Assembly: GCA_020630915.1 (NCBI GenBank) | Contig: JAHDIF010000007.1 | Coordinates: 1-64,000, forward strand | DNA from: Dokdonia sp. | GTDB taxonomy: Bacteria > Bacteroidota > Bacteroidia > Flavobacteriales > Flavobacteriaceae | Direction: 5' to 3' | DNA: 64,000 bases | In this document: positions 1-64,000 of the stretch, piece after piece | How positions within the stretch are numbered: position 1 is the first letter of the stretch | How the letters are laid out: every line of letters begins with the position of its first letter | The notes under the pieces: generated by a model | Told to the model about the DNA's origin: nothing | Seen by the model: the letters and a program-made list of their open reading frames with translations, nothing else | Database searches by the model: none | Made by a program: the position numbers and the translations under genes

Positions 1-2044
1 CGTCTGTGTTCAGAACGGGATTGGGTTGTACGGTTAACTGCACGTGGATACCGAGGCCTAAACAATTGTTTGCTGTATCTCCATCTACACGTACCCAAAC
101 ACCTTGAACACCATTTACATCAGTATAAGTCAAGTTATTTGCATACATACTAATGTCTGCAATAGGATTTACTTCCGTCAATGCTTCTTGTACCGTCTCA
201 TAATAGGTAACCGTGAGCATCTGTCCCGCTGGAAAAATAGCCAATACTTGTGCGGTAGCATCACTAAAATCAAAAACAGCTACCCCATCACTATCGGTAT
301 CACATTCTGTATACTCTAATAAAAAATCTGGTGGAATCTGAGAGGTGTCTACCTCTAAATCTATCTGCGCTTGACGGAAACAACCGTTTACGGTTGTAAC
401 AGTGACATTTACCGTCTCGTTATTTACAATTTGATTGGTGTAGTTTATAGGATCTACAATAGGAGTACCTCCAGCATCACTATAGGTAAAAGTCTCATTG
501 CCAAAATCTGAACTTAATAATGGCTCTGCTTGTGTCAAATTAAAAATAGTAAACCCATCTGTATCGTCATCACATTGGGATAGCAGTACAGGCGTATTTA
601 AAAGCACTGGAAGAGGGTCCACTCGTACGATAAAACTATCTGTAGAAAAGCAATCTGCAAAGGTATTATTCTCAAGCCTAATGTGCACTACTTCATTATC
701 TGGGTTTGTATTTTGAAAAGCAATTGGATGGGCGTTCGTATTTTGAACAGCATCAAATGCCGTTGGGTGATACGTTATAGTAAAGTCTGCTGGATCTTGA
801 CCATTTAATATAATTGCATCTTGTGTACTAAGATCAAAATCTGCAAGGCCATTTGTGTCATCACCATCGAGTGCGGTATCGCAGACTGCAAATGGAGGTG
901 GTACAGTAATTAAAGGTAAATCTGTCACATCTAACTCAAACTCTATGGTATCAAAACAATCAGTTAATCCGTTATTCTCAACTCTCGCAAATATAATGTC
1001 ATCCTGAGTGTTATAGGCCGCCGTACCGGTCAGATCACCAGTACCCGCATCTGCATCTGCTTGAGATGTATGAAATGTCACTGTAAAATCCATTGGATCT
1101 AGTCCATTAAGTATGATCCCCTCTAAACTATCTAAATCAAAAATTGCAAAACCATCCATGTCCGTACCATCACATTGTAATTGAGTGGGTGGAGCTACTG
1201 CTACTGGTATTTCAAAAAACGTTACTACTGCTTCCACAGGATTAGACATATCACCATTAGCATCCGTTATAACAACTTGATAAGTTCCTGAAGTCGTAAC
1301 CGTTAGAGTTGGGTTCGTTTCGCCAGGAATAACATCAAACATCATCGTAGTTTCATTAAAAACGGACCACTCGTGTGTTACTGCTTGAGGGTCTGTAGCA
1401 TCTAGTATCACTGGAGTCCCATCATCACATATATCTACATCATTCAAAACTGGCGGATTCACAATAGAACAATCTGTTGATCCTGCGCCTGTATTATTAT
1501 TATTAGTCTGCTCGATAAAGATTTCACCTTGCTGTTGATTAAAATTAGTCACCATAAAAACGTAAATCTCTCCAATCATGGCGTTAGGTATTACGGCTGT
1601 TTCTACCGGTGCAGCCGAAAAACTACAATCCACAATATTAGCAGTTGTTAAAAAACCTCCACCACATATGTTAGTATCTGCAAAAGGACCCCAAATAATG
1701 AAATCAACATCTAAACCGTTACCTTGGGGGGTTCCATCATCAGCAATGTCCGTATTTTGAGTAATAGTAAAATTTAAAGGGCCATCCTCATCTATCTGTA
1801 AGAAGTACCACGTAGGGAAAGGTTGTGAACCTAAACACCCGTAACTGGGGCCTGGTTCTGCAGATGAGGCACAATTAGGATCTGTTGTGCCATTGAAACA
1901 ATTATCAAAAGGTTGATTTAAATCATCTGTACAAAATGGTACAGCATCGCCGCAAGTAGGACCTCCCGGAGAACCTTGAGCATTGACAAGAGCACTTACT
2001 AAAAATGCGCTAAAAATGAGGAGTTTATGTAGGATTTTCATCAT
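1..2044 (-). CDS. Large secreted gliding/adhesin-type protein, 5' part (C-terminus beyond window)
   Basis: An open frame on the minus strand starts at ATG 2044 and continues without a stop to the window edge (about 681 codons). It opens with a signal peptide (hydrophobic FSAFLVSALVNAQ) and a Cys-rich domain (residues ~25-190). An Ig/PKD-like segment follows, then at least four modules that begin CDxDxDG followed by FDL or FNL, with LNGxDPxxFTVT later in the module. This module pattern is typical of Flavobacteriaceae surface proteins that end in a gliding-motility/type IX sorting domain, but that end is outside the window. Likely role: exported adhesin or matrix protein. Short plus-strand ORFs here are antisense shadows. 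Family level is fairly sure; exact function is unknown. Confidence 0.8.
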   Translation of the reverse strand, partial: MMKILHKLLIFSAFLVSALVNAQGSPGGPTCGDAVPFCTDDLNQPFDNCFNGTTDPNCASSAEPGPSYGCLGSQPFPTWYFLQIDEDGPLNFTITQNTDIADDGTPQGNGLDVDFIIWGPFADTNICGGGFLTTANIVDCSFSAAPVETAVIPNAMIGEIYVFMVTNFNQQQGEIFIEQTNNNNTGAGSTDCSIVNPPVLNDVDICDDGTPVILDATDPQAVTHEWSVFNETTMMFDVIPGETNPTLTVTTSGTYQVVITDANGDMSNPVEAVVTFFEIPVAVAPPTQLQCDGTDMDGFAIFDLDSLEGIILNGLDPMDFTVTFHTSQADADAGTGDLTGTAAYNTQDDIIFARVENNGLTDCFDTIEFELDVTDLPLITVPPPFAVCDTALDGDDTNGLADFDLSTQDAIILNGQDPADFTITYHPTAFDAVQNTNAHPIAFQNTNPDNEVVHIRLENNTFADCFSTDSFIVRVDPLPVLLNTPVLLSQCDDDTDGFTIFNLTQAEPLLSSDFGNETFTYSDAGGTPIVDPINYTNQIVNNETVNVTVTTVNGCFRQAQIDLEVDTSQIPPDFLLEYTECDTDSDGVAVFDFSDATAQVLAIFPAGQMLTVTYYETVQEALTEVNPIADISMYANNLTYTDVNGVQGVWVRVDGDTANNCLGLGIHVQLTVQPNPVLNTD

Positions 2045-2167
2045 AAATAGGTTTAAGCTTGAAAAATAGGGAATTTTTGTCAAAAATTTGTTAAATCAGT
2101 ATGGTTTGTTTAACCTAACGTCTCTACTAGCGACATAGTATCCTGAGCCCTTTTGTAAGTAGTTTTT

Positions 2168-2989
2168 TCACGAAAGTGCCCCATACATATATATGCACTC
2201 CAGAGCTTCCTTAACATCGTGCACACGCAATACGCTAGCTCCTTTCTCTAAAGCAATCATATGCAAAGCAGTAGTACCATTAAGTGCCTCCTGAGAGGAT
2301 ACACCTAATATTTTATAAATCATTGATTTACGAGAAACTCCAACTACTAAAGGCAATTGTAAAGATTGCAATAGCTCTAGGTTGTTAAGTAATTCAAAAT
2401 TCTGGGCAGTTGTCTTTGCAAATCCAAAACCTGGATCTACTATAATATCATTAATTCCAGCTTGCCTAGCCGCAGTAACTCTTTTACTAAAATAGTGAAG
2501 CACTTCTATAGTAACATCCTTGTAATCTGTAAGGGTTTTCATTGTTTGTGGGGTGCCCCGCATATGCATCATACAGTAGGGTACACCCAGAGATGCTACC
2601 GTATCAAGCATATTGCTATCTAGCACTCCTGCGCTAATATCATTTACCATAGCAGCTCCAGCTTGTACCGCCTTTTCTGCTACGCTTGCGCGAAAGGTAT
2701 CAATAGAAATTACAACGTCTGGAAATTCCTTTACCAAGGCTTTAATAACTGGCACCACACGATCGGTTTCTTCATACACAGAGATATCGGTCGCGTCTGG
2801 TCGTGAACTGTACCCGCCTATATCTATAAAAGTAGCGCCTTCGGCTAGCATTTGTCTTGCTTTTGTAAGTGCACCAGAGATACTAGTATTCATCCCTCCG
2901 TCATAAAATGAATCTGGTGTCACATTTAAAATCCCCATTACTCTAGGTGTGGATAGATCTATAAGCCGCCCGTTACAATTGATTGTCAA
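2168..2989 (-). CDS. folP: Dihydropteroate synthase
   Basis: Condenses p-aminobenzoate with 6-hydroxymethyl-7,8-dihydropterin pyrophosphate in cytosolic folate synthesis. The 273-residue protein has normal family length and carries the expected signatures in order: GILNVTPDSF near the N-terminus, DIGGYSSRP, SIDTFRA, NDISAG, MHMRGTPQTM, the DPGFGFAKT loop and GVSRKSM near the C-terminus. It starts at ATG 2989 and is transcribed away from the DUF1599/DoxX genes, an arrangement I know from many Bacteroidota. A degenerate copy of the TTTCGCGAAA palindrome (about 2684) is read as TFRASVAE. No truncation or missing motif is seen. Confidence 0.97.
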   Translation of the reverse strand: MTINCNGRLIDLSTPRVMGILNVTPDSFYDGGMNTSISGALTKARQMLAEGATFIDIGGYSSRPDATDISVYEETDRVVPVIKALVKEFPDVVISIDTFRASVAEKAVQAGAAMVNDISAGVLDSNMLDTVASLGVPYCMMHMRGTPQTMKTLTDYKDVTIEVLHYFSKRVTAARQAGINDIIVDPGFGFAKTTAQNFELLNNLELLQSLQLPLVVGVSRKSMIYKILGVSSQEALNGTTALHMIALEKGASVLRVHDVKEALECIYMYGALS

Positions 2990-3020
2990 AGTACTAATCG
3001 ATTAAAAGTTAAAAAAAAAT

Positions 3021-3028
3021 CAAAGTTA
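3021..3028 (-). promoter_or_regulatory. Candidate -7 element for folP
   Basis: Read on the minus strand this is TAACTTTG, which fits the Bacteroidota -7 consensus TAnnTTTG, 32 bases upstream of the folP start. No TTG lies at the expected -33 distance, so the call rests on one element. Confidence 0.4.
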
Positions 3029-3040
3029 CGAAAGAGTAAG

Positions 3041-3227
3041 GAGTTGGGAAGTTGGAAGCTGGAAGTTGGTTGCTGGATGATGGGTGTTGGGTGCTGGGTG
3101 TTGGGTGTTGGGTGCTGGGTGTTGGATGCTGGGTGTTGGGTGATGGGTGCTGGGTGCTGGGTGCTGGGTGATGGGTGCTGGGTGCTGGGTGCTGGGTGCT
3201 AGGTGATGGGTGCCGGGTGATGGGTGA
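3041..3227 (+). repeat. Heptanucleotide tandem repeat (TGGGTGN), G-rich
   Basis: From 3081 to 3227 I count 21 consecutive heptamers of the form TGGGTGC, TGGGTGT or TGGGTGA with three substituted copies. A more degenerate lead-in (gttggga, agttgga, agctgga) covers about 3041-3080. The array lies in the 460-base gene-free space between folP and the DUF1599 gene. GGG runs recur every seven bases with four-base loops, so the plus strand can in principle form G-quadruplexes. The rest of this gap holds one GCTTTCGCGAAAGC palindrome and AT-rich leader sequence. No gene is supported in it. Confidence 0.95.
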
Positions 3228-3306
3228 TGTTTCATTTGACCTCCAACCTACTAACCTACCAACATTCTCACATACCAATATACCCAGGTACTAACGTGCT
3301 AAATAT

Positions 3307-3320
3307 GCTTTCGCGAAAGC
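3307..3320. repeat. GCTTTCGCGAAAGC palindrome, intergenic copy
   Basis: Perfect 14-bp palindrome between the heptamer array and the DUF1599 gene. No T-run follows, so it is not a simple intrinsic terminator. Confidence 0.95.
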
Positions 3321-3449
3321 GAACCTAAAGAAATCATACCCAAAAGATAGCGCTCAGCGACAAAGCACAAAACCACGCTCAAAAACTTAAACTTCAATTT
3401 TTAATACTCAACATTTTAAGCGAAATTTACACAAATTGAATTCGGTTTT

Positions 3450-3989
3450 ATGAGTAATACTTCTGAGCAGTACGATGCTATTATAAAAAAATGTAGAGAT
3501 CTCTTTATCAACAAGATGAAGGATTATGGAAGTGCCTGGCGCATTCTTAGATTACCATCTCTTACGGACCAAATTTTCATAAAAGCCCAGCGCATACGCG
3601 GTTTGCAACAAAATGCAGTTCAAAAAGTAGATGAAGGTCAAGTATCAGAATTCATTGGTATTATTAACTATTGTGCGATGGCATTAGTGCAGCTAGAAAA
3701 GGGCATTGTGGAACAACCTGACCTTACTCTAGAAGAGGCTATCGTTTTATATGATTCAAAAATAGCAACTACCAAGTCCCTCATGATGGACAAAAATCAC
3801 GATTATGGTGAAGCCTGGAGGGATATGCGTGTAAGCTCTCTAACAGACCTTATCTTACAAAAGTTATTGCGTGTTAAGCAAATAGAAGACAACCAAGGAA
3901 AAACCCTCGTATCAGAAGGAATAGACGCAAACTACCAAGATATGATTAACTATGCCATATTTGCACTCATACATCTGGGTGAATCCTAA
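3450..3989 (+). CDS. DUF1599 domain protein (two tandem repeats)
   Basis: The 179-residue cytosolic protein consists of two homologous halves. Residues ~13-55 contain KMKDYGSAWRILRLPSLTDQI and residues ~103-150 contain KNHDYGEAWRDMRVSSLTDLI. The shared D-Y-G-x-A-W-R and SLTD motifs are the hallmark of DUF1599. The biochemical function is not established; a nucleotide-related role has been suggested for related families. In Bacteroidota the gene commonly sits between folP and a BT_3928-type DoxX gene, exactly as here (14 bases upstream of the next gene). ATG 3450 is the only plausible start. Confidence 0.9.
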   Translation: MSNTSEQYDAIIKKCRDLFINKMKDYGSAWRILRLPSLTDQIFIKAQRIRGLQQNAVQKVDEGQVSEFIGIINYCAMALVQLEKGIVEQPDLTLEEAIVLYDSKIATTKSLMMDKNHDYGEAWRDMRVSSLTDLILQKLLRVKQIEDNQGKTLVSEGIDANYQDMINYAIFALIHLGES

Positions 3990-4003
3990 AACGAATAGTA
4001 TCT

Positions 4004-5788
4004 ATGAAAATTCTTGTTCAAATAGCCCGCTTTTTTGTAGGTGTTCTTTTTATTTTTAGTGGTTTCATTAAGCTCAATGATCCGCTTGGATTTTCGTATA
4101 AATTGCAAGAATATTTTGCACCAGAAGTGCTCGATCTAGAATTTTTATCTCCCTATGCCCTGCTCCTTTCTATTGTTTTAGTAATTGTAGAAATCTTATT
4201 GGGAATTGCTCTTTTACTAGGCCATGCAAAAAAATTGGCCTTATGGCTGCTCCTGCTTATGATTGCCTTTTTTACGTTTCTTACGTTTTATTCGGCATAT
4301 TTCAATAAGGTTACAGATTGCGGCTGTTTTGGTGATGCTATCCCTCTGGTCCCTTGGGAGTCCTTTGCAAAGGATGTGGTCCTGTTGGTACTTATCCTCT
4401 TTTTGTTTTGGAAAAGGGAGTATATCAATCCCGCTTTCGCGAAATCGAGTTTGGGAGATTCACGACTATCAGGAGAGCGCAGCGGTAAAGCGCACCGCTC
4501 CATCATTATTTTTATAGCATTTATCGCTTGTATGGGATTTGGATATTACGTGCTTATGCATCTTCCTTGGTTAGATTTTAGAGCCTATAAAGAAGGGTCT
4601 AACATTACAGAAAATATGATCATTCCAGATGATGCGCCTCAAGCAGTGTTTGAGTACGACTGGAAGTTTTTAGTAAACGGAGAGGAGAAAATAATTACTA
4701 CAGCTGGTGGATATCCCGAGGTAGATGGGAAGTTTATAGATTATGAAACGCGCCAGGTATCTGAAGGGTACGAACCGCCAGTGCATGACTTTACTATAGA
4801 AAGAAATGGAGAAGATTATACATCCACTTTTTTAGAAAAAGAAAATGTTATTGTCGTGGTCGCATATAATTTAGACAAAACGGAAACCGAAGCTTATTAC
4901 AATATAAGAAAGGCTACAGAAGAAGCCATACGCAAAGGATACAGTGTTATTGGACTTACTTCCTCTTCCCAAGAAATCAATGAAGCTTTTACACGAGATT
5001 ACAAATTGCCCTTTAAATTTTACTTTACAGACGAGACAGCTCTAAAGACCATTATTAGAGCAAATCCTGGGATTATGAGTTTAGATAAAGGAACCATACT
5101 ACAAAAGCTGCACTGGAACGATGCTCAAAATTTAGAACTAAAAGAGTTAGCTACGGCAAGACCTAAATTAAATTTTGAATTAAAACATACTCTTGACAGT
5201 ATTGCGGTTTTAGACCAAAAATACCGTAAGTTAATGCAAGTTCCAGAAGGAGAAGAAAGAGCTGCTCTGGGGAAAGAAATGGGTTTAAGCCCCGCAGATT
5301 ACTCTGGAGATTTATGGGAGAAACAAACAGCATTAGACACAACCAATGTACAATTTATAGAACGCGTATTTAGAGAATATGGTTATCCGGGAAAAACCCT
5401 TGTGGGCGAGCCTACCAATCAGGCAGCTTGGTTTGTGATACAACACTCTAACAAAATTTCTGATTACCTGGACTTAATGAAAGACGCGGGTAAGAAAGAT
5501 GAAATTCCCTTTAGTATGGTAGCTATGATGGAAGACCGCTACCTCATGTCTCAAGAAAAAGAACAGATATACGGCACTCAAGGAATGAAATACGGAGATG
5601 CGCCTGCATTTATATGGCCTATTAAAAATGCAGCTCAAGTTAATGAGCGTCGTAGAGATGCAGGATTTAGTATGGATGTAGAAGAATATGCACAGCGACT
5701 TTTTGGTGAAAATTTTATCTATACAGAAATATCTCTCGAAGAAGCCCAAAAAAGAAAACAAAACTCCTTTATACTTCCAGGCTCTTGA
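4004..5788 (+). CDS. DoxX-family membrane protein (BT_3928-type) with repeat-derived insertion
   Basis: 594 residues. The first ~140 form a DoxX-like bundle of about four membrane helices (opening ARFFVGVLFIFSGFIKLNDP, later a TDCGCFGD motif after helix 3). Another helix lies at ~167-187, followed by a large soluble domain, presumably periplasmic. The family is widespread in Bacteroidota in this gene order; a redox or quinone-linked role is only inferred from DoxX and from the nearby thioredoxin-like gene. The linker before the last helix (AFAKSSL to ERSGKA, DNA 4433-4491) matches a segment of the ABC-F protein encoded at 54560 and derives from a mobile-type repeat. The stop overlaps the next gene by four bases. 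Confidence 0.85.
   Translation: MKILVQIARFFVGVLFIFSGFIKLNDPLGFSYKLQEYFAPEVLDLEFLSPYALLLSIVLVIVEILLGIALLLGHAKKLALWLLLLMIAFFTFLTFYSAYFNKVTDCGCFGDAIPLVPWESFAKDVVLLVLILFLFWKREYINPAFAKSSLGDSRLSGERSGKAHRSIIIFIAFIACMGFGYYVLMHLPWLDFRAYKEGSNITENMIIPDDAPQAVFEYDWKFLVNGEEKIITTAGGYPEVDGKFIDYETRQVSEGYEPPVHDFTIERNGEDYTSTFLEKENVIVVVAYNLDKTETEAYYNIRKATEEAIRKGYSVIGLTSSSQEINEAFTRDYKLPFKFYFTDETALKTIIRANPGIMSLDKGTILQKLHWNDAQNLELKELATARPKLNFELKHTLDSIAVLDQKYRKLMQVPEGEERAALGKEMGLSPADYSGDLWEKQTALDTTNVQFIERVFREYGYPGKTLVGEPTNQAAWFVIQHSNKISDYLDLMKDAGKKDEIPFSMVAMMEDRYLMSQEKEQIYGTQGMKYGDAPAFIWPIKNAAQVNERRRDAGFSMDVEEYAQRLFGENFIYTEISLEEAQKRKQNSFILPGS
4433..4491 (+). repeat. 59-bp palindrome-containing element, copy A, in frame in the DoxX-family gene
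   Basis: Begins with GCTTTCGCGAAATC and ends with GCGGTAAAGC; the terminal GCTTT and AAAGC are complementary. It aligns without gaps to 56147-56205 (52 of 59 bases identical by hand, the last 21 all identical). Both copies are translated in the same frame, giving AFAKSSL-x-DSRL-x-GERSGKA. It encodes a linker, so insertion would be tolerated. Confidence 0.9.
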
Positions 5789-6864
5789 TCTCCTACCTTA
5801 TAGAAAAAATAGGATATGCACTGTTAACACTTTTAGGAGTTGTTACAGTTATATTCTTTCTTTTTACAATAGTTCCTGGCGATCCAGCTCAAATGATGTT
5901 AGGTCAAAATGAAGACCCATCACAATTACAAATTATACGAAAAAAGTATGGTTTTGACCAACCTGTAACTAAGCAATATTTGTATTACCTAAATGATCTA
6001 TCCATATTTTCTTTTCACTCAAAAGAGTATGGATCCTATACAACTCTAACCGAAGGAAAATATACAGCAGCACCACTGCTTACCATTGGAAACACAATTG
6101 CCGTACTTAAATTTCCTTATCTAAGAGAAAGTTTTCAAAAAACAGGAAAAAGCGTTACCCAAATTATTAAAGAGACCCTACCAAACACAATGGCACTAGC
6201 TATTAGCGCCATTACCATTGCCATACTATTAGGGATATTGTTAGGCATTATCTCGGCTCAAATGCGAGACACTTGGGTAGATAAGCTTATACAGATAGTG
6301 AGTACTTTAGGAATGAGTGTTCCCAGTTTTTTTAGTGCAATACTTTTTGCTTGGTTGTTTGGCTATATATTACACAAGTACACACATCTTAACATGACAG
6401 GAAGTTTGTATGAAGTAGACGATTTTGGCGAAGGCACATATATACAATGGAAAAATTTGATTTTACCAGCTTTTGTTCTAGGCATAAGGCCTCTAGCTGT
6501 CGTTATACAACTTATGAGAAACTCCTTGTTAGAAGTCTATAATCAAGAGTATATTAGAACAGCTCGGGCAAAAGGTCTTACGGCCTATCAAATCATAAGA
6601 AGACACGCTCTCAAAAATGCTCTCAATCCTGTTGTGACAGCAGTTTCAGGGTGGTTTGCCTCTATGCTTGCTGGAGCCATATTTGTTGAGTACATTTTTG
6701 GATGGAATGGTTTGGGTAAAGAAATAATAGACGCTCTTAATACAAAAGATTTGCCTGTAATTATGGGAGCTGTGCTAGTAATTGCTACCTTATTTGTTTT
6801 GATTAATATTGCTGTAGATATTATATATGGATGGCTAGACCCAAAAATTAGACTAGGATCATGA
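5785..6864 (+). CDS. OppB/DppB-type ABC transporter permease
   Basis: 359-residue inner-membrane permease with about six helices. The start (MISYLIEKIGYALLTLLGVV) and PGDPAQMMLG segment are typical of OppB/DppB. The EAA-type loop that contacts the ATPase reads EYIRTARAKGL...HALKNALNPVVT at ~250-280, followed by GxxFVEYIFGWNGLG. It starts at TTG 5785, overlapping the DoxX-family stop, and overlaps the next gene by ATGA. No OppC, ATPase or binding-protein gene is adjacent, so partners must be encoded elsewhere or be shared. Peptide transport is the family's usual role; the substrate here is unknown. Confidence 0.88.
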   Translation: MISYLIEKIGYALLTLLGVVTVIFFLFTIVPGDPAQMMLGQNEDPSQLQIIRKKYGFDQPVTKQYLYYLNDLSIFSFHSKEYGSYTTLTEGKYTAAPLLTIGNTIAVLKFPYLRESFQKTGKSVTQIIKETLPNTMALAISAITIAILLGILLGIISAQMRDTWVDKLIQIVSTLGMSVPSFFSAILFAWLFGYILHKYTHLNMTGSLYEVDDFGEGTYIQWKNLILPAFVLGIRPLAVVIQLMRNSLLEVYNQEYIRTARAKGLTAYQIIRRHALKNALNPVVTAVSGWFASMLAGAIFVEYIFGWNGLGKEIIDALNTKDLPVIMGAVLVIATLFVLINIAVDIIYGWLDPKIRLGS

Positions 6865-7358
6865 TAAAAAAACTCCTCATCGCAACAATACTACTTATCT
6901 TTATTAATTGTGAAGCTCAAGATAAAGTTACCTTTAGTCCACAAGCCTTACAAGATACTTTTTTACCTCTTAAAGGAGGCCCTGTTACTTTTAAAGAAAT
7001 TTTAGAAGCTCACAAAGGCAAGACAATACTTATTGATATTTGGGCAGGATGGTGCAGGGATTGTATTGTAGGAATGCCTATTGTCAAGGAGTTGCAAAAA
7101 GACCATCCAGACGTAGTTTTTGTCTTTCTATCTATAGATAAAGACCTTCCAAGTTGGAAAAATAGCATCAAGCGCTTTGGTATTGAGAACGGAGAACATT
7201 ACTTCAGTACAGGAGGGTGGAATTCTCCTTTTAATAAATCTATCGACCTAGATTGGGTGCCACGCTATATTATCGTAAACACAGAAGGTAAAATGAGTTT
7301 ATTTAAAGCGACTAAAGCTTCTGATTTGCAAATTAAAAAAACATTAACCGCAAGCTAA
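6861..7358 (+). CDS. Thioredoxin-like (TlpA/ResA-type) exported protein
   Basis: 165 residues with an N-terminal hydrophobic signal (KKLLIATILLIFINCEAQ). The Cys may be lipidated, but Asn at -1 is unusual for a lipobox. A thioredoxin fold follows, with the active-site motif WCRDC in IDIWAGWCRDCIVGMP at ~57-72, then strand VVFVFLSID and the cis-Pro loop WVPRYII. It likely acts as a periplasmic thiol-disulfide oxidoreductase. It overlaps the permease by ATGA, so the DoxX-family gene, permease and this gene look co-transcribed. Partner substrates cannot be read from the sequence. Confidence 0.88.
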   Translation: MIKKLLIATILLIFINCEAQDKVTFSPQALQDTFLPLKGGPVTFKEILEAHKGKTILIDIWAGWCRDCIVGMPIVKELQKDHPDVVFVFLSIDKDLPSWKNSIKRFGIENGEHYFSTGGWNSPFNKSIDLDWVPRYIIVNTEGKMSLFKATKASDLQIKKTLTAS

Positions 7359-7369
7359 AAAATTATAAA

Positions 7370-8119
7370 ATGAGAAAAAATATTGTTGCAGGAAACTGGA
7401 AAATGAATAATGATCTATCTCAAACAGAGAGTTTACTTAACGATCTTAAGAAAGAAACTAATAGAAGAAATGCAGAAGTAATCGTTGCCCCCACTTTTGT
7501 AAATCTATATCCTGCTTTTCAAAATCTAAAAGGAACTGCTATTACTGTAGCCGCTCAAAACATGCATCAAAATGATAACGGAGCGTATACTGGGGAAATC
7601 TCTGCAAGTATGCTTAAAAGTGTTGGCGTAACTACGGTAATTCTTGGTCACAGTGAGCGCAGGGCTTACTTTAAGGAAGATGATGAGCTACTTGCTCAAA
7701 AAGTAAATACCGCTTTAGAAAACGATATGCGTGTTATTTTTTGTTTTGGAGAAGAACTTGCAGAGCGTAAAAATGGTACACAGGAGAGCGTTGTAGAAAG
7801 CCAGCTTAAAAACGCACTTTTCCATCTAAATGAACATCAATGGAAAAATATCGTGCTCGCATACGAGCCAGTATGGGCTATAGGTACGGGAGAAACTGCC
7901 AGCCCAGAACAAGCACAGGATATGCACGCATTTATTCGAAAGGTAGTTAGTGATCAATATAGCAAGACCCTAGCAGAGGCCGTAACCATCTTATATGGCG
8001 GCTCTGTAAAACCAGCAAACGCCAAAGAGATTTTCTCAAAACCAGACGTAGACGGTGGTTTAATAGGTGGTGCCTCTTTAAAGGCCCAGGACTTTTTTGA
8101 GATAGTTAACGCTTTTTAA
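7370..8119 (+). CDS. tpiA: Triosephosphate isomerase
   Basis: Interconverts dihydroxyacetone phosphate and glyceraldehyde 3-phosphate in glycolysis/gluconeogenesis. The 249-residue protein has the complete TIM-barrel active site: NWKMN with Lys11, GHSERR with His94, AYEPVWAIGTG with the catalytic Glu166, and the phosphate-binding YGGSVKP and GLIGGASL loops. The start is ATG 7370 after an A-rich leader, 11 bases after the thioredoxin-like gene, so it may be read through from upstream. No anomalies. Confidence 0.98.
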   Translation: MRKNIVAGNWKMNNDLSQTESLLNDLKKETNRRNAEVIVAPTFVNLYPAFQNLKGTAITVAAQNMHQNDNGAYTGEISASMLKSVGVTTVILGHSERRAYFKEDDELLAQKVNTALENDMRVIFCFGEELAERKNGTQESVVESQLKNALFHLNEHQWKNIVLAYEPVWAIGTGETASPEQAQDMHAFIRKVVSDQYSKTLAEAVTILYGGSVKPANAKEIFSKPDVDGGLIGGASLKAQDFFEIVNAF

Positions 8120-8197
8120 GAAGCCTTTTCTAGTTCATTATAAAACCTCAAGCTTTCATCATATTTTAGTAACTTACCCAGTAAACCTAAAAATACG

Positions 8198-8692
8198 ATG
8201 AAAGCTTATTTATTATCAATACTCCTAGCAGGTTTTTGTTTTTCATGCAAAGCCCAAACTATAAGTAATACAGACACTAACAGAGATGGATCTCTAGCAC
8301 TTTTTGACAATAATAAAGAAAACAAAAGTGTTTATGTCACCCGTAAGGGTAATGTAGGGATTGGACTTAAAAACCCTAAAGATCGCTTAGAGGTAAACGG
8401 TCAGATACACGCGCGATCGGTTAAAATAGATGTGAAGGACTGGGCAGATTTTGTTTTTAAAGAAGGATATGACTTACCACGCTTACGCGAAATTGAAGCT
8501 TACATAAAAAAAGAAGGCCATTTACCCAACATTCCGAGCACCCAAGATGCTACAAAAAACGGTGTACAAGTAGGAGAAATGCAAAAGCTACTTCTTCAAA
8601 AAGTAGAAGAACTAACCCTCTATCTCATCCAGCAAGATAAAGAGATAAAGGCTCTTAAAGAAGAAATTATTCTTTTAAAGAAAAAGGAATAG
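8198..8692 (+). CDS. Secreted protein with tail-fibre-like C-terminal region and coiled coil
   Basis: 164 residues: a signal peptide (MKAYLLSILLAGFCFSCKAQ; possibly lipidated at Cys17), a short beta-rich part with KGNVGIGLKNPKDRLEVNGQIHA (~50-70), a middle segment ending LREIEAYIKKEGHLPNIPS, and a heptad-rich C-terminal coiled coil (~130-164, VEELTLYLIQQDKEIKALKEEI). The GIGxxxPxxxLxVNG motif followed by a terminal coiled coil is common in Bacteroidota extracellular proteins annotated as tail-fibre or cell-wall-anchor like. It lies directly upstream of, and nearly touches, the subtilase gene. Its function is unknown. Confidence 0.75.
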   Translation: MKAYLLSILLAGFCFSCKAQTISNTDTNRDGSLALFDNNKENKSVYVTRKGNVGIGLKNPKDRLEVNGQIHARSVKIDVKDWADFVFKEGYDLPRLREIEAYIKKEGHLPNIPSTQDATKNGVQVGEMQKLLLQKVEELTLYLIQQDKEIKALKEEIILLKKKE

Positions 8693-8694
8693 GT

Positions 8695-10320
8695 ATGAAC
8701 CGTTTTTTCAATAACGCACTTGTTATTGTTTTTCTAAGCTTTTGCTCTTTAGCGCAAGCCCAAGAAGATCGCTTTTATATTAGGACCCTATCCTCTTCAA
8801 TTGAGGTTCCTGTGTCTCAAAAAGACTCTATTGTAAGTTATTTAGGGTCTAATCCAACTTTGCAACGATTATTCAAAACACATAAAGTTAAAATCTTTAG
8901 AAAAGGATTTAAGTATGCCAGTAGAGATAAACTACGACGCACCTATTTTGTTATCGCAGAGGACCATCGTTTTCAAGAAGCCTTATTAAGTGAAGCTTCT
9001 GATGTTTTTGAATTTGGCGAAAGCCTAGAAAAAGAACAACTTAAAATCTACGAACCTAATGATTATGGCATTACTAGTACCTTAGGCAAGAATCTTGGTG
9101 CTCAAGCTTTTTTAGATTATTATGATTTTTTAGGAGTACCCCAAGCGTGGTACTACACGACAGGAAGTAAAGATATCATCATAGGTATATCTGATGGAAC
9201 CGTAGACCCAGAAGACCCAGAGTTTAAAGGAAAAACAACACAATTTAAAAGCACCTCCTACGCAAAGGGTCACGGTATGAGCATAGCCGCAACAGCTGCC
9301 GCTCAAGGAGATAATGGCTATGGAATTGCAGGGGTATGTTACGACTGTAGCATATACAGTACAAGTTATGGTGATTTTAAGTTTTTTAATCAGCTACTGG
9401 AGCTATCCCGGGCCGGTGCAAAAGTAATTAACTGTAGCTGGGGAAGCACGAAGTATTATGAGACGGCACAAGAAGCCATTAATGAATTAAGAGATAATGG
9501 AACTGTTATAGTGTCTGTACCCCACAACGAAGCCTTTAGTAAAACAAAAGGTTTAAAACCCCGATACCCTGGGGCTTATGAACACGTTATAAATGTAGGA
9601 AGTGTACAACACAGATTCAATAGTCCCCAAGAATCACTCAAAATAGAAGAAAAATCAGGGCTTTACTACGGTGAGAGTGTAAAGTACCATCTAGGTCGTA
9701 CCGGAGGATTTTCTGGAAACGATCCTGAAAATGGTGCATATAAAATTTATACTTCCTCAACTAATAATCTCGATAGTTCTGTAGATATCGTAGCTCCAGG
9801 AAATTTTATCTTTAGATATAGTGAGTTTGAGAAAGATGGTTCTATAGTTTATAATCCATTTGCAGCAACCTCACCTGCAGCACCTTTAGTTACCGGGACT
9901 ATTGGTCTTATGTTTTCATTAAATCCCCATTTATCAGTAGATGAAGTAAATAGCATCATCAAGCTCACCGCGACTAATATTAGTTATATCCCTGCAAATG
10001 CTCCATTTTACGGAATGTATGGAGCTGGAAGCCTGCATACTGGTCGAGCGGTAAAATTTACACATGATATGCTCAACGAAAATGAGTATGCTACTGTAGA
10101 GAATCAGCATTTTAAAAGATGGAATTTTAACCTACACGCCGCGCATAAGATTAGGATACAACATCAAATTTTTGAACAAGATGCGGTTGTGAGTTTTAAT
10201 GCCAAAGATGAAATCTTGATCCAAGAAGAAACAGTATTTTTGCCTTCTATAGACGGGTCTATTTTACTTACCGTAGACCCTACGCACGAATACAAACCCA
10301 TAGACAATTCTCAAAAATGA
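8695..10320 (+). CDS. Secreted subtilisin-family (S8) serine protease
   Basis: 541 residues with a signal peptide (MNRFFNNALVIVFLSFCSLAQAQ). An N-terminal extension to ~145 is probably a prodomain. The catalytic domain has Asp in ISDGTVD, His in KGHGMSIAA and Ser in AATSPAAPLVTG; the usual DTG, GHGTH and GTSMA motifs are all altered, yet each catalytic residue is present. VINCSWG marks the substrate-binding strand. An unusual YDCSIYS region holds one of several Cys residues. No clear type IX sorting domain is seen at the C-terminus. It starts two bases after the preceding gene and overlaps prmA by ATGA. The substrate is unknown. Confidence 0.88.
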   Translation: MNRFFNNALVIVFLSFCSLAQAQEDRFYIRTLSSSIEVPVSQKDSIVSYLGSNPTLQRLFKTHKVKIFRKGFKYASRDKLRRTYFVIAEDHRFQEALLSEASDVFEFGESLEKEQLKIYEPNDYGITSTLGKNLGAQAFLDYYDFLGVPQAWYYTTGSKDIIIGISDGTVDPEDPEFKGKTTQFKSTSYAKGHGMSIAATAAAQGDNGYGIAGVCYDCSIYSTSYGDFKFFNQLLELSRAGAKVINCSWGSTKYYETAQEAINELRDNGTVIVSVPHNEAFSKTKGLKPRYPGAYEHVINVGSVQHRFNSPQESLKIEEKSGLYYGESVKYHLGRTGGFSGNDPENGAYKIYTSSTNNLDSSVDIVAPGNFIFRYSEFEKDGSIVYNPFAATSPAAPLVTGTIGLMFSLNPHLSVDEVNSIIKLTATNISYIPANAPFYGMYGAGSLHTGRAVKFTHDMLNENEYATVENQHFKRWNFNLHAAHKIRIQHQIFEQDAVVSFNAKDEILIQEETVFLPSIDGSILLTVDPTHEYKPIDNSQK

Positions 10321-11180
10321 CCCCTATATATCTAGGCTATACTTTTACAATTTCTCCTCTAGAACCTGCAAGAGAGATCCTTATTGCCGAACTAGGCTAT
10401 GCAGGCTTTGAAAGTTTTGTGGAGACTCCTACTGGCTGTATTGCCTATATTCAAAAACACGAGGCTTTTCCTGATGATGTTATAAAGTACGATTCACTTT
10501 TAGAATCTATAAACATCCTACAATCTCCCGAGTTTAAAATACAGCACACTGCCGAAGAAATTGAGCAAATCAACTGGAACCAAGAGTGGGAGAAACACTT
10601 TGACCCTATAGAAGTAGATGGCAAATGCCAAGTGCGGGCGCCTTTTCACCAGTCTACAGGTATGGATTATGAGATTGTAATTGAACCCAAAATGTCTTTT
10701 GGAACAGGTCATCATGAGACCACTCATATGATGATAAGACATCTCTTAAAATTAGACCTGGTAAACAAAAAAACATTAGATATGGGCTGCGGAACGGGTG
10801 TACTCGCTATACTTGCGGAAAAACGTGGAGCTCACCCTGTAGATGCCATAGATATTGATAACTGGTGCTACCAAAATTCTGTGGAGAACGCAGCACGCAA
10901 CGATTGCAAGCATATTTCAGTTTTAGAAGGAGATGCTAGCCTATTAAATAACAGAACTTACGACGTGATTATAGCAAATATAAATCGTAATATTTTACTA
11001 CAAGATATACCTACCTATGCCACGTATTTAAAAAATGATGGAATCTTATTATTAAGTGGGTTTTATACAGAAGATATCCCCCTTATTTCTGAAAAGTGTA
11101 ATTTACACGGGCTCTATTTTCAAGGAAACTTCGAACGCAATAATTGGGTCGCTTGTAAGTTTACTAAGAAAGAGATTTAA
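10317..11180 (+). CDS. prmA: Ribosomal protein L11 methyltransferase
   Basis: Uses S-adenosylmethionine to methylate lysines and the N-terminus of ribosomal protein L11. 287 residues; an N-terminal substrate-recognition domain (~1-105) contains WNQEWEKHFDP, followed by KMSFGTGHHETTHMM and SAM motif I DMGCGTGVLAILA (~155), then the post-motif ANINRNIL. It overlaps the subtilase gene by four bases and is followed by clpS after a 55-base spacer that carries a palindrome copy. The prmA-clpS pairing after tpiA is common in Flavobacteriaceae. Confidence 0.96.
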   Translation: MTPIYLGYTFTISPLEPAREILIAELGYAGFESFVETPTGCIAYIQKHEAFPDDVIKYDSLLESINILQSPEFKIQHTAEEIEQINWNQEWEKHFDPIEVDGKCQVRAPFHQSTGMDYEIVIEPKMSFGTGHHETTHMMIRHLLKLDLVNKKTLDMGCGTGVLAILAEKRGAHPVDAIDIDNWCYQNSVENAARNDCKHISVLEGDASLLNNRTYDVIIANINRNILLQDIPTYATYLKNDGILLLSGFYTEDIPLISEKCNLHGLYFQGNFERNNWVACKFTKKEI

Positions 11181-11184
11181 GTAC

Positions 11185-11198
11185 GCTTTCGCGAAAGC
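11185..11198. repeat. GCTTTCGCGAAAGC palindrome, intergenic copy
   Basis: Perfect copy in the 55-base prmA-clpS spacer, followed by an A-run (ATAAAAAACC) rather than a T-run on the plus strand. Confidence 0.95.
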
Positions 11199-11235
11199 AT
11201 AAAAAACCCGTACCTTTAAACCTAAACTCACAGCT

Positions 11236-11511
11236 ATGAGTATTAAAGAAAAATATAGCGAGGAAAGGGAAGTCTTACTCGCAGAGCAGCAACAGCACGA
11301 AATCATATTATACAATGACGATGTTAATACATTTGATCATGTAATTAACACCCTCATACGCGCTTGTGAACATACAGAAGAACAAGCCCACCAATGCAGT
11401 TTATTAGTTCATTACAAAGGAAAATGCGGGGTTAAAACTGGAGATTATGATGATCTAAAACCACGTTGTAGCATGTTATTAGACGCTGGACTTAGTGCAG
11501 AAATTGTCTAA
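11236..11511 (+). CDS. clpS: ATP-dependent Clp protease adaptor ClpS
   Basis: Adaptor that delivers N-degron substrates to ClpA/ClpC-ClpP in the cytosol. 91 residues with the family core: IILYNDDVNTFDHVINTLIRACEHT (the NDD...F segment contributes to the N-degron pocket), followed by HQCSLLVHYKGKCGVKTGDYDDL. The start is ATG 11236. Length and motif order match typical ClpS, with a short charged N-terminal tail that includes EQQQHE. Confidence 0.95.
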   Translation: MSIKEKYSEEREVLLAEQQQHEIILYNDDVNTFDHVINTLIRACEHTEEQAHQCSLLVHYKGKCGVKTGDYDDLKPRCSMLLDAGLSAEIV

Positions 11512-11565
11512 AAAATGAGCACGATCTCGTGTCTACAAAACAACCACAAATTTTACTTAAAACTT

Positions 11566-11596
11566 TTGCGCTCCCTAGGTCTATTTGTTACTTTTG
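11566..11596 (+). promoter_or_regulatory. Promoter for sucC
   Basis: TTG at 11566-11568 and TACTTTTG at 11589-11596, separated by 20 bases, closely match the Bacteroidota -33/-7 consensus. The -7 lies within a small inverted repeat (GTTAC-TTTT-GTAAC, 11587-11600). The sucC ATG follows 36 bases downstream. Confidence 0.75.
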
Positions 11597-11632
11597 TAAC
11601 GCAAATAAAATGCACAACTAGAAAACGATCGT

Positions 11633-12823
11633 ATGAACTTACACGAGTATCAAGGAAAAGAAATATTAAACAGTTTTGGGGTACGTATACAGCGTGGTAT
11701 TGTCGCTACTACTCCTGCAGAAGCAGTTGCTGCTGCAAAAAAACTTACTGAAGACACAGGAACTGGCTGGCACGTTATCAAAGCCCAGGTTCATGCTGGT
11801 GGACGTGGTAAAGGTGGTGGTGTAAAGCTCGCTAAAAATCTTGAACAAGTTGAAGAAATCGCTGGAAATATTATAGGCATGAACCTAATCACTCCGCAAA
11901 CGAGTGCAGAAGGTAAAAAGGTGCATCAGGTACTCGTAGCAGAAGATGTGTATTACCCAGGTGACAGCGAGCCAGAAGAGTACTATATGTCTGTCTTACT
12001 AAATCGTGCTACCGGAAGAAATATGATTATGTACTCTACAGAAGGCGGTATGGATATAGAAACCGTAGCAGAAGAAACGCCTCACCTTATCTTTCACGAA
12101 GAGGTAGATCCTGCCACAGGACTTCTCGGTTTTCAAGCACGCCGCATTGCCTTTAACTTAGGTTTGAGCGGAATGGCTTTTAAAGAAATGACAAAGTTTG
12201 TTTTTGCCTTATACAAAGCATATACAAATTCGGATAGCTCACTTTTTGAGATCAACCCTGTTCTTAAAACGAGTGATGATAAAATAATGGCAGTAGACGC
12301 AAAAGTATCTCTAGATGATAACGCGCTTTTCCGTCATAAGGATTATGCGGCGATGAGAGATACTCGTGAAGAAAACCCAGTAGAAGTTGAAGCTGGAGAA
12401 AAAGGATTGAACTATGTAGACCTAGATGGAAATGTAGGTTGTATGGTAAACGGTGCGGGGCTTGCAATGGCAACTATGGATCTAATCAAGCAAGCAGGTG
12501 GAGAGCCAGCAAACTTCTTAGATGTAGGTGGTACCGCAGATGCAGAACGTGTAGAAGCAGCCTTCAAATTAATTCTAAAGGATCCTAATGTAAAAGCTAT
12601 TCTCGTAAATATCTTTGGAGGAATCGTTCGTTGTGATCGTGTTGCACAAGGTATTGTAGATGCGTACAAAAATATGGGAACTATAGAAGTGCCTATTATC
12701 GTGAGACTACAAGGTACCAATGCAGATATTGCAAAAGAGCTTATAGACAACAGTGGTCTGGATGTACAGAGTGCTATAGAGTTCCAAGAAGCAGCAGACA
12801 AAGTACAAGCGGTACTCGCTTAG
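11633..12823 (+). CDS. sucC: Succinate-CoA ligase (ADP-forming), beta subunit
   Basis: TCA-cycle enzyme subunit that, with SucD, converts succinyl-CoA to succinate with nucleotide phosphorylation. 396 residues. An ATP-grasp domain (MNLHEYQGKEIL at the start, KAQVHAGGRGKGGGVKLA at ~45-62, EINPVLKTSDDKIMAVDAKVSLDDNA split over ~195-220) is followed by a C-terminal CoA-ligase domain with NGAGLAMATMD, FLDVGGTA and ILVNIFGGIVRCD. It is monocistronic here: its own promoter lies upstream, a hairpin terminator follows, and no sucD is adjacent. Confidence 0.98.
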   Translation: MNLHEYQGKEILNSFGVRIQRGIVATTPAEAVAAAKKLTEDTGTGWHVIKAQVHAGGRGKGGGVKLAKNLEQVEEIAGNIIGMNLITPQTSAEGKKVHQVLVAEDVYYPGDSEPEEYYMSVLLNRATGRNMIMYSTEGGMDIETVAEETPHLIFHEEVDPATGLLGFQARRIAFNLGLSGMAFKEMTKFVFALYKAYTNSDSSLFEINPVLKTSDDKIMAVDAKVSLDDNALFRHKDYAAMRDTREENPVEVEAGEKGLNYVDLDGNVGCMVNGAGLAMATMDLIKQAGGEPANFLDVGGTADAERVEAAFKLILKDPNVKAILVNIFGGIVRCDRVAQGIVDAYKNMGTIEVPIIVRLQGTNADIAKELIDNSGLDVQSAIEFQEAADKVQAVLA

Positions 12824-12846
12824 TCACTTTTACTTATAAACCATTT

Positions 12847-12881
12847 AAACCCTTTAGGTTCCTTAACTAGAGGGTTTTTTT
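12847..12881 (+). terminator. Intrinsic terminator after sucC
   Basis: Stem AAACCCT (12847-12853) pairs with AGGGTTT (12871-12877), extended by TAG/CTA after a T-G opposition, with a 9-base loop and a continuing T-run. It starts 23 bases after the sucC stop. Confidence 0.85.
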
Positions 12882-12883
12882 GT

Positions 12884-12897
12884 GCTTTCGCGTAAGC
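12884..12897. repeat. Variant palindrome GCTTTCGCGTAAGC, intergenic
   Basis: One-base variant of the 14-bp palindrome (A to T at position 10), directly after the sucC terminator. The same GCTTACGCGAAA variant, in either orientation, recurs at about 8481, 28432, 30003 and 62782. Confidence 0.85.
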
Positions 12898-12954
12898 ATG
12901 AACCCCACCACTATGAGCTTATTCTAATTCATAATCTCGAGTAGACCTCAAAGT

Positions 12955-12991
12955 GTTAATAGAGGTTAACATTCGTTAAACAATGGTTAAA
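12955..12991 (+). promoter_or_regulatory. Phased GTTAA direct-repeat array (candidate regulator site)
   Basis: GTTAAT at 12955, GTTAAC at 12965, GTTAAA at 12975 and GTTAAA at 12986: four direct repeats at 10, 10 and 11 bases, about one DNA helical turn each. They lie 80-116 bases upstream of the small secreted protein gene at 13071. Direct repeats at this spacing are typical of OmpR/CpxR-type response-regulator sites. No strong TTG/-7 pair is visible downstream, which fits an activated promoter. Confidence 0.55.
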
Positions 12992-13070
12992 CCAAATAGG
13001 CTCTTGTAACGTTTTTAGATAAATGGTCGTCTCTTAAGCATATCAATCTTATAATCTAAAAACGAATATT

Positions 13071-13403
13071 ATGAAAAATCTAAAAGTTTTAGCAATGGCA
13101 TTAGTGCTTGCAACCGGAACAACATTTGCAACTTCTAATCCTTTAAAAATTAAAAAGCCCACCACAATAACACAAGAGGTAGGTGAGCTTCTTAAAAACC
13201 CGGCATTTAAGGTAACCAGCGATATAGCTGCAAAGGTGACCCTTATTATAAATGATGAAAAGGAGCTAGTAGTAGTTGATGTAGATACAAAAGACCCGCA
13301 AGTAGAATCTTATATCAAAAGCAGGTTAAATTATCAAAAAATTGCAAGTGCAGTGTCTGGATCGCAAATTGTAGTGCCTGTGCGTGTTATGCCAGGAGTA
13401 TAA
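13071..13403 (+). CDS. Small secreted protein of unknown function
   Basis: 110 residues: signal peptide MKNLKVLAMALVLATGTTFA, then a Lys/Pro-rich joint (NPLKIKKPTTITQ), then a compact alpha/beta domain with VTLIINDEKELVVVDVDTKDPQVESYIKSRLNYQK and a C-terminal QIVVPVRVMPGV. The domain looks like the small conserved exported proteins of Flavobacteriaceae with a TonB/STN-like beta-alpha-beta pattern, but I cannot name a family. It stands alone, with a phased GTTAA array upstream and a strong hairpin terminator downstream, suggesting a separately regulated, possibly abundant envelope or stress product. Confidence 0.75.
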   Translation: MKNLKVLAMALVLATGTTFATSNPLKIKKPTTITQEVGELLKNPAFKVTSDIAAKVTLIINDEKELVVVDVDTKDPQVESYIKSRLNYQKIASAVSGSQIVVPVRVMPGV

Positions 13404-13423
13404 ATGCGCTTAAACAATTGTCT

Positions 13424-13454
13424 AAAAAGGTCGAGACGTACCTCGACCTTTTTT
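13424..13454 (+). terminator. Strong intrinsic terminator after the small secreted protein gene
   Basis: A perfect 12-bp stem, AAAAAGGTCGAG (13424-13435) with CTCGACCTTTTT (13442-13453), has a six-base loop and a T-run. It starts 21 bases after the stop codon. Confidence 0.92.
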
Positions 13455-13522
13455 GTTGTAATAATGTTATCATTATTGTTAGTTCCATCTTGCTCCATTA
13501 TCTTTAGAGCAACATTAAGTTT

Positions 13523-14707
13523 ATGAAATTATATAGTACGTATCTGCTTTTGATATTTAGTTTTTGCGCACTGGCGCAAAACAAAGTTCCTACCTTATCT
13601 CCACAATCAGAAATATCTTTACTCACTATAGGCCAAGGTCCTGAATTATATGATTCATTTGGCCATACTGCAGTTCGAGTGAGAGATGCAGAACAAGGAA
13701 TAGATGTAGTTTTTAACTACGGCCTTTTTGATTTTGACACTCCTAATTTCTATACAAAATTTGCCCAAGGAAAACTCTTATATCGCTTGGGGATAAGTCC
13801 TTTTGATAAATTTCTTCAAAACTATATTGCTCAACAACGTAAAGTTATTTCTCAAAAATTAATACAAACGGTTCAAGAAAGACAACAGCTATTTAATTTT
13901 CTTTATGATAATGCAAAGGAAGAAAACAGTAAATATCTATACGACTTTCTATATGATAACTGTGCGACAAGACCTGCAAATGCTATAAATAGTATTTACT
14001 CTAAAGATATTTTTGCAGACTACGTTCCCGAACAAGAAGGATTAACGCACAGACAACTCATTCAAAAAAATGTGCCGTGGAACACTTGGGGTAGTTTAGG
14101 GATGGACATTGCCATAGGCTCTGTTACCGACAGACCCGTTACAAATAAAGAGTATTTATTCTTACCTGAATATACAATGAAGGCCTTGACCACTTCAAAA
14201 GTTAAAGATAAAGCCATCGCCGCTCCTTCAGAGATTATGTATGCACCGGAAATAGAGAATGCGTATACAGAGAACTGGATCACAAGCCCATTAGTAGTTT
14301 TTATGCTTCTTACAGTTATCCTGTTGTATGTGACTTTTCGAGACCATCAAAATAGTAAAGGGATTACTTTTCTAGATAAGACCCTACTAGGGTTTACAGG
14401 AATCATCGGAGTATTACTCGCACTTTTATGGTTTGCCACAGATCACGCTCCCACAAAATGGAACTATAATTTGTTATGGGCATTCCCTTTTAATGTTATA
14501 GCCGCCGTTTCAATCAAAAAGATTAAAAATAAGAAATGGCTCTATCCATATACTAAATTGACCATAATACTTTTAGTGCTATTAAGTTTTCATTGGATAA
14601 TAGGAGTTCAATCTTATCCCATTGTATTACTTCCACTACTAATTGCTATTGGTATTAGATATATTTACATTCTCAAGAATCTCAAGCCTACAATTTCTCA
14701 AGAATAA
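13523..14707 (+). CDS. DUF4105 (Lnb N-terminal-like) membrane protein
   Basis: 394 residues: signal peptide (LYSTYLLLIFSFCALAQ), a periplasmic DUF4105 domain (~25-210) with GPELYDSFGHTAVRVRD and YDFLYDNCATRP, and about five membrane helices in the C-terminal third. The His and Cys in FGHTA and DNCATR are conserved in the family and resemble a papain-like active site, so a cysteine hydrolase or acyltransferase activity on cell-envelope substrates is plausible (inference). It ends three bases from the oppositely oriented polysaccharide locus and is probably not part of it. Confidence 0.85.
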   Translation: MKLYSTYLLLIFSFCALAQNKVPTLSPQSEISLLTIGQGPELYDSFGHTAVRVRDAEQGIDVVFNYGLFDFDTPNFYTKFAQGKLLYRLGISPFDKFLQNYIAQQRKVISQKLIQTVQERQQLFNFLYDNAKEENSKYLYDFLYDNCATRPANAINSIYSKDIFADYVPEQEGLTHRQLIQKNVPWNTWGSLGMDIAIGSVTDRPVTNKEYLFLPEYTMKALTTSKVKDKAIAAPSEIMYAPEIENAYTENWITSPLVVFMLLTVILLYVTFRDHQNSKGITFLDKTLLGFTGIIGVLLALLWFATDHAPTKWNYNLLWAFPFNVIAAVSIKKIKNKKWLYPYTKLTIILLVLLSFHWIIGVQSYPIVLLPLLIAIGIRYIYILKNLKPTISQE

Positions 14708-14709
14708 AA

Positions 14710-16101
14710 TTACTGACCTCTATAAAAGATAATGGTACTTATGGTCTTTAGGACAATACTTAAGTCCATAAACAGGTTCCTATGCTTTATATAATATAGA
14801 TCATACTGCAATTTTGCTAAGTTATCTTCTGTAGAATTTGCATAGCCACCCATTACTTGCGCCCAGCCAGTTAGACCAGGTTTTACAATATGTCTCGTTT
14901 CGTAAAATGGTATATCCTGAGATAGCTTTCTTACAAACTCAGGTCGCTCTGGACGAGGACCAATAACACTCATTTGACCTAGTAAAATGTTTATAAACTG
15001 AGGAATCTCATCCAAGCGTGTATTCCTTAAAAATTTACCAAACAATGTTATTCTAATATCGTTTTTTTGAGCCCAGACTGGTCCATCTTTCTCTGCATCT
15101 CGCACCATAGTCCTGAGTTTTATTATTCTAAAAGCTCTTCCATTTCGACCTATCCGATCTTGGGTATAAAACAACGGACCTCTATTTGCCAATAAATTAA
15201 TTAGAAATATAAACGGAATGAAAATCAAGAAGAAGCATAATCCAACAACGGATAAAAGCAAATCAAACAATCTATGTGAAAATTGATAGAATTTATTCTG
15301 ATTACTCCTACTAAATGGAAAATATCTATAAAAATCCTTATCTACATACTCAACAGGTATGCGCTGTGCTATCTCCTCATATACTTGTATATACTCACGA
15401 ATAGGAAATCCTGATTCCAGTAAGTTTATAAGTTGATTATACATCTTTAGAGATACTCCTTCGCCGTAGTTTCCCGCTACAACGATCTCCGATATATTAT
15501 TATCTGCCACCGTGCGTACGAGATCATTTGTCGGGAATTGTTCTATAGAATTAAATTCTGAATTACGACCATCCTCTTTCGTATTAATAAAACCTACAAT
15601 CCTATAATTAGGATCTGCACCCTCTAGATTTCCTGCGATTTTTGCAATATCTAAAGTATCACCTACCACCAGCACTCTTTTGTAAAATCTAGGAGAAGAT
15701 ATTAGAGAGACATATAAACCGCGCCAAATTAATATCCCGCTAATCATTGCCACGAAAAAGTATATAATTTGTAATCTATTCTCTGGAAGTACAGGAGTGT
15801 AAAATGGCGTTAAAAGAAAGAATAAAGTAGTCACTGAAACTGTAAGTATCGTATTCTTGAGAACGGTCTGAAACTTAGAAGCTTGTTGTAAATTATATAA
15901 TTCGAAAACTGTCCCAAAAATTGTTAGATATCCCGAAAGAACAATCGTCCAAACCCAATTTTGTTTATCTATTTTAAAATAGTCAAAATGAAAAAATGAT
16001 CCAATCAAGTGTAAAAAGCATAGTGCAAACACAATATCAAGTACACGCAACAGGACTTTTCGTTCTGAAATATCAAAGTGAATATCCGGAAAAAGAGACA
16101 T
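14710..16101 (-). CDS. Undecaprenyl-phosphate sugar phosphotransferase (WcaJ-type)
   Basis: Initiates polysaccharide repeat-unit synthesis by moving a sugar phosphate from a UDP-sugar onto undecaprenyl phosphate at the inner membrane. 463 residues: N-terminal helices (~18-125), a Rossmann-like CoA-binding domain (~135-240, VLVVGDTLDIAKIAGNL), one further helix (~280-305) and the catalytic C-terminal domain. That domain contains FRIIKLRTMVRDAE, RLDEIPQFINILLGQMS, VIGPRPERPEF and KPGLTGWAQV. It is the last gene of the minus-strand polysaccharide locus. Which sugar it loads (glucose, galactose or HexNAc) cannot be told. Confidence 0.93.
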   Translation of the reverse strand: MSLFPDIHFDISERKVLLRVLDIVFALCFLHLIGSFFHFDYFKIDKQNWVWTIVLSGYLTIFGTVFELYNLQQASKFQTVLKNTILTVSVTTLFFLLTPFYTPVLPENRLQIIYFFVAMISGILIWRGLYVSLISSPRFYKRVLVVGDTLDIAKIAGNLEGADPNYRIVGFINTKEDGRNSEFNSIEQFPTNDLVRTVADNNISEIVVAGNYGEGVSLKMYNQLINLLESGFPIREYIQVYEEIAQRIPVEYVDKDFYRYFPFSRSNQNKFYQFSHRLFDLLLSVVGLCFFLIFIPFIFLINLLANRGPLFYTQDRIGRNGRAFRIIKLRTMVRDAEKDGPVWAQKNDIRITLFGKFLRNTRLDEIPQFINILLGQMSVIGPRPERPEFVRKLSQDIPFYETRHIVKPGLTGWAQVMGGYANSTEDNLAKLQYDLYYIKHRNLFMDLSIVLKTISTIIFYRGQ

Positions 16102-16133
16102 AGTGGGTTAGTTACCGTAAATATATTACAAAT

Positions 16134-17147
16134 TTAGGATAGAACTTCTCCCCATATTACTTTTAAAACGGCCCAATCAAAACTTTCTGCTTTCTTTCTT
16201 CCATTTTCAGAAAGCGTTGCACACAATTGCGGTTCTTTGAGCAACCTTACCACAGAGTTACAAAAGAGCTCTATCTCATTTGCAGGCGTTAGTAAACCAT
16301 CTTTCTCGTGCGTTATTAAAAATGGGAGCCCTCCTACATTTGTAGAAATGACTGGCAAGCCAAGAGCCATTGCCTCAATAACGCTTACTGGTGCATTGTC
16401 AAAATTTGTGGTATTTATAAAAATATCGTGATCATTTGCTATTGATCGCCAAGCTTCTTTAGATAGCATTCCCGTAAAAATTACTGGTAAGTCGTTTGCT
16501 TTCGCGAAAGCAAGACACTCCTTATAACTCTCATCCTTCTCCGGACCAACCATAGTGAGAGAAGCTTTGGGATATGTATTTGTTAGATTTTTCAAAACCT
16601 TTAATGCCATTAAAGGATTATAAATTTTAGAAAAAGAACGAACCCAAAGAAGCCTTGGAGCTACTACACTGCGCTTTTTAAAGGTGTATTGTGCAGTTTC
16701 TATCGTATTTGGAATGTAGGTTATATTATCAATTCCCACACTTTTAAATGCATCAATAATGTATTGTGAAGGCGCAATATTAATCTTCGCATTCGTAAAC
16801 AAACGCTTTGAAGTTTTATGGCTTTTTTTAATGCGGTTAGGTAAGTCTCCACCTCTCAATATGGGGATGTAGGGAAGTTTTAATAATCTGCATACATACC
16901 CCACAATCACTGCATACCAAAAATTACTCGTACTATAGGTATCAATTAGTACAATATCTGTCTGCCGGGCATACCGAATTGTATGCCACATCATATCTAG
17001 CATACGCAGCATCTTATTAGGTTGGCTTGAGGCTATCCGTACTTGATAGCCCTCATTTTTTAATAACTCACTTAATATTTCTACACTTGTAACTGTAGAT
17101 CCTTTACGAGATAATGCGTTTCCTATGTATAGGAGTCTTTTTTTCAT
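16134..17147 (-). CDS. GT4-type glycosyltransferase
   Basis: 337 residues, GT-B fold. N-terminal domain MKKRLLYIGNALSRKGSTVTSVEILSELL, then the C-terminal nucleotide-sugar domain (~180 onward) with RLLWVRSFSKIYNPLMALKVL, VIFTGML and the retaining E-x7-E signature in PVSVIEAMALGLPVISTNVGG. It adds a sugar to a lipid-linked glycan at the cytosolic membrane face; donor and acceptor are unknown. It overlaps the upstream O-antigen polymerase-like gene by 44 bases. A palindrome copy (16498-16511) is read as AFAKA in CLAFAKAND. Confidence 0.9.
   Translation of the reverse strand: MKKRLLYIGNALSRKGSTVTSVEILSELLKNEGYQVRIASSQPNKMLRMLDMMWHTIRYARQTDIVLIDTYSTSNFWYAVIVGYVCRLLKLPYIPILRGGDLPNRIKKSHKTSKRLFTNAKINIAPSQYIIDAFKSVGIDNITYIPNTIETAQYTFKKRSVVAPRLLWVRSFSKIYNPLMALKVLKNLTNTYPKASLTMVGPEKDESYKECLAFAKANDLPVIFTGMLSKEAWRSIANDHDIFINTTNFDNAPVSVIEAMALGLPVISTNVGGLPFLITHEKDGLLTPANEIELFCNSVVRLLKEPQLCATLSENGRKKAESFDWAVLKVIWGEVLS
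16498..16511. repeat. GCTTTCGCGAAAGC palindrome, coding copy (AFAKA frame)
   Basis: Perfect copy inside the GT4 gene at 16134-17147. Confidence 0.95.
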
Positions 17148-18462
17148 AAACTACATTTAGTAAACTTAGTGCATAAATAAGCGCAGGAGCAGCAATACGC
17201 ATAGAAGAATGGTTAATTGTTAAAAACCAAAATCCTAATGCTGAAAAAAATAAAAAATTACGCCTGTTGCGAATCCTATAGAACAAAGGATTACATATTA
17301 AAATTAGTAAGGCTAGAACTCCGGCTAGACCGTGTTCTGAAAGCATACGACTTAGCTCATTATGAGAGGCGGCTATAATACCTGTCTTTTCCAGTCTATA
17401 CTCTTTACTTTTCCCAACACCTATTCCTGTAATCGGGTTTTCATAAAAAGCTTCTAATTCAGAAGATATAAGCTCTACCCTACCTGTACTTACATCTTCC
17501 TTTATTCTTCCCGCAGCATCCTTATTTGCATACCGCTTATCAATTAATCCATCTGTTCTAACAGAAGTCAATATCCAAGTAAAAACAGCTGTTGCCCCTA
17601 TAATTATAAGCAATAAAGAAATACGCCTTTTACTCTTAACGTTGACCTTTCGATAATAAAAAATAATAAATAAGATGATGATGATAATTGCTGTGAGTAC
17701 ACCACCTCTAGAAAAAGTAACTATCGCTCTATAACTTATAAGAGAGAGCAATCCAAGATTAACAAAAAAGAATAAGCGCTGTTTGCTTTGGGTAATTAGT
17801 TGTACAAAGACTAAAAACATACCAAGTCCAAGAGCCGTAGCTACTTGATTAGGTCCAAAACCGCCAGAAGTTTCAAAATTAGAGTTCGTGCCAGATAATA
17901 CATCCCTAGTATCTGGTGTATAGAAGTATAAATAAATTGCCATAGAGACAATAGGCATTAATAGACTCCAGCAAATATTTCTAACATCTACTAAGGTCAT
18001 TTTTCTATCTGCACAATAAAGAGCAGCTACTCCTAAACAAAGTGGGCCACTTAAGCTAAAAAGAATAGCCTTTCTAAAATCTGTTTCATACCCCAAGTTC
18101 ATAGCCGAAAAAATAATTCCAGGAACTAATAATAAGATATAAAGCCAGTATATACCAGATTTACGAGAGGTCCCACTAAAAAATAGTCCAATAAGCAAAA
18201 AACAGATAACACTATACTTTCCCGCTTCGTGAGCAAATGCTCCCTGAGTCATTCTAAAAAAAACTTCTCCTCCCGTAATGTACGCAGCTCCTAATAGTGC
18301 TTCATTATTCTTATTCCCATTTTTAAAGATGAGATACAAGAAATAGACTAAAGCCGCTACAAAATAAATTTTGGCCAAAGGTCTAAAAACAAATACCCCA
18401 AAACCAATTGCTACATGTAGCAATATTAGAAAGACGTATGGATGTTTATTTATTTTCAACAA
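17104..18462 (-). CDS. O-antigen polymerase/ligase-like membrane protein (Wzy/WaaL superfamily)
   Basis: 452 residues with about ten to twelve predicted helices and a large periplasmic loop (~315-370) before ENPITGIGVGKSKEY and AASHNELSRMLSEHGLAG. The H-N-x-x-L-x-x-x-x-E-x-G pattern is the usual signature of the O-antigen ligase/polymerase family. It either polymerises repeat units (Wzy) or transfers finished glycan to lipid A core or protein (WaaL/PglL-like); sequence alone does not decide. It overlaps its neighbours on both sides. The presence of a Wzm/Wzt exporter in the same locus would favour a ligase role. Confidence 0.85.
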   Translation of the reverse strand: MLKINKHPYVFLILLHVAIGFGVFVFRPLAKIYFVAALVYFLYLIFKNGNKNNEALLGAAYITGGEVFFRMTQGAFAHEAGKYSVICFLLIGLFFSGTSRKSGIYWLYILLLVPGIIFSAMNLGYETDFRKAILFSLSGPLCLGVAALYCADRKMTLVDVRNICWSLLMPIVSMAIYLYFYTPDTRDVLSGTNSNFETSGGFGPNQVATALGLGMFLVFVQLITQSKQRLFFFVNLGLLSLISYRAIVTFSRGGVLTAIIIIILFIIFYYRKVNVKSKRRISLLLIIIGATAVFTWILTSVRTDGLIDKRYANKDAAGRIKEDVSTGRVELISSELEAFYENPITGIGVGKSKEYRLEKTGIIAASHNELSRMLSEHGLAGVLALLILICNPLFYRIRNRRNFLFFSALGFWFLTINHSSMRIAAPALIYALSLLNVVYEKKTPIHRKRIIS

Positions 18463-19528
18463 GGTTTCTATAAATTCTTAAAATATCTTCTTGAACTCTT
18501 TGAAGGGCATAACGTTCTTTCACCCTTGTTTTAAATTTTGCTCCTAACTCGCCTCGAACTCTCTCATTTTTAAGTAGATTAAGTATCGCATTTTTCATAG
18601 CAGGCACATCATTAGACGCGACCACTAGACCACCATCACCTATTACCTCTTCACATTGCCCAACATTCGTACTTACAACAGCAAGTCCAGCTCTTCCATA
18701 TTCTAACAAAGACATAGGCAAGCCTTCTGATGACGATGCAATAACACCAATACTACATTCATTAAGATAGCTATCTGGGTTTGATTGTCCTCCGTGAATA
18801 AAGATATGATTTATTAATGCACGGCTTTCAATAAACTTCTTGAGTTTTCTACTATACTCGTCATTAAAGTCATTCCCTACCAAATGGAGTGTTGCATCTG
18901 GGACACTTGCAATCACCTGCTCAAAAGCATTACATAAAAAAAGGTGATTCTTAGGGCCCCTGAGATTTGCTAGATATATCACTCGTTTGTTTCTATTACC
19001 CGCTAGAATGGGTTTGATGTTTTTTTTGCTTTCGCGAAAGCTAACAAAATTAGGCACGTACTCCACTACTCTTGTATTAAGTGACTGTACTGCCCACTTT
19101 TTAAGGTCATTATTTACGGTAAATATGCAATCAAAATATCTAGAACATAACTTCAATACTCGCAATTTTAAACCTTTAAGTTGTACGCTCGCTCCGTGAT
19201 GATTATGCCATATTAGTTTTAAATTAGAACACCGCATCTTCACTAAAGTGGCTAAAAAGTACGAAGTCCCGTGCGCGTGTACATGTGTAATAGATTCCTT
19301 TTTAATAAATTGTGTTAATACTCGGATAGCTCTCATATCTAGAGATTTCTTTTTCTCTAAAAATAGATAAGACACCTCTTTAGACAGTGTCTCTTTTAAT
19401 ACCCCTTCTTCTCGTGTCGCACATACATAGGAACCCTCAATCTCCCTAGCAAGCATATTTGCATACGTAACGGCTACACGCTCTGCACCGCCTATATGAA
19501 GACTATCTATGAGTTGTAGTACTTTCAT
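18446..19528 (-). CDS. GT4-type glycosyltransferase
   Basis: 360 residues, GT-B fold: MKVLQLIDSLHIGGAERVAVTYANML at the N-terminus (the GGAERV loop is typical of GT4), RVIYLANLRGPKNHLFLCNAF at the start of the second domain (~185), and the E-x7-E region SEGLPMSLLEYGRAGLAVVSTNVG. It starts at ATG 19528, overlapping the stop of the next upstream gene by one base. The palindrome at 19028-19041 encodes SFRES in FVSFRESKKN. Sugar specificity is unknown. Confidence 0.92.
   Translation of the reverse strand: MKVLQLIDSLHIGGAERVAVTYANMLAREIEGSYVCATREEGVLKETLSKEVSYLFLEKKKSLDMRAIRVLTQFIKKESITHVHAHGTSYFLATLVKMRCSNLKLIWHNHHGASVQLKGLKLRVLKLCSRYFDCIFTVNNDLKKWAVQSLNTRVVEYVPNFVSFRESKKNIKPILAGNRNKRVIYLANLRGPKNHLFLCNAFEQVIASVPDATLHLVGNDFNDEYSRKLKKFIESRALINHIFIHGGQSNPDSYLNECSIGVIASSSEGLPMSLLEYGRAGLAVVSTNVGQCEEVIGDGGLVVASNDVPAMKNAILNLLKNERVRGELGAKFKTRVKERYALQRVQEDILRIYRNLVENK
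19028..19041. repeat. GCTTTCGCGAAAGC palindrome, coding copy (FRES frame)
   Basis: Perfect copy inside the GT4 gene at 18446-19528. Confidence 0.95.
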
Positions 19529-20619
19529 TACAATAATGCTTGAATTTCGGTTTCAAAATTTTCTAAGGTATAATTTTGTGACCAATTTTGCGATTCCGAA
19601 CTCAAAGCGTTGTAATGTTTTTGTTCTTTAACAATCTCTATAATTTTTGATACATCTTCTTCAAGATCTAGCTTTAGAAAAAGACCGCGGCTTTCATTTC
19701 CTAACATCCAAGGGACACATGAAATAGCCGTTACTAAAGGCACTGCACCATAAAACATGCCTTCTGCCACAACCTTGGGCCAACCTTCTGACTTAGAAGG
19801 CAGGACAATAAAATGAGTCTTCTTATAAGCCGCTACTACCTTATCTGCAGGTTGATTGCCGTAAAATGTTACAAATTCACCCGAAGTCGTCTCCAGCTCT
19901 TTTCTTAAAATTCCATCTCCATAGATCTCTAATGTTGCTCTATATCCTTTGGTATTGATCGATTTTACCAGATCAATAGCATATTCGGGTCGTTTGCCTT
20001 GCACAAGACTCCCGACAAAAACAAAATTTATAGGAGTCGCAATACTCTTAGTAATACTTTCTCTATATGCTTCAGGATATGAAGCAGTAAAAAATGGCTT
20101 TATATTTTTAGTCATACCTGGCCACTCACCGTATACTAATACTTGCATATTTTTAGTAAGTAGGGTATTACTCAATATCCACTTTTGAAACTTATAACTC
20201 AGTGGTTGCTTGGAACTGGGGTCCCAATTTCCTGCGTATTTGGCTGTTTTCTTTTTCCGTGGAAACAGTATCTGTACGAGACATCCCAATAGCCCAATAT
20301 TTCCTGGGCATCGCAAATGTATATGATCTGCTTCTTGCATTGCACGAAATATGATATAGCAAATCCAAGGTAATTTAAAAAGGGAACTCAAGCTTTCGCG
20401 AAAGCTTACAAAAGACAACCCATATACTTCTTTAAGTGTAATCTCTTTTGTGTACTTCCAATGTATCTCCGACTTTTCCCTTTTTGCCAAAGGAGCGACT
20501 ACAATAACCTCATCTGAATATTTGGTCCATAAATTCATTTCACGCACGTAGGGACCATACGCATACTGATCTTTCTGCTGCTCCCAATGCGGTGTATGTG
20601 TAATAATGACTAGTTTCAT
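19528..20619 (-). CDS. GT4-type glycosyltransferase
   Basis: 363 residues. The N-terminal half (MKLVIITHTPHWEQQKDQYAYGPYVREM) has the tyrosine-rich loop seen in some GT4 enzymes of exopolysaccharide loci. The C-terminal half contains NFVFVGSLVQGKRPEYAIDLV (~200) and KSEGWPKVVAEGMFYGAVPLVTAISCVP, where Glu-x7-Glu is recognisable but altered. It overlaps the next gene upstream by four bases and abuts the one downstream. The palindrome at 20392-20405 encodes SFRES. Donor and acceptor are unknown. Confidence 0.88.
   Translation of the reverse strand: MKLVIITHTPHWEQQKDQYAYGPYVREMNLWTKYSDEVIVVAPLAKREKSEIHWKYTKEITLKEVYGLSFVSFRESLSSLFKLPWICYIIFRAMQEADHIHLRCPGNIGLLGCLVQILFPRKKKTAKYAGNWDPSSKQPLSYKFQKWILSNTLLTKNMQVLVYGEWPGMTKNIKPFFTASYPEAYRESITKSIATPINFVFVGSLVQGKRPEYAIDLVKSINTKGYRATLEIYGDGILRKELETTSGEFVTFYGNQPADKVVAAYKKTHFIVLPSKSEGWPKVVAEGMFYGAVPLVTAISCVPWMLGNESRGLFLKLDLEEDVSKIIEIVKEQKHYNALSSESQNWSQNYTLENFETEIQALL
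20392..20405. repeat. GCTTTCGCGAAAGC palindrome, coding copy (FRES frame)
   Basis: Perfect copy within the glycosyltransferase gene at 19528-20619. Confidence 0.95.
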
Positions 20620-21614
20620 TGTCTCTTGGGTCTAGAAATCAATAAACTCCACCATCCAACGGTACGTCCTAAAGCTTCCGTAAGGGCTTCTTTTCTTTTA
20701 CTAGTAGTAAGCACATTCGTAAAACGAATTAGGGTAAGTAATCCAGAAGTTAGATTCCATTTAATACGTCCTTTAATTGAAGGCCTAGGATGTGCGATAC
20801 GCCAGACGTACCAACCATTGCGCACAACCATTTTCCCATAGTAAAATTGGTTGGGTCTTCCATCTGCATTGTGATAATGATAAAGTCTCGCTGCCGTATT
20901 TACGTACAATGAACCTTTTTTAGAAAGACGCAAGGTATAGTCTGCATCTTCATACAATCCATACCCTTCAAAATACTCTGAAAATTTCTGTTCTTTTAAG
21001 ACTTCCCTTTTGAACGACGAAACACCACCCATAAATTGTTGCACCTTATACACTTTTCCAGAAGGCGGTAAAAAACTTACGGATCTTCCGTGAGCAAAAT
21101 TAGGCATATAAGCGGGTGGTTGATCTGTATCTAGGCCCAAGCGTTTTCTAATTACGAACCTACTACCATCACTTCTAGCATAACCATCAAAAGTATATTC
21201 ATTTATTTTAGGAACGTACCCTTTTGCTACTGGTCGCCAGTTCACTTCATTTATAATATATCCACCGACGCCTAATGCTTCTGGATGCGATTTATAGGTA
21301 TCCAACAGCAACTTGAAATATGCAGGTGTTACTACGATGTCATCATCTAAAAAACAAACAATTTCAGATGTTGGGTCTACTTTATCAATACCATAATTAC
21401 GCTGCTTAGTAAGTCCCCTATGCTCGCTGTCTACTAGAAAATACTCCAGATTATTGTAAGAATGGTTACTAAATACTTTTTGTGTGCTCGTGTCCAAAGA
21501 TCCGTCTACAATAACTATTTGATCTGGGTATACCAATTGTTCATTGACAGAATTCAATAAGGTAACAATCGCTTGTGGCCTTTGATATGTGCATACTATA
21601 AGCGTAAACTTCAT
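20616..21614 (-). CDS. GT2-family glycosyltransferase
   Basis: 332 residues, GT-A fold. It opens with FTLIVCTYQRPQAIVTLLNSV. The DxD-like metal/nucleotide motif is VCFLDDDIVV (~90), and the acceptor-side motif is YFEGYGLYEDADYTLRLSKKG (~220-240, ED as likely catalytic base). A basic C-terminal tail may bind the membrane. It overlaps the next gene upstream by four bases, so it is translationally coupled. Its role is stepwise assembly of the surface glycan; the sugar is unknown. Confidence 0.9.
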   Translation of the reverse strand: MKFTLIVCTYQRPQAIVTLLNSVNEQLVYPDQIVIVDGSLDTSTQKVFSNHSYNNLEYFLVDSEHRGLTKQRNYGIDKVDPTSEIVCFLDDDIVVTPAYFKLLLDTYKSHPEALGVGGYIINEVNWRPVAKGYVPKINEYTFDGYARSDGSRFVIRKRLGLDTDQPPAYMPNFAHGRSVSFLPPSGKVYKVQQFMGGVSSFKREVLKEQKFSEYFEGYGLYEDADYTLRLSKKGSLYVNTAARLYHYHNADGRPNQFYYGKMVVRNGWYVWRIAHPRPSIKGRIKWNLTSGLLTLIRFTNVLTTSKRKEALTEALGRTVGWWSLLISRPKRQ

Positions 21615-23143
21615 TGCTCTCTCAGATAATTAGCCCATTTTACAGAAGTATTCCATTGTTGTTTAAAGACTTTTCTATAGCTCAATTTTTGAACTAAAGG
21701 TACGCGTTTAAGCTGTCTTAAAAAGAGCCTTAATTTATAGCCTTGCAGTTGCTTCTTGGTGGTATGCGTTAATCGGTACAGCATTACTGTGGGAGAAGGT
21801 TTTGGTTTTTCTTCCCTTTTTTCCCATTCTTTTACTACTATCTTTCGGAAGCCACCCACAGGGGCTTTAAGATGCACCAATGCTACTTCTGGATGGTATA
21901 TCACATCAGCCCCTTCATTGCGTAGTTGCATGCCGTAGTCTGTATCTTCTCCATAACCGTGTTCATATGCGGTATTGAAATTAAGCTTTCGCGAAAGCGT
22001 GCCAGACACAATCGCTGCTCCAGATGGAAAACTGCTCCATTGTATGATTTTTGTAAACGTTTGTTGTTCTCCTTTCTGAAGGCAACTCATAGCAATACAC
22101 TGGACTCCTAATTCTTGTATAGCATTGAGACCTTTTTGTAGCAATCCTGCTTCAAACCTAATATCATCATCTGCAAAAAACACCCAATCTGCCGTCGTAT
22201 GACTCAGTGCAATATTGCGAGCATTACAGGCACCTGTTTGATGTATAAACTTATGAATTATCTGAAATGGCCAACTTTCTTCAGTTAGAAAGTCTAATTC
22301 AGAAATACTATCTATATCTGCATTTTGCTCCACAATAATTACTTTTTGTGGAAGATGTGTTTGTTTTGACAAGTCGTGTAATACATCTAGTAAATACGAC
22401 GCTCTTCCCATTGTAGGAATGATAACATCTATACTTGGAATGGTATTATGAACAGTTTCTGTAACCAATGGTGCTTGATACACATATTCTTTTTTCGATA
22501 CAAAAAAACTTGATAGTAATGCTCCTACTGGCCATTTTTTTTCAAAATAAGCCTGACATATGAATAAGAAAAACACCCATTGGAACTTATAATGTTGTTT
22601 TACAAAACGGTATAAAGAATACGTATTCCCCTTATACGTATCGTCACTATCTAATTTTTGAATTGTATCCGTCCATAAGGGAGCTTGATAACAGAAAAGC
22701 CCTTGAGATTGAAAAGACTTTGCGATAGCATTTAACACGTAGCCCGCTTCTTCTCCTTCAAAATCTTCTTTTCTAAGGGTATTTATAACTTGCGCCTGCA
22801 CACCTCCAGCATCTGTACTCATAAGCCAGGTAGGATATGGCACGTTACGATGTATCTTCATAAAAGGACTTTCTTCTATATAGTGAATTGCACTATCTAG
22901 ATACGATGAAGATCTTTGGGAAGCGCTCACCATTACATTCTTATTTTCTAAAATGGTGGTAAGTTTTAGATGGTCTAATGCACCCTTGAAACGGGTTTCG
23001 TACCATACGATGGAAGACGAAGGATATGCCAGTGCAACATCAAATAGAGCCGTAGTCATTGAACCTGTTATAGAATCAATAGTGACACCATCCTCAGCTA
23101 TAATAGTATCTATAACTCCATTTGTGTGATATAATACTATCAT
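21611..23143 (-). CDS. GT2-family glycosyltransferase with an extra N-terminal domain
   Basis: 510 residues, well above the ~300 of a simple GT2. Residues ~1-235 form a separate region (MIVLYHTNGVIDTIIAEDG, SSSIVWYETRFKGAL) that I cannot assign. The GT-A domain begins at ~240 with IDVIIPTMGRASYLLDVL, has WVFFADDDIRFE as its DxD motif and YEHGYGEDTDYGMQLRNEG as the acceptor/base motif. The palindrome at 21985-21998 is read as LSRK. It overlaps both neighbours by four bases. The N-terminal region may position an acceptor or carry a second activity. Confidence 0.85.
   Translation of the reverse strand: MIVLYHTNGVIDTIIAEDGVTIDSITGSMTTALFDVALAYPSSSIVWYETRFKGALDHLKLTTILENKNVMVSASQRSSSYLDSAIHYIEESPFMKIHRNVPYPTWLMSTDAGGVQAQVINTLRKEDFEGEEAGYVLNAIAKSFQSQGLFCYQAPLWTDTIQKLDSDDTYKGNTYSLYRFVKQHYKFQWVFFLFICQAYFEKKWPVGALLSSFFVSKKEYVYQAPLVTETVHNTIPSIDVIIPTMGRASYLLDVLHDLSKQTHLPQKVIIVEQNADIDSISELDFLTEESWPFQIIHKFIHQTGACNARNIALSHTTADWVFFADDDIRFEAGLLQKGLNAIQELGVQCIAMSCLQKGEQQTFTKIIQWSSFPSGAAIVSGTLSRKLNFNTAYEHGYGEDTDYGMQLRNEGADVIYHPEVALVHLKAPVGGFRKIVVKEWEKREEKPKPSPTVMLYRLTHTTKKQLQGYKLRLFLRQLKRVPLVQKLSYRKVFKQQWNTSVKWANYLREQ
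21985..21998. repeat. GCTTTCGCGAAAGC palindrome, coding copy (SRK frame)
   Basis: Perfect copy inside the long GT2 gene, read as LSRK in TLSRKLNF. Confidence 0.95.
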
Positions 23144-24315
23144 ACCCCTAATACTTTTTTGTAGAAGGTCATATTCTCTTGTACAATACGCTCGCGATTA
23201 AAATTAGAAACCAATCGCTCTCGAGCTGCTTTACCAAATTGAGCGGATTCCTCTTTATGGTCCAATACGTATTTTAAGGCGCTAGCTAGATCCTCAATAT
23301 TGTTAGGATCTACGGTAATTCCCGTTTTATGATTCTCCGTGATTTCTGAAGCCCAACCAACATTAGAAGTAACCATAGGCTTTTGCATAGCCATAGCTTC
23401 TAACCACGTCATCGGAAAAGCTTCTGCATAACTGGGTAGGCAGATTACTGAGGCATCTCCTATAAATTCCTGTACTCGCTCATAAGACACTTCAGACACA
23501 AATTGAATGTTATTTAAGGCACTTTTAGAAACTGTTTCTTTTATAAGATCTACGGTACTCCTTTGTTCTTTATAATCTACCACATCTTTTCCTAAGAAGA
23601 GTAACTTTACTTGAGGATGTGTATTATGTAGTACATTAAATGCTTTGGAAAGCGATAAGACACCTTTCTTACGAATCACACTGCCAAAATATAGTATGCT
23701 TTGCTCTGGGCTAGTCTTCTCTTTAGGAACGAACAAAGTGGTATCTATCAAATTATGTATAACTGTTATAGAACTAGAAAGATCAAATAGCTCCTTTGTT
23801 TTACTTGCAGTAAATGCACTTACAGAGGTAATCGCATCTGCATTGACAAGTGCTTTCTTTTCAAAAAAATAATTTTTCTTTTTTTGAGGTCTCTGTTCTA
23901 AATTACAAAAATAGGTATCTGTCCCATGTAATCTAATTACGTGCGGTATTTTAAACTTCATAAAAGCAGTGATGCCAGTCCAGTCTGGAGCTTCTAGAAT
24001 ATCGATATGATTGTTGAGAACTAACTCATTCACCTTCTTATTGATATATTTTCTGTACCAATAAAAACCACCTAAGCGATATTTTTTCCTCTTAATAAGA
24101 TGAATGTGTATATCTCCATCTTTAAATGAGTCTTCTTCATTTTGCCCATAAATTATAATAGAGATCTTATGCTTAAAGGAACCTGCCTTGCCAGCAGGCA
24201 GGAGCGCATCTTCACTTAAGATACCTAATGCCAGGTTTTTAATACTTGTGCCTATTCCTGCAGAGTTGCGTACTCGAGAATGCGGATACTCTGGGGTGAT
24301 AAAGGCTATATGCAT
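23140..24315 (-). CDS. GT4-type glycosyltransferase with repeat-derived insertion
   Basis: 391 residues: MHIAFITPEYPHSRVRNSAGIGTSIKNLA opens a GT-B fold, the second domain starts near SILYFGSVIRKKGVLSLSKAF (~210), and the retaining signature is SYAEAFPMTWLEAMAMQKPMVTSNVGWASEI. Between the first helix and second strand (~35-48) lies ALLPAGKAGS, encoded by a palindromic repeat (24182-24202) and out of character with the rest. It overlaps the next gene downstream by four bases. A 33-base gap separates it from the acyltransferase cassette upstream. Confidence 0.9.
   Translation of the reverse strand: MHIAFITPEYPHSRVRNSAGIGTSIKNLALGILSEDALLPAGKAGSFKHKISIIIYGQNEEDSFKDGDIHIHLIKRKKYRLGGFYWYRKYINKKVNELVLNNHIDILEAPDWTGITAFMKFKIPHVIRLHGTDTYFCNLEQRPQKKKNYFFEKKALVNADAITSVSAFTASKTKELFDLSSSITVIHNLIDTTLFVPKEKTSPEQSILYFGSVIRKKGVLSLSKAFNVLHNTHPQVKLLFLGKDVVDYKEQRSTVDLIKETVSKSALNNIQFVSEVSYERVQEFIGDASVICLPSYAEAFPMTWLEAMAMQKPMVTSNVGWASEITENHKTGITVDPNNIEDLASALKYVLDHKEESAQFGKAARERLVSNFNRERIVQENMTFYKKVLGV
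24182..24202. repeat. PAGKAG-type palindromic repeat within a coding region
   Basis: Seven-base arms CCTGCCT and AGGCAGG flank the loop TGCCAGC, and the whole is translated in frame as LPAGKAG. I recall PAGKAG/PAGRQAG peptides as recurring repeat-derived insertions in Bacteroidota proteins. This is the only full copy I found here. Confidence 0.7.
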
Positions 24316-24348
24316 AGGGTAAATTTAAGTCCTAAATGTAACGAAAAA

Positions 24349-25236
24349 TCAAAGATTCTTCAATTGGAGTGCAAATGCTCTTGAGGCTGCTACCCTTCCT
24401 TTACGGTTTACGTGAATACGGTCATAAAACAACAAAGGATCGGTAATTAAATCGGAGTGATTCACAAATGGCAATAATCCTGTATCTCCTAAAACTTTGC
24501 TTCCATATATAGGAGGTTGATAAACAACTAATTTGATTTGATTAGTATCGCACAGCGCTTTTATTTTTTCAAAATAAGGATTGGTAATAGTTAAGGACAG
24601 CTCTTTTGTAGGTTTAGTTTTCTCCAAAGCTTTTCCGTTTGTTGGATATACATAGTTTCCTTTCTTGTCAAAACGATTGCGCGTCGTAGGCTCAATAGCC
24701 GCCTTTAACGAAGGATAAAATAACTCTGCATTATAATAACTCACCCCAACAAAAGGCATATACTTAGACACTTTTAAAATAGCTGCTTCCTTTGATGGTA
24801 GATCTACAAAGTGGCTATTAACATACCTCTTATGAGCGTATGGTAAAAAACGGTAATCATTACCACTAATACTAGGATCTCCATTAGCTAGATCTCCCGG
24901 TGAAACCACTAGCACTAAAGAACGAGCACTTCCACCGTTTTTAATAAAGTGTTGCAACATAAGATAATGCGTACCAAGCGAAGTGTCGTCTATACTAATA
25001 TTAAACCCTTTTAATCCAGTCTCATTATCTATTTGCTCAGTATTTAAGGTAGTAAGACCAGTACTAGATCCTAAAACGACATAGTCTAACTGGACATCTC
25101 TTAAGGTATTAGCAACATACTGCGGTTTATAGAAATGCGATTTACGTAAGAAGTACAAGCTCAAAAAGCTCACTAATTGCAAGGCTATGAATGCTGCAAA
25201 AATGAATGTGATGATATGCTTAAGAAACTTCTTCAT
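24349..25236 (-). CDS. SGNH-like/AlgJ-DltD-like exported protein (partner of MBOAT 1)
   Basis: 295 residues: one N-terminal membrane helix (~8-30), then an exported domain with YVVLGSSTGLTTLNTEQ (GSS as block I-like nucleophile loop), NISIDDTS, LVLVVSPGD and DRIHVNRKGR near the C-terminus (D-x-x-H as the catalytic dyad position). This is the layout of SGNH-type acyl-transfer partners of MBOAT proteins, such as AlgJ or DltD. It overlaps the MBOAT gene by one base. Likely it helps transfer acetyl (or another acyl) groups to the polysaccharide in the periplasm. Confidence 0.7.
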   Translation of the reverse strand: MKKFLKHIITFIFAAFIALQLVSFLSLYFLRKSHFYKPQYVANTLRDVQLDYVVLGSSTGLTTLNTEQIDNETGLKGFNISIDDTSLGTHYLMLQHFIKNGGSARSLVLVVSPGDLANGDPSISGNDYRFLPYAHKRYVNSHFVDLPSKEAAILKVSKYMPFVGVSYYNAELFYPSLKAAIEPTTRNRFDKKGNYVYPTNGKALEKTKPTKELSLTITNPYFEKIKALCDTNQIKLVVYQPPIYGSKVLGDTGLLPFVNHSDLITDPLLFYDRIHVNRKGRVAASRAFALQLKNL

Positions 25237-26663
25237 TAAAATTGAAAGTAAATAAACTGCGATGGATCTTTAAAAGCGCCCATTAAAAATATGCATAGTA
25301 AGATAAAAACACCACTAAGCATATTCAATTGTACCTCCGCCCGAGCTTTTACATATGCACGAATTTCAAAGAGTAACATACACAGTATCGAAAATAAAGA
25401 GATAGCAAATAGCAATAGATTCTTGTTCGTTTTTATAAATAAACGAGCTTCAAAAAGATCTGAACCTACAAGAGACATGATATACTCATTTGCGATGGTA
25501 AGACTATCCGCTCTAAAGTAAATCCAGCCAATGGTTACTAATACAAACGTTATAAAAATACGCCCTACATCTAGCAATGAAATTCTCGTTGTGTTTACAT
25601 CACTTCTATTTCTCTTGATAAGTAACAACGGGATAAAGAGCAAGGCGTGAAAAGCACCCCAAACAATAAATGTCCAGTTAGCACCGTGCCAGAAGCCACT
25701 TACAATAAATATGATACATACATTACGCACTTGCTTCCAGACGCTCCCTTTTGAACCTCCTAGCGGGATATATACATAATCCCTAAACCACGTAGATAAT
25801 GAGATATGCCATCTACGCCAAAAATCACCTATATTTTTCGAGAAATAAGGAAACTTAAAATTGGTCATGAGATCAAAGCCAAACAACCTTGCGGTTCCAA
25901 TAGCTATATCTGAATATCCAGAAAAATCTCCATAAATCTGAAATGCGAATAATAGGGCACCGATCCATAACTCACCTGCCGAATAGGCGGTGTGATTATT
26001 AAAGATTTGGTTTACAAAAAAGGCGCAATTATCGGCTATGACCACCTTTTTAAAGAGGCCCCATATGATCAAATATAGTCCTGACTTTCCTTGCTCAAAA
26101 GTAAAGTTACGCTTTCGCGAAAACTGAGGTAATAAGTTCGTAGCCCTCTCTATAGGGCCAGCGACTAGTTGAGGAAAAAAAGCTACATAAGCTGCAAAAT
26201 TCACTAAACTGTTAGAGGGTTCTAGCTTTTTTCGATAAATATCTATCGTATAACTCAAGGTCTGAAAAGTGTAAAAAGAAATTCCCACGGGCAAGATGAT
26301 GTTGAGTGTAGATCCTTGCATCTCTATACCTAGTTCAGACCAAGCCTTAATCCAACTATCAACAAAAAAGTTATAATATTTAAAGAACCCCAATACGCCC
26401 AGATTAACAAAGAGACTCGCAAGCAAAAGACGTTTTCGACTTGAGGTAGAATCCTGTTTAGACAAGAGGTCACCAATAAAGTAATCAACCACCGTGCTTA
26501 GCGCTATTAAAGAAAGAAAACGATAATCCCACCATCCATAAAACACATAACTCGCCACTAGAATAAAGACATTCTGTAATTTTAAGCTGCGATTGACCAC
26601 GAACCAATACAGGATGAAGCATAGCGGAAGAAAAATCAAAAATTCTAATGAATTAAATAGCAT
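25236..26663 (-). CDS. MBOAT O-acyltransferase, copy 1
   Basis: 475 residues, polytopic membrane-bound O-acyltransferase of the AlgI type. It carries FFPQLVAGPIERATNLLPQ (~165-185), the long conserved FWRRWHISLSTWFRDYVYIPLGG stretch (first conserved His, ~290) and SGFWHGANWTFIVWGAFHAL (active-site His, ~330). It moves an acyl group from a cytosolic donor across the membrane for glycan O-acylation. It is coupled to SGNH-like genes on both sides. Its 5' half is nearly identical to the gene at 27551. A palindrome with one mismatch in its outer arm (26111-26124) encodes SRKR. Confidence 0.93.
   Translation of the reverse strand: MLFNSLEFLIFLPLCFILYWFVVNRSLKLQNVFILVASYVFYGWWDYRFLSLIALSTVVDYFIGDLLSKQDSTSSRKRLLLASLFVNLGVLGFFKYYNFFVDSWIKAWSELGIEMQGSTLNIILPVGISFYTFQTLSYTIDIYRKKLEPSNSLVNFAAYVAFFPQLVAGPIERATNLLPQFSRKRNFTFEQGKSGLYLIIWGLFKKVVIADNCAFFVNQIFNNHTAYSAGELWIGALLFAFQIYGDFSGYSDIAIGTARLFGFDLMTNFKFPYFSKNIGDFWRRWHISLSTWFRDYVYIPLGGSKGSVWKQVRNVCIIFIVSGFWHGANWTFIVWGAFHALLFIPLLLIKRNRSDVNTTRISLLDVGRIFITFVLVTIGWIYFRADSLTIANEYIMSLVGSDLFEARLFIKTNKNLLLFAISLFSILCMLLFEIRAYVKARAEVQLNMLSGVFILLCIFLMGAFKDPSQFIYFQF
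26111..26124. repeat. Palindrome copy GCTTTCGCGAAAAC, coding (SRK frame)
   Basis: Core TTTCGCGAAA intact, with one base changed in the right arm. It lies in MBOAT copy 1; the matching position in MBOAT copy 2 (28432) has GCTTACGCGAAAAC. Confidence 0.9.
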
Positions 26664-27551
26664 CTAATCTTGATTTTGCAGCTCTCTTTGGGCAATGATA
26701 CGAGAAAAGTCTCTGGCTCCCATAATATTTAAATGACCGCAATTAAAAAAATAATCAAGTTGCTCATCATATAAGTTAGAATAGTCCCAAAGACCTTTTA
26801 CTCGTCTTTTTAATTCTTTTATAGCCAGTTCACGTCCTTTTACTTCTGGGCAATAAGGTGCTGTAAAAAATTGTAGGACTTTATCCTTAGAAGCTACAAG
26901 ATTAGCAATTGCTGCAACTTCACTATTAGAATTATGTATCACTTCAGGAAAAGAAGTAGCGACCTCAAGACCTATTCCCTTCTTAGGCGCAAACTTCACA
27001 TTGATATCCGTTTTGGGCGTTTTATTAATTATACTACTCACAAGTTCTCTAAAACCTACCACCTGATCATTCTTCATAAATCTATAAAATGGAATATACT
27101 TTTCTGTCTTATCTAGTCCCACTAGAGTTAATTCTTCTCTTACCGTCGGTTCATTAATAAACGGCATAAGTCTGGCTTTAAAATTTTGAGACAAACCGGA
27201 AGCATTATAATTATAATCTAGCTGTAAAAATACCTTTTCAAAAGTTACATTATTTGCTTCTATGAGTCGTAATAATACAGCCATATCTCCTATACTTCCG
27301 CCAGAAATTCCAAAATTAATACAAGACTTTCCCGTTACTTCCTTTATTACCTCACAATCTATATGGTTTTCTGTTCTAGAACTACCTAAAAATATGTAGT
27401 CATAATGAGTATCTGATAGTTGCAATATTTTTTGAATCTTAGAACGCGGCTCACTCACTTTAAAAACATAAGAATAACTTACGTCAAAAAGGATCATCAA
27501 AGTTGTGATTATCAAAAGTATCATCCCGATATGTTTTAAAAACCCTTTCAT
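26664..27551 (-). CDS. SGNH-like exported protein (partner of MBOAT 2)
   Basis: 295 residues with an N-terminal membrane helix (~8-30) and an exported domain with YIFLGSSRTENHIDCEVI (GSS block), INFGISGGSIGDMAVLL, VFLQLDYNYN and a C-terminal CGHLNIMGARDFSRII (H-L-N as the His position). It has the same length and layout as the gene at 24349 but very different sequence, so it probably recognises another acceptor or site. It lies one base from MBOAT 1 and overlaps MBOAT 2 by one base. Catalysis is inferred from the pattern only. Confidence 0.65.
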   Translation of the reverse strand: MKGFLKHIGMILLIITTLMILFDVSYSYVFKVSEPRSKIQKILQLSDTHYDYIFLGSSRTENHIDCEVIKEVTGKSCINFGISGGSIGDMAVLLRLIEANNVTFEKVFLQLDYNYNASGLSQNFKARLMPFINEPTVREELTLVGLDKTEKYIPFYRFMKNDQVVGFRELVSSIINKTPKTDINVKFAPKKGIGLEVATSFPEVIHNSNSEVAAIANLVASKDKVLQFFTAPYCPEVKGRELAIKELKRRVKGLWDYSNLYDEQLDYFFNCGHLNIMGARDFSRIIAQRELQNQD

Positions 27552-28984
27552 TAAAACTGAAAATAAATAAATTCTTGATGATTAGAGAATACACCCAAAG
27601 TGAGTAGCATAAGGCAAACCAAACTTATCTTAATCCAAATAAATCGTCCTACAAAGGGATGCTCATATTTTCTATGAAACCATTCAAAAAGCAACAAAAC
27701 AACTATAAGCCCTAACATTTCTATACTATACCGTTCTATGTTAAGATAACTCACAGAAAAATTACCACTAGTAAAAAGCCTCACAAAATATTCCCAAGCT
27801 ATCCCAACCGTGTCTGCCCTGAAAAAAACCCAAGCAATTGTAGTCAACATAAAGGTTGTTCCCATTTGCAAAAACTCTTTTAAAGAGGGCAGCACAGATG
27901 AATGTGCTACTTGATCAAGATTACGCCTGTTTTTATTTACGAGTAATAAAGGCACAAAAAACAAGGCATGCAACGCTCCCCAAACCAAAAATGTCCAATT
28001 GGCGCCGTGCCAAAAACCACTCACAATAAATATGACAGCTACATTACGCAACTGCTGCCATCTATTACCTCTAGAACCACCTAGTGGTATGTATACATAA
28101 TCTCGAAACCACGTGGACAATGAGATATGCCATCTGCGCCAAAACTCTGCTATATCCCTCGAAAAGTAAGGCAATTTAAAGTTGCGCATTAAATCAAAAC
28201 CAAATACACGTCCCGTACCTATAGCAATATCAGAATACCCAGAAAAATCGCCATAAATCTGGAATGCAAAATATACAGCTCCTAGAAGTAAAGTAAGGCT
28301 ATTGTGATCCTGGTAGTTATCAAAAATACTATTCACATAGGTGGCACAGCTATCTGCTATCACAACTTTTTTAAACAAACCCCATAGGATAAGATGTATC
28401 CCAGAAATTGCTTGCTCTTTATCAAAAGTACGCTTACGCGAAAACTGAGGTAATAAGTTCATAGCTCTCTCTATAGGCCCAGCGACCAGTTGAGGAAAAA
28501 ATGCTACATAAGCGGCAAAATTTACAAAACTCTCTGAGGGCTCTAGCTTTTTTCTATAAATATCTATCGTATAGCTCAAGGTCTGAAACGTGTAAAAAGA
28601 AATCCCTACAGGCAAGATTATGTTAAGTGTAGACCCGTGCATCTCTACTCCTAGTCCCGACCAAGCTGTAATCCAACTATCAACAAAAAAGTTATAATAT
28701 TTAAAGAACCCCAATACGCCTAGATTAACAATGAGACTCGCAAGTAAAAGACGTTTTCGACTTGAGGCTGAATCCTGTTTAGATAAGAGGTCACCAATAA
28801 AGTAATCCACCACTGTACTAAGAGCTATTAATGAAAGAAAACGATAATCCCACCATCCATAAAACACATAACTCGCCACTAGAATAAAGACATTCTGTAA
28901 TTTCAAGCTACGATTGGCCACAAACCAATACACTATAAAGCATAGCGGAAGAAAAATCAAAAATTCTAATGAATTGAATAGCAT
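27551..28984 (-). CDS. MBOAT O-acyltransferase, copy 2
   Basis: 477 residues, a paralogue of the gene at 25236. The first ~190 residues differ at only about fifteen positions, the central FWRRWHISLSTWFRDYVYIPLGG and SGFWHGANWTFLVWGALHAL motifs are the same, and the last ~130 residues have diverged strongly. Both conserved histidines are present. Like copy 1 it is coupled to its own SGNH-like gene (26664). It most likely O-acylates a different position or sugar of the same glycan. The C-terminal DNA homology is low while the N-terminal DNA is nearly identical. Confidence 0.93.
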   Translation of the reverse strand: MLFNSLEFLIFLPLCFIVYWFVANRSLKLQNVFILVASYVFYGWWDYRFLSLIALSTVVDYFIGDLLSKQDSASSRKRLLLASLIVNLGVLGFFKYYNFFVDSWITAWSGLGVEMHGSTLNIILPVGISFYTFQTLSYTIDIYRKKLEPSESFVNFAAYVAFFPQLVAGPIERAMNLLPQFSRKRTFDKEQAISGIHLILWGLFKKVVIADSCATYVNSIFDNYQDHNSLTLLLGAVYFAFQIYGDFSGYSDIAIGTGRVFGFDLMRNFKLPYFSRDIAEFWRRWHISLSTWFRDYVYIPLGGSRGNRWQQLRNVAVIFIVSGFWHGANWTFLVWGALHALFFVPLLLVNKNRRNLDQVAHSSVLPSLKEFLQMGTTFMLTTIAWVFFRADTVGIAWEYFVRLFTSGNFSVSYLNIERYSIEMLGLIVVLLLFEWFHRKYEHPFVGRFIWIKISLVCLMLLTLGVFSNHQEFIYFQF

Positions 28985-28990
28985 TATCTT

Positions 28991-30376
28991 TTACTTCAAT
29001 GATCTTAGCGTTTGCACTATTCTATCTGAGGCCTTATCTACAGGATGATGAACAATTTTTTTATACCAGTCCTGAGTATAAGAAAGATCAAATTCTTTTC
29101 TTCCTATTATAGAAATAAGTTCTTGTAATATAGCTTCCTTACTGTCTAACCATAGCACAGACTTCTTATCGGGCATTGATTGAAAATGTATGTACTTATA
29201 TATTTTGTGGATATCCTTAATGCTTGTATCACTCCCTTCGGGATTATAATTTAAGTATGTACAAGGGGTATTATGGGCTGCATAATCAAACACCATACTC
29301 GAGCCTACATTAATCACTAACTCGGTATGATGTGCAATATTGGCCTGCAAAATCAAGTCTTCTTTAGTAGGGATCTTTTTATCCCAATGAGTCCCAACAG
29401 CATCCCATAATGGAGCAATAGGTGTTATCACATCTCTATGCTCTGCCAAGACATATCCATATCTATTTGAAAAATCTACTGGACACCTTCTAAAGATGAT
29501 TCCAATTTTTTTATCTCGAGTACTATTATATGAAGTAACCGCTTCTGCAACATCCTTAAGATACTGCGGATCAAAAGGAGATGTGGTAACATCATCTCCA
29601 GAAAAACAGATATAAGCTCTATCCAAGTCTAGATTATATTCTTTGAAAAACGTACTCCTATCTTTCAGAAGTTTAAGATCATAATGGTTTTCAAATTGAG
29701 GTGTCCCTGTTACATAGGTTTTAGAAGAAGCTGTAAATGGGTAGTACGTTTTTAATTCCTGCTGCATATGCTCAGACCATACTAGATAACTATCTGCTTC
29801 TACTACTAGCGTTGCCTTAGGCAAGTTATCCCAAGAAAAAATAGCACAAGTCGTTGGTATATCCAGCGCTTTTGCTGCTTCCATGGGAGCCACTGCAGCA
29901 ATGGGGCGTTGGCTGGCACAAAAGACAAGGTCAGGCTCTATCGCCTTTATAATATTCAAACATGTTTTATAATACGCGGTGCTTGTTTCTTGCTTTTTCA
30001 ACTTTTCGCGTAAGCTTTTTATATACCTATCACTAGGATTCTTCTTTACGTAACGTTTTGCAATCAAGGTTTTAACTTTATTCTTGATTCCTTTTGTATT
30101 CCAAGCGAACTTATACGTGTCAAAGATGGCATTATCGGTTTTCCTTTTAAACTTATTAAGTTCATTATGTTTTATTGCATTTTTAAGCGCATCCGTCCTC
30201 CAGTGCAAAGCGACTTTAGGAAAAGGAATTTCTTGATGCCCTAGCTTTTCTAGGTTGAGAGGCGTGTTATTCCAGTATACTAGGTCTATACCTTTCTTTG
30301 ATGCTAGTTCCGCAAATTGTGTGTACACGTAATTGCGTAAACTTACACCGTCTGGTATGAGAATGAGAATCTTAAT
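28991..30376 (-). CDS. Surface-carbohydrate biosynthesis protein, GT-B-like, unknown specificity
   Basis: About 461 residues if started at ATT 30376. The first ordinary start, GTG 30328, would remove the in-frame segment KILILIPDGVSLRNYV, which looks like the first beta-strand and glycine loop of a Rossmann domain. ATT lies one base after the upstream neuA-like stop and no ATG, GTG or TTG precedes it in frame. Recognisable parts are VFCASQRPIAAVAPMEAAKALDIPT, TCAIFSWDNLPKATLVV, SYLVWSEHMQ and NVGSSMVFDYAAHNTPCTYLNY, reminiscent of CDP-glycerol-transferase/GT-B enzymes. Next to neuABC-type genes it could transfer the nonulosonic acid, which is a guess. Confidence 0.65.
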   Translation of the reverse strand: MKILILIPDGVSLRNYVYTQFAELASKKGIDLVYWNNTPLNLEKLGHQEIPFPKVALHWRTDALKNAIKHNELNKFKRKTDNAIFDTYKFAWNTKGIKNKVKTLIAKRYVKKNPSDRYIKSLREKLKKQETSTAYYKTCLNIIKAIEPDLVFCASQRPIAAVAPMEAAKALDIPTTCAIFSWDNLPKATLVVEADSYLVWSEHMQQELKTYYPFTASSKTYVTGTPQFENHYDLKLLKDRSTFFKEYNLDLDRAYICFSGDDVTTSPFDPQYLKDVAEAVTSYNSTRDKKIGIIFRRCPVDFSNRYGYVLAEHRDVITPIAPLWDAVGTHWDKKIPTKEDLILQANIAHHTELVINVGSSMVFDYAAHNTPCTYLNYNPEGSDTSIKDIHKIYKYIHFQSMPDKKSVLWLDSKEAILQELISIIGRKEFDLSYTQDWYKKIVHHPVDKASDRIVQTLRSLK

Positions 30377-30377
30377 A

Positions 30378-31064
30378 CTATTTATTTTTTAGAATTTTTT
30401 CTGCTTCTTTCCAGTCTTCTAAGGTATCAATATTTACGTGTTTTTGAGGGTTAGAAGTAACGAAACCCATTTTGCTACCATAAAACGTACCCTTATCAAT
30501 CACAGACTTTGCTACTAAGTAAATACTGCCATCTCTATGATATGCTTGCGGCAATTCTTGCCTCCTAGTAATGATCTCGGCATCTCCAGTACTTATAGAC
30601 AATGCTCCTTCATTTTCAATAAAAACCCAATGAGGATTATACTCGTGGGGTACAGGTAAAACAGAAATCAATGAGTCGAACTCCCGCTTTACATATGTAC
30701 GAATCGCCTCATCAATACTTTGGGCTTCTCTAAAAGGAACCGTAGGTTGCAGTAAGCATACCGCATCGTAAACACGTCCCTTATCTTTTAAAAAATCTAG
30801 TGCGTGAATCACCACATCAATAGACTTTGCTGTGTCACTTGCTAGATGCACTGGTCTCAAAAACGGAACTTCTATATCATACTCATGCCCAATAGCTTGA
30901 ATTTCTGGATCGTCTGTTGAAATTATACTATCTGTAAGTAAGGTACTCTCTTTAGCAGCCTCAATGGTATATGCGATGAGGGGTTTAGAACCTAGCATTT
31001 TTTTATTCTTTCCAGGTACTCCTTTACTGCCACCTCTTGCGGGTATAATTCCTAGAACGCGCAT
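30378..31064 (-). CDS. neuA: Acylneuraminate cytidylyltransferase
   Basis: 228 residues. It activates a nonulosonic acid (sialic acid or relative) with CTP to the CMP-sugar in the cytosol. The P-loop-like start GIIPARGGSKGVPGKNKKMLGSKPLIAYTIEAA binds CTP; DSIISTDDPEIQAIG, VCLLQPTVPFR and YHRDGSIYLV complete the family pattern. It overlaps the neuC-like gene by one base. Whether the substrate is Neu5Ac, legionaminic or another acid is not decided by sequence reading, so the gene symbol names the family. Confidence 0.9.
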   Translation of the reverse strand: MRVLGIIPARGGSKGVPGKNKKMLGSKPLIAYTIEAAKESTLLTDSIISTDDPEIQAIGHEYDIEVPFLRPVHLASDTAKSIDVVIHALDFLKDKGRVYDAVCLLQPTVPFREAQSIDEAIRTYVKREFDSLISVLPVPHEYNPHWVFIENEGALSISTGDAEIITRRQELPQAYHRDGSIYLVAKSVIDKGTFYGSKMGFVTSNPQKHVNIDTLEDWKEAEKILKNK

Positions 31065-32218
31065 TAATACGTAATTGTTTTATGAAAGGTAAGATCACAG
31101 GAAGCAAGTACCTGGGCAATCTTTTGTCCAGCCTCTCCATCTCCATAAATACTAGTGCCTGTAATCTCCGAATTTTCGATTTGCTGCAAAACCGCGTTAC
31201 GAATAGCTTCTTTATTATAGTCTACATCAATCACATTATCACCGCGTTCTCTTCCGTTTTGACGTGTTCCTATATTCACCACAGGAACTCCTAGGTAAGC
31301 ACATTCTCGTATCCCTACACTACTATTTCCTATCAAGCATTTTGCGTTTGCAAGTAACTTTAAAAAGTCAGTAGGTTCCATATTCTTAAAGAAACGTATG
31401 TTGGGTGGGTTTACGCTTTCGCGAAAGCTACGTATCCCATTACTAGTACCATCGGAACCTGCATCTACATTGGGCCAAAACCAGAAAGTAGGCAGCCCTA
31501 ACTCATGAACTATTTCCAAAGTTTTTTGTACATCTTCCTTGGCTCTAGCATATTCTGTAGTAACTGGGTGTTGCATAACGACAAGGTACTCTTGAGAAGT
31601 ATCTATATCTGCCCCTACGCCCCCATATTTTTCTACAGGATCAAAATCAAGTGCTGGGGTTTCTCTTACTTCTTTGGCAATATCAATAGAAGGGCATCCT
31701 GTGTTAAAAACCTTTGTGGGATTCTCACCTAACTTTATAACACGCTCACGTGCGTTCTCACTTGCAACGAGATGTATATCTGCTAGTTTTGTATTTGCAT
31801 GTCGTACTTTTTCATCAATATTGCCCGTAACCTCACCTCCTTGTATATGAATTAGAGGAATGTTTTGGTAGGATGCCGCAATAGAAGTAGCAATAGTTTC
31901 AAATCGATCTGCGATAGTAACCACCATATCTGGTTGTAACTTGTCAAAAACGGTAGCAAGTTCCATAACACCAAGTCCAGTGGTCTTTGCCATTGCAGTT
32001 TTGTTCTCTCCCTCTAGAACCATATAGACCTTCTCTGCTACTTTAAAACCATCCCTTTCAATATACGCCACAGCATTCCCATACCGCCCTAGTAAGGCAG
32101 CACCTGCAACTACTAATTGCAAGTCCAATTGAGGGTGAGCATCTATGGCTTTGAGAGCCGTTTTTATACGGCTATATGAAGGCCTCGCTGTGATAACTAC
32201 GCAGACTTTTCTGTGCAT
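31064..32218 (-). CDS. neuC: UDP-N-acetylglucosamine 2-epimerase (hydrolysing), NeuC-type
   Basis: 384 residues, GT-B-like epimerase fold. VCVVITARPSYSRIKTALKAI opens the protein, DMVVTIADRFETIATSIAA and HIQGGEVTGNIDEKVRHANTKLAD (~120-145) are characteristic of the hydrolysing sialic-acid branch, and LIGNSSVGIRECAYLGVPVVNIGTRQNGRER forms the UDP pocket. It makes ManNAc (or a relative) for NeuB. It lies one base from the methyltransferase gene. The palindrome at 31415-31428 encodes SFRES. Confidence 0.92.
   Translation of the reverse strand: MHRKVCVVITARPSYSRIKTALKAIDAHPQLDLQLVVAGAALLGRYGNAVAYIERDGFKVAEKVYMVLEGENKTAMAKTTGLGVMELATVFDKLQPDMVVTIADRFETIATSIAASYQNIPLIHIQGGEVTGNIDEKVRHANTKLADIHLVASENARERVIKLGENPTKVFNTGCPSIDIAKEVRETPALDFDPVEKYGGVGADIDTSQEYLVVMQHPVTTEYARAKEDVQKTLEIVHELGLPTFWFWPNVDAGSDGTSNGIRSFRESVNPPNIRFFKNMEPTDFLKLLANAKCLIGNSSVGIRECAYLGVPVVNIGTRQNGRERGDNVIDVDYNKEAIRNAVLQQIENSEITGTSIYGDGEAGQKIAQVLASCDLTFHKTITY
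31415..31428. repeat. GCTTTCGCGAAAGC palindrome, coding copy (FRES frame)
   Basis: Perfect copy within neuC. Confidence 0.95.
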
Positions 32219-32219
32219 A

Positions 32220-32858
32220 TTACTTCTTGTATTTTCTTCTTTTTGAATATACTCTTTTTGACTTTAATTTCTGGACAAACCAATATACATATTGTTTTGC
32301 TGTTGGATTTATAAAAAAGACTTTCACTCCTCCTTGCCAGTCGGCACTCTTAAATACCCCTTCTGGATCGTTCTTTACATCACTTACCAAGTGCACAAAT
32401 CGGGATGATGGGAACAACTTCCTAATCACATCTTCTTGATCCTTACGATCTCCTTCTATAGTTATAATGGCATTCTTACTCAACTTCTTGTTTAACTCAT
32501 CAAAAGAGTCAAACCCACCATCTACAATAACAAGATCAAAGGGCTTTGCTACATCTTTAATACTAGAAACAACCTCATAAATCGAAATCTGATTATAAAT
32601 TTCAGGCTTTAAATTCTTCTCCAGACTCTCTAAACAAAATGCGTTTGCCTCTGTACCAATGTAATCAATCTCTCTATCAAAATACGTGAGAATTGCACTA
32701 GGTAGTGTGCCTATACCTAAGCCTATTTCAAGTATGGAACTACTTTTAAAAATAGTGACTAATTCGACAATTTTTAAGATAGCAAACTCTCCCGCAATAT
32801 GCTGGCTGCCATCATATTTGGAAAATTCTAGATATTTAGACTTTACATATTCCTTCAT
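32220..32858 (-). CDS. Class I SAM-dependent methyltransferase-like protein
   Basis: 212 residues. The Rossmann core carries ILEIGLGIGTLPSAIL (motif I, ~42-57), DYIGTEANAFCLESL (motif II with acidic residue) and FDLVIVDGGFDSFDEL (motif IV, ~108). A basic tail (RVYSKRRKYKK) ends the protein. It sits between neuC and neuB, four bases from neuB, in the same transcript, suggesting it modifies the nonulosonic acid or the glycan that carries it. The acceptor is unknown. It is smaller and more AT-rich than its neighbours. Confidence 0.7.
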   Translation of the reverse strand: MKEYVKSKYLEFSKYDGSQHIAGEFAILKIVELVTIFKSSSILEIGLGIGTLPSAILTYFDREIDYIGTEANAFCLESLEKNLKPEIYNQISIYEVVSSIKDVAKPFDLVIVDGGFDSFDELNKKLSKNAIITIEGDRKDQEDVIRKLFPSSRFVHLVSDVKNDPEGVFKSADWQGGVKVFFINPTAKQYVYWFVQKLKSKRVYSKRRKYKK

Positions 32859-32862
32859 AGTT

Positions 32863-33864
32863 CTAAATATGTTTATCCGTTAAGAAATCCCATTTTTTTA
32901 GATCTGTCTTGAGTGGCTGGCCTATCACAGTTTTAAATCGTGAGGCATCTATTCCATAGCCCTTTGGTTTCTTTGCTTCTAGGTCCTCAAATTCTAGAAT
33001 GTGACCTTCAGGCAAATCCTTGTTCACAGCTAGTGATTTTTCAAAAATTTGCTTTAATGCTGTAAACTGTGAATTCGTAGATTTATCGATGGTATGCTTT
33101 CGCGAAAGCGCTATCTGTCTAACACTTTTTACCATTTGTGCAATTTCGCCTATCTCTATAGAAGACGTCGCATCAGGCCCAAAATCTTCTCTAGAAAATA
33201 CCGCGTGAAATTCTAAGATTTCTGCCCCCAAAGCAGTGGCAGCAATACAAGTACCAATATCTGCCGAATGATCAGAAAACCCCACTGGCACATCATACCG
33301 ATCTTTCAACTCTTGGACCACATGGAGACCATATTGTTCTGGAGCAGTGGGATAACTAGTAGTACATTGCAAGATAGCGTACGACACTTGACGTTCTTTT
33401 AAAAAAGCTACCGTTGCGTCTAGTTCTTCTAACGAACTCATTCCAGAGGATATGATAACGGGCTTTCTTGTACGAGCTATTTTCTCAAGGAGTAAAAAAT
33501 TATTGACCTCTCCAGAACCCACTTTATAACGCTGCACCCCTATTTCTTCTAGCAGGTCTATCGCAGCATTACTAAAAGGAGAAGACATAAATTCTACCCC
33601 AGCTTTATCACACGCCTCTTTTAATTGTATCCATTGTGCTTTAGAAAACTCCATACGTTTCCAATAGTCAAATCGAGTGGCATCTTGATCAGAAAATTTT
33701 ATCCTAAAAGGCTCGTATATACTACTTTCTGCAGTCGCAATATGCGTTTGAAATTTTATGGCATCAATCCCTGTAGGTACCAAAGCATTTACATAGTCCA
33801 AAGCTTTTTCGAAGCTTCCGTTATGGGCTTGGGCAATTTCTGCTATGATAAAGGGTTGATTCAT
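32863..33864 (-). CDS. neuB: N-acetylneuraminate synthase family protein
   Basis: 333 residues. It condenses phosphoenolpyruvate with ManNAc or a related sugar to a nine-carbon nonulosonic acid. The TIM-barrel part has IIAEIAQAHNGSFEKALDYV, AIKFQTH, PVIISSGMSSLEELDATV, LQCTTSYPT and VGFSDHS; the C-terminal SAF domain (~275-333) includes SLAVNKDLPEGHILEFEDLEAKKP. The palindrome at 33096-33109 is read as LSRK. It forms a cassette with neuC and neuA. Distinguishing Neu5Ac, legionaminic and pseudaminic types needs a phylogeny. Confidence 0.92.
   Translation of the reverse strand: MNQPFIIAEIAQAHNGSFEKALDYVNALVPTGIDAIKFQTHIATAESSIYEPFRIKFSDQDATRFDYWKRMEFSKAQWIQLKEACDKAGVEFMSSPFSNAAIDLLEEIGVQRYKVGSGEVNNFLLLEKIARTRKPVIISSGMSSLEELDATVAFLKERQVSYAILQCTTSYPTAPEQYGLHVVQELKDRYDVPVGFSDHSADIGTCIAATALGAEILEFHAVFSREDFGPDATSSIEIGEIAQMVKSVRQIALSRKHTIDKSTNSQFTALKQIFEKSLAVNKDLPEGHILEFEDLEAKKPKGYGIDASRFKTVIGQPLKTDLKKWDFLTDKHI
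33096..33109. repeat. GCTTTCGCGAAAGC palindrome, coding copy (SRK frame)
   Basis: Perfect copy within neuB, read as ALSRKH. Confidence 0.95.
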
Positions 33865-33880
33865 AGTTTAAGGTACGGTA

Positions 33881-34750
33881 TTAAAGTTGATAAGCTTTAA
33901 GAAAATTTTTCTTGAATCTAGCATCATCATTGGGATGTCTCTTATTTAGGATTGCTTTTATTACATTTTTTAGATAAGTCGAAGCGAATAATTGTTTCTT
34001 TTTTTTGTTTTTAAGAGCAACTTTTTTAGGCCTATTTCCCCTCCATTTCATTGCAGCATAATCCATTTGCAAAGGAGCATTTTCAAAAATTGTTTTCTCT
34101 GTAATTTTTTGAGCAACCACGTAAATATAAACGGGTTTTTGATTTGTAAACTGTACTCTCGGGTATTCTACAGAAGTATCTGCTATAGAATAAAACGTGG
34201 TGTTTGGCTCATCTACAAAAAGGATCATGTCTAAAACTTTAAAACCATTTTGAGGTGATAACGCTCTATAAAAAAGCTCAGAACTAAATTGGTAAAATCC
34301 GTGACCAAAAAAATTATTACACGGGAAGATACCTATATAATGTCCTCCTAGTTTTGTAAGTTTCATACAAGATTTCAGTGCCTCTTGCACATTAAAAACA
34401 TGTTCTAAAGTTCCAGAATCTAACACAACATTATAGCTTGACCTATACGTATCAGGAATGGGCAGGTTAAGATCGTGAATAATGGTTGCATCCTCATAAG
34501 TAGATGCATCTAGTGCATCTATTTGTGCGACTCCTATGCGTTCTAAAACGCCCTCCGCAAAGGTGTTGTGATCATGGATAAGCGCATTGCCATCTACTGC
34601 ACCGTACTCAAACTCGACAAAGCAATCTTCTAGTTCTTGTGCATTTAAATGCAAGTTTTGACGCCCTATCATAAGGAAATGATCAAGTTGTAACTCCCGT
34701 TTACGTGCAGAACTCATTAACAACCTAATCATATTTTTTGTTAACCCCAA
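33881..34750 (-). CDS. SAM-dependent methyltransferase-like protein
   Basis: 289 residues. The first ~90 residues look like a divergent N-terminal region (FVEFEYGAVDGNALIHDHNTF). The central motif VVLDSGTLEHVFNVQEALKSCMKLTKLGGHYIGIFPCNN (~115-155) matches the post-motif region of class I methyltransferases (xxLEHVxD...LKPGG). The glycine-rich motif I is not clear, so SAM binding is not certain. A basic tail (ALKNKKKKQLFAS) follows. It is separated from neuB by 16 bases, in the same orientation; it may modify the glycan. Confidence 0.6.
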   Translation of the reverse strand: MGLTKNMIRLLMSSARKRELQLDHFLMIGRQNLHLNAQELEDCFVEFEYGAVDGNALIHDHNTFAEGVLERIGVAQIDALDASTYEDATIIHDLNLPIPDTYRSSYNVVLDSGTLEHVFNVQEALKSCMKLTKLGGHYIGIFPCNNFFGHGFYQFSSELFYRALSPQNGFKVLDMILFVDEPNTTFYSIADTSVEYPRVQFTNQKPVYIYVVAQKITEKTIFENAPLQMDYAAMKWRGNRPKKVALKNKKKKQLFASTYLKNVIKAILNKRHPNDDARFKKNFLKAYQL

Positions 34751-34769
34751 AGTATACTATTGTTTAAAC

Positions 34770-35885
34770 CTATTTTATCCGATTATAAGCGGTGATAACT
34801 CCTTCTCTAACTTGCTCATAAGATAAAGAATTCCTTAACTTCATATTATGCTCTTGTGCTTTTATAAGAAGTTCTTTATTGTATAAGGCTGCTTGTATAT
34901 GCCCATTAATTTCTTCTATATTTTCACAATCATCTATTAGAAACCCATTTTTTCCGTGATCTATCATCTCTGCACTTGCTCCGCCAGGGTTAGATTGAAT
35001 AGGAAATGCTCCAAAACATATAGCTTCCAACAATGTATTAGGCATTCCATCTGATACATTATTGCCTACATAAACAAGAGCGCTATTCATCTTACGACAC
35101 AATTCTTGGTGAGTCATTCCGTCTTCAGGTGTGTAAAAGATAATGTTTTTGTCTTTTAGTATGTCAGAGGTTTCGTAGTATTCCAAAAGCTTTTTATCTG
35201 CAGAAAAAAAAGTAACCGGCTCAGAAATATCTAGCAATTCTATCGCTTTTAAAACATTTAAGCCTCTATGCTTTTCACCTTGATAGCCTTTTACGATAAT
35301 ACCTGAACGCTCAGCAACTGATTTTATAGGTTGATCTATCAAGTCTAAATGATACCCTCCTCCTCCAGGAAAGTCTCCAAGGGTTTCACCAATAAAACCT
35401 AATTTTCTAGCTAAGGCCAGGTCTCTCTTACAATCTGCAAACATATAATCCAGATGCGGTAATACAGCATCAATTTCTTTGCGATACGTTGGAAAATTTT
35501 GATAATAAAACAAGTCATTCCCCCAGGCAGAGTATATCCATTTTATGTGTTTATACTTTTTCATTACCTCTAATATGGGAGCGCAAGACATATATAACAC
35601 AAAGCTATGAACAACATCTGGCTGTACTTCTTTTAAATAAGTTTCGAAAGCTTTTTCAATAGGCCGCTCATTAAGCCTCTTAAGGAAAGGGATCTTTTTG
35701 ATCCAATACCTTCCCTTTTTAATGCGTAATCTCCAATCTGTTTTTTGAGTAACCCAGGATAATTCTTTAATGGTGCCTTCTGCTCCTAACGCATCAAACC
35801 AAAAAACCTCATGACCCGAGTCTTCTAGCTGTGAAGTCCACCGTCTAAAATGGATAGAATTCATACTCACCATCAATACTCTCAT
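34770..35885 (-). CDS. GT4-type glycosyltransferase
   Basis: 371 residues. MRVLMVSMNSIHFRRWTSQLEDSGHEVFWFD begins the acceptor domain; the donor domain (~195 onward) has GIIVKGYQGEKHRGLNVLKAI and the retaining E-x7-E region in MPNTLLEAICFGAFPIQSNPGG. PDVVHSFVLYMSC is the usual D-V-V-H strand of GT4. It overlaps the next gene upstream by four bases. Role: sugar addition to the lipid-linked repeat unit; specificity unknown. Confidence 0.9.
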   Translation of the reverse strand: MRVLMVSMNSIHFRRWTSQLEDSGHEVFWFDALGAEGTIKELSWVTQKTDWRLRIKKGRYWIKKIPFLKRLNERPIEKAFETYLKEVQPDVVHSFVLYMSCAPILEVMKKYKHIKWIYSAWGNDLFYYQNFPTYRKEIDAVLPHLDYMFADCKRDLALARKLGFIGETLGDFPGGGGYHLDLIDQPIKSVAERSGIIVKGYQGEKHRGLNVLKAIELLDISEPVTFFSADKKLLEYYETSDILKDKNIIFYTPEDGMTHQELCRKMNSALVYVGNNVSDGMPNTLLEAICFGAFPIQSNPGGASAEMIDHGKNGFLIDDCENIEEINGHIQAALYNKELLIKAQEHNMKLRNSLSYEQVREGVITAYNRIK

Positions 35886-36964
35886 GACACCTCACTTAAA
35901 TTAATATCCAGCCGTATATATCCTGCCTTCTGATCAAAAGTATACCTGTAAGGTGCATTGCGCAGCTCATTAATTACAGTGCTCAATACGGCTTCATTAA
36001 CTGTACGCATTTTTAGATACCGAGGTATTCTTTTACCTAAAGCTTTTTTGAAGATTTCCTTAAGAGAACCTGCATTGGGATGCGTCTTAAATTCTACACA
36101 CAAGGAAGTTTTCAATGCTCCTGATATAAGTTGGGCTAAAAAAGAATCTACATCTTCTTGCGTAGCATATATATTAAATTCTAGAGATGGATGTTGCAAT
36201 TGCTTATAAGCTTCTCGTAAAGGTAACATCCCCCAACTCATATTATTATTTGCCACAGTCTTACCAGAAGTTTTTGTGTATCTAAGATAAGATTGATTAA
36301 TTTTTTCTAATAATGGATGAAAAGGAGTCTTACTTTTAGTAGAACGATAGTGCTTAGGATGCCATTGGTGCAAGAAAAGACATTCTTTTTCATAAAAAAG
36401 CACTTCATAGCCTGCATTGCCTAGTCTTACATGCACATCTGTATCTTCTGCTCCCCAACCGTGATAAAACTCATCAAAACCATTCATACGTTTTAATATT
36501 TCTGTAGGGAAAAGCGTTATTCCTGTCGCTTCTAGATTGGTTTTAAATTTAATCTGATAGTCGTTGTACTCCTTCTCAAGCGAGCTTTCTTCTTGCGTCA
36601 TGATCCCAACTTGAAAATAGATTATCTTTTCCAACGACCTCATAGCAAGGGCTTTCTGAACAAATTCTGGATGAAAAATCATATCCATATCTGCTACCAA
36701 AAAATAGGTGGTATCGCATTGTTTTAGCGCAATATTAATGGCTCTTGTCTTTTGCCATAGTTGTCCCTGTGTTGGGCACATGACAACGGTAATATTCTCG
36801 AACGTATTAACAAGCAGTTGCAGCTTTTTTTGATAAGACACCTCACTGCCATAATCTACAAGTACTACGCTTACGCCTTGGCCGCATTGGGGTGCAATAG
36901 AACTCAATGTTCTTTGCACGGTTGTAAGACTGCGATTTCTGTTAGGAATGACTATGGTAAGCAC
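35882..36964 (-). CDS. GT2-family glycosyltransferase (galactosyltransferase/chondroitin-polymerase-like motif)
   Basis: 360 residues, GT-A fold. MLTIVIPNRNRSLTTVQRTL opens the domain, YFLVADMDMIFHPEF (~92-105) is the metal-binding motif, and YHGWGAEDTDVHVRLGNAGYEVLF (~165-188) is the GWGxED signature of beta-galactosyl/GalNAc-transferases such as chondroitin polymerase. The C-terminal ~120 residues form an additional region of unknown role. It is coupled to the GT4 gene downstream by four overlapping bases. The probable donor is UDP-Gal, UDP-GalNAc or UDP-Glc, from family behaviour only. Confidence 0.85.
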   Translation of the reverse strand: MLTIVIPNRNRSLTTVQRTLSSIAPQCGQGVSVVLVDYGSEVSYQKKLQLLVNTFENITVVMCPTQGQLWQKTRAINIALKQCDTTYFLVADMDMIFHPEFVQKALAMRSLEKIIYFQVGIMTQEESSLEKEYNDYQIKFKTNLEATGITLFPTEILKRMNGFDEFYHGWGAEDTDVHVRLGNAGYEVLFYEKECLFLHQWHPKHYRSTKSKTPFHPLLEKINQSYLRYTKTSGKTVANNNMSWGMLPLREAYKQLQHPSLEFNIYATQEDVDSFLAQLISGALKTSLCVEFKTHPNAGSLKEIFKKALGKRIPRYLKMRTVNEAVLSTVINELRNAPYRYTFDQKAGYIRLDINLSEVS

Positions 36965-36975
36965 GCTCGCTATTT

Positions 36976-38226
36976 TTAAGTTAATACTTTCTTGAGGTAA
37001 CTTTCAGAAAGGTACAGCTCTAGATCGGGTCTGTCTAATCGGAGTTCTTTCTTTGTTTGCCACTCTATATATATCAAAGAGAGCGCTTGTGCTACCGCAT
37101 CTATTTCTTTAAACTCAAGACTATATGGGTAGTCCTCTCCTAAAAGCCGCTTGCATTCGCTATAATAGGGTCCTATTAAAAGTATGGGTTTATTTGCGGC
37201 AACGCAATGTGCAAACTTCCCGGGTAAGAATGGGCTAATCTCAGATTGTGCTTCTAGAATAATATTTACAGAAGTTTCCTTTTGCATAGCATATACTTGT
37301 TCAAAAGGCACATAATCTGCACTGGCATATAATTGAGGTAGTACTTGTTGCTCCCCTTTAAAGAAAGCCTCATAATTCCCAGGTTTTCCTATAAATAGTA
37401 ATTGACTAACTCCAGCTGCTTCTGGATGCAATTCTAAGAATTTTTTGTAGGCACGAGTCACAGGTTCTGGATTGCGTAAATCTAAAAGATTACCCCCGTG
37501 TAAAATGGTAAATTTGTCCGTATCAAAATAGCTAGGAAGCGCTGTTTCTAAAGTGGGCATCTTACTAATTTGATGGGGTATTATGATAGATTTATCTGTA
37601 ATACTCACAAAATAGCTTTGCATCCATTCCTTTAAAAGCAAACTAGGAAAAACCATGGTCTTTGCTTTTTTTGTCACCTCATTAAAAAAATAGCGCTTTT
37701 GTTTGTATCCTATGGGCACAAAATTGTAAGGTCTTGGGTAGAGTTGTTGCGGGTATGGGTCGTGCACATAAGCATACCATTTAGCATGCCATTGCGCACT
37801 TTTTAGTATGGCGTGATGCGCTCTGAATTGAGTTCCTTTACCCAATGTCCATACCATCTCAAAATCTTGAGGGTTATAGCTCTTTAACGCTTTCGCGAAA
37901 GCGTTCTCTGCACATTTCCAGTTAAAGGAAAAACCGGTACGTTTTTCATAGCCATTGCCTATATTAACCTTAAACCATTTATAAAAATAACGTTGCAGTC
38001 TACTCAAGAAATAGAAGCGTGACTTAGGTTCCTTAATGCAAACTGTGGTTATCCCTTGTAACTGTATCTCTTTTTGAGTATAGTGTAAGGCCGTTACTTG
38101 AAATCCAGCCGCAACCATATTCTTGAGCAAGGCTACGCGTCCTTTCGTCCCACTGCTATCATTTACGTCTAGTGACTCTACAAGGGCTATTATATGATTC
38201 GTTTTCGTGGCACTCATTTCCTGCAA
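36976..38226 (-). CDS. Glycosyltransferase, GT-B-like
   Basis: 416 residues. The first domain (IIALVESLDVNDSSGTKGRVALLKNM) and the second domain (FTILHGGNLLDLRNPEPVTRAYKKFL, LLFIGKPGN, YVPFEQVYAMQKETSVNIILEAQ, FLPGKFAHCVAANKPILLIGPYYSEC) resemble GT4-like enzymes, although the E-x7-E motif is degenerate (FLPGKFAHCVAANKP). The palindrome at 37889-37902 encodes AFAKA in NAFAKALKS. It lies 11 bases from the next gene on one side and 4 on the other. Specificity is unknown. Confidence 0.8.
   Translation of the reverse strand: MQEMSATKTNHIIALVESLDVNDSSGTKGRVALLKNMVAAGFQVTALHYTQKEIQLQGITTVCIKEPKSRFYFLSRLQRYFYKWFKVNIGNGYEKRTGFSFNWKCAENAFAKALKSYNPQDFEMVWTLGKGTQFRAHHAILKSAQWHAKWYAYVHDPYPQQLYPRPYNFVPIGYKQKRYFFNEVTKKAKTMVFPSLLLKEWMQSYFVSITDKSIIIPHQISKMPTLETALPSYFDTDKFTILHGGNLLDLRNPEPVTRAYKKFLELHPEAAGVSQLLFIGKPGNYEAFFKGEQQVLPQLYASADYVPFEQVYAMQKETSVNIILEAQSEISPFLPGKFAHCVAANKPILLIGPYYSECKRLLGEDYPYSLEFKEIDAVAQALSLIYIEWQTKKELRLDRPDLELYLSESYLKKVLT
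37889..37902. repeat. GCTTTCGCGAAAGC palindrome, coding copy (AFAKA frame)
   Basis: Perfect copy within the glycosyltransferase gene at 36976-38226. Confidence 0.95.
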
Positions 38227-38230
38227 GGTA

Positions 38231-39163
38231 TCAACTTAAAAATTTATTTTTTAATGTATACCCCATCATATATAACTTATAATATGCGTAGCGCTTTTTA
38301 ATTTTATTGAGGGTATTATCTGGTATACTACTTTGAGAACATAAATGGTCAAAGATACGCGGTGCTTGTAAACGTTTACTCAAGGCAACGAAATACTTAG
38401 CTATGGTATAGTCTAGCAAGTTATTATTATTTAGATTGGATATAATAGCACAGGCCGCATCAATCTTACTTTGTATCCTCACTGGATTTTTAGACTGAAA
38501 CTCTCCTGTATTAGATTTGGAGTGCTTTCTCCCATAAAATAACACTTTATTCAAGGAAACACCTTTTGCGCCATTCATCAATATTCGTGAGTAGCATTCC
38601 CATTCTTCGGCAAACATAAGGTCTTCTTGAAATAGGTTTGAGACTAGACATTCTTTTTGCCACATGACTGCACACGAGTTAAAGGGCAATGCTCCAGAAA
38701 TCATTTTACCTACATCCTTTTTTCCATCAATATAAAAAGTGTCTACTAGTGTATTTACATCAAAATTATAGTTGAACGTTCCAAAGAATGTTGTTCTTTG
38801 ATACCTACAAAAATCTCTTTCGGTATTGTGTAATTGCTGTACACATAAACTCAAGTTTTCTGGATGCACAATATCATCATCATCAAAGAAAATTATATAC
38901 GCTCCTTTTGATAGGGTAATGCCATAATTACGGCAGCCTGGCAACCCTTTTTGGTGAGCACTTGGTCTCTGGACATACGTAAATCTATTATCCTTTTGGA
39001 GGATAGGAGCGATCACTTCCTTAGTGTTATCTGTGCCTCCATCGTCAATAATAAGACATTCCCAATTTGTAAATGATTGTTTTATAATAGATGCTAGCGT
39101 CTCTGTAATAAAGTGTGCTCTATTATACGTGGCCATTATGATGCTTACTTGTGGCGTATTCAT
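38231..39163 (-). CDS. GT2-family glycosyltransferase
   Basis: 310 residues. VSIIMATYNRAHFITETLASIIKQS begins the GT-A domain, CLIIDDGGTDNTKEVI is the first acidic motif, and YIIFFDDDDIVHPENL (~90-105) is the DxD region. EEWECYSRILMNG is the likely catalytic-base segment. It is the first of a run of seven consecutive GT2 genes (38231-44381) arranged head to tail. It overlaps its upstream neighbour by four bases. Sugar unknown. Confidence 0.9.
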   Translation of the reverse strand: MNTPQVSIIMATYNRAHFITETLASIIKQSFTNWECLIIDDGGTDNTKEVIAPILQKDNRFTYVQRPSAHQKGLPGCRNYGITLSKGAYIIFFDDDDIVHPENLSLCVQQLHNTERDFCRYQRTTFFGTFNYNFDVNTLVDTFYIDGKKDVGKMISGALPFNSCAVMWQKECLVSNLFQEDLMFAEEWECYSRILMNGAKGVSLNKVLFYGRKHSKSNTGEFQSKNPVRIQSKIDAACAIISNLNNNNLLDYTIAKYFVALSKRLQAPRIFDHLCSQSSIPDNTLNKIKKRYAYYKLYMMGYTLKNKFLS

Positions 39164-40005
39164 GAGGTAAACATTTTTTTTACAAATCGGAAAGGTCTTA
39201 GAATTAGTCCTCCTATGACAAACTCTTTACGCTCTTGAACTTTAATAACTTCTTGAGAAATCCTTTCTTGCTCTCTTCTAAAAAAGTCTAGGGTAGCCTC
39301 AAAACGATTTTCGTACAACTCACGATGCTTAGAAAATATATAATGCAGGAGTTGGGGTCTTTTAGTTTTTGCTTTATGGGTGGTTAATTTTAAAGACGAT
39401 CTATACATAAAAAGCGCTTCTGGTATAACAAATGTTTCGCCTCCATTATTAAGTACTCGAATCATAAGCTCCCAGTCTTCATAGCCATCTCTCATCTCTT
39501 GGTCGTAACCACCTATTTCCAATAACTCCTTTTTCCTAAAAAGTCCGTTCCCTACAGAGGCGTTTCTAAAAAGATAGGCTTCTAAGGTACCCCCTTCCAT
39601 TTTCACCAAGGGTCCCATTGTATTTTCATGAAATCTCTGAACATAAGAACTCACAAATTTCACCGAAGGTTTCTGGTGTAATACCTCTATGGCTTTAGCT
39701 ACAAATGCTGGCTTAAAATAATCATCAGAATCTAAGATGAGGATATAGTCTCCCCCAGCGGCTTGTATTCCTTTATTACGAGCCGTGCTTTGTCCTGCAT
39801 TTTCTTGTGTAAGAAGTATGTCTATCTGATTTTTTAGGTGGTGCAGTACTTCTTTTGTCTCTTTATTAGATCCATCGTCTACCACAACTATTTCTATAGA
39901 AGGATATCTTTGATTCCTAGCAGAGAGGATACACTGCTCAATATACCTCGCCGTATTATATACGGGTATAACTACAGATACTAAAGGAAAATCTCTATGA
40001 CTCAA
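39160..40005 (-). CDS. GT2-family glycosyltransferase
   Basis: About 281 residues with start TTG 40005. A longer reading from GTG 40047 exists but would overlap the upstream gene by 41 bases and add a non-homologous leader; the TTG start places SHRDFPLVSVVIPVYN at the N-terminus, as expected for GT2. IEIVVVDDGSNKETKEVL, GGDYILILDSDDYFKPAF (DxD) and MRDGYEDWELMIRVLNNGG (ED base) are all present. It is a member of the seven-gene GT2 run. Specificity unknown. Confidence 0.88.
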   Translation of the reverse strand: MSHRDFPLVSVVIPVYNTARYIEQCILSARNQRYPSIEIVVVDDGSNKETKEVLHHLKNQIDILLTQENAGQSTARNKGIQAAGGDYILILDSDDYFKPAFVAKAIEVLHQKPSVKFVSSYVQRFHENTMGPLVKMEGGTLEAYLFRNASVGNGLFRKKELLEIGGYDQEMRDGYEDWELMIRVLNNGGETFVIPEALFMYRSSLKLTTHKAKTKRPQLLHYIFSKHRELYENRFEATLDFFRREQERISQEVIKVQERKEFVIGGLILRPFRFVKKMFTS

Positions 40006-40006
40006 A

Positions 40007-40897
40007 CTATCGCAGTATTGACTTAAATTTACGAATCCAAGATACACTATTCGTTGATCTATTCTTAAAAAAAGCGTGTTCTTCTTCTACAAGTAAAGGG
40101 AATTTTATCACAACTCTATCGTATAGTTTTTTCTTCATAAATCGTATATACTCAGGACAAAAGACGGCCAAGCGCTTTTCAATCACTTTCCAGCTATTAA
40201 TTGCCGCAATTGCTTTCTCCTTTTGATCTATAGAGCTCACAGTTTGAGTGTTCTCAAGTCGATACCACACATGCACATCTGGCGCATAGACTATAGACGG
40301 GTTTCCTAAAAAGACTTGAGACATAAAATCTCCATCTTGATTAGTGCTTAAAGATTCGTCCCAAACAATCTTATGCATATTGAGGAAGCTTTTTGAGATT
40401 AGATAGGCGTGTATAGGTAAAAAACCAAACTTTTGTGAAAGTGCTTTTAAGAACTGCTTGCTTGTTTTAAAATCGCGATATACCTCTAGGTTTTCGTGCA
40501 GTACATTAGTTTTGGCCTCTTTGTAATAACCCCAAGCACAAGTTGCCATATCATTTTTAGCTACTGCCATTTGCTCTAGTTGGGCAGCCAGCTTCCTATC
40601 ACTTATTAAATCGTCACTATCGAGCCACTGTATATAGTTTCCTTTACTTTTAGAAAACCCATAATTCCTACAAGAATTAGCTCCTTTTATTTTTTCATCA
40701 GGCCTTTGAAGGAGTTGTATTCTTGAGTCCGCTTTCGCGAAAGCGGTAACCAACTCCTTGGTGTCATCAGTACTGCCATCATCTACCACAAGACACTCCC
40801 AAGCTTCAAAAGATTGACGCTGTACAGATTGCAATGTCTCACCTATACAATGCGATCGGTTATAACTAGGTATGATTATGGAGACTTCTGGTTTCAT
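40007..40897 (-). CDS. GT2-family glycosyltransferase
   Basis: 296 residues. MKPEVSIIIPSYNRSHCIGETLQSV opens the GT-A fold, CLVVDDGSTDDTKELVTAF and NYIQWLDSDDLISDRKL are the acidic motifs, and SLSTNQDGDFMSQVFLG includes the probable base region. The palindrome at 40731-40744 encodes AFAKA in VTAFAKADSRI, directly after the first acidic motif, so it lies on a surface helix. It overlaps the next upstream gene by four bases. Confidence 0.9.
   Translation of the reverse strand: MKPEVSIIIPSYNRSHCIGETLQSVQRQSFEAWECLVVDDGSTDDTKELVTAFAKADSRIQLLQRPDEKIKGANSCRNYGFSKSKGNYIQWLDSDDLISDRKLAAQLEQMAVAKNDMATCAWGYYKEAKTNVLHENLEVYRDFKTSKQFLKALSQKFGFLPIHAYLISKSFLNMHKIVWDESLSTNQDGDFMSQVFLGNPSIVYAPDVHVWYRLENTQTVSSIDQKEKAIAAINSWKVIEKRLAVFCPEYIRFMKKKLYDRVVIKFPLLVEEEHAFFKNRSTNSVSWIRKFKSILR
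40731..40744. repeat. GCTTTCGCGAAAGC palindrome, coding copy (AFAKA frame)
   Basis: Perfect copy in the GT2 gene at 40007-40897. Confidence 0.95.
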
Positions 40898-41823
40898 AAA
40901 TAATGGTTCCCTACGGTCTTGTTTTGAGATCTACTATTTCTTATTTCATTTATCCAGCCGCCTAATAAAGTTTTTTCTTTACGGTAACCTCTTGCCCTAT
41001 TAAAATCAAATCTTATGCTACTTTTAAGGGCATTTTTAGAAAGCTTGGTAACCTCTTGCTCTAGAAGAGGTGCTATATCCTGTATATTAATATTTGCAAG
41101 ACGTACTTTATATCTATTCTCTGCCCTTTTGAAATAGGCTGGACTAAAAGCACCAGGCTTTTGTTGTAGGCGGTCTTCTCTATCGTGGTAAAGTATGCTT
41201 TGAGGAACAACGCCCACTTTTAAATTGTGATACCGTACTCGTTGTACATAATTATCATCTTCTCCATAATGAAAGAAAATAGGATCAAATCCTCCTATTG
41301 TCTCTAATGTTTTCTTGGGCAAATACCACGCTGCAGCATTTACAAAGGGCACTTCGTACACCTCTTTTAATCGTTGAGCAATGGCATCACCGTAAAACTC
41401 AGGCTGCCTATCGTATGCCATGTATTTAGAAAATTGATGATCTAACGCATCCCCTTTTCCATTGTAATGCACTGGACTCAAAATCCCAAAGTCTGACAAA
41501 TTTTGTGCAACACTCTCTAATCCTGTAACTGTATTAGGTGTGACATAGGCATCTTGGTTGAGTAAAAAAACTGCCTGAGCTCCTTGTGTAATAGCCCAAG
41601 AAATCCCTTTATTATTTGCTTGCCCGAAACCTAGATTCTCCTTTTCTTGTAGTAAGGTGTGTTGAGGGTATTCCCTTTTTATAAACTCACAAGTAGCGTC
41701 ACTAGAAGCATTATCTATGAGTATCACAGGATATTGTGATGGTATAGAGGATAACGTACGTTCGAGCCAAGGCATCCCGTTATATGTAACAATAATGATA
41801 TGTGTTTGAAGTGTACTAACCAC
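40894..41823 (-). CDS. GT2-family glycosyltransferase (rhamnosyltransferase-like)
   Basis: 309 residues from GTG 41823. HIIIVTYNGMPWLERTLSSIPS and VILIDNASSDATCEFIKREYP show the IVTYNG / DNASxD pattern found in rhamnosyl- and galactofuranosyl-transferase-like GT2 enzymes. AVFLLNQDAYVTPNTV has NQD in place of DxD, usual for this subgroup, and FFHYGEDDNYVQRVRYHN supplies the base region. It overlaps its neighbours by four and eight bases. The acceptor is unknown. Confidence 0.9.
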   Translation of the reverse strand: MVSTLQTHIIIVTYNGMPWLERTLSSIPSQYPVILIDNASSDATCEFIKREYPQHTLLQEKENLGFGQANNKGISWAITQGAQAVFLLNQDAYVTPNTVTGLESVAQNLSDFGILSPVHYNGKGDALDHQFSKYMAYDRQPEFYGDAIAQRLKEVYEVPFVNAAAWYLPKKTLETIGGFDPIFFHYGEDDNYVQRVRYHNLKVGVVPQSILYHDREDRLQQKPGAFSPAYFKRAENRYKVRLANINIQDIAPLLEQEVTKLSKNALKSSIRFDFNRARGYRKEKTLLGGWINEIRNSRSQNKTVGNHYL

Positions 41824-42694
41824 GTAATGTCCTTTTAATTTTAGCTTTCAGTTTCTTTTGAAGTGTATACCAGCGGTTGAATTTAGATTTTAATCTATGT
41901 TGTTCCCAAGGATGCAAGAGGTCTATAAACTCTTGATACAGTATCCTGTCATACTCCTCATAATCTGGTATAGACTGACTTCTGTTGACATTGGTAGCCT
42001 GATTAGGATGAATCCTAAATTTTACAAGTTTCTCTGGCAATATAGCAATAGGATATTTTTTTAAGACACGGTAGTAAAAAACATAGTCTAACACCTGTTT
42101 TAACCGTTCGTCAAAATAGCCTATCTCATCTAGAATTACTTTTCTAAAAAGGGTCGTAGGAGGCTCACCTATTTTATTGAGGGGTGATTTCATAAAATCA
42201 TCTCTTGCAAATAATGTTCTGTCTAGATGTAATATCTCGCCTTCATTGGAAAACTGACATTGTAAGTTTTTATATTGTTCTATCCAAGCATCTATGTGAG
42301 GATCACTTGTCTTCTCTGTAATAAAATCCCTTTTAGACGCTACGAGTCCATAGGTTTTATTTGTTTCCAAAAAAGAAACCATCTTCTCGATACAAAAGGG
42401 CTCCAAAATGTCGTCTTGAAAAAGAAATTTAATGTACGTCCCTTTTGAGTGTGTTAGCGTGTTATTCCAGTTTGCTCCTATTCCGGCTGGGGTATGTCGT
42501 ACTACATGTACTGGATACGGTACGCTTTCGCGAAAGCGTTGTAATAGTTCCCAGGTTCCATCTTTACTCGCATCATCGCTCACAATCACCTCCAGGTTAT
42601 TGTAGGTTTGATCCATTACAGAATCCAAGGCTTCCTGTAAAAAAGCGGCGCCGTTATAGGTAGGTATGCAGACTGATACTAGCGATTGCGTCAT
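41816..42694 (-). CDS. GT2-family glycosyltransferase
   Basis: 292 residues. VSVCIPTYNGAAFLQEALDSVMDQT begins the domain, VIVSDDASKDGTWELLQRF and YIKFLFQDDILEPFCIEKM are the acidic motifs (QDD in place of DSD). The palindrome at 42524-42537 encodes RFRES just after the first acidic motif, the same structural place as AFAKA in the GT2 gene at 40007. It overlaps the next genes by four and eight bases. It is the last gene with typical base composition before the AT-rich block. Confidence 0.9.
   Translation of the reverse strand: MTQSLVSVCIPTYNGAAFLQEALDSVMDQTYNNLEVIVSDDASKDGTWELLQRFRESVPYPVHVVRHTPAGIGANWNNTLTHSKGTYIKFLFQDDILEPFCIEKMVSFLETNKTYGLVASKRDFITEKTSDPHIDAWIEQYKNLQCQFSNEGEILHLDRTLFARDDFMKSPLNKIGEPPTTLFRKVILDEIGYFDERLKQVLDYVFYYRVLKKYPIAILPEKLVKFRIHPNQATNVNRSQSIPDYEEYDRILYQEFIDLLHPWEQHRLKSKFNRWYTLQKKLKAKIKRTLRG
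42524..42537. repeat. GCTTTCGCGAAAGC palindrome, coding copy (FRES frame)
   Basis: Perfect copy in the GT2 gene at 41816-42694. It is the last copy before an 8.3-kb stretch without the motif. Confidence 0.95.
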
Positions 42695-43521
42695 TTGTTT
42701 TTTGTAAGACCTAGTAAAAAACGAATTTTCTCTTTAAAAGTAGGCCTAGATTTTAATAGGGATTCCTCATTTGTTTTTGTCATTAGTCGATCCATCGTTG
42801 TTAATACTTTAGGGAAATCACCCAAAAGATCTAAAAATACATCCACATGTTTTTTGCTTACATATTTTTTAAGATATGTTTCTTGATCTAAAGAATAGCT
42901 ACTATTTCTTGAATTTTCTTTAATACGATAATAAAAACATACATCTGGAATCTTATAAACCTTAGGGTTGTTTTTTAGGAGATGAATCCAAAATTCCCAA
43001 TCTTCAAGACCTAACTTCATTTGAGTATCATAACCGCCTACTTTCAAAAAATCTTCTTTTCGATACATCCCACAATTGTATATAAGGTTTCCCTTGCAGA
43101 GTTGTCGTAATGAAAACTCAGGCAATTCCCAAAACCCATTAACAATACCAAATTTTTCAGCATTTGCATAGACTAGCACCAATTCTGGATCATTAATAAA
43201 TGCAGAAACACACAAGTGTACGTAAAGTTTAGAAATTTTATCGTCTGCATCAAGAGGTAAAATAAAAACACCTTGAGCAAGGTTAATTCCTACATTTCTT
43301 GCCTGACTTACGCCGCCATTTTTAATAGAAACACTTGAAATTCTTTTATCTTTTTTCTTCCAACCATTTATATGCTCTTGTGAATCATCATCGGAGCCGT
43401 CATTAACTACAATACACTCCCAGTGAGTGTAGGATTGCTCTACAATAGATTGAAGACACTCATCTATATACTGACCTTGATTATAACAAGGTACAACTAT
43501 GGACACAAGAGGTGATTGCAC
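42691..43521 (-). CDS. GT2-family glycosyltransferase
   Basis: 276 residues from GTG 43521. VSIVVPCYNQGQYIDECLQSIVEQS, CIVVNDGSDDDSQEHI, VFILPLDADDKISKLY (DxD) and MKLGLEDWEFWIHLLKN (ED base) are all in place. The DNA is visibly more AT-rich than the GT2 genes below 42.69 kb (18 G/C of 60 on 42721-42780, counted by hand) and the gene lacks the palindrome. It probably belongs to the acquired block that continues to 48.9 kb. Confidence 0.9.
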   Translation of the reverse strand: MQSPLVSIVVPCYNQGQYIDECLQSIVEQSYTHWECIVVNDGSDDDSQEHINGWKKKDKRISSVSIKNGGVSQARNVGINLAQGVFILPLDADDKISKLYVHLCVSAFINDPELVLVYANAEKFGIVNGFWELPEFSLRQLCKGNLIYNCGMYRKEDFLKVGGYDTQMKLGLEDWEFWIHLLKNNPKVYKIPDVCFYYRIKENSRNSSYSLDQETYLKKYVSKKHVDVFLDLLGDFPKVLTTMDRLMTKTNEESLLKSRPTFKEKIRFLLGLTKNK

Positions 43522-44381
43522 TAGGTTGTATTTTTTCGTTTCCAGTTTAAGATACGGTTATACAATTGAATTTGGTTTTTGAGCAATTTAGAGAAAAAAG
43601 AATTAGTGAGAACATTTGCAAGTCTAGGGTCTAGTCTTGTTTCTATATTGTTTTTATAATCTTGTAACTTTTCCAGTTTCTCAAAGTCTCTTAAAAAATG
43701 AGGGAATAAATTTTCCAGAACCTCTTTTCTTTCTCCTATAATTTGAGTTCTGTTTGTCACATCACTCGACATTCCTCCTAAATAATAAATAGACGATGTA
43801 AAGTGTAACTTTTGCACTGTAACTCCATGAAGAAATATAGCCCTTAAAAAAAATTCCCAGTCAGAACTGATTAGGATATCCGTTCTGTATAATCCGTAGG
43901 TTTCAAATAATTCTCTCTTAATAAAAGTACTCTGATGACAAAGTGTTCTTTCTCTAAAAAATTCAAAAGTTAAAGGTTCAGGATGCTCTTGAAGATACTC
44001 GCCATTTTCGCTGCGTACTAGAACATTTGCATAACAAATAGCACTATTATTATCAATATTTTTAAAAGCTTGAGATAAACTTTCATCCTCATAGAATTCA
44101 TCACCTGCATTAAGAAATAGAATGTAATCTCCCGTAGCTATTTGTATTCCTTTATTCATGGCGTCATAAACACCATTATCTTTTTCAATTATTTTTTTGC
44201 AGTTAGTATGTTTATACGCTGTGATTATTTCTAAACTTCCGTCTGTCGAATTACCATCTACAATGATATGTTGAAAATTTCTTTCCATTTGTAAATCACA
44301 GCTCGAAAGAGTCCTTAGCAACCCTTCCTTATCGTTGTAATTTATGGTTATAATGGATAATTTTTCTGGTCTTTTCTTCAT
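43521..44381 (-). CDS. GT2-family glycosyltransferase
   Basis: About 286 residues from ATG 44381 (MKKRPEKLSIITINYN); a GTG at 44408 would add nine residues of leader. LSIITINYNDKEGLLRTLSSC, HIIVDGNSTDGSLEII and YILFLNAGDEFYEDESL (NAGD in place of DxD) mark the subgroup used in many capsule loci. ISSDWEFFLRAI gives the base region. AT-rich. It is followed upstream by 162 bases without a gene, which include a possible promoter, and then by divergently oriented sulfotransferase genes. Confidence 0.88.
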   Translation of the reverse strand: MKKRPEKLSIITINYNDKEGLLRTLSSCDLQMERNFQHIIVDGNSTDGSLEIITAYKHTNCKKIIEKDNGVYDAMNKGIQIATGDYILFLNAGDEFYEDESLSQAFKNIDNNSAICYANVLVRSENGEYLQEHPEPLTFEFFRERTLCHQSTFIKRELFETYGLYRTDILISSDWEFFLRAIFLHGVTVQKLHFTSSIYYLGGMSSDVTNRTQIIGERKEVLENLFPHFLRDFEKLEKLQDYKNNIETRLDPRLANVLTNSFFSKLLKNQIQLYNRILNWKRKNTT

Positions 44382-44424
44382 TTTATCTACATCGAGACTA
44401 TGTTGCACATATGATAATCTTCTT

Positions 44425-44432
44425 CAAACATA
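44425..44432 (-). promoter_or_regulatory. Candidate -7 element for the GT2-to-wcaJ-like transcript
   Basis: Minus-strand TATGTTTG fits TAnnTTTG, 44 bases upstream of ATG 44381. No TTG lies at -33. If real, it would drive the downstream half of the locus independently of the Wza-side promoter, since plus-strand genes interrupt the array here. A plus-strand TATATTTG at 44438-44445 is an equally weak candidate for the sulfotransferase genes. Confidence 0.35.
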
Positions 44433-44543
44433 TTCAATATATTTGTTTTTATCTACTTGACCTTAAAATATAAAATAACAGATAATTATTGCTTATTTAA
44501 TTAAATCAAAAAAATAAAAATCTACAGTGCATAATACGAAACT

Positions 44544-45257
44544 ATGGTAAAAAGGTTAAAACATATCTTTAAAAGCAAATTAGCTTTTTTAAAAAAAGAA
44601 AATAATAACCTAAAATATCTTTGGACAACTAGAAATGAGCCCAAAATATTATTCCTGTGGATACCAAAAAATGCAGGCACTAGCATATATACAGTTCTCA
44701 ATAGACATATTTCTATGAAGAAATTCATTGACATAAATGAAGCTTCAAATTCTTTTCGAAACACTGGAGCAGTTACGTTTGGTCATATTTCAATCCAACT
44801 TTTAAGAAATAAAAAGATAATTAGCACAAGCTATTATCGAAAATCAAAAATATTCTGTGTTTCTAGAAACCCTTATGACAGACTAATTTCTCTATTGCAT
44901 TATCATAAAAAACATAATTTAATACCTCAAGATTATAATGCTTCCGACTTTTTAAATAAAATTTTAGAAGGTATTCCACCTATTGGATCCTACAATTCAA
45001 AAGACTTAAGTCTTTGCAACCCACAAATAACTTGGACAAAAGGAATTAGAGTTGATAAGATATTACCTTTTGAAAACCCCAAAGAAATAGAAAAATTCTT
45101 ATCACAAATTATAGGCGCACACTCTACCCTTCAGCACATCAATAACTCACCAAAAAGGAAATCTTTTATGGAAGAATTAGATAACGATTCCATATCTAAA
45201 ATTAATTCTTTCTATAAGGAGGATTTTGAATTCTTTGGATACAACATGATAAAATGA
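44544..45257 (+). CDS. Sulfotransferase-family protein (Sulfotransfer_2-like)
   Basis: 237 residues. ILFLWIPKNAGTSIYTVLNRHI (~32-52) is the 5'-phosphosulfate-binding loop of the carbohydrate sulfotransferase group (P-K-x-A/G-x-T/S), and IFCVSRNPYDRLISLLHYHKK (~110) is the 3'-phosphate loop (R-N-P-Y-x-R). It would transfer sulfate from PAPS to a sugar hydroxyl. It is the first gene of a four-gene plus-strand cassette within the minus-strand locus and overlaps the next gene by ATGA. Strongly AT-rich with Lys/Asn/Ile-biased codons, suggesting transfer. Confidence 0.85.
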   Translation: MVKRLKHIFKSKLAFLKKENNNLKYLWTTRNEPKILFLWIPKNAGTSIYTVLNRHISMKKFIDINEASNSFRNTGAVTFGHISIQLLRNKKIISTSYYRKSKIFCVSRNPYDRLISLLHYHKKHNLIPQDYNASDFLNKILEGIPPIGSYNSKDLSLCNPQITWTKGIRVDKILPFENPKEIEKFLSQIIGAHSTLQHINNSPKRKSFMEELDNDSISKINSFYKEDFEFFGYNMIK

Positions 45258-46081
45258 TAAAAAAATATTTAAAACTATTTAAAAACAACGATTATAAATC
45301 CCGTCAATTAATCAAGAAAAAAGTTAATGCCAAATTTTTTCAGATGCTCTCAGATCAAAATTTTCAATTGATTTCAGAAAGTCATCCTGATGATATTTTT
45401 ATAGCGGGCTATCCAAAATCTGGTAATACTTGGGTGCAAAATCTCATTGCCGGAGTTATCTATGGAATAGATACAGCACTTTTGCCTGATAAACTGACAC
45501 AAGAACTTGTTCCAGATGTCCATGCAAAACCAACATATAAAAGGTTTTCATCTGTAACTTTTTTTAAAACTCACGATGTACCCAAACCAAAAATGAAAAG
45601 AGTGATTCATCTTATAAGGGATGGTAGGGATGTCATTTCTTCTTATTATGCAATGAATAAAGCATTAAAAATAGATGTTACTCTAGACAAGATGATAAAG
45701 GATGGAACATCTTTATATCCTTGTAAATGGCACGAACATACAAGACAATGGTTAAACAACCCTTATGACGCAGATTTGTTTGTCCTAAAATATGAAGACC
45801 TAATTAATGAGCCATTTCAATCATTAAAGAACCTCCTTAACTATTTCAATATTGAGAGAAGTGATGAGATTATCATTAAGAGTATTGAAGGTAATAGTTT
45901 TAAAGAAATGCAGCGTAAAGAAGAAAAATATGGCTGGTATAATCAAAATTGGGATAAAAATGAAAAATTTATCCGAAAAGGTAAAATAGGTTCTTATAAG
46001 ACAGAGATTCCAAAAGATTTAATTACTTATTTTGAAAATGAGGCCCAATCAGAACTAAGAAATTTTTACTATATAAAATAA
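45254..46081 (+). CDS. Sulfotransferase domain protein (Sulfotransfer_1-like)
   Basis: 275 residues with the full PAPS-binding pattern: IFIAGYPKSGNTWVQNLIAG (~49-68, 5' phosphosulfate loop), RVIHLIRDGRDVISSYYAMN (~115-134, 3' phosphate loop), and the C-terminal KEEKYGWYNQNWDK...FIRKGKIGSYKTEI (RKGxxGxYK motif that binds the nucleotide). This makes it a convincing PAPS-dependent sulfotransferase. It is probably co-transcribed with the preceding Sulfotransfer_2-like gene and the methyltransferase four bases downstream. The likely acceptor is the glycan built by this locus. Confidence 0.9.
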   Translation: MIKKYLKLFKNNDYKSRQLIKKKVNAKFFQMLSDQNFQLISESHPDDIFIAGYPKSGNTWVQNLIAGVIYGIDTALLPDKLTQELVPDVHAKPTYKRFSSVTFFKTHDVPKPKMKRVIHLIRDGRDVISSYYAMNKALKIDVTLDKMIKDGTSLYPCKWHEHTRQWLNNPYDADLFVLKYEDLINEPFQSLKNLLNYFNIERSDEIIIKSIEGNSFKEMQRKEEKYGWYNQNWDKNEKFIRKGKIGSYKTEIPKDLITYFENEAQSELRNFYYIK

Positions 46082-46085
46082 GTAG

Positions 46086-47006
46086 ATGGAAGCAGCAAAA
46101 AAAATAGAATCCCCTTTTGCACTAGGTAAAAATGCCATGCTAATCAAAAGCATACAAAAATCTCATATAATAAGTAGATACAAAAAAGAGCTTGATTTAG
46201 ATGTTTCTCATCATTTTTCAAATGTTGAAGAAGTGCTAATTTATAAATGTGTGCATACTCATTACGAATTCTACTATCCCTACGATATTTATGGAAATGC
46301 CGAATTTTACGAAAAACTACAAGAATTTAACTGGTACTACATGCCTTGGAAATGGGAACACCAAAAGACATTGAACTTATTATCTGGCAATGAGAAGATC
46401 CTTGAAGTAGGCAGTGGCGGTCTTGGATTTTTAAAGAGATTAAATCAATTAGGATTTGACGTAACGGGACTTGAGATAAATAAAAAAAGTATTGTTGATG
46501 CTAAAAAGCTTCACTTAAATTTACTTGAAGAGAGTATAGAGGATCACTCAAAACTCAATAAAGAATGTTATGATATTTGCTGTTCATACCAAGTTTTAGA
46601 GCATATTTCTTCTGTTGATTCCTTTATTCAGGCACAGATTGAATGTCTCAAACCAGGAGGTAGATTAATTGTATCTGTCCCTAACAATAGCGTCTTTTTG
46701 TTAAGTAATGGTGGTGGCACATTAAATATGCCACCTCATCATATGGGTCTATGGGACAACGTTTCTCTTAAGAGTCTGTCCAAAATATATAATCTGACTT
46801 ACGAAAAATCGTATTATGAACCATTGCAAGAATATCATGTCAAATGGTTTGCAAATACTTTCTATAACCAAAAAATAAAAAAACACCCTCTACTGGTTAA
46901 GCTTTTTACTAAATTTAAATTGAACAAATTACTAGAAACTCTAATCCATCTTTTTAAAAAGAAGATAAAAGGTCATACTATAATGGTCGTTTATCAAAAA
47001 AAATAA
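46086..47006 (+). CDS. Class I SAM-dependent methyltransferase
   Basis: 306 residues. The N-terminal ~95 residues are variable; motif I is KILEVGSGGLGFLKRLNQLG (~105-124), motif II FDVTGLEINKKSI, and motif IV/post-I CSYQVLEHISSVDSFIQAQIECLKPGGRLIVSVPN (~160-195), the standard UbiG-like pattern. It probably O-methylates the glycan or its precursor. It overlaps the following GT4 gene by one base. AT-rich (18 G/C of 60 on 46441-46500). Confidence 0.85.
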   Translation: MEAAKKIESPFALGKNAMLIKSIQKSHIISRYKKELDLDVSHHFSNVEEVLIYKCVHTHYEFYYPYDIYGNAEFYEKLQEFNWYYMPWKWEHQKTLNLLSGNEKILEVGSGGLGFLKRLNQLGFDVTGLEINKKSIVDAKKLHLNLLEESIEDHSKLNKECYDICCSYQVLEHISSVDSFIQAQIECLKPGGRLIVSVPNNSVFLLSNGGGTLNMPPHHMGLWDNVSLKSLSKIYNLTYEKSYYEPLQEYHVKWFANTFYNQKIKKHPLLVKLFTKFKLNKLLETLIHLFKKKIKGHTIMVVYQKK

Positions 47007-48295
47007 TGAAAGTAGTTCACATAACCACTGTAATTGAAGGTGGCGCAGCAAGAGCAGCAATAAGACTTCACAATGGTCTTTTAGGCAAAGACGTGAGTTC
47101 TCATATATTACACTTGCAAAAACAAGTGAGTTCAAAAACTATTACTAATTGCGTGAGATTCACTCCTAATGAACCTAAAAAATCTAGTTTATTATTGAGG
47201 ATAACAAAGGAAGTTATAAAAACAATAGTGCCTTTGATAATAAAAAAAAGAGAAGAGAGACAAAATGATTTACTTTTAAAACTCAAAAAAAAATATGATT
47301 ATGACATCTTTACATTTCCTGAGACAAATTACAAATTAGAAAAGCATCCTTTAGTAAAAGAAGCAGATATTATACATTTACACTGGGTAGCAAATTTTAT
47401 AGATTACTCTTCATTTTTTAAAAACGTGTCCAAACCCATTGTTTGGACATTTCATGATAGAAATCCCTTTTTAGGAGGGGTTCATTTAGAGATTGATTAT
47501 TATAGAAACCCAAAGTCTTTTCAAAAAATAGACAATTATTTTCGACATGTTAAATATAATGGTGTCAAACAGCACTCAAACATAAGCATCATATGTCCTT
47601 CTAAAAGTTTAGCCAGTGAAACAAAAAAAAGAGCCCTATTTAAAAATGCGCCAATTTCAGTAATTCCTAATTCAATTGAAAATGGGTTTGACAATCAATT
47701 CTCCAAAACAGAATGTCGTGAAGAGTTACAATTACCTCCCGATGTTACCATACTTTCATTTATAGGCTCCAGCGCCTTTCATAAAGGACTTGACCTTTTA
47801 TTAGAAGCTGCTGTGATACTTAATAGACAGGATGTTTTATTTCTGATAATAGGAGTGCAAGAAAAAGAAGTGAATTTGAATAAAAAATTATCTAATGTAA
47901 AATTTCTTGGACAGATAAATAATGATAAGATTCTCTCTAAAATTTACAAGAGTTCTGATGCTACTATAATAACGAGCCGTGAGGATAACTTACCAAATGT
48001 AATGTTAGAATCTTGGAGTTGTGGTATACCAGTTCTTTCAACCCCTATTGGTGGTATGAAGGATTATATAAAGCCCGGTATAACTGGACTTATATCAAAA
48101 GATTTAACTAGTGATTCTATTGCAGAAACAATCCTAATTTTTAAAAAAAATAAGAAAGATTTCACTAGATCTATTATTAAAAAACAATACGATGACAATT
48201 TTTCTATGGATAGGCAAACAAACTCATATTCAATAATCTACAAAAGTTTGGTACCTCAATTAATCATTCTATTTCAACTCGTAATGAGCATCTAA
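47006..48295 (+). CDS. GT4-type glycosyltransferase
   Basis: 429 residues. MKVVHITTVIEGGAARAAIRLHNGLL opens a GT-B fold (GGAARA loop). The donor domain (~245 onward) contains TILSFIGSSAFHKGLDLLLEAAVIL and the E-x7-E signature in TSREDNLPNVMLESWSCGIPVLSTPIGGMKDYI. It is the last gene of the plus-strand cassette; its 3' end overlaps the 3' end of wzt by 27 bases in convergent orientation. AT-rich. Confidence 0.9.
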   Translation: MKVVHITTVIEGGAARAAIRLHNGLLGKDVSSHILHLQKQVSSKTITNCVRFTPNEPKKSSLLLRITKEVIKTIVPLIIKKREERQNDLLLKLKKKYDYDIFTFPETNYKLEKHPLVKEADIIHLHWVANFIDYSSFFKNVSKPIVWTFHDRNPFLGGVHLEIDYYRNPKSFQKIDNYFRHVKYNGVKQHSNISIICPSKSLASETKKRALFKNAPISVIPNSIENGFDNQFSKTECREELQLPPDVTILSFIGSSAFHKGLDLLLEAAVILNRQDVLFLIIGVQEKEVNLNKKLSNVKFLGQINNDKILSKIYKSSDATIITSREDNLPNVMLESWSCGIPVLSTPIGGMKDYIKPGITGLISKDLTSDSIAETILIFKKNKKDFTRSIIKKQYDDNFSMDRQTNSYSIIYKSLVPQLIILFQLVMSI

Positions 48296-49456
48296 ATAAA
48301 AGGGTTGATAAACATCAATTTCGTGAGTGACCTGAAATGAAAGTATATTATTAATACGATATAATGGACTTTTAGTAACTCCATCATTTACAGTGAGAGA
48401 AAGTGTATAAATCCCTTTGGATAACTGGTTATTTTTATGAGTAATACTCAGTAGAAAACCTTGAGTAAGATCTTTAATTTGCCTGTCAACGGTAAACTTT
48501 TTTAATGAAGCAACAGGTCGCTGTTCTTTGTCAAAAACCGTTATCGTGATACTAGGTGATATTTCTGAATTCGATATTATTAAGTTTAATTCAATTACGA
48601 TATCACCCCCCCAAGCAACGATACCATTTTCTGAATTTAAAAGTCTCACTCCTTTCAATTCTATTTCATTACTTGAAAACACTTCAAAAGAGTTTGAATT
48701 TATAAATTTGGAATAATACAAATCTATTCCCTTAGCTACATTTTTCCCATAGAATTCGGTTTTTCCCTGGTTTACAAGACAAATATTAGAGCAAATCCGT
48801 GAAACCATAGACATACTATGGGAAACAAAAATTAATGCGGTATTAGGCAATAGTTTATCAATTAGAGCATAACACTTCAATACAAACCCAATATCCCCGA
48901 CAGCCAGTACTTCATCTATAATCAAAATGTCGGGCTCCATTTGTGCCGCTACGGCAAACCCAAGTCGTACTTTCATCCCACTGCTGTAGTTTTGCACGGG
49001 CATATCTATAAACTCTCTTAGCTCTGCAAAGTCTATAATCTCTTCTACTTTACTGTCTATTTCGGCTTTGGTAAAGCCCAGTACGGCGCCATTGTTATAA
49101 ATATTTTCTCTCCCGCTAAGTATAGGATTAAACCCAGCGCCCAGGTCTATAAGTGCCCCCACACGACCTCGCAAAGTAACCTTCCCATGATCTGGATTGA
49201 TCAATCCATTTAATATTTTTAATAAGGTAGATTTTCCTGCCCCATTGTGGCCTATAAGCCCCAAACACTCCCCACGTCGCAACTCAAAATTAATATCCCT
49301 AAGGGCCCAAAACTCATCCTTACGCAAAGTAGCTGTAGGCTGTTTACCCATGACAGAACCTACTAAATCTTGTACCCCGTACCACAAGCTCTTTTTAAGA
49401 CTCTTGCAGAACTTTTTTGACAATCCCTCTACCTGTACTAAGACTTCTTGCTCCAT
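48269..49456 (-). CDS. wzt: Polysaccharide ABC exporter ATPase with C-terminal glycan-binding domain (Wzt)
   Basis: 395 residues. The ABC domain (~1-245) has Walker A GHNGAGKST, Q-loop region NPILSGRENIYNNG, signature YSSGMKVRLGFAVA, Walker B PDILIIDEVLAVGD and the H-loop FVSHS. Residues ~265-395 form a beta-rich extension with the layout of Wzt C-terminal domains, which bind the polymer's non-reducing end and set export specificity. The DNA of this extension is clearly more AT-rich than the ABC part. The gene is coupled to the permease gene seven bases upstream. Confidence 0.92.
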   Translation of the reverse strand: MEQEVLVQVEGLSKKFCKSLKKSLWYGVQDLVGSVMGKQPTATLRKDEFWALRDINFELRRGECLGLIGHNGAGKSTLLKILNGLINPDHGKVTLRGRVGALIDLGAGFNPILSGRENIYNNGAVLGFTKAEIDSKVEEIIDFAELREFIDMPVQNYSSGMKVRLGFAVAAQMEPDILIIDEVLAVGDIGFVLKCYALIDKLLPNTALIFVSHSMSMVSRICSNICLVNQGKTEFYGKNVAKGIDLYYSKFINSNSFEVFSSNEIELKGVRLLNSENGIVAWGGDIVIELNLIISNSEISPSITITVFDKEQRPVASLKKFTVDRQIKDLTQGFLLSITHKNNQLSKGIYTLSLTVNDGVTKSPLYRINNILSFQVTHEIDVYQPFYLDAHYELK

Positions 49457-49463
49457 CTGGTAA

Positions 49464-50303
49464 TTAGTTTCTTTCTACAATAATTGGGATTGAAATACGG
49501 TACAATACCAACGCAATACCAAACAAAGGTAGTAGTAGTCCTACAATGATAAAAAAGTACGACAAATATGGGATATCTAAACCAAGCATTAGGTGCCTAT
49601 TAACCAAAATAAGCGGTGTTAAAGGATTATACTCCATAATCGTTTTCATGATGCCTTCTTGCGGGATCGCATATACCACCGGCGTTACATACATAATAAA
49701 ACGTAAAGACATTGTAATGGCTCTAGACACATCATTGTACAACATCCCAAAAGGTGTGATAAATAGTCCAAAAGTTACACCAGCAAGAATAAGACCCAGG
49801 ATTGATAAGGGAAACCAAAGTGCACTTATATTAGGTGATACTTTATAAAAAATAAAGAAAAAGATGAGTAATAGTATCTTAAAGGAACTATTGAATAATA
49901 GCTTATAAAATCCAGAAAGGATGAGTGCTTCTTTAGGAAAGTTTATTTTAGACATAAGTCCTTTAGCTCCTTGGGTACTGCGCAAGGGCATATTAATAGA
50001 CTCTACTAAAATGGCCCACAACAAGGTTCCTGTAAAAGCAAATAAAGGATAAGGCACGCCTGTTTCATCTAAGGCTACGGTTCCTGAAGATCGTAAAAAT
50101 ATCCACACCAGAGCTGTACTTAAGGGGGCTATCAAGTCCCAAAAAATACCTAATACAGACTTTCTGTACTTACTTTTAATATCTCGTACAGCGAGCTGCT
50201 TTGCCAGAAATCTCCCTTTGTACATATCTCTCAATGAGGTACCCAACAAGGATACTAATTTGAGTCGTTCTCCTTTTTGATATATACGTGTTTCTAAACT
50301 CAT
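49464..50303 (-). CDS. wzm: Polysaccharide ABC exporter permease (Wzm)
   Basis: 279 residues, ABC-2 type permease with six helices. An amphipathic N-terminus ends in RDIKSKYRKSVLGIFWDLIAPL (the coupling/interface region typical of Wzm/TagG); later segments include FAFTGTLLWAILVESI, GLFITPFGMLYNDVSRAITM and FIMYVTPVVYAIP. It exports lipid-linked polysaccharide across the inner membrane with Wzt. It lies between the pyruvyl-transferase-like gene (one base away) and wzt. Confidence 0.92.
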   Translation of the reverse strand: MSLETRIYQKGERLKLVSLLGTSLRDMYKGRFLAKQLAVRDIKSKYRKSVLGIFWDLIAPLSTALVWIFLRSSGTVALDETGVPYPLFAFTGTLLWAILVESINMPLRSTQGAKGLMSKINFPKEALILSGFYKLLFNSSFKILLLIFFFIFYKVSPNISALWFPLSILGLILAGVTFGLFITPFGMLYNDVSRAITMSLRFIMYVTPVVYAIPQEGIMKTIMEYNPLTPLILVNRHLMLGLDIPYLSYFFIIVGLLLPLFGIALVLYRISIPIIVERN

Positions 50304-50304
50304 G

Positions 50305-51135
50305 TTAAGAAGCGGCTTTATACGATGTAGGAAAGGCTTTTTCTAGCTGGCTGGCTACTTCTTTTACTTTTTCTGGAGTGGGTAAAGAAGGGAGTTGCTG
50401 TATAAGGTCTAAAAAATAGGCCTTTGATTGCATCTCGGTAATTAATGGACCATCATAAGGGTCTATCCCTACAGACAAAAAATAATCTGCATACTTGGTA
50501 TTGTCACCACTTAACTTATCAGAAAATTGCACCCATATGGCAGGAATACCATAAGCGTGTGCCACGATTACCCCGTGTAAAGAGGAGCTTATAATGGCCT
50601 TACACGACAGTATTTGATCTGTAGTGGCAAAAAAATCATGGGTCATTAAATCTATAACAGGCAAGTGATCATCATAGGCTTTTTGCGCTTTTTTATAATC
50701 TACATAATGTGGTATTATCCCTACATCGTGGGTTTTCTGCACCTCTGGGCTGTATAAATTAGGTAATAACAACGCAGGATCTCCATATACTTCAGGGCAA
50801 GAATGGCCTAGTTCTAGAATACGCTTTCGCGAAAGCGGGCCTCGCACAGCACAATACGTTGCAGCACCTGGAGTATCTACTTGAGAGATAATACCACTTC
50901 CCCACACCGTAGCCTTATCTGTTGCATATTGCAAAATACTACCTATAGCCATCATATATGACTTCTTAAAAAATTGCTTGCGAGAGGCTGGCGCATTGTA
51001 AAAAATAGCTTCTTTGCCACTTATCTTAGACACTATGTATACAGAAAGAATGTCGCCATAGTTTTCTTTTGCCTTTTTTTCAAAGACTTTAGAAGACCAA
51101 TAAAACAATCGTATTTTTTGAGACATACTATGCAC
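50305..51135 (-). CDS. Polysaccharide pyruvyl transferase family protein
   Basis: 276 residues. NYGDILSVYIVSKISG, YMMAIGSILQYATDKATVWGSGII, CAVRGPLSRKRILELG, VYGDPALLLPNLY, GIIPHYVDYKKA and ISSSLHGVIVAHAYGIPAIWVQF (~195-215) follow the order seen in the CsaB/WcaK family, which adds ketal-linked pyruvate from PEP to sugars or acts as a related transferase. The palindrome at 50823-50836 encodes LSRK within the conserved RGPLSxKRI stretch. It lies 16 bases from the Wzc gene. Confidence 0.85.
   Translation of the reverse strand: MHSMSQKIRLFYWSSKVFEKKAKENYGDILSVYIVSKISGKEAIFYNAPASRKQFFKKSYMMAIGSILQYATDKATVWGSGIISQVDTPGAATYCAVRGPLSRKRILELGHSCPEVYGDPALLLPNLYSPEVQKTHDVGIIPHYVDYKKAQKAYDDHLPVIDLMTHDFFATTDQILSCKAIISSSLHGVIVAHAYGIPAIWVQFSDKLSGDNTKYADYFLSVGIDPYDGPLITEMQSKAYFLDLIQQLPSLPTPEKVKEVASQLEKAFPTSYKAAS
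50823..50836. repeat. GCTTTCGCGAAAGC palindrome, coding copy (SRK frame)
   Basis: Perfect copy within the pyruvyl-transferase-like gene. It is the first copy after the AT-rich block. Confidence 0.95.
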
Positions 51136-51151
51136 TAACCAACTAGTGGTG

Positions 51152-53608
51152 TTATTTTTTTAATTTGAGCTTCCTAAGCACTTTAGACACTAGTCCTCCT
51201 TTGCGTTTGATCTTCTCGTGATATCCATTGCCATAGTTTCCATACCCGTATCCATACCCATATCCATACCCATATCCATAGGCGCCTTTTGCTCTAAAGT
51301 AGTTAAGCACAAAGCTCACATTCTCTACCTCCTTACTTTTATACTTTTCGGTAATCATGCGCAGCATGGCCTTCTTGGTATACCCTTGTCTAATCATATA
51401 TAAAGAGGCATCTACATAGGGCATTAACTCAAACGCGTCAGAAACGAGCCCCAAGGGAGGTGTATCTAGAATAACGTAATCGTAGGTTGCTTTAAGATCT
51501 TCTATAAAGGACTTCATGCGATCACTTATAATCATCTCAGATGGATTAGGTGGGATTGGTCCAGAGAGAATAACATCTAAATGCTCCAGACCAGAAGGTT
51601 GTGTTATTTCTTCGAGGCTGCTTTGCCCTATTAAGTAGTTTACCACGCCTACATCGTTAGTGATTTCAAAATCATCAAAAATTTTAGGCTTTCTTAAATC
51701 CAATCCTACGAGTACAGTTTTCTTTTCGCTTAAAGCGAAAACCGAGGCAAGATTAATAGAGGTAAACGTCTTACCCTCGCCACTTACAGAAGATGTTACT
51801 AAAACTGTTTTTGCACCTTGTACGTTTTGCTTTTTATAAATAAACTGCAAACTAGATCGCAGTCCTCTAAAGGCCTCTGCTATAGAAGATCTAGGGTGAT
51901 CACGCACTACAAGACTGTTGTTGTGATTGCTTTTACCCACAACCCCTAGTATTGGGATCTTGGAGAGTTTTTTTACCTCTTCTGGATTGCCTATTTTGGT
52001 ATTAAAGAAGACCAGTAAAAACACGAGTGCTGCCGGAATGAGACCTCCTAAAACGGCGGCTACAACATTATTTAATTTATTATTAGGACCTATCTGACCT
52101 CCTCCCACATCTTTTGCCTCGTCTATAAAAACAATATCAGAAACATTAGAAGCTTTAATAATCGTTGCTTCACTGCGCTTAGACCTATACAAATTAACCG
52201 CTGCCTGACTTAAGTTAAATCGTCTTTTGATTTCAGACAGTTCCTGCTCTTCCTTAGGAAAACGTCGCAATTCAGCCTCCGTTTGGTAAATGTCGTTCTG
52301 CGTATTGCGTATTTTATCGTTGAGAATTACCTTAGATGACCGTATGTTCTCTAATAATACGGCTTTCTCTGAATCAATATTACGATCTAACTCCGCAAAA
52401 ATAGGATTGTTCTCTTTTGCTGAGTAACGCAAATTAGTACGCTCTACAGAAAGGCTCACAATTTTTGCCACTCCTATACCTATACTCCCTTCTTGTATGC
52501 CCTGTACAGAAGGTGCTGGCACATCTGTATAGTCTGTGCGTGTTTGCAAGTAATTCTCTAAACGTTCGTAATACGATAATTGATCTTCGTAAGATTTTTT
52601 TTGGGTATCATACTGTTGCAATTCGTCTGTAATTTTCTGTGCCGCACCGTCTAATGAAACATCTACATTGTTATTCTTAAACTTGCTTAGTTCATTTAAG
52701 GCATCATCTAACTCTGCAGTACCTGCAGTAAGGCTGCTATCTATAAACTTAATTGTCTTTGTAGCAAACAAGTTTTTGCGATCCAACTGGTCTTTAATTC
52801 TAACCTTTACAGATGCATTAAGAAAATCTACCAGCCTGGCCTTATTCGTGCCTGATTTTCTCAACTCTAAAATGGAAGAGCCTCTAGGCGTCTGTATCAC
52901 ATTAATACCTTGATACCTTTTTACCGTAGAATTAAAGTTTCCTAAGGAAAGGAAAAACTCATTTCCTTCTCTTGATGGCACAGCTGTATCCTCTATGATG
53001 CCTCGTAAAAAAGGTTCGTCTATCGTATCTCCTACCTTATAAATTTGTACAAACTCAGATGGGGGTGCAGGTACTGTTTTTGTTTCTAAGGTTGTGTAGT
53101 TAAAAAGTCTGGCATTACCACCGTTAAAAGGAATCTTAAACTCTAATTGTTTATTGCCGAGATCGGTTACGGTAATTCTCTTATTATATAGCTGTGCAAA
53201 ACTGTCTTTTAGTCTAAGTTTAAAAGGCGTATATCCATATACATCTTCTATTTGATACTTTCCTTGCTTTTGATAATTCACATAATATTGCAAATAAGAA
53301 ACAACCTTCTCTGCATGTGTACGTGATTTCAAAAGTATAATATTGGTCTGTACCTTATCTGTAGTTCCTCCCCAATTAAAGACAAGACTCGTATTTCCAG
53401 TAAACAATGGATTCTGGTCATCTTTTATAGACACCACGTTTTTCATTGCATACATAGGCACCTTACGCACATTTATGTAGTGTGACACCCCAAAAGCAAT
53501 AGCCCAGGAAATCGCAAATAACCACCAATAACTAAGCATTTTTACGAGGAACCCTCTAAAATCAAAGTAACCTCCCCCGCTTTCTATTTCAAAATCTTCT
53601 TCTGTCAT
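51152..53608 (-). CDS. Wzc-type polysaccharide co-polymerase with tyrosine autokinase domain
   Basis: 818 residues: first helix at ~25-45, a large periplasmic Wzz-like domain with coiled coil (~280-480), second helix ~510-530 (LNNVVAAVLGGLIPAALVFLLVFF), then a BY-kinase domain with Walker A VSGEGKTFTSINLA (~607), Walker A' VLVGLDLRKPK, and Walker B YVILDTPPLG. The C-terminal tail is a run of Gly-Tyr dipeptides followed by a basic end. Such tyrosine clusters are autophosphorylated in this family and control chain length and export. It overlaps the Wza gene by four bases. Confidence 0.93.
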   Translation of the reverse strand: MTEEDFEIESGGGYFDFRGFLVKMLSYWWLFAISWAIAFGVSHYINVRKVPMYAMKNVVSIKDDQNPLFTGNTSLVFNWGGTTDKVQTNIILLKSRTHAEKVVSYLQYYVNYQKQGKYQIEDVYGYTPFKLRLKDSFAQLYNKRITVTDLGNKQLEFKIPFNGGNARLFNYTTLETKTVPAPPSEFVQIYKVGDTIDEPFLRGIIEDTAVPSREGNEFFLSLGNFNSTVKRYQGINVIQTPRGSSILELRKSGTNKARLVDFLNASVKVRIKDQLDRKNLFATKTIKFIDSSLTAGTAELDDALNELSKFKNNNVDVSLDGAAQKITDELQQYDTQKKSYEDQLSYYERLENYLQTRTDYTDVPAPSVQGIQEGSIGIGVAKIVSLSVERTNLRYSAKENNPIFAELDRNIDSEKAVLLENIRSSKVILNDKIRNTQNDIYQTEAELRRFPKEEQELSEIKRRFNLSQAAVNLYRSKRSEATIIKASNVSDIVFIDEAKDVGGGQIGPNNKLNNVVAAVLGGLIPAALVFLLVFFNTKIGNPEEVKKLSKIPILGVVGKSNHNNSLVVRDHPRSSIAEAFRGLRSSLQFIYKKQNVQGAKTVLVTSSVSGEGKTFTSINLASVFALSEKKTVLVGLDLRKPKIFDDFEITNDVGVVNYLIGQSSLEEITQPSGLEHLDVILSGPIPPNPSEMIISDRMKSFIEDLKATYDYVILDTPPLGLVSDAFELMPYVDASLYMIRQGYTKKAMLRMITEKYKSKEVENVSFVLNYFRAKGAYGYGYGYGYGYGYGNYGNGYHEKIKRKGGLVSKVLRKLKLKK
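51240..51281. repeat. Hexamer/dodecamer tandem repeat coding the Gly-Tyr tail of Wzc
   Basis: Seven hexamers on the plus strand (CCATAC, CCGTAT, CCATAC, CCATAT, CCATAC, CCATAT, CCATAG), best read as 3.5 copies of a CCATACCCATAT-like dodecamer, encode the (GY)n tail. Unit loss or gain keeps the frame and changes only the number of Gly-Tyr pairs. Confidence 0.9.
51723..51741. repeat. Second palindrome family, TTTCGCTT-N-AAGCGAAA, coding copy
   Basis: Nine-base arms TTTTCGCTT and AAGCGAAAA flank a single A within the Wzc kinase domain (read as ALSEKK). A second copy with eight-base arms lies at 59302-59318. Confidence 0.7.
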
Positions 53609-54393
53609 AATCGTGTGGCTAAGAGATAAACGCTCACTAGAGAAGTGAAGACTGTTAATATGGTTCTAAAGGAATCTAATCCTGTTGTACCAATACCAAC
53701 CGTTTTTTGCGGTAAAGGATTTACTAGAATTAAATCATTAGGCTGTACATAATAATACGGCGATTGCATCACAGCTATCTGAGTAAGATCTAGATGATGC
53801 ACTTTTTGCCCTCCTGGATATTGTCTTACAATCAATACATCTGTAAGATCTCCTGTAATAGGGACTCCACCAGAATTTGCAATGGCATCTAATAAAGATA
53901 ACTTCTCTGTTAATTCTGTTTTGACACCAGAACTTCCAATCTCACCTGCAATGGTGTATCTAATTCCAGCAAGTTTTACAGTGACAAAAATATTGGCATT
54001 CTCTGTAAAATAATCTTCTAGTAATTTTTTCTCAATCATCTCGCGCACCTCATCTGGTGTGCGCCCTAACACATTAATTTCTCCCAAGGTAGGGATCCTA
54101 ATATTCCCGTGGTTATCTACCGCAAAACCATCGTAATAATACCCTTCATTAAGCGAGGTAGAGCTAGACCCAACAGGGTTAAACATCTCTACGAGTTCTT
54201 GATCCAATGCTTTCACACGTATGCTTAGTACGTCTGCAACTTGCAGTCTGTAAGGTGGTTGCTGTTGTTGGATCGTGATCAATTGATCATCTGCATAGGC
54301 ATTTTCTTGTAAATAGGTAATACGTTTCTTGGGAACGCAAGAAGCCACACTTACCAATAATAAGAGCAAGAGAAGCGTAGTAGGGTATCTCAT
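53605..54393 (-). CDS. Polysaccharide export outer-membrane lipoprotein (Wza)
   Basis: 262 residues. Lipoprotein signal MRYPTTLLLLLLLVSVASC with the lipidated Cys19 in VASC, then a polysaccharide-export domain (RLQVADVLSIRVKALDQEL...YYDGFAVDNHGNIRIPTLGEINVLGRTPDEV, ~48-125), an SLBB-like domain (YTIAGEIGSSGVK...LSLLDAIANSGGVP) and a hydrophobic C-terminal segment (FRTILTVFTSLVSVYLLATRL). It should form the outer-membrane exit with Wzc. It is the first gene of the minus-strand array. Confidence 0.94.
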   Translation of the reverse strand: MRYPTTLLLLLLLVSVASCVPKKRITYLQENAYADDQLITIQQQQPPYRLQVADVLSIRVKALDQELVEMFNPVGSSSTSLNEGYYYDGFAVDNHGNIRIPTLGEINVLGRTPDEVREMIEKKLLEDYFTENANIFVTVKLAGIRYTIAGEIGSSGVKTELTEKLSLLDAIANSGGVPITGDLTDVLIVRQYPGGQKVHHLDLTQIAVMQSPYYYVQPNDLILVNPLPQKTVGIGTTGLDSFRTILTVFTSLVSVYLLATRL

Positions 54394-54414
54394 GTAGTAG
54401 TAGATCTAGTTACA

Positions 54415-54422
54415 CAAATATA
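54415..54422 (-). promoter_or_regulatory. Candidate -7 element for the polysaccharide locus
   Basis: Minus-strand TATATTTG fits TAnnTTTG, 21 bases upstream of the Wza start codon. The -33 position has TTT rather than TTG. As the first gene of the array follows, this is the best candidate for the main promoter. Confidence 0.5.
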
Positions 54423-54559
54423 GGCGTTCATCGGTAATAATGAAACTTTCATAGACTTTTAAGCATATCTAACCTTAAAAAGGTGCCAAAATCTTCTGAG
54501 ACACTTTTATTGTAGTAATCGAGAGAGATTGGGTATTTTCGCAAACAAAAGAAAGTATC

Positions 54560-56497
54560 TTGAATTATCTCTCAGTAGAAAATGTGGCAAAGTCCTTTGG
54601 AGAACGTGTATTGTTTGACACTATCTCCTTTGGTATCAATAAAGACCAAAAAATAGGTTTTGTAGCAAAAAATGGTTCCGGCAAGACCTCATTACTACAT
54701 ATTATCGCTGGGCTAGATATCCCAGATACAGGGCAAGTAATCTCGAGAAAAGAAATTACAATTTCATTCCTGCCCCAAGAGCCTAATCTGGATCCTTCAC
54801 TCTCTGTAGAAGAAACCATTTTTGCAAGTGACAATAGCACTCTTAAGATCATTGAGAATTATGAGAAGGCATTGCTTGATATGGAGGACCAAGATGCCTA
54901 TCAAAAAGCATTTGAGGCCATGGACGCCGCACAAGCTTGGGACTTTGAGACACAATACAAACAGATACTCTTTAAGCTTAAGCTGGACGATCTCAACAGA
55001 AAGGTAGCCATGCTCAGTGGAGGACAGAAAAAGAGACTCGCGCTTGCCGTTCTACTGCTGAGTAAACCAGATCTTGTTATTCTAGATGAGCCCACTAACC
55101 ACTTAGATCTTGAAATGATTGAGTGGCTGGAAGAGTATTTTAAGAAAGAAAATCTTACGCTTTTTATGGTCACACACGATCGTTACTTTTTAGAAAATGT
55201 GTGCAATGAGATTGTAGAGCTTGAAGATGGTGTTTTATATACGTACAAAGGAAATTATGCCTACTATCTAGAAAATAAAGAAGCGAGACGCGCCTCAGAA
55301 GCCGCCGAACTTGCAAAAACAAAGCAACTCTATAAAAAGGAATTAGACTGGATGCGCCGCCAGCCTAAAGCGCGTACCACAAAATCCAAATCCCGTATTG
55401 ACGATTTTTATAAAATAAAAGAAGCCGCTCACAAAAGAAGATTAGAACACGAAGTACAACTAGAAATAAATATGGAACGTTTAGGAGGGAAAATCCTTGA
55501 GTTCCACAAAGTGAGTAAAGCCTTTAATAATCTTACACTACTAGATAATTTTGAGTACGTATTTAAAACAGGAGAACGTATAGGAATCATAGGAAAAAAT
55601 GGTACTGGAAAAACCACTTTTCTCAATGTGATGACGGGAGCTATCCCTCCAGATAGTGGAAAAGTGATTGTAGGAGACACGGTAAAATTTGGATACTACA
55701 CACAGTCTGGGATACAAGAAAAAAAGGGCCAGAAGGTTATAGATGTTATTAAAGAATTTGGCGATTTTATACCGCTTAAAAAAGGACGAATCATCTCTGC
55801 GGGGCAGCTTCTAGAGCGCTTCTTATTTGACGGAAAAAAACAGCACGACTATGTAGAAAAACTAAGCGGAGGAGAGCGCAAACGTCTTTATTTATGTACC
55901 GTCTTTATCCAAAATCCTAATTTTCTCATTCTGGATGAACCCACAAATGATCTCGATGTAGTAACTCTTAATGTCCTGGAAAGTTTTCTTTTAGATTTCC
56001 CTGGGTGTTTATTAGTCGTATCCCATGACCGCTATTTTATGGATAAGATTGTAGACCACTTATTCGTTTTTAAAGGAGATGGGGTAATTGAAAATTTTCC
56101 AGGTAATTACAGTGATTTTAGAGCCTATGAAGGTGGTATTCATAACGCTTTCGCGAAATCAAGCCTGCAAGATTCACGACTACTAGGAGAGCGCAGCGGT
56201 AAAGCAAAACAAGAACAACAAAAAGAAGCACCTCAAGAAACTAAGGAAAAGGTAAGCTGGAAAGAAAAACAGCACTCAGGAAACCTCTCGTATCAAGAGC
56301 AAAAAGAACACGCCAAATTGGAACGTGATATTGCCAAGCTAGAACGTGAGAAAAGTGAAAAGGAGAAAATCTTCTTGGACCCTTCCTTAACCCAAGAGCA
56401 AATCACCAAAGAATCTGCCCAGCTGCAATTAATCATTAGCCAACTTGAAGAAAAAGAAGAGCGCTGGTTTGAACTATCATCAAAATTAGAAGGATAA
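54560..56497 (+). CDS. ABC-F family ATPase (Uup-like) with repeat-derived insertion
   Basis: 645 residues from TTG 54560. Two ABC domains in tandem: Walker A VAKNGSGKTSLL (~36) and GIIGKNGTGKTTFL (~348), signatures LSGGQKKRLALAV and LSGGERKRLYLCT, Walker B LVILDEPTNHLDL and FLILDEPTNDLDV. An arm/linker with RRQPKARTTKSKSRIDDF lies between them and a coiled coil (~575-645) follows. There is no membrane domain, so it acts as a ribosome- or DNA-associated ABC-F protein in the cytosol. Between domain 2 and the coiled coil sits AFAKSSL-x-DSRL-x-GERSGKA, the same repeat-encoded peptide as in the DoxX-family protein at 4004. Confidence 0.92.
   Translation: MNYLSVENVAKSFGERVLFDTISFGINKDQKIGFVAKNGSGKTSLLHIIAGLDIPDTGQVISRKEITISFLPQEPNLDPSLSVEETIFASDNSTLKIIENYEKALLDMEDQDAYQKAFEAMDAAQAWDFETQYKQILFKLKLDDLNRKVAMLSGGQKKRLALAVLLLSKPDLVILDEPTNHLDLEMIEWLEEYFKKENLTLFMVTHDRYFLENVCNEIVELEDGVLYTYKGNYAYYLENKEARRASEAAELAKTKQLYKKELDWMRRQPKARTTKSKSRIDDFYKIKEAAHKRRLEHEVQLEINMERLGGKILEFHKVSKAFNNLTLLDNFEYVFKTGERIGIIGKNGTGKTTFLNVMTGAIPPDSGKVIVGDTVKFGYYTQSGIQEKKGQKVIDVIKEFGDFIPLKKGRIISAGQLLERFLFDGKKQHDYVEKLSGGERKRLYLCTVFIQNPNFLILDEPTNDLDVVTLNVLESFLLDFPGCLLVVSHDRYFMDKIVDHLFVFKGDGVIENFPGNYSDFRAYEGGIHNAFAKSSLQDSRLLGERSGKAKQEQQKEAPQETKEKVSWKEKQHSGNLSYQEQKEHAKLERDIAKLEREKSEKEKIFLDPSLTQEQITKESAQLQLIISQLEEKEERWFELSSKLEG
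56147..56205 (+). repeat. 59-bp palindrome-containing element, copy B, in frame in the ABC-F gene
   Basis: Same length, orientation relative to the gene, and reading frame as copy A at 4433-4491; the seven differences cluster at positions 15-24 and 37-38 of the element. It falls in the linker before the C-terminal coiled coil. Confidence 0.9.
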
Positions 56498-57271
56498 TTG
56501 ATACACCAGATTGCAACATATCTCAAGTGGTTACCCAAAACCTTTCACCTGCACGGGATTCACTCCCCATTTGTATACACCTTATCTAAGGAGTGCTTAA
56601 AAAATAAGCGCAGCACAAAGCACACCCAAGAAATACAGCAGTACCGAGAACGCTTATTAGGTACAGAAAGATTAATAGAAGTAACAGATTTTGGTGCTGG
56701 ATCTCGAGTTTTTAAATCAAATACCCGCAAGATATCTGCCATTGCAAAATACGCTGGCGCCACTCAAAAAAGAATGCTCCTCCTACAACGAATTATTGCC
56801 TATTTCAATCCAGAGCAACTGCTAGAAATAGGTACTTCCCTAGGTATGGCCACCTTTGCAATGGCAAAGGGTTCACAACACACACATATTACTTCCCTAG
56901 AAGGATGTCCAGCTACCCTAGCAGTTGCAAAAGAAACACTAGACCATTTTAATGTAACCAATGTCACACTAGTAGAAGGAAAATTTACAGATAGTATAAA
57001 ACAACTTGGCAATCATAAACTAGATATGATCTATTTTGATGGGAATCATTCAAAAGAAGCTACCCTGGCGTATGCTCATAGCTTGCTTCCCACCGCGATT
57101 AATGGAACTGTTTGGATTTTTGATGACATACATTGGTCTAAAGAAATGACAGCCGCTTGGGGTGAAATAAAGAAACTCCCACAAGTAAGTGTATCTATAG
57201 ATTGTTATTGGCTAGGTCTCGTATTCTTTAGAAATGAGCAGGCTACAGAAGATTTTTACGTGCGTCTCTAA
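56498..57271 (+). CDS. Class I SAM-dependent O-methyltransferase-like protein
   Basis: 257 residues from TTG 56498, immediately after the ABC-F stop. A family-specific N-terminus (KTFHLHGIHSPFVYTLSKECL) precedes the Rossmann core: QLLEIGTSLGMATFAMAKGS (motif I, ~108), ITSLEGCPATLAVAKETL (motif II), LDMIYFDGNHSKEATLAYAHSLLP (motif IV) and VWIFDDIHWSKEMTAAW. The D-G-N-H and DDIHWS motifs resemble metal-dependent O-methyltransferases (DUF/AviRb-like families are alternatives). The substrate is unknown. Its 3' end overlaps the convergent membrane glycosyltransferase gene by 29 bases. Confidence 0.8.
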   Translation: MIHQIATYLKWLPKTFHLHGIHSPFVYTLSKECLKNKRSTKHTQEIQQYRERLLGTERLIEVTDFGAGSRVFKSNTRKISAIAKYAGATQKRMLLLQRIIAYFNPEQLLEIGTSLGMATFAMAKGSQHTHITSLEGCPATLAVAKETLDHFNVTNVTLVEGKFTDSIKQLGNHKLDMIYFDGNHSKEATLAYAHSLLPTAINGTVWIFDDIHWSKEMTAAWGEIKKLPQVSVSIDCYWLGLVFFRNEQATEDFYVRL

Positions 57272-58547
57272 GCTCACCATACCCTAAAAGTTCTTGCAGC
57301 ATCCCAATAATTAAAAATAGCTCCAGCACGAGTTGAGGCATTCTAAATCTAAAACCAGAATAGGTAATTATCGTAATGCCAATAGTGGCAAGTACCAAAG
57401 CCCACGCGATTACCTTGTTTAACTGATATCTTGAAAAAACAAGTGCATACAACAGCGCTATCAAGGCGAGTACGTGAAAAATCACACGGCCCGTTTCTAA
57501 GAATCCTGGCTTTGATGTTTCTGCTATGGGATTAAATGCACTACGTAATTTAGTTAGGATTATAGGTAAAATTTGATCTGGGTGTGTCTTGATAAAATGA
57601 AATACAGCAGTGCCATACAATGATGATTGCGCTACCTCATCTCGAGAGATAGATGCATCATATTCCAATCCTTCAAGCACTAAAGCTTCGTCTGCTAGAT
57701 CTCCTTGTGTATTCGTGTGCTTTTCTACAACCTCTTTGTTCCAACCCTTTGCCATCACGGCACCGCTAGAGGTTGTTATTACCGGCTTGTGAGTGTTTAA
57801 AACCTGCCCGTTACGGATCACCCAAAGAGACACCACTCCTATAGTCATCATAGCACAGATCCCGACTTGCTTGAGGGATAAAGATTTATACAGAAATAAA
57901 AATAGATATAAACAAAAGGGTAAAAAGATTAAATAGGGATGGCACAAAATTAAAAGACCGCCCACAAGACCTATTGACCAGAATGTCCCTTTACCCATCC
58001 ATAGACGCACCGCTAGAAATAAAAACACAGTCACAAAAAATAAGGTTATGGGCTCAGATAGAAAGAATCTACTATACAATTGGCTTGAAGGATGTAATAA
58101 GTAAAGTACAACTCCCAATAGTGTAATCCAAGAAGAGAATCTCAGTGACTTAAGTGTTTTATAAAATACATAAGCTCCAAAAATGAGTAACAACATTTTA
58201 AATACCAACAAGGAGGTAAGACTATAGCCAGTGAGAGTAAAAACGAGTGCAATTATATGTGGCCATACAGGAGGTCTCCAAGTAGAGTGCCTTTTGAATT
58301 TATAAGTGCTTTGAGATACCTTATCCTCCTTAAAATCTTCTAATAACTTTTTATTTGAAATATCTAAGAGTCCATAAGATCCTGTTTTTGCCAAAGATGT
58401 CCCTAAAGCTATGTATTCTAGTGCATCTCCGTAAGCATCAAAACGTTGTTCATTCCCTATCTTAAAGTTATAGCTTAGTACTCCTAGTATTAATAATGAT
58501 AAACATACAAGGATAATGCGTTTATAGGGTAATGAAAAGGCATCCAT
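57243..58547 (-). CDS. GT-C-type (PMT/ArnT-like) membrane glycosyltransferase
   Basis: 434 residues, about ten helices. The first exoplasmic loop has FDAYGDALEYIALGTSLAKTG with acidic residues where GT-C enzymes keep the catalytic Asp, followed by HSTWRPPVWPHIIALVFTLTG, which resembles the R-P-P-x-x-P motif of ArnT/PMT-like proteins. A periplasmic segment (~265-310) contains GAVMAKGWNKEVVEKHTNTQGD. It likely uses a polyprenyl-phosphate sugar to glycosylate a lipid or protein on the periplasmic side. The DPM1-like gene three bases upstream would supply that donor. Confidence 0.8.
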   Translation of the reverse strand: MDAFSLPYKRIILVCLSLLILGVLSYNFKIGNEQRFDAYGDALEYIALGTSLAKTGSYGLLDISNKKLLEDFKEDKVSQSTYKFKRHSTWRPPVWPHIIALVFTLTGYSLTSLLVFKMLLLIFGAYVFYKTLKSLRFSSWITLLGVVLYLLHPSSQLYSRFFLSEPITLFFVTVFLFLAVRLWMGKGTFWSIGLVGGLLILCHPYLIFLPFCLYLFLFLYKSLSLKQVGICAMMTIGVVSLWVIRNGQVLNTHKPVITTSSGAVMAKGWNKEVVEKHTNTQGDLADEALVLEGLEYDASISRDEVAQSSLYGTAVFHFIKTHPDQILPIILTKLRSAFNPIAETSKPGFLETGRVIFHVLALIALLYALVFSRYQLNKVIAWALVLATIGITIITYSGFRFRMPQLVLELFLIIGMLQELLGYGELRDARKNLL

Positions 58548-58550
58548 TAC

Positions 58551-59270
58551 TTAACGAGCAAAGAGATTATACTTTACAATACACCACAATGCTCTAAATC
58601 CATCTTTCCAGTTGATTTTTTTCCCCTCTTCATAGGTACGCCCGTAATAAGAAATACCTACTTCATATATTCTTACTTTAGGAATTCTAGAAATCTTTGC
58701 AGTTACTTCTGGTTCAAAACCAAAACGTTTTTCTTGAAGATTCAATCCTTTAACCATATCAGATCTAAAAAGTTTATAACACGTTTCCATATCCGTAAGA
58801 TTGAGATTGGTAAACATATTACTCAAAAAAGTTAAAAACTTGTTCCCAATGGTATGCCAAAAAAACAAAATTCTATGAGGCTTCCCTCCCATAAAACGTG
58901 ACCCGTATACCACATCTGCATTTCCATTAAGTACAGGTTTTAAAAGCACCTGATATTCTTCTGGATCATATTCAAGATCTGCATCTTGTATGATAAGATA
59001 CTCCCCTGTTGCTTCTTTAATACCTCGATGCAATGCAGCACCCTTACCCATATTTTTAGGTTGATGAAATAGTTTTACATTCAACTCCTTATGAGCATTC
59101 ATAAATGTTTCCACCTTAGCAACGGTAGCATCCGTAGAGCAATCGTTTACAATAATGAGCTCTTTTTGTATTTGATTGGGTAGTTCGAGTTTATAGAGTG
59201 CACCTAGAATTTCGTGAATGGTAGGCTCTTCATTATAAGCAGGAATTACAATAGATAAGGTCTTAAACAT
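58551..59270 (-). CDS. DPM1-like GT2 (polyprenyl-phosphate sugar synthase type)
   Basis: About 239 residues from ATG 59270; an earlier TTG (59291) would add seven polar residues. [72 protein letters not shown] (DAD metal motif, ~90-100) and YGSRFMGG match dolichyl/undecaprenyl-phosphate hexose synthases. [18 protein letters not shown] is the usual E-T-x-Y-K segment. It has no C-terminal helices, so it is a soluble, membrane-associated form. Paired with the GT-C gene downstream. Confidence 0.9.
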
Positions 59271-59301
59271 TTGGTTGGATTGGAGGTTCAAATATATATT
59301 T

Positions 59302-59318
59302 TTTCGCTTTAAGCGAAA
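59302..59318. repeat. Second palindrome family, TTTCGCTT-T-AAGCGAAA, intergenic copy
   Basis: Eight-base arms with a one-base centre in the divergent DPM1-like / LolD-like intergenic region. It resembles the copy at 51723-51741. Confidence 0.7.
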
Positions 59319-59329
59319 TTATTATTCGA

Positions 59330-59346
59330 CAATATGTAACATATTG
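59330..59346. promoter_or_regulatory. Inverted repeat CAATATG-taa-CATATTG, candidate operator
   Basis: Perfect seven-base arms with a three-base spacer, upstream of the LolD-like gene and downstream of the divergent DPM1-like start. A TACTTTAG near-match to the -7 consensus begins directly after it (59348), so a bound protein would cover the promoter. Confidence 0.4.
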
Positions 59347-59409
59347 GTACTTTAGTCTTCTAATAGCAAATGAAAGAGGCTATTAAAAGCGTCGCATTTA
59401 CAGAAACAT

Positions 59410-60099
59410 ATGGGTAACTTAATTGAAATTAGAAATATCATTAGAGATTTTCCTCTGGGAAATGAAATTGTGCACGTACTAAAAGGCATTGACCTTGATA
59501 TTGACAAAGGAGAATACGTAGCTTTTATGGGACCTTCTGGATCCGGAAAATCTACGCTTATGAACCTTTTAGGCTGTTTAGACACACCCACGGCGGGCTC
59601 CTACAAACTTAACGGTCGCGATGTGAGCCAGATGACAGATGATGAGCTTGCAGATGTGCGCAATAATGAGATAGGCTTTGTTTTTCAAACTTTTAACTTA
59701 TTACCCAGAACAACGGCCTTGGACAATGTTGCCCTGCCTATGGTCTATGCAGGAGCTTCTAAAAGTGTTAGAAATGCAAGAGCAGAAGAAGTCCTTACTG
59801 ACGTAGGTCTTGCAGATCGTATGGACCACAAACCTAATCAACTCTCTGGAGGGCAACGCCAGCGTGTGGCAGTAGGCAGAGCTCTCGTAAATAAACCCTC
59901 TATTATTCTGGCAGATGAACCTACGGGAAACCTAGACTCTAAGACTGGGATAGAAATTATGGCCCTTTTTGATGAAATACACGCAGCAGGAAACACCGTC
60001 ATTCTCGTAACGCACGAAGAGGATATTGCAGAACACGCGCATCGAGTTATACGCCTACGAGATGGCGTGATTGAGAGTGATGTGAGAAATAAAAAGTAA
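59410..60099 (+). CDS. ABC transporter ATPase, LolD/MacB type
   Basis: 229 residues. Walker [22 protein letters not shown] (~42-55), Q-loop [21 protein letters not shown], signature [15 protein letters not shown] (~143), Walker [15 protein letters not shown] and H-loop ILVTHEE give a full LolD/MacB/FtsE-like ATPase. Such ATPases power lipoprotein sorting, macrolide or antimicrobial-peptide export through an MacB-type permease. No permease gene is adjacent in this window, which is common for Bacteroidota. An AAGTAAT/ATTACTT inverted repeat spans the stop codon. Confidence 0.9.
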
Positions 60100-60165
60100 T
60101 CTAATTACTTCGTTACATTAACTTACTTCCCTAACTTGCTTCTTCACTTTTTAGAAGTACTAGTA

Positions 60166-61251
60166 ATGCATTTTTCTGACCACAATATTGAACAAATTCT
60201 TCAAGAAAATAAGGATTTAAAAGAACAAGTAGATACACTTTTATCTGCCAAAAACAGCAACAGAAAGAGGTTTCTAAAAACGTCAGTTAGGGGCCTTCGA
60301 TTCTGGGCGGGCGCCGACTTAAATAAGAGTTTTGACCGCGTTTATGACGAGTTGCCTTCAGTTACAAAACCGGCTTTTGCAGAGCTCTCTGCCAGTATCG
60401 TTAAGCGACTTACTCGTATTGGTTTTTTTGCAATTCTATTTGCAGTAATTCCTGCATTTTTATTACTCATCCAGACAGGCATTCTTTTTCAACAAAATAA
60501 AAAGCTAGAGATACAAAATGACAAAATTGAGCAACAAGTATATCTAGAAGAAGCTAGCAGACGCAACAATCTTGTTTTTCTAATGGATAATGTATTGGAC
60601 ATTGTGCACGACGAGCTAGAAAACTCACCGCGATTATCTAAGGCTACAGTAGCTAGAATACAATCTCTAATGTACGGTTTTAGACCCTACCGATTTTTAG
60701 AGAACGATCAACTTACAAAACCCTTAAGTCCAGAAAAAGGTCAATTCCTTCTTGCATTAATCAATAGTGGTATAAGTGAGACTAGCCTACAGAAAATATT
60801 TAAAACTTCATTTAATAATGTTTATTTAAAAGATGCTAATATGTTTGGTGTGAATCTTGAGAATGTAGATATGCCCGCATCAGACTTGCGAGGAGCAGAC
60901 TTTTACAACACAAATCTAAAAAATGCAAACTTAAAAGAAGCTAATCTTGCTTATACTCAATTTAGAAAAGCCACACTCAATAATGCTGATCTAAGGGATG
61001 CTAATCTAAAGGGTACCGATTTTAGTGCAGCCATACTGGATGGTGCTTTTCTACAAGGGGCAGATCTTAAAAAAACAAACCTTACTAACGCCTCTCTTGA
61101 CGGGGTACACGTTGGATCTAAAGATTGGATAAAAAAACTTAAGGAGAACCAAGTGATAGGTGCCCAGAATATAGCACAAGCCTATACTATAGACGGCCCG
61201 CATACAAATGAATTTGATGAAGAGTATTACATCTTAATTAAAAACACCTAA
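60166..61251 (+). CDS. Membrane-anchored pentapeptide-repeat protein
   Basis: About 361 residues from ATG 60166; an earlier TTG at 60136 would add a short hydrophobic leader that I consider untranslated. The N-terminus has a short coiled coil (HNIEQILQENKDLKEQVDTLL), then one or two helices near residues 85-120 (RIGFFAILFAVIPAFLLLIQTG), a second coil and about 13 pentapeptide units (A/N-(D/N)-L-x-x, ~225-310, such as ADLRDANLKGTDF). Pentapeptide repeats fold as a quadrilateral beta-helix used in protein-protein contacts. The C-terminal ~45 residues are not repetitive. Role unknown. Confidence 0.85.
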   Translation: MHFSDHNIEQILQENKDLKEQVDTLLSAKNSNRKRFLKTSVRGLRFWAGADLNKSFDRVYDELPSVTKPAFAELSASIVKRLTRIGFFAILFAVIPAFLLLIQTGILFQQNKKLEIQNDKIEQQVYLEEASRRNNLVFLMDNVLDIVHDELENSPRLSKATVARIQSLMYGFRPYRFLENDQLTKPLSPEKGQFLLALINSGISETSLQKIFKTSFNNVYLKDANMFGVNLENVDMPASDLRGADFYNTNLKNANLKEANLAYTQFRKATLNNADLRDANLKGTDFSAAILDGAFLQGADLKKTNLTNASLDGVHVGSKDWIKKLKENQVIGAQNIAQAYTIDGPHTNEFDEEYYILIKNT

Positions 61252-61302
61252 GATGTAATGCTTCAATTCTATGTATCTTTAAATAAAATAAGATAATGAC
61301 TT

Positions 61303-61479
61303 ATGGACTTTTTTGATTCACTTTCTCCTACCACGCAAATCTTTGTAATATTTATAGGTCTTGCCGTTTTATTTTTGGCCGTATTTTCCAATAACAAAAA
61401 AAACAAAGGAAAACTATACGACAGAAAACGTAGGAGTTTTAGGGATAACTATTACACTCGTAAGAAAGATAAAGAATAA
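61303..61479 (+). CDS. Small single-helix membrane protein (58 residues)
   Basis: ATG 61303 to TAA 61479. A hydrophobic segment TQIFVIFIGLAVLFLAVF (~11-28) is followed by a highly basic tail (KKNKGKLYDRKRRSFRD...YTRKKDKE), so by the positive-inside rule the tail is cytosolic. It sits between the pentapeptide-repeat and PduO-type genes in the same orientation. Codon pattern and topology are consistent with a real gene; no family is recognised. Confidence 0.6.
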   Translation: MDFFDSLSPTTQIFVIFIGLAVLFLAVFSNNKKNKGKLYDRKRRSFRDNYYTRKKDKE

Positions 61480-61583
61480 TGAAACTCTGAAACTTTCTCT
61501 CTAAAATTGAGAAAACATAATAACTATCGTGAGTGTGTGGATGAGGTTTCCACCCCTGTTTACCAATAGGCAGGTTCGCAGAA

Positions 61584-62171
61584 ATGAAAAAGAAGACAAT
61601 GAAAGTATACACAAAAACAGGGGATAAAGGAACGACAGCCCTCTTTGGAGGAACTCGTGTCCCTAAGCATCATATACGAATAGATAGCTATGGAACTGTA
61701 GATGAGCTTAACTCCTACATAGGCTTAATTCGTGATCAAGAGATAGATCCAAGGAGTAAAGAAATACTTATCCATATTCAAGATAGACTATTTACCGTAG
61801 GTGCCGTTCTGGCTACGGACCCAGAAAAAGCGACACTCAAAAACGGTAAAGATCGTTTAAATATCCCTCGAGTAGATGAAGAAGACATTACCCTTCTTGA
61901 AACCGAAATGGATACTATGGATGCCGCCCTACCCCTTATGACACACTTTGTACTTCCTGGAGGACACACCACCGTGTCATATTGTCACATCGCTCGTACC
62001 GTATGCAGGCGAGCAGAGCGTCTCGCCTCTGCGCTTATGGAGTTAGAACCATTTGACCCTCACACCCTCACCTACCTTAACAGACTTTCTGACTACCTTT
62101 TTGTACTGGCACGGAAGTTGTCCTTAGACTTGCAAGCAGACGAGATCAAATGGATCCCGAAAAAATTATAA
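61584..62171 (+). CDS. Cob(I)yrinic acid a,c-diamide adenosyltransferase (PduO type)
   Basis: 195 residues. Transfers adenosyl from ATP to Co(I) corrinoid to make adenosylcobalamin. The ATP-binding start YTKTGDKGTTALFGGTRVPKHHIRIDSYGTVDELNSYIGL is the PduO signature. HFVLPGGHTTVSYCHIARTVCRRAERLASAL (~128-160) holds the conserved R-x-x-C-R-R-x-E-R motif, and LNRLSDYLFVLARKL closes the family pattern. ATG 61584 and ATG 61599 are both possible starts; the second fits homologue length better. No cobalamin riboswitch is seen upstream. Confidence 0.93.
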   Translation: MKKKTMKVYTKTGDKGTTALFGGTRVPKHHIRIDSYGTVDELNSYIGLIRDQEIDPRSKEILIHIQDRLFTVGAVLATDPEKATLKNGKDRLNIPRVDEEDITLLETEMDTMDAALPLMTHFVLPGGHTTVSYCHIARTVCRRAERLASALMELEPFDPHTLTYLNRLSDYLFVLARKLSLDLQADEIKWIPKKL

Positions 62172-62194
62172 TATCAAGAATACCCTGCTATACC

Positions 62195-62208
62195 GCTTTC
62201 GCGAAAGC
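62195..62208. repeat. GCTTTCGCGAAAGC palindrome, intergenic copy
   Basis: Perfect copy 24 bases after the PduO-type stop; no T-run follows. Confidence 0.95.
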
Positions 62209-62278
62209 GTACCACAAACAACGCATCGCTACTGGTTTACACGTTCTTACATTTATTTTGAAATAATCGTGAATTCAC

Positions 62279-62308
62279 TTGGTTTTTTGCCTAGAAAAAT
62301 TATTTTTG
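62279..62308 (+). promoter_or_regulatory. Promoter for the DUF2795 gene
   Basis: TTG (62279-62281), a 19-base spacer and TATTTTTG (62301-62308) are an exact match to the Bacteroidota consensus, ending 23 bases before the start codon. Confidence 0.8.
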
Positions 62309-62331
62309 CACAAAATTAAAACACATACGCT

Positions 62332-62553
62332 ATGTACTGGACTTTAGAACTGGCTTCTTACCTGAGTGATGCACCTTGGCCCGCAACAAAGGACGAGTTG
62401 ATCGATTATGCGATTAGAACAGGAGCACCTCTTGAAGTAGTAGAAAATCTACAAGCTATTGAAGATGAAGGAGATTCTTACGATTCTATAGAAGAGATCT
62501 GGCCAGATTATCCCTCAGACGAGGACTACCTCTGGAACGAAGATGAATATTAA
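62332..62553 (+). CDS. DUF2795 small acidic protein
   Basis: 73 residues, cytosolic, very acidic at the C-terminus (DEGDSYDSIEEIWPDYPSDEDY). MYWTLELASYLSDAPWPATKDELIDYAIRTGAPLEVVENL has the Y-L-x-x-x-x-W-P-A-x-K-x-E-L-I pattern of DUF2795. It is a widely conserved short gene just upstream of secA in related Flavobacteriaceae by my recollection. Function unknown. It has its own consensus promoter and a hairpin terminator. Confidence 0.85.
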   Translation: MYWTLELASYLSDAPWPATKDELIDYAIRTGAPLEVVENLQAIEDEGDSYDSIEEIWPDYPSDEDYLWNEDEY

Positions 62554-62575
62554 CAATATATTACGTCAAAACACA

Positions 62576-62606
62576 TTAAAAAGTCTCGCAAAGAGGCTTT
62601 TTTTTT
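62576..62606 (+). terminator. Intrinsic terminator after the DUF2795 gene
   Basis: AAAAAGTCTC pairs with GAGGCTTTTT (one T-G pair), with a five-base loop GCAAA and a run of T. It lies 22 bases after the stop and just before secA. Confidence 0.88.
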
Positions 62607-62609
62607 GAG

Positions 62610-62617
62610 TAAATTTG
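62610..62617 (+). promoter_or_regulatory. Candidate -7 element for secA
   Basis: TAAATTTG fits TAnnTTTG, 34 bases before the secA start and directly after the preceding terminator. No TTG at -33 was found. Confidence 0.45.
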
Positions 62618-62651
62618 ACCACCATTACATTTAGAAAAGACAACCATAATT

Positions 62652-64000
62652 ATGGGATTATTAGATAACGTATTAAAGATTTTTGTAGGCGATAAGTCTA
62701 AGCAAGATGTAGGTGCCATTAAACCTATTGTAGAGCAAATAAAATCACACGAGAAAGCATTAGAGTCACTATCCATAGATGGCTTACGCGAAAAAACAAA
62801 CGAGTTTAAACAGCGCATAGCAGCAGATCTGAAAGATATAAACGATCAAAAAGCAGCGCTGCAAACACAAGCAGAAAACGAAGAAGATATTGATAAGCGT
62901 GAAGACATCTATGCAGAAATAGATACACTCACAGATCAAGCGTATGAAGTTTCAGAAAAAACATTAGCAGATATACTTCCAGAAGCCTTTGCTGTAGTAA
63001 AAGAAACAGCAAAACGTTTTGTGCACAATACTGAGATCGAAGTTACCGCAACAGAATATGACCGTTTATTAAGTGGAACGAAAGACTACGTAACCTTAGA
63101 TGGTGACAAAGCCATCTGGACAAATAGTTGGGATGCTGCAGGTAAAGAAGTAACGTGGGATATGATACACTATGACGTACAGCTCATAGGAGGTATCGCA
63201 ATGCATCAAGGTAAAATTGCAGAGATGCAAACCGGAGAAGGAAAGACCCTTGTGGCTACACTCCCTGTTTATCTTAATGCCCTAACAGGAAATGGAGTAC
63301 ACCTAGTAACCGTAAATGACTACTTAGCAAAGCGTGATAGCGCTTGGATGGCTCCTATCTTTCAGTTTCACGGGCTTACGGTAGATTGTATAGACTACCA
63401 CAGACCTAATAGTCCAGAACGTCGCGCGGCTTACGCTGCAGATATTACATATGGTACGAATAACGAATTTGGTTTTGACTACCTGCGCGATAATATGTCT
63501 CATAAGCCTGAAGATTTAGTGCAACGCCCGCATAACTATGCCATTGTAGATGAGGTTGATTCTGTACTTGTAGATGACGCTCGTACGCCACTTATTATTT
63601 CTGGCCCAGTGCCTAAAGGAGATGTACACGAGTTTGATGCTCTGAAACCTTCTATTGAGAAGATTGTAGATATACAAAGAGCAGAGCTTGTAAAAACGCT
63701 AGCAGAGGCAAAAAAACTTATCTCTGATGGTGATACTAAAGAAGGTGCAATAAAACTCTTACGCGTGTACAGAGGTCTTCCTAAAAACAAAGCCCTCATT
63801 AAGTATTTGAGTGAAGAAGGAATACGCCAGTTACTTCAGAAGACAGAAAACTTCTATATGCAAGATAACAATCGTGAGATGCCTAAAATAGATGAGGCAT
63901 TATACTTCACCATTGATGAAAAGAATAACCAGATCGAACTTACAGATCGTGGTATTGAATATTTATCTGGAAAAGATGATCCTAACTTCTTTGTGATGCC
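62652..64000 (+). CDS. secA: Preprotein translocase ATPase SecA, 5' part (continues beyond window)
   Basis: Opens at ATG 62652 and stays open to the right edge (about 449 codons). [20 protein letters not shown] is a typical Bacteroidota SecA N-terminus. [27 protein letters not shown] carries Walker A (MQTGEGKT), [11 protein letters not shown] is motif Ib, [19 protein letters not shown] follows, and [24 protein letters not shown] carries the DEVD Walker B. The Bacteroidota insertion after it ([23 protein letters not shown]) is present. It drives Sec-dependent export across the inner membrane. A variant palindrome near 62782 (GCTTACGCGAAA) is read as LREK. Confidence 0.98.

Follow-up and report, generated by a model that had tools for sequence, protein, structure and literature searches.

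An evenly spaced palindrome in Dokdonia and a few related Flavobacteriaceae, possibly a self-DNA signal

Introduction

What keeps the same palindromic word in place, over and over, in the DNA of a flavobacterium? The question is raised by a 64-kb stretch of Dokdonia DNA (GC content 36.9%), referred to as a whole as the window, in which the 10-base core TTTCGCGAAA occurs 16 times whereas 100 dinucleotide shuffles contained it 0.11 times on average and at most twice. All 16 sites of the initial annotation were found again, 13 of them within ORFs, as counted there, and its estimate that chance would yield well under one site per window agrees with the shuffles. Thirteen sites match the 14-mer GCTTTCGCGAAAGC exactly, and the other three have only the core intact (Table 1). 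With up to 3 mismatches to the 14-mer, 27 matches are obtained in the window versus a shuffle mean of 1.83, and the variants of the GCTTACGCGAAA type mentioned in the annotation are present in both orientations. The intragenic sites occupy all three phases and are translated as AFAK, FRES or LSRK/FSRK, close to the AFAKA, FRES and SRK initially assigned to them. For the window sites alone, 11 of 1000 simulations were as evenly spaced. No earlier report of the palindrome was found in the open literature, outside of which lie subscription papers and preprints; GCTTTCGCGAAAGC occurred in no text, and the texts containing TTTCGCGAAA seem unrelated as judged by their titles and the beginning of their abstracts.

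Table 1. Palindrome sites in the window. Positions are those of the 14-mer, whose first base is the coordinate used in the initial annotation; the 10-base core begins 2 bases further on.
Feature	Position	Context
Exact 14-mer GCTTTCGCGAAAGC	3307..3320	intergenic
Intact core, 14-mer with 1 mismatch	4433..4446	in ORF 4004-5788 (+), AFAKS
Exact 14-mer	11185..11198	intergenic, upstream of sucC (11633-12823)
Exact 14-mer	16498..16511	in ORF 16134-17147 (-), AFAKA
Exact 14-mer	19028..19041	in ORF 18446-19528 (-), FRES
Exact 14-mer	20392..20405	in ORF 19528-20619 (-), FRES
Exact 14-mer	21985..21998	in ORF 21611-23143 (-), LSRK
Intact core, 14-mer with 1 mismatch	26111..26124	in ORF 25236-26663 (-), FSRK
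Exact 14-mer	31415..31428	in ORF 31064-32218 (-), FRES
Exact 14-mer	33096..33109	in ORF 32863-33864 (-), LSRK
Exact 14-mer	37889..37902	in ORF 36976-38226 (-), AFAKA
Exact 14-mer	40731..40744	in ORF 40007-40897 (-), AFAKA
Exact 14-mer	42524..42537	in ORF 41816-42694 (-), FRES
Exact 14-mer	50823..50836	in ORF 50305-51135 (-), LSRK
Intact core, 14-mer with 1 mismatch	56147..56160	in ORF 54560-56497 (+), AFAKS
Exact 14-mer	62195..62208	intergenic
Degenerate site, 1 core mismatch, GCTTACGCGAAA type in opposite orientation	12884..12897	mismatch scan
Degenerate site, 2 mismatches	2684..2697	mismatch scan
Degenerate site, 2 mismatches, GCTTACGCGAAA type	28432..28445	mismatch scan
Degenerate site, 3 mismatches, GCTTACGCGAAA type	8481..8494	may singly be chance
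Degenerate site, 3 mismatches, GCTTACGCGAAA type in opposite orientation	30002..30015	may singly be chance
Degenerate site, 3 mismatches, GCTTACGCGAAA type	62782..62795	may singly be chance

Abundance and distribution

The Dokdonia genome to which the window belongs (2,967,236 bases) contains 821 core sites, or 277 per Mb, versus 15 for the reversed word. A genome-wide count had been named beforehand as the refuting test; the over-representation holds, which makes the window typical and no outlier and sustains the initial description of an iterated, HIP-like palindrome in a Flavobacteriaceae genome. Enrichment was found in 18 of 18 Dokdonia genomes, with 481-1195 sites each, in 23 of 23 genomes of genus g11, and in the single genome examined of genus g191; samples of the palindrome-bearing genera span 34 to 46% GC. 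An 800-kb sample of genome G004 contains 236 sites versus 0.76 expected. By contrast, 294 of 299 genomes of the family, all outside the enriched ones, have just 0-34 sites. Absence outside the enriched genera is not absolute, since with up to 2 mismatches to the 14-mer Leeuwenhoekiella aestuarii G317 yields 74 matches versus 10 for the control, and a few other genera also exceed the control. In 80 named loci of 3-21 kb each, other 10-base palindromes reached at most 3 copies and at most 43-fold enrichment, versus 122- to 657-fold in the listed Dokdonia loci.

Conservation of the palindrome as DNA

The element is a perfect 16-base palindrome with the core CGCTTTCGCGAAAGCG. In Dokdonia and g11 a weaker symmetric preference extends to approximately 25 bases on each side of the centre, as measured in G004 and G258 with a site model in which conservation of the core arises by construction, the model having been built from sites with an intact 10-base core. 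Variation in one half is largely independent of that in the other, which is the behaviour expected if a two-fold symmetric (dimeric) protein recognizes the site as double-stranded DNA. Between the two species represented by G004 and G005, 33 of 34 sites are exactly kept, compared with 482 of 1144 (42%) nearby 10-mers. Orthologues at 50-80% identity retain all 14 bases in 74 of 254 comparisons, and where the exact site is missing, identity is 36% at the motif codons versus 61% at control codons, these comparisons being ordered and related rather than independent. The initial proposal that DNA and not protein is under selection is supported. Exact retention even inside genes suggests that some DNA-reading protein depends on the site. 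The palindrome is very probably the binding site of a putative dimeric protein and is kept as DNA.

A hairpin, cruciform or terminator was considered and rejected. None of 8 outer symmetric pairs displayed an excess of complementary letters, save one with 111 versus 100, and this lack of covariation makes a hairpin unlikely. Counting against the rejection, 6 of 40 two-mismatch 16-mers were mismatched at a symmetric pair versus 2.7 expected, all of them at the outermost and most variable position. The flanks are T-rich, with the T-rich side located 5' of the palindrome, which is the reverse of an intrinsic terminator.

Methylation and mobile elements

HIP1 (GCGATCGC) and other HIPs are likewise abundant, lineage-wide palindromes tolerated in genes. 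HIP1 comprises 8 bases, unlike the 16-base core with flanks described here, and its octamer does not appear in the lists of top-ranking words of the window and G004. In cyanobacteria, the distribution of HIP1 nearly coincides with that of GATC methyltransferases (PMC4390886), a precedent for the view that the palindrome is the target of an orphan methyltransferase; a methyltransferase target was also among the initial proposals. A slight excess of TCGCGA outside the core sites of G004 (70 versus 48) points in the same direction. Two families, looked for in 15 enriched genomes and as many controls, are not conserved: members of the C5 family PF00145 are present in fewer of the enriched genomes (6 of 15) than of the controls (9 of 15), and the N6/N4 family PF01555 exceeds its cut-off in 2 of 15 enriched genomes and in 0 of 12 from Dokdonia. 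Also arguing against methylation, CGCG and the short core TTCGCGAA outside core sites do not rise above expectation in G004 and G258 (TTCGCGAA: 5 versus 4.8 in G004, although 27 versus 7.2 in G207). The methyltransferase reading is very improbable. A further difference from HIP1 is the markedly even spacing, on which the consulted passages of PMC4390886 are silent.

A mobile-element remnant was a further proposal of the initial annotation. REP/REPIN elements arise by insertion and are mostly extragenic. A small mobile palindrome of this type, dispersed in many copies, would fit the intergenic excess in G004 and G258 described below, but the sites also lie in coding regions, in three frames and, in G004, to about one half, and they are evenly spaced with neighbours avoided. 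Moreover, in comparisons with coding orthologues that lack the exact site, 161 of 180 align gap-free through its position, the remaining 19 being gapped or uncovered. This origin is extremely improbable. Nucleotide alignments, mostly at 65-75% identity, contain many gaps and carry no weight either way on insertion.

Spacing, gene context and a possible intracellular protein

On the chromosomes of the enriched genera the sites follow each other at fairly regular intervals of approximately 3-5 kb. The coefficient of variation of the gaps is 0.595 in the G004 sample, 0.638 in G207 and 0.65 in G258, compared with 0.91-1.02 for sites scattered within the same gene and intergene classes, and in each of these three lineages 0 of 1000 simulations were as even. 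Gaps shorter than 1 kb number 14, 3 and 0, respectively, versus 62.5, 13.4 and 13.3 expected; short and long gaps alike are suppressed.

With genes called by ORF length and not by annotation, so that coding and intergenic counts may shift by a few, the density in G004 is 1.56 per kb in intergenic and 0.165 per kb in intragenic DNA (9.4-fold) and in G258 0.76 and 0.11 per kb (7-fold), whereas G207 lacks an intergenic excess (0.231 versus 0.201 per kb, 1.15-fold). The initial statement that sites lie mostly inside genes is correct for the window (13 of 16) and for G207 (75 of 81 in ORFs). It does not extend to the 24% sample of G004, the most extensively sampled relative, where about half are intragenic (117-120 of 236 in ORFs) and sites are some ten-fold denser between genes. 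The window owes its mostly intragenic sites to a densely packed polysaccharide operon. In G004, convergent intergenic DNA is densest (2.53 per kb versus 1.38 in tandem and 1.47 in divergent intergenic DNA).

These properties could reflect a dimeric DNA-binding protein, confined to these lineages, that binds the palindrome every 3-5 kb and compacts, insulates or organizes the resident DNA; phages in these hosts would acquire the palindrome for the same reason. In line with such a role are the two-fold symmetric site with its largely independent halves and extended symmetric flanks, the even spacing on host DNA and in one phage family, the maximal density in convergent intergenic DNA, and the exact retention between G004 and G005. 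Indeed, an intracellular protein would account for most facts that are cited below for DNA uptake. The palindrome also resembles parS and Noc sites, which are palindromes of 14-16 bases with TTTC...GAAA arms. Sites of Noc, SlmA and MatP are patterned between origin and terminus or excluded from the terminus, unlike those of G004, where 20 blocks of 40 kb contain 7-16 sites each with no trend along the chromosome and neither ori-ter bias, clustering at the origin nor exclusion from the terminus. The density of 277 per Mb likewise separates the palindrome from ParB/parS and Noc systems. ParB with respecified binding was rejected: a canonical ParB is encoded in all 30 genomes searched, and in the alignment of the 30 proteins no position distinguishes enriched from control genomes (15 each). 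Second ParB_N matches occurred only in G002, G013, G029, G047 and G161. Site-poor DNA appears to be tolerated, since the G004 DNA that finds no aligned counterpart in the fetched G005 sequence has 8 sites in 48 kb, compared with 34 in 112 kb of aligned DNA, although an unaligned stretch of 24.6 kb may simply fall outside the fetched G005 DNA. No candidate protein was found in the sampled DNA. An architectural role inside the cell is less likely than not, yet it is a close rival of the uptake reading given below.

Phages and recombination

Some phages carry the palindrome; two of them encode an integrase or transposition protein, and in one phage family the sites are 4.3-6.5 kb apart. The viral contigs had been selected for the presence of a site, and several closely duplicate one another. 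A comparison of motif-bearing phages with the host revealed three viral proteins that matched host proteins, none of them a candidate reader.

Phage carriage, the 481-1195 sites per Dokdonia genome and the suppression of both short and long gaps would also suit a recombination or topology element that works on DNA when it is broken or supercoiled: a processive nuclease might halt there as at Chi, or a topoisomerase might act there strongly, and one copy within a few kb would be enough. Chi sites, which are read by RecBCD/AddAB, occur roughly once every few kb and are found on phages as well, but they are 5-8 bases long, asymmetric and biased in orientation. The symmetric 16-mer cannot have an orientation, being palindromic, and so lacks the Chi-type bias, and its half-site CGCTTTCG outside core sites remains near expectation in G004 (8 versus 4.6; in G258 7 versus 1.5). 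Processive nucleases and topoisomerases are near-universal, yet the palindrome is not enriched in the 294 family genomes mentioned above. A recombination or topology site is quite unlikely.

A possible signal for uptake of self-DNA

The reading we prefer, tentatively and at somewhat less than even prospects, is that the palindrome is a self-DNA signal of the uptake type, read by a dimeric protein during pilus-free transformation. The receptor would be a surface or periplasmic protein of the pilus-free natural transformation machinery of Flavobacteriia, and the palindrome would have the role that uptake signal sequences play in Haemophilus and Neisseria. Fragments with the palindrome would be taken up preferentially and recombine, thereby spreading the sites, which would accumulate wherever proteins or intergenic DNA tolerate them. 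A second site within 1-2 kb would bring no gain and a long site-free stretch would not be taken up, from which the even spacing is proposed to result.

USS of Pasteurellaceae and DUS of Neisseriaceae share several properties with the palindrome: hundreds of exact copies, even spacing, tolerance in coding DNA, an excess outside genes (here in two of three lineages), occurrence in several species and carriage by a temperate phage. Flanks of USS are T-rich, as are those of the palindrome. Haemophilus phage HP1 has 17 uptake sequences in 32.4 kb, so that phage carriage fits the behaviour of a known uptake sequence. PMC1939737 describes an even spacing of uptake sequences and their excess outside genes, and also that they are not palindromic; an early analysis cited in PMC2346458 found them apparently random along the genome. 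The known sequences are orientation-dependent, whereas the element described here is a perfect palindrome with a longer core and occurs in Bacteroidota. Pilus-based uptake was rejected as the common cause because the pilus/type II secretion ATPase PF00437 exceeds the family cut-off in just 6 of 15 enriched genomes; the 9 below it mark another difference from the USS and DUS systems.

According to PMC8459023, Riemerella is transformed without detectable pili, and the genera of Flavobacteriaceae searched by the authors widely encode homologues of its machine. Riemerella columbina prefers its own DNA (PMC7965970); the k-mers listed in that study are all A/T-rich and no longer than 10 bases, and its authors leave a role in uptake open. 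The DUF5689/outer-membrane pair named in Riemerella was not found in the sampled DNA, which gave 8 candidate pairs; five proteins from three of these were scanned, none being DUF5689, and the other five pairs look like SusC/SusD. To find the cognate protein, the proteins of the sampled DNA were also ranked for exceptional identity across lineages; those at the top look housekeeping by their first residues. The balance between an uptake sequence and a nucleoid or segregation site is tipped slightly towards the former by the even spacing, the carriage by phages and the existence of competent relatives.

Put more broadly, a protein that only a few genera of Flavobacteriaceae possess might read a two-fold symmetric element of approximately 50 bases every 3-5 kb on all replicating DNA, phages included, and overrule the amino-acid sequence. 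Such an undescribed chromosome-marking system, whether in pilus-free uptake or inside the cell, is conceivable but on the whole improbable.

Significance

If the palindrome is an uptake signal, we know of no earlier one from Bacteroidota and of none that is palindromic. The receptor that serves pilus-free competence in Flavobacteriia would then become easier to approach, and the preference of Riemerella columbina relatives for their own DNA might be explained. If its function is intracellular, it would be a regularly spaced chromosomal element of 16-base specificity common to genera at 34 to 46% GC. Under either reading, the clean phylogenetic contrast between enriched genera (18/18 and 23/23 genomes) and the 294 of 299 family genomes without enrichment can be used for finding the protein, and viral contigs with evenly spaced copies may be assignable to their hosts by this mark.

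Abundance and distribution of the palindrome

The core palindrome TTTCGCGAAA occurs at 16 sites in the window (shuffle mean 0.11), as counted in the initial annotation, which had put the chance expectation at well under one. The exact 14-mer, a longer version around the same centre, is present at 13 of these sites and the other three each carry one outer mismatch. ORFs contain 13 of the 16 sites and read them as AFAK, FRES or LSRK/FSRK, which agrees with the earlier claim of phase-dependent peptides in coding regions. The genome-wide count proposed as a possible refutation of a special role returned 821 core sites in the own genome (GCA_020630915.1; 2,967,236 bases in 18 contigs) against 15 of the reversed word, so that this count does not refute such a role. 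Sites also lie at normal density inside the genes of an EPS (polysaccharide) biosynthesis cluster of the window, of which some ORFs were scanned (Table). Polysaccharide clusters are usually swapped between strains.

All 18 Dokdonia genomes contain between 481 and 1195 core sites (controls 9-23). In a survey of 299 Flavobacteriaceae genomes from 236 genera, enrichment was confined to Dokdonia (G000, G003), genus g11 (G027, G258) and genus g191, represented by one genome (G207); the remaining 294 genomes have 0-34 core sites. G000 was the sole enriched genome in a class-level survey of 395, all others having 0-30, and each of the 23 g11 genomes searched has 319-893. Since the same word occurs in samples of 37% (Dokdonia genome G004), 46% (G207) and 34% GC (G258), base composition is not its source. 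Among 80 named sucC loci the 14-mer was found only in two, both from Dokdonia (L020 and L021, which share sucC coordinates with the Dokdonia genomes G009 and G015), and a single core site in one Christiangramia locus. The sucC tree, a single-gene tree that does not unite Dokdonia in one clade, places g11 apart from Dokdonia, beside Kordia, on a long branch, and g191 together with Dokdonia in a large unresolved group.

An excess of imperfect 14-mers (at most two mismatches) over the reversed control, weak yet clear, was observed in G161 (86 versus 20), Leeuwenhoekiella aestuarii G317 (74 versus 10), G059 (69 versus 8; its congener G279, 20 versus 6), G068 (39 versus 7), G093 and G303; two counts from genus g77 were 41 versus 5 and 38 versus 15. 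Such an excess could reflect decay after loss of the system, or imported DNA. Seven of the 12 core sites of the non-enriched genome G029 fall in a 100-kb stretch of a single contig. This contig also has a ParB_N frame and a methyltransferase match, and the cluster is probably an element acquired from a host that bears the motif. The six exact 14-mers of genome G118 form two clusters, in which neighbouring sites are a few kb apart; the genome is motif-poor elsewhere, and the clusters look like imported DNA.

Coordinates of individual features
Feature	Location	Description
EPS biosynthesis cluster	window, 14710-53608	sites inside its genes
Core-site cluster	G029:C18, 74-174 kb	7 core sites
ParB_N frame	G029:C18, 76 kb	616 codons
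Methyltransferase match	G029:C18, 19 kb	
14-mer cluster	G118:C1, about 2.37-2.48 Mb	exact 14-mers
14-mer cluster	G118:C1, 436.6-437.5 kb	exact 14-mers
Insertion in motif copy	L137:70-90 (Dokdonia genome G015)	21-base near-palindrome CCTGCCTCGCCGGCAGGCAGG
Double C5 methyltransferase frame	G005:C1:2994546-2996633	single 700-codon open frame, two domains

The unit recognised

A sample of 800 kb (24%) of the complete 3,389,993-base genome of G004 contains 236 core sites where a second-order Markov model predicts 0.76, and all other 10-base palindromes found 8 times or more stay at or below 4.4-fold. The site consensus is TTACGCTTTCGCGAAAGCGTAA. The flanks are C-poor on the 5' side and G-poor on the 3' side, a preference that extends some 25 bases outwards from the centre in G004 and G258 and is weak in G207; T rises to 0.77 at position -17 of the G258 sites. 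16-mers with 0, 1, 2 and 3 mismatches number 115, 57, 40 and 43; the reversed sequence gives 0, 0, 0 and 6. The outer symmetric positions do not covary (167 complementary pairs at position -1 versus 174.6 expected), which makes base pairing within a strand unlikely as the conserved property. The sole excess of complementary pairs among the eight outer pairs is 111 versus 100, and symmetric mismatch pairs, found in 6 of the 40 two-mismatch sites (2.7 expected), are all at the outermost base.

Outside the core sites of G004, TTCGCGAA occurs 5 times (4.8 expected), TCGCGA 70 (48), CGCG 719 (917) and the half-site CGCTTTCG 8 times (4.6). Exceptions are TTCGCGAA in G207 (27 versus 7.2) and CGCTTTCG in G258 (7 versus 1.5), where some of the excess short cores may be degenerate full sites. 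Because the short cores are mostly near expectation, the unit recognised is, in the main, the full palindrome.

Maintenance and spacing

In aligned DNA of 86-90% identity from four blocks of the Dokdonia genome G004 and the genome of a second species, G005, 33 of 34 sites are kept exactly, compared with 482 of 1144 10-mers located 35-150 bases away (binomial 8e-12). Coding orthologues of 50-80% identity were compared at 16 Dokdonia loci; the 254 comparisons are interrelated, so that their counts describe a pattern and are not a test. All 14 bases are kept in 74, one base is off in 7, three or four in 5 and at least five in 149, and 19 are gapped or not covered. In orthologues without an exact site the motif codons are 36% identical versus 61% for control codons, from which it appears that the sites occupy variable protein positions, where the DNA word would set the residues. 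A near-palindrome interrupts one motif copy of locus L137 (Table), which the related locus L127 has intact; the right part of the insert, CCGGCAGGCAGG, has no other occurrence in the DNA counted. A section of PMC4390886 mentions a comparable case, a repeat module inserted into HIP1.

The sites are evenly spaced. In 1000 runs each, with the sites redistributed but every site kept in its coding or non-coding class, the coefficient of variation of the gaps was 0.989 for G004 (observed 0.595), 0.912 for G207 (0.638) and 1.02 for G258 (0.65), with no run as low as observed; for the window alone it was 0.972 (0.573), with 11 of 1000 as low. Extremely short and extremely long gaps are both rare, and the density shows no trend along G004 (7-16 sites per 40 kb block). 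Intergenic and ORF densities per kb are 1.56 versus 0.165 in G004, 0.76 versus 0.11 in G258 and 0.23 versus 0.20 in G207.

Sites in phages

The 16-mer was found in 41 stretches on 30 contigs of a viral collection. Eight contigs with one core site each in the available piece (GC 48-67%) were left out; of the 22 analysed, which were selected for bearing a site and include several near-copies of each other, 19 have at least two core sites. Apart from one 2-kb piece the density is 1.0-2.7 per 10 kb, close to that of host ORFs. Thirty proteins from eight of the 22 contigs were scanned. Six contigs encode named phage functions, among them portal, major head protein, terminase, sheath, tape measure and endolysin; a seventh matched only an uncharacterised family, and the eighth gave no match. 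Judged from their genes, two motif-bearing phages are probably temperate: one encodes a transposition protein, the other an integrase and a repressor-like protein. Of 20 loci from a single phage family, the 11 whose head protein shares at least 62% identity with the query have 1-3 sites, spaced 4.3-6.5 kb where there are several, and the nine at 44-47% identity have none; two cultured relatives, with Cellulophaga and Winogradskyella as hosts, also lack sites. For comparison, Haemophilus phage HP1 (32.4 kb) has the 9-base uptake sequence 17 times. A known uptake sequence is thus also phage-borne, like the palindrome, and the presence of sites on temperate phages is as compatible with an uptake signal as with a site read inside the cell.

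The presumed reading protein and the nature of the element

Protein families were searched in 15 enriched and 15 other genomes, and none of the four yielded the cognate protein. The C5 methyltransferase PF00145 was found in 6 enriched and 9 other genomes, and the N6/N4 methyltransferase PF01555 exceeded the cut-off in 2 of the 15 enriched genomes and in none of 12 from Dokdonia. Canonical ParB is present in all 30; five genomes, two of them enriched, have a second ParB_N match. A pilus or type II secretion ATPase exceeded the cut-off in 6 enriched genomes and one other. A frame with two C5 methyltransferase domains was observed in G005 (Table).

According to portions of PMC8459023, Riemerella has its own transformation machine, without detectable pilus genes, parts of which are widespread among the Flavobacteriaceae genera searched by its authors; uptake could therefore proceed without pili. 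Excerpts of PMC7965970 report that R. columbina prefers its own DNA; they list only A/T-rich k-mers, and the authors leave it open whether any of these serves as an uptake motif.

Passages of PMC1939737 describe uptake sequences as present in hundreds of copies, with significantly even spacing and a non-coding excess; a passage in PMC2346458 cites an early analysis in which they were apparently random along the genome. Copy number, even spacing, a non-coding excess in two of the three lineages sampled and the carriage of uptake sequences by HP1 favour a self-DNA uptake signal, a reading that we put forward tentatively, at somewhat short of even chances. Its palindromy argues against this reading, to which an intracellular protein organising the chromosome is a close, if rather doubtful, rival. 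Described uptake sequences are not palindromic and are served by a pilus-type machine; as the element is a palindrome and the ATPase of such a machine is over the cut-off in a minority of the enriched genomes, it is not classed as an uptake sequence, although among known kinds of element these are the nearest. In Dokdonia and the other enriched genera the palindrome is very probably a double-stranded, two-fold symmetric protein site that is kept as DNA.
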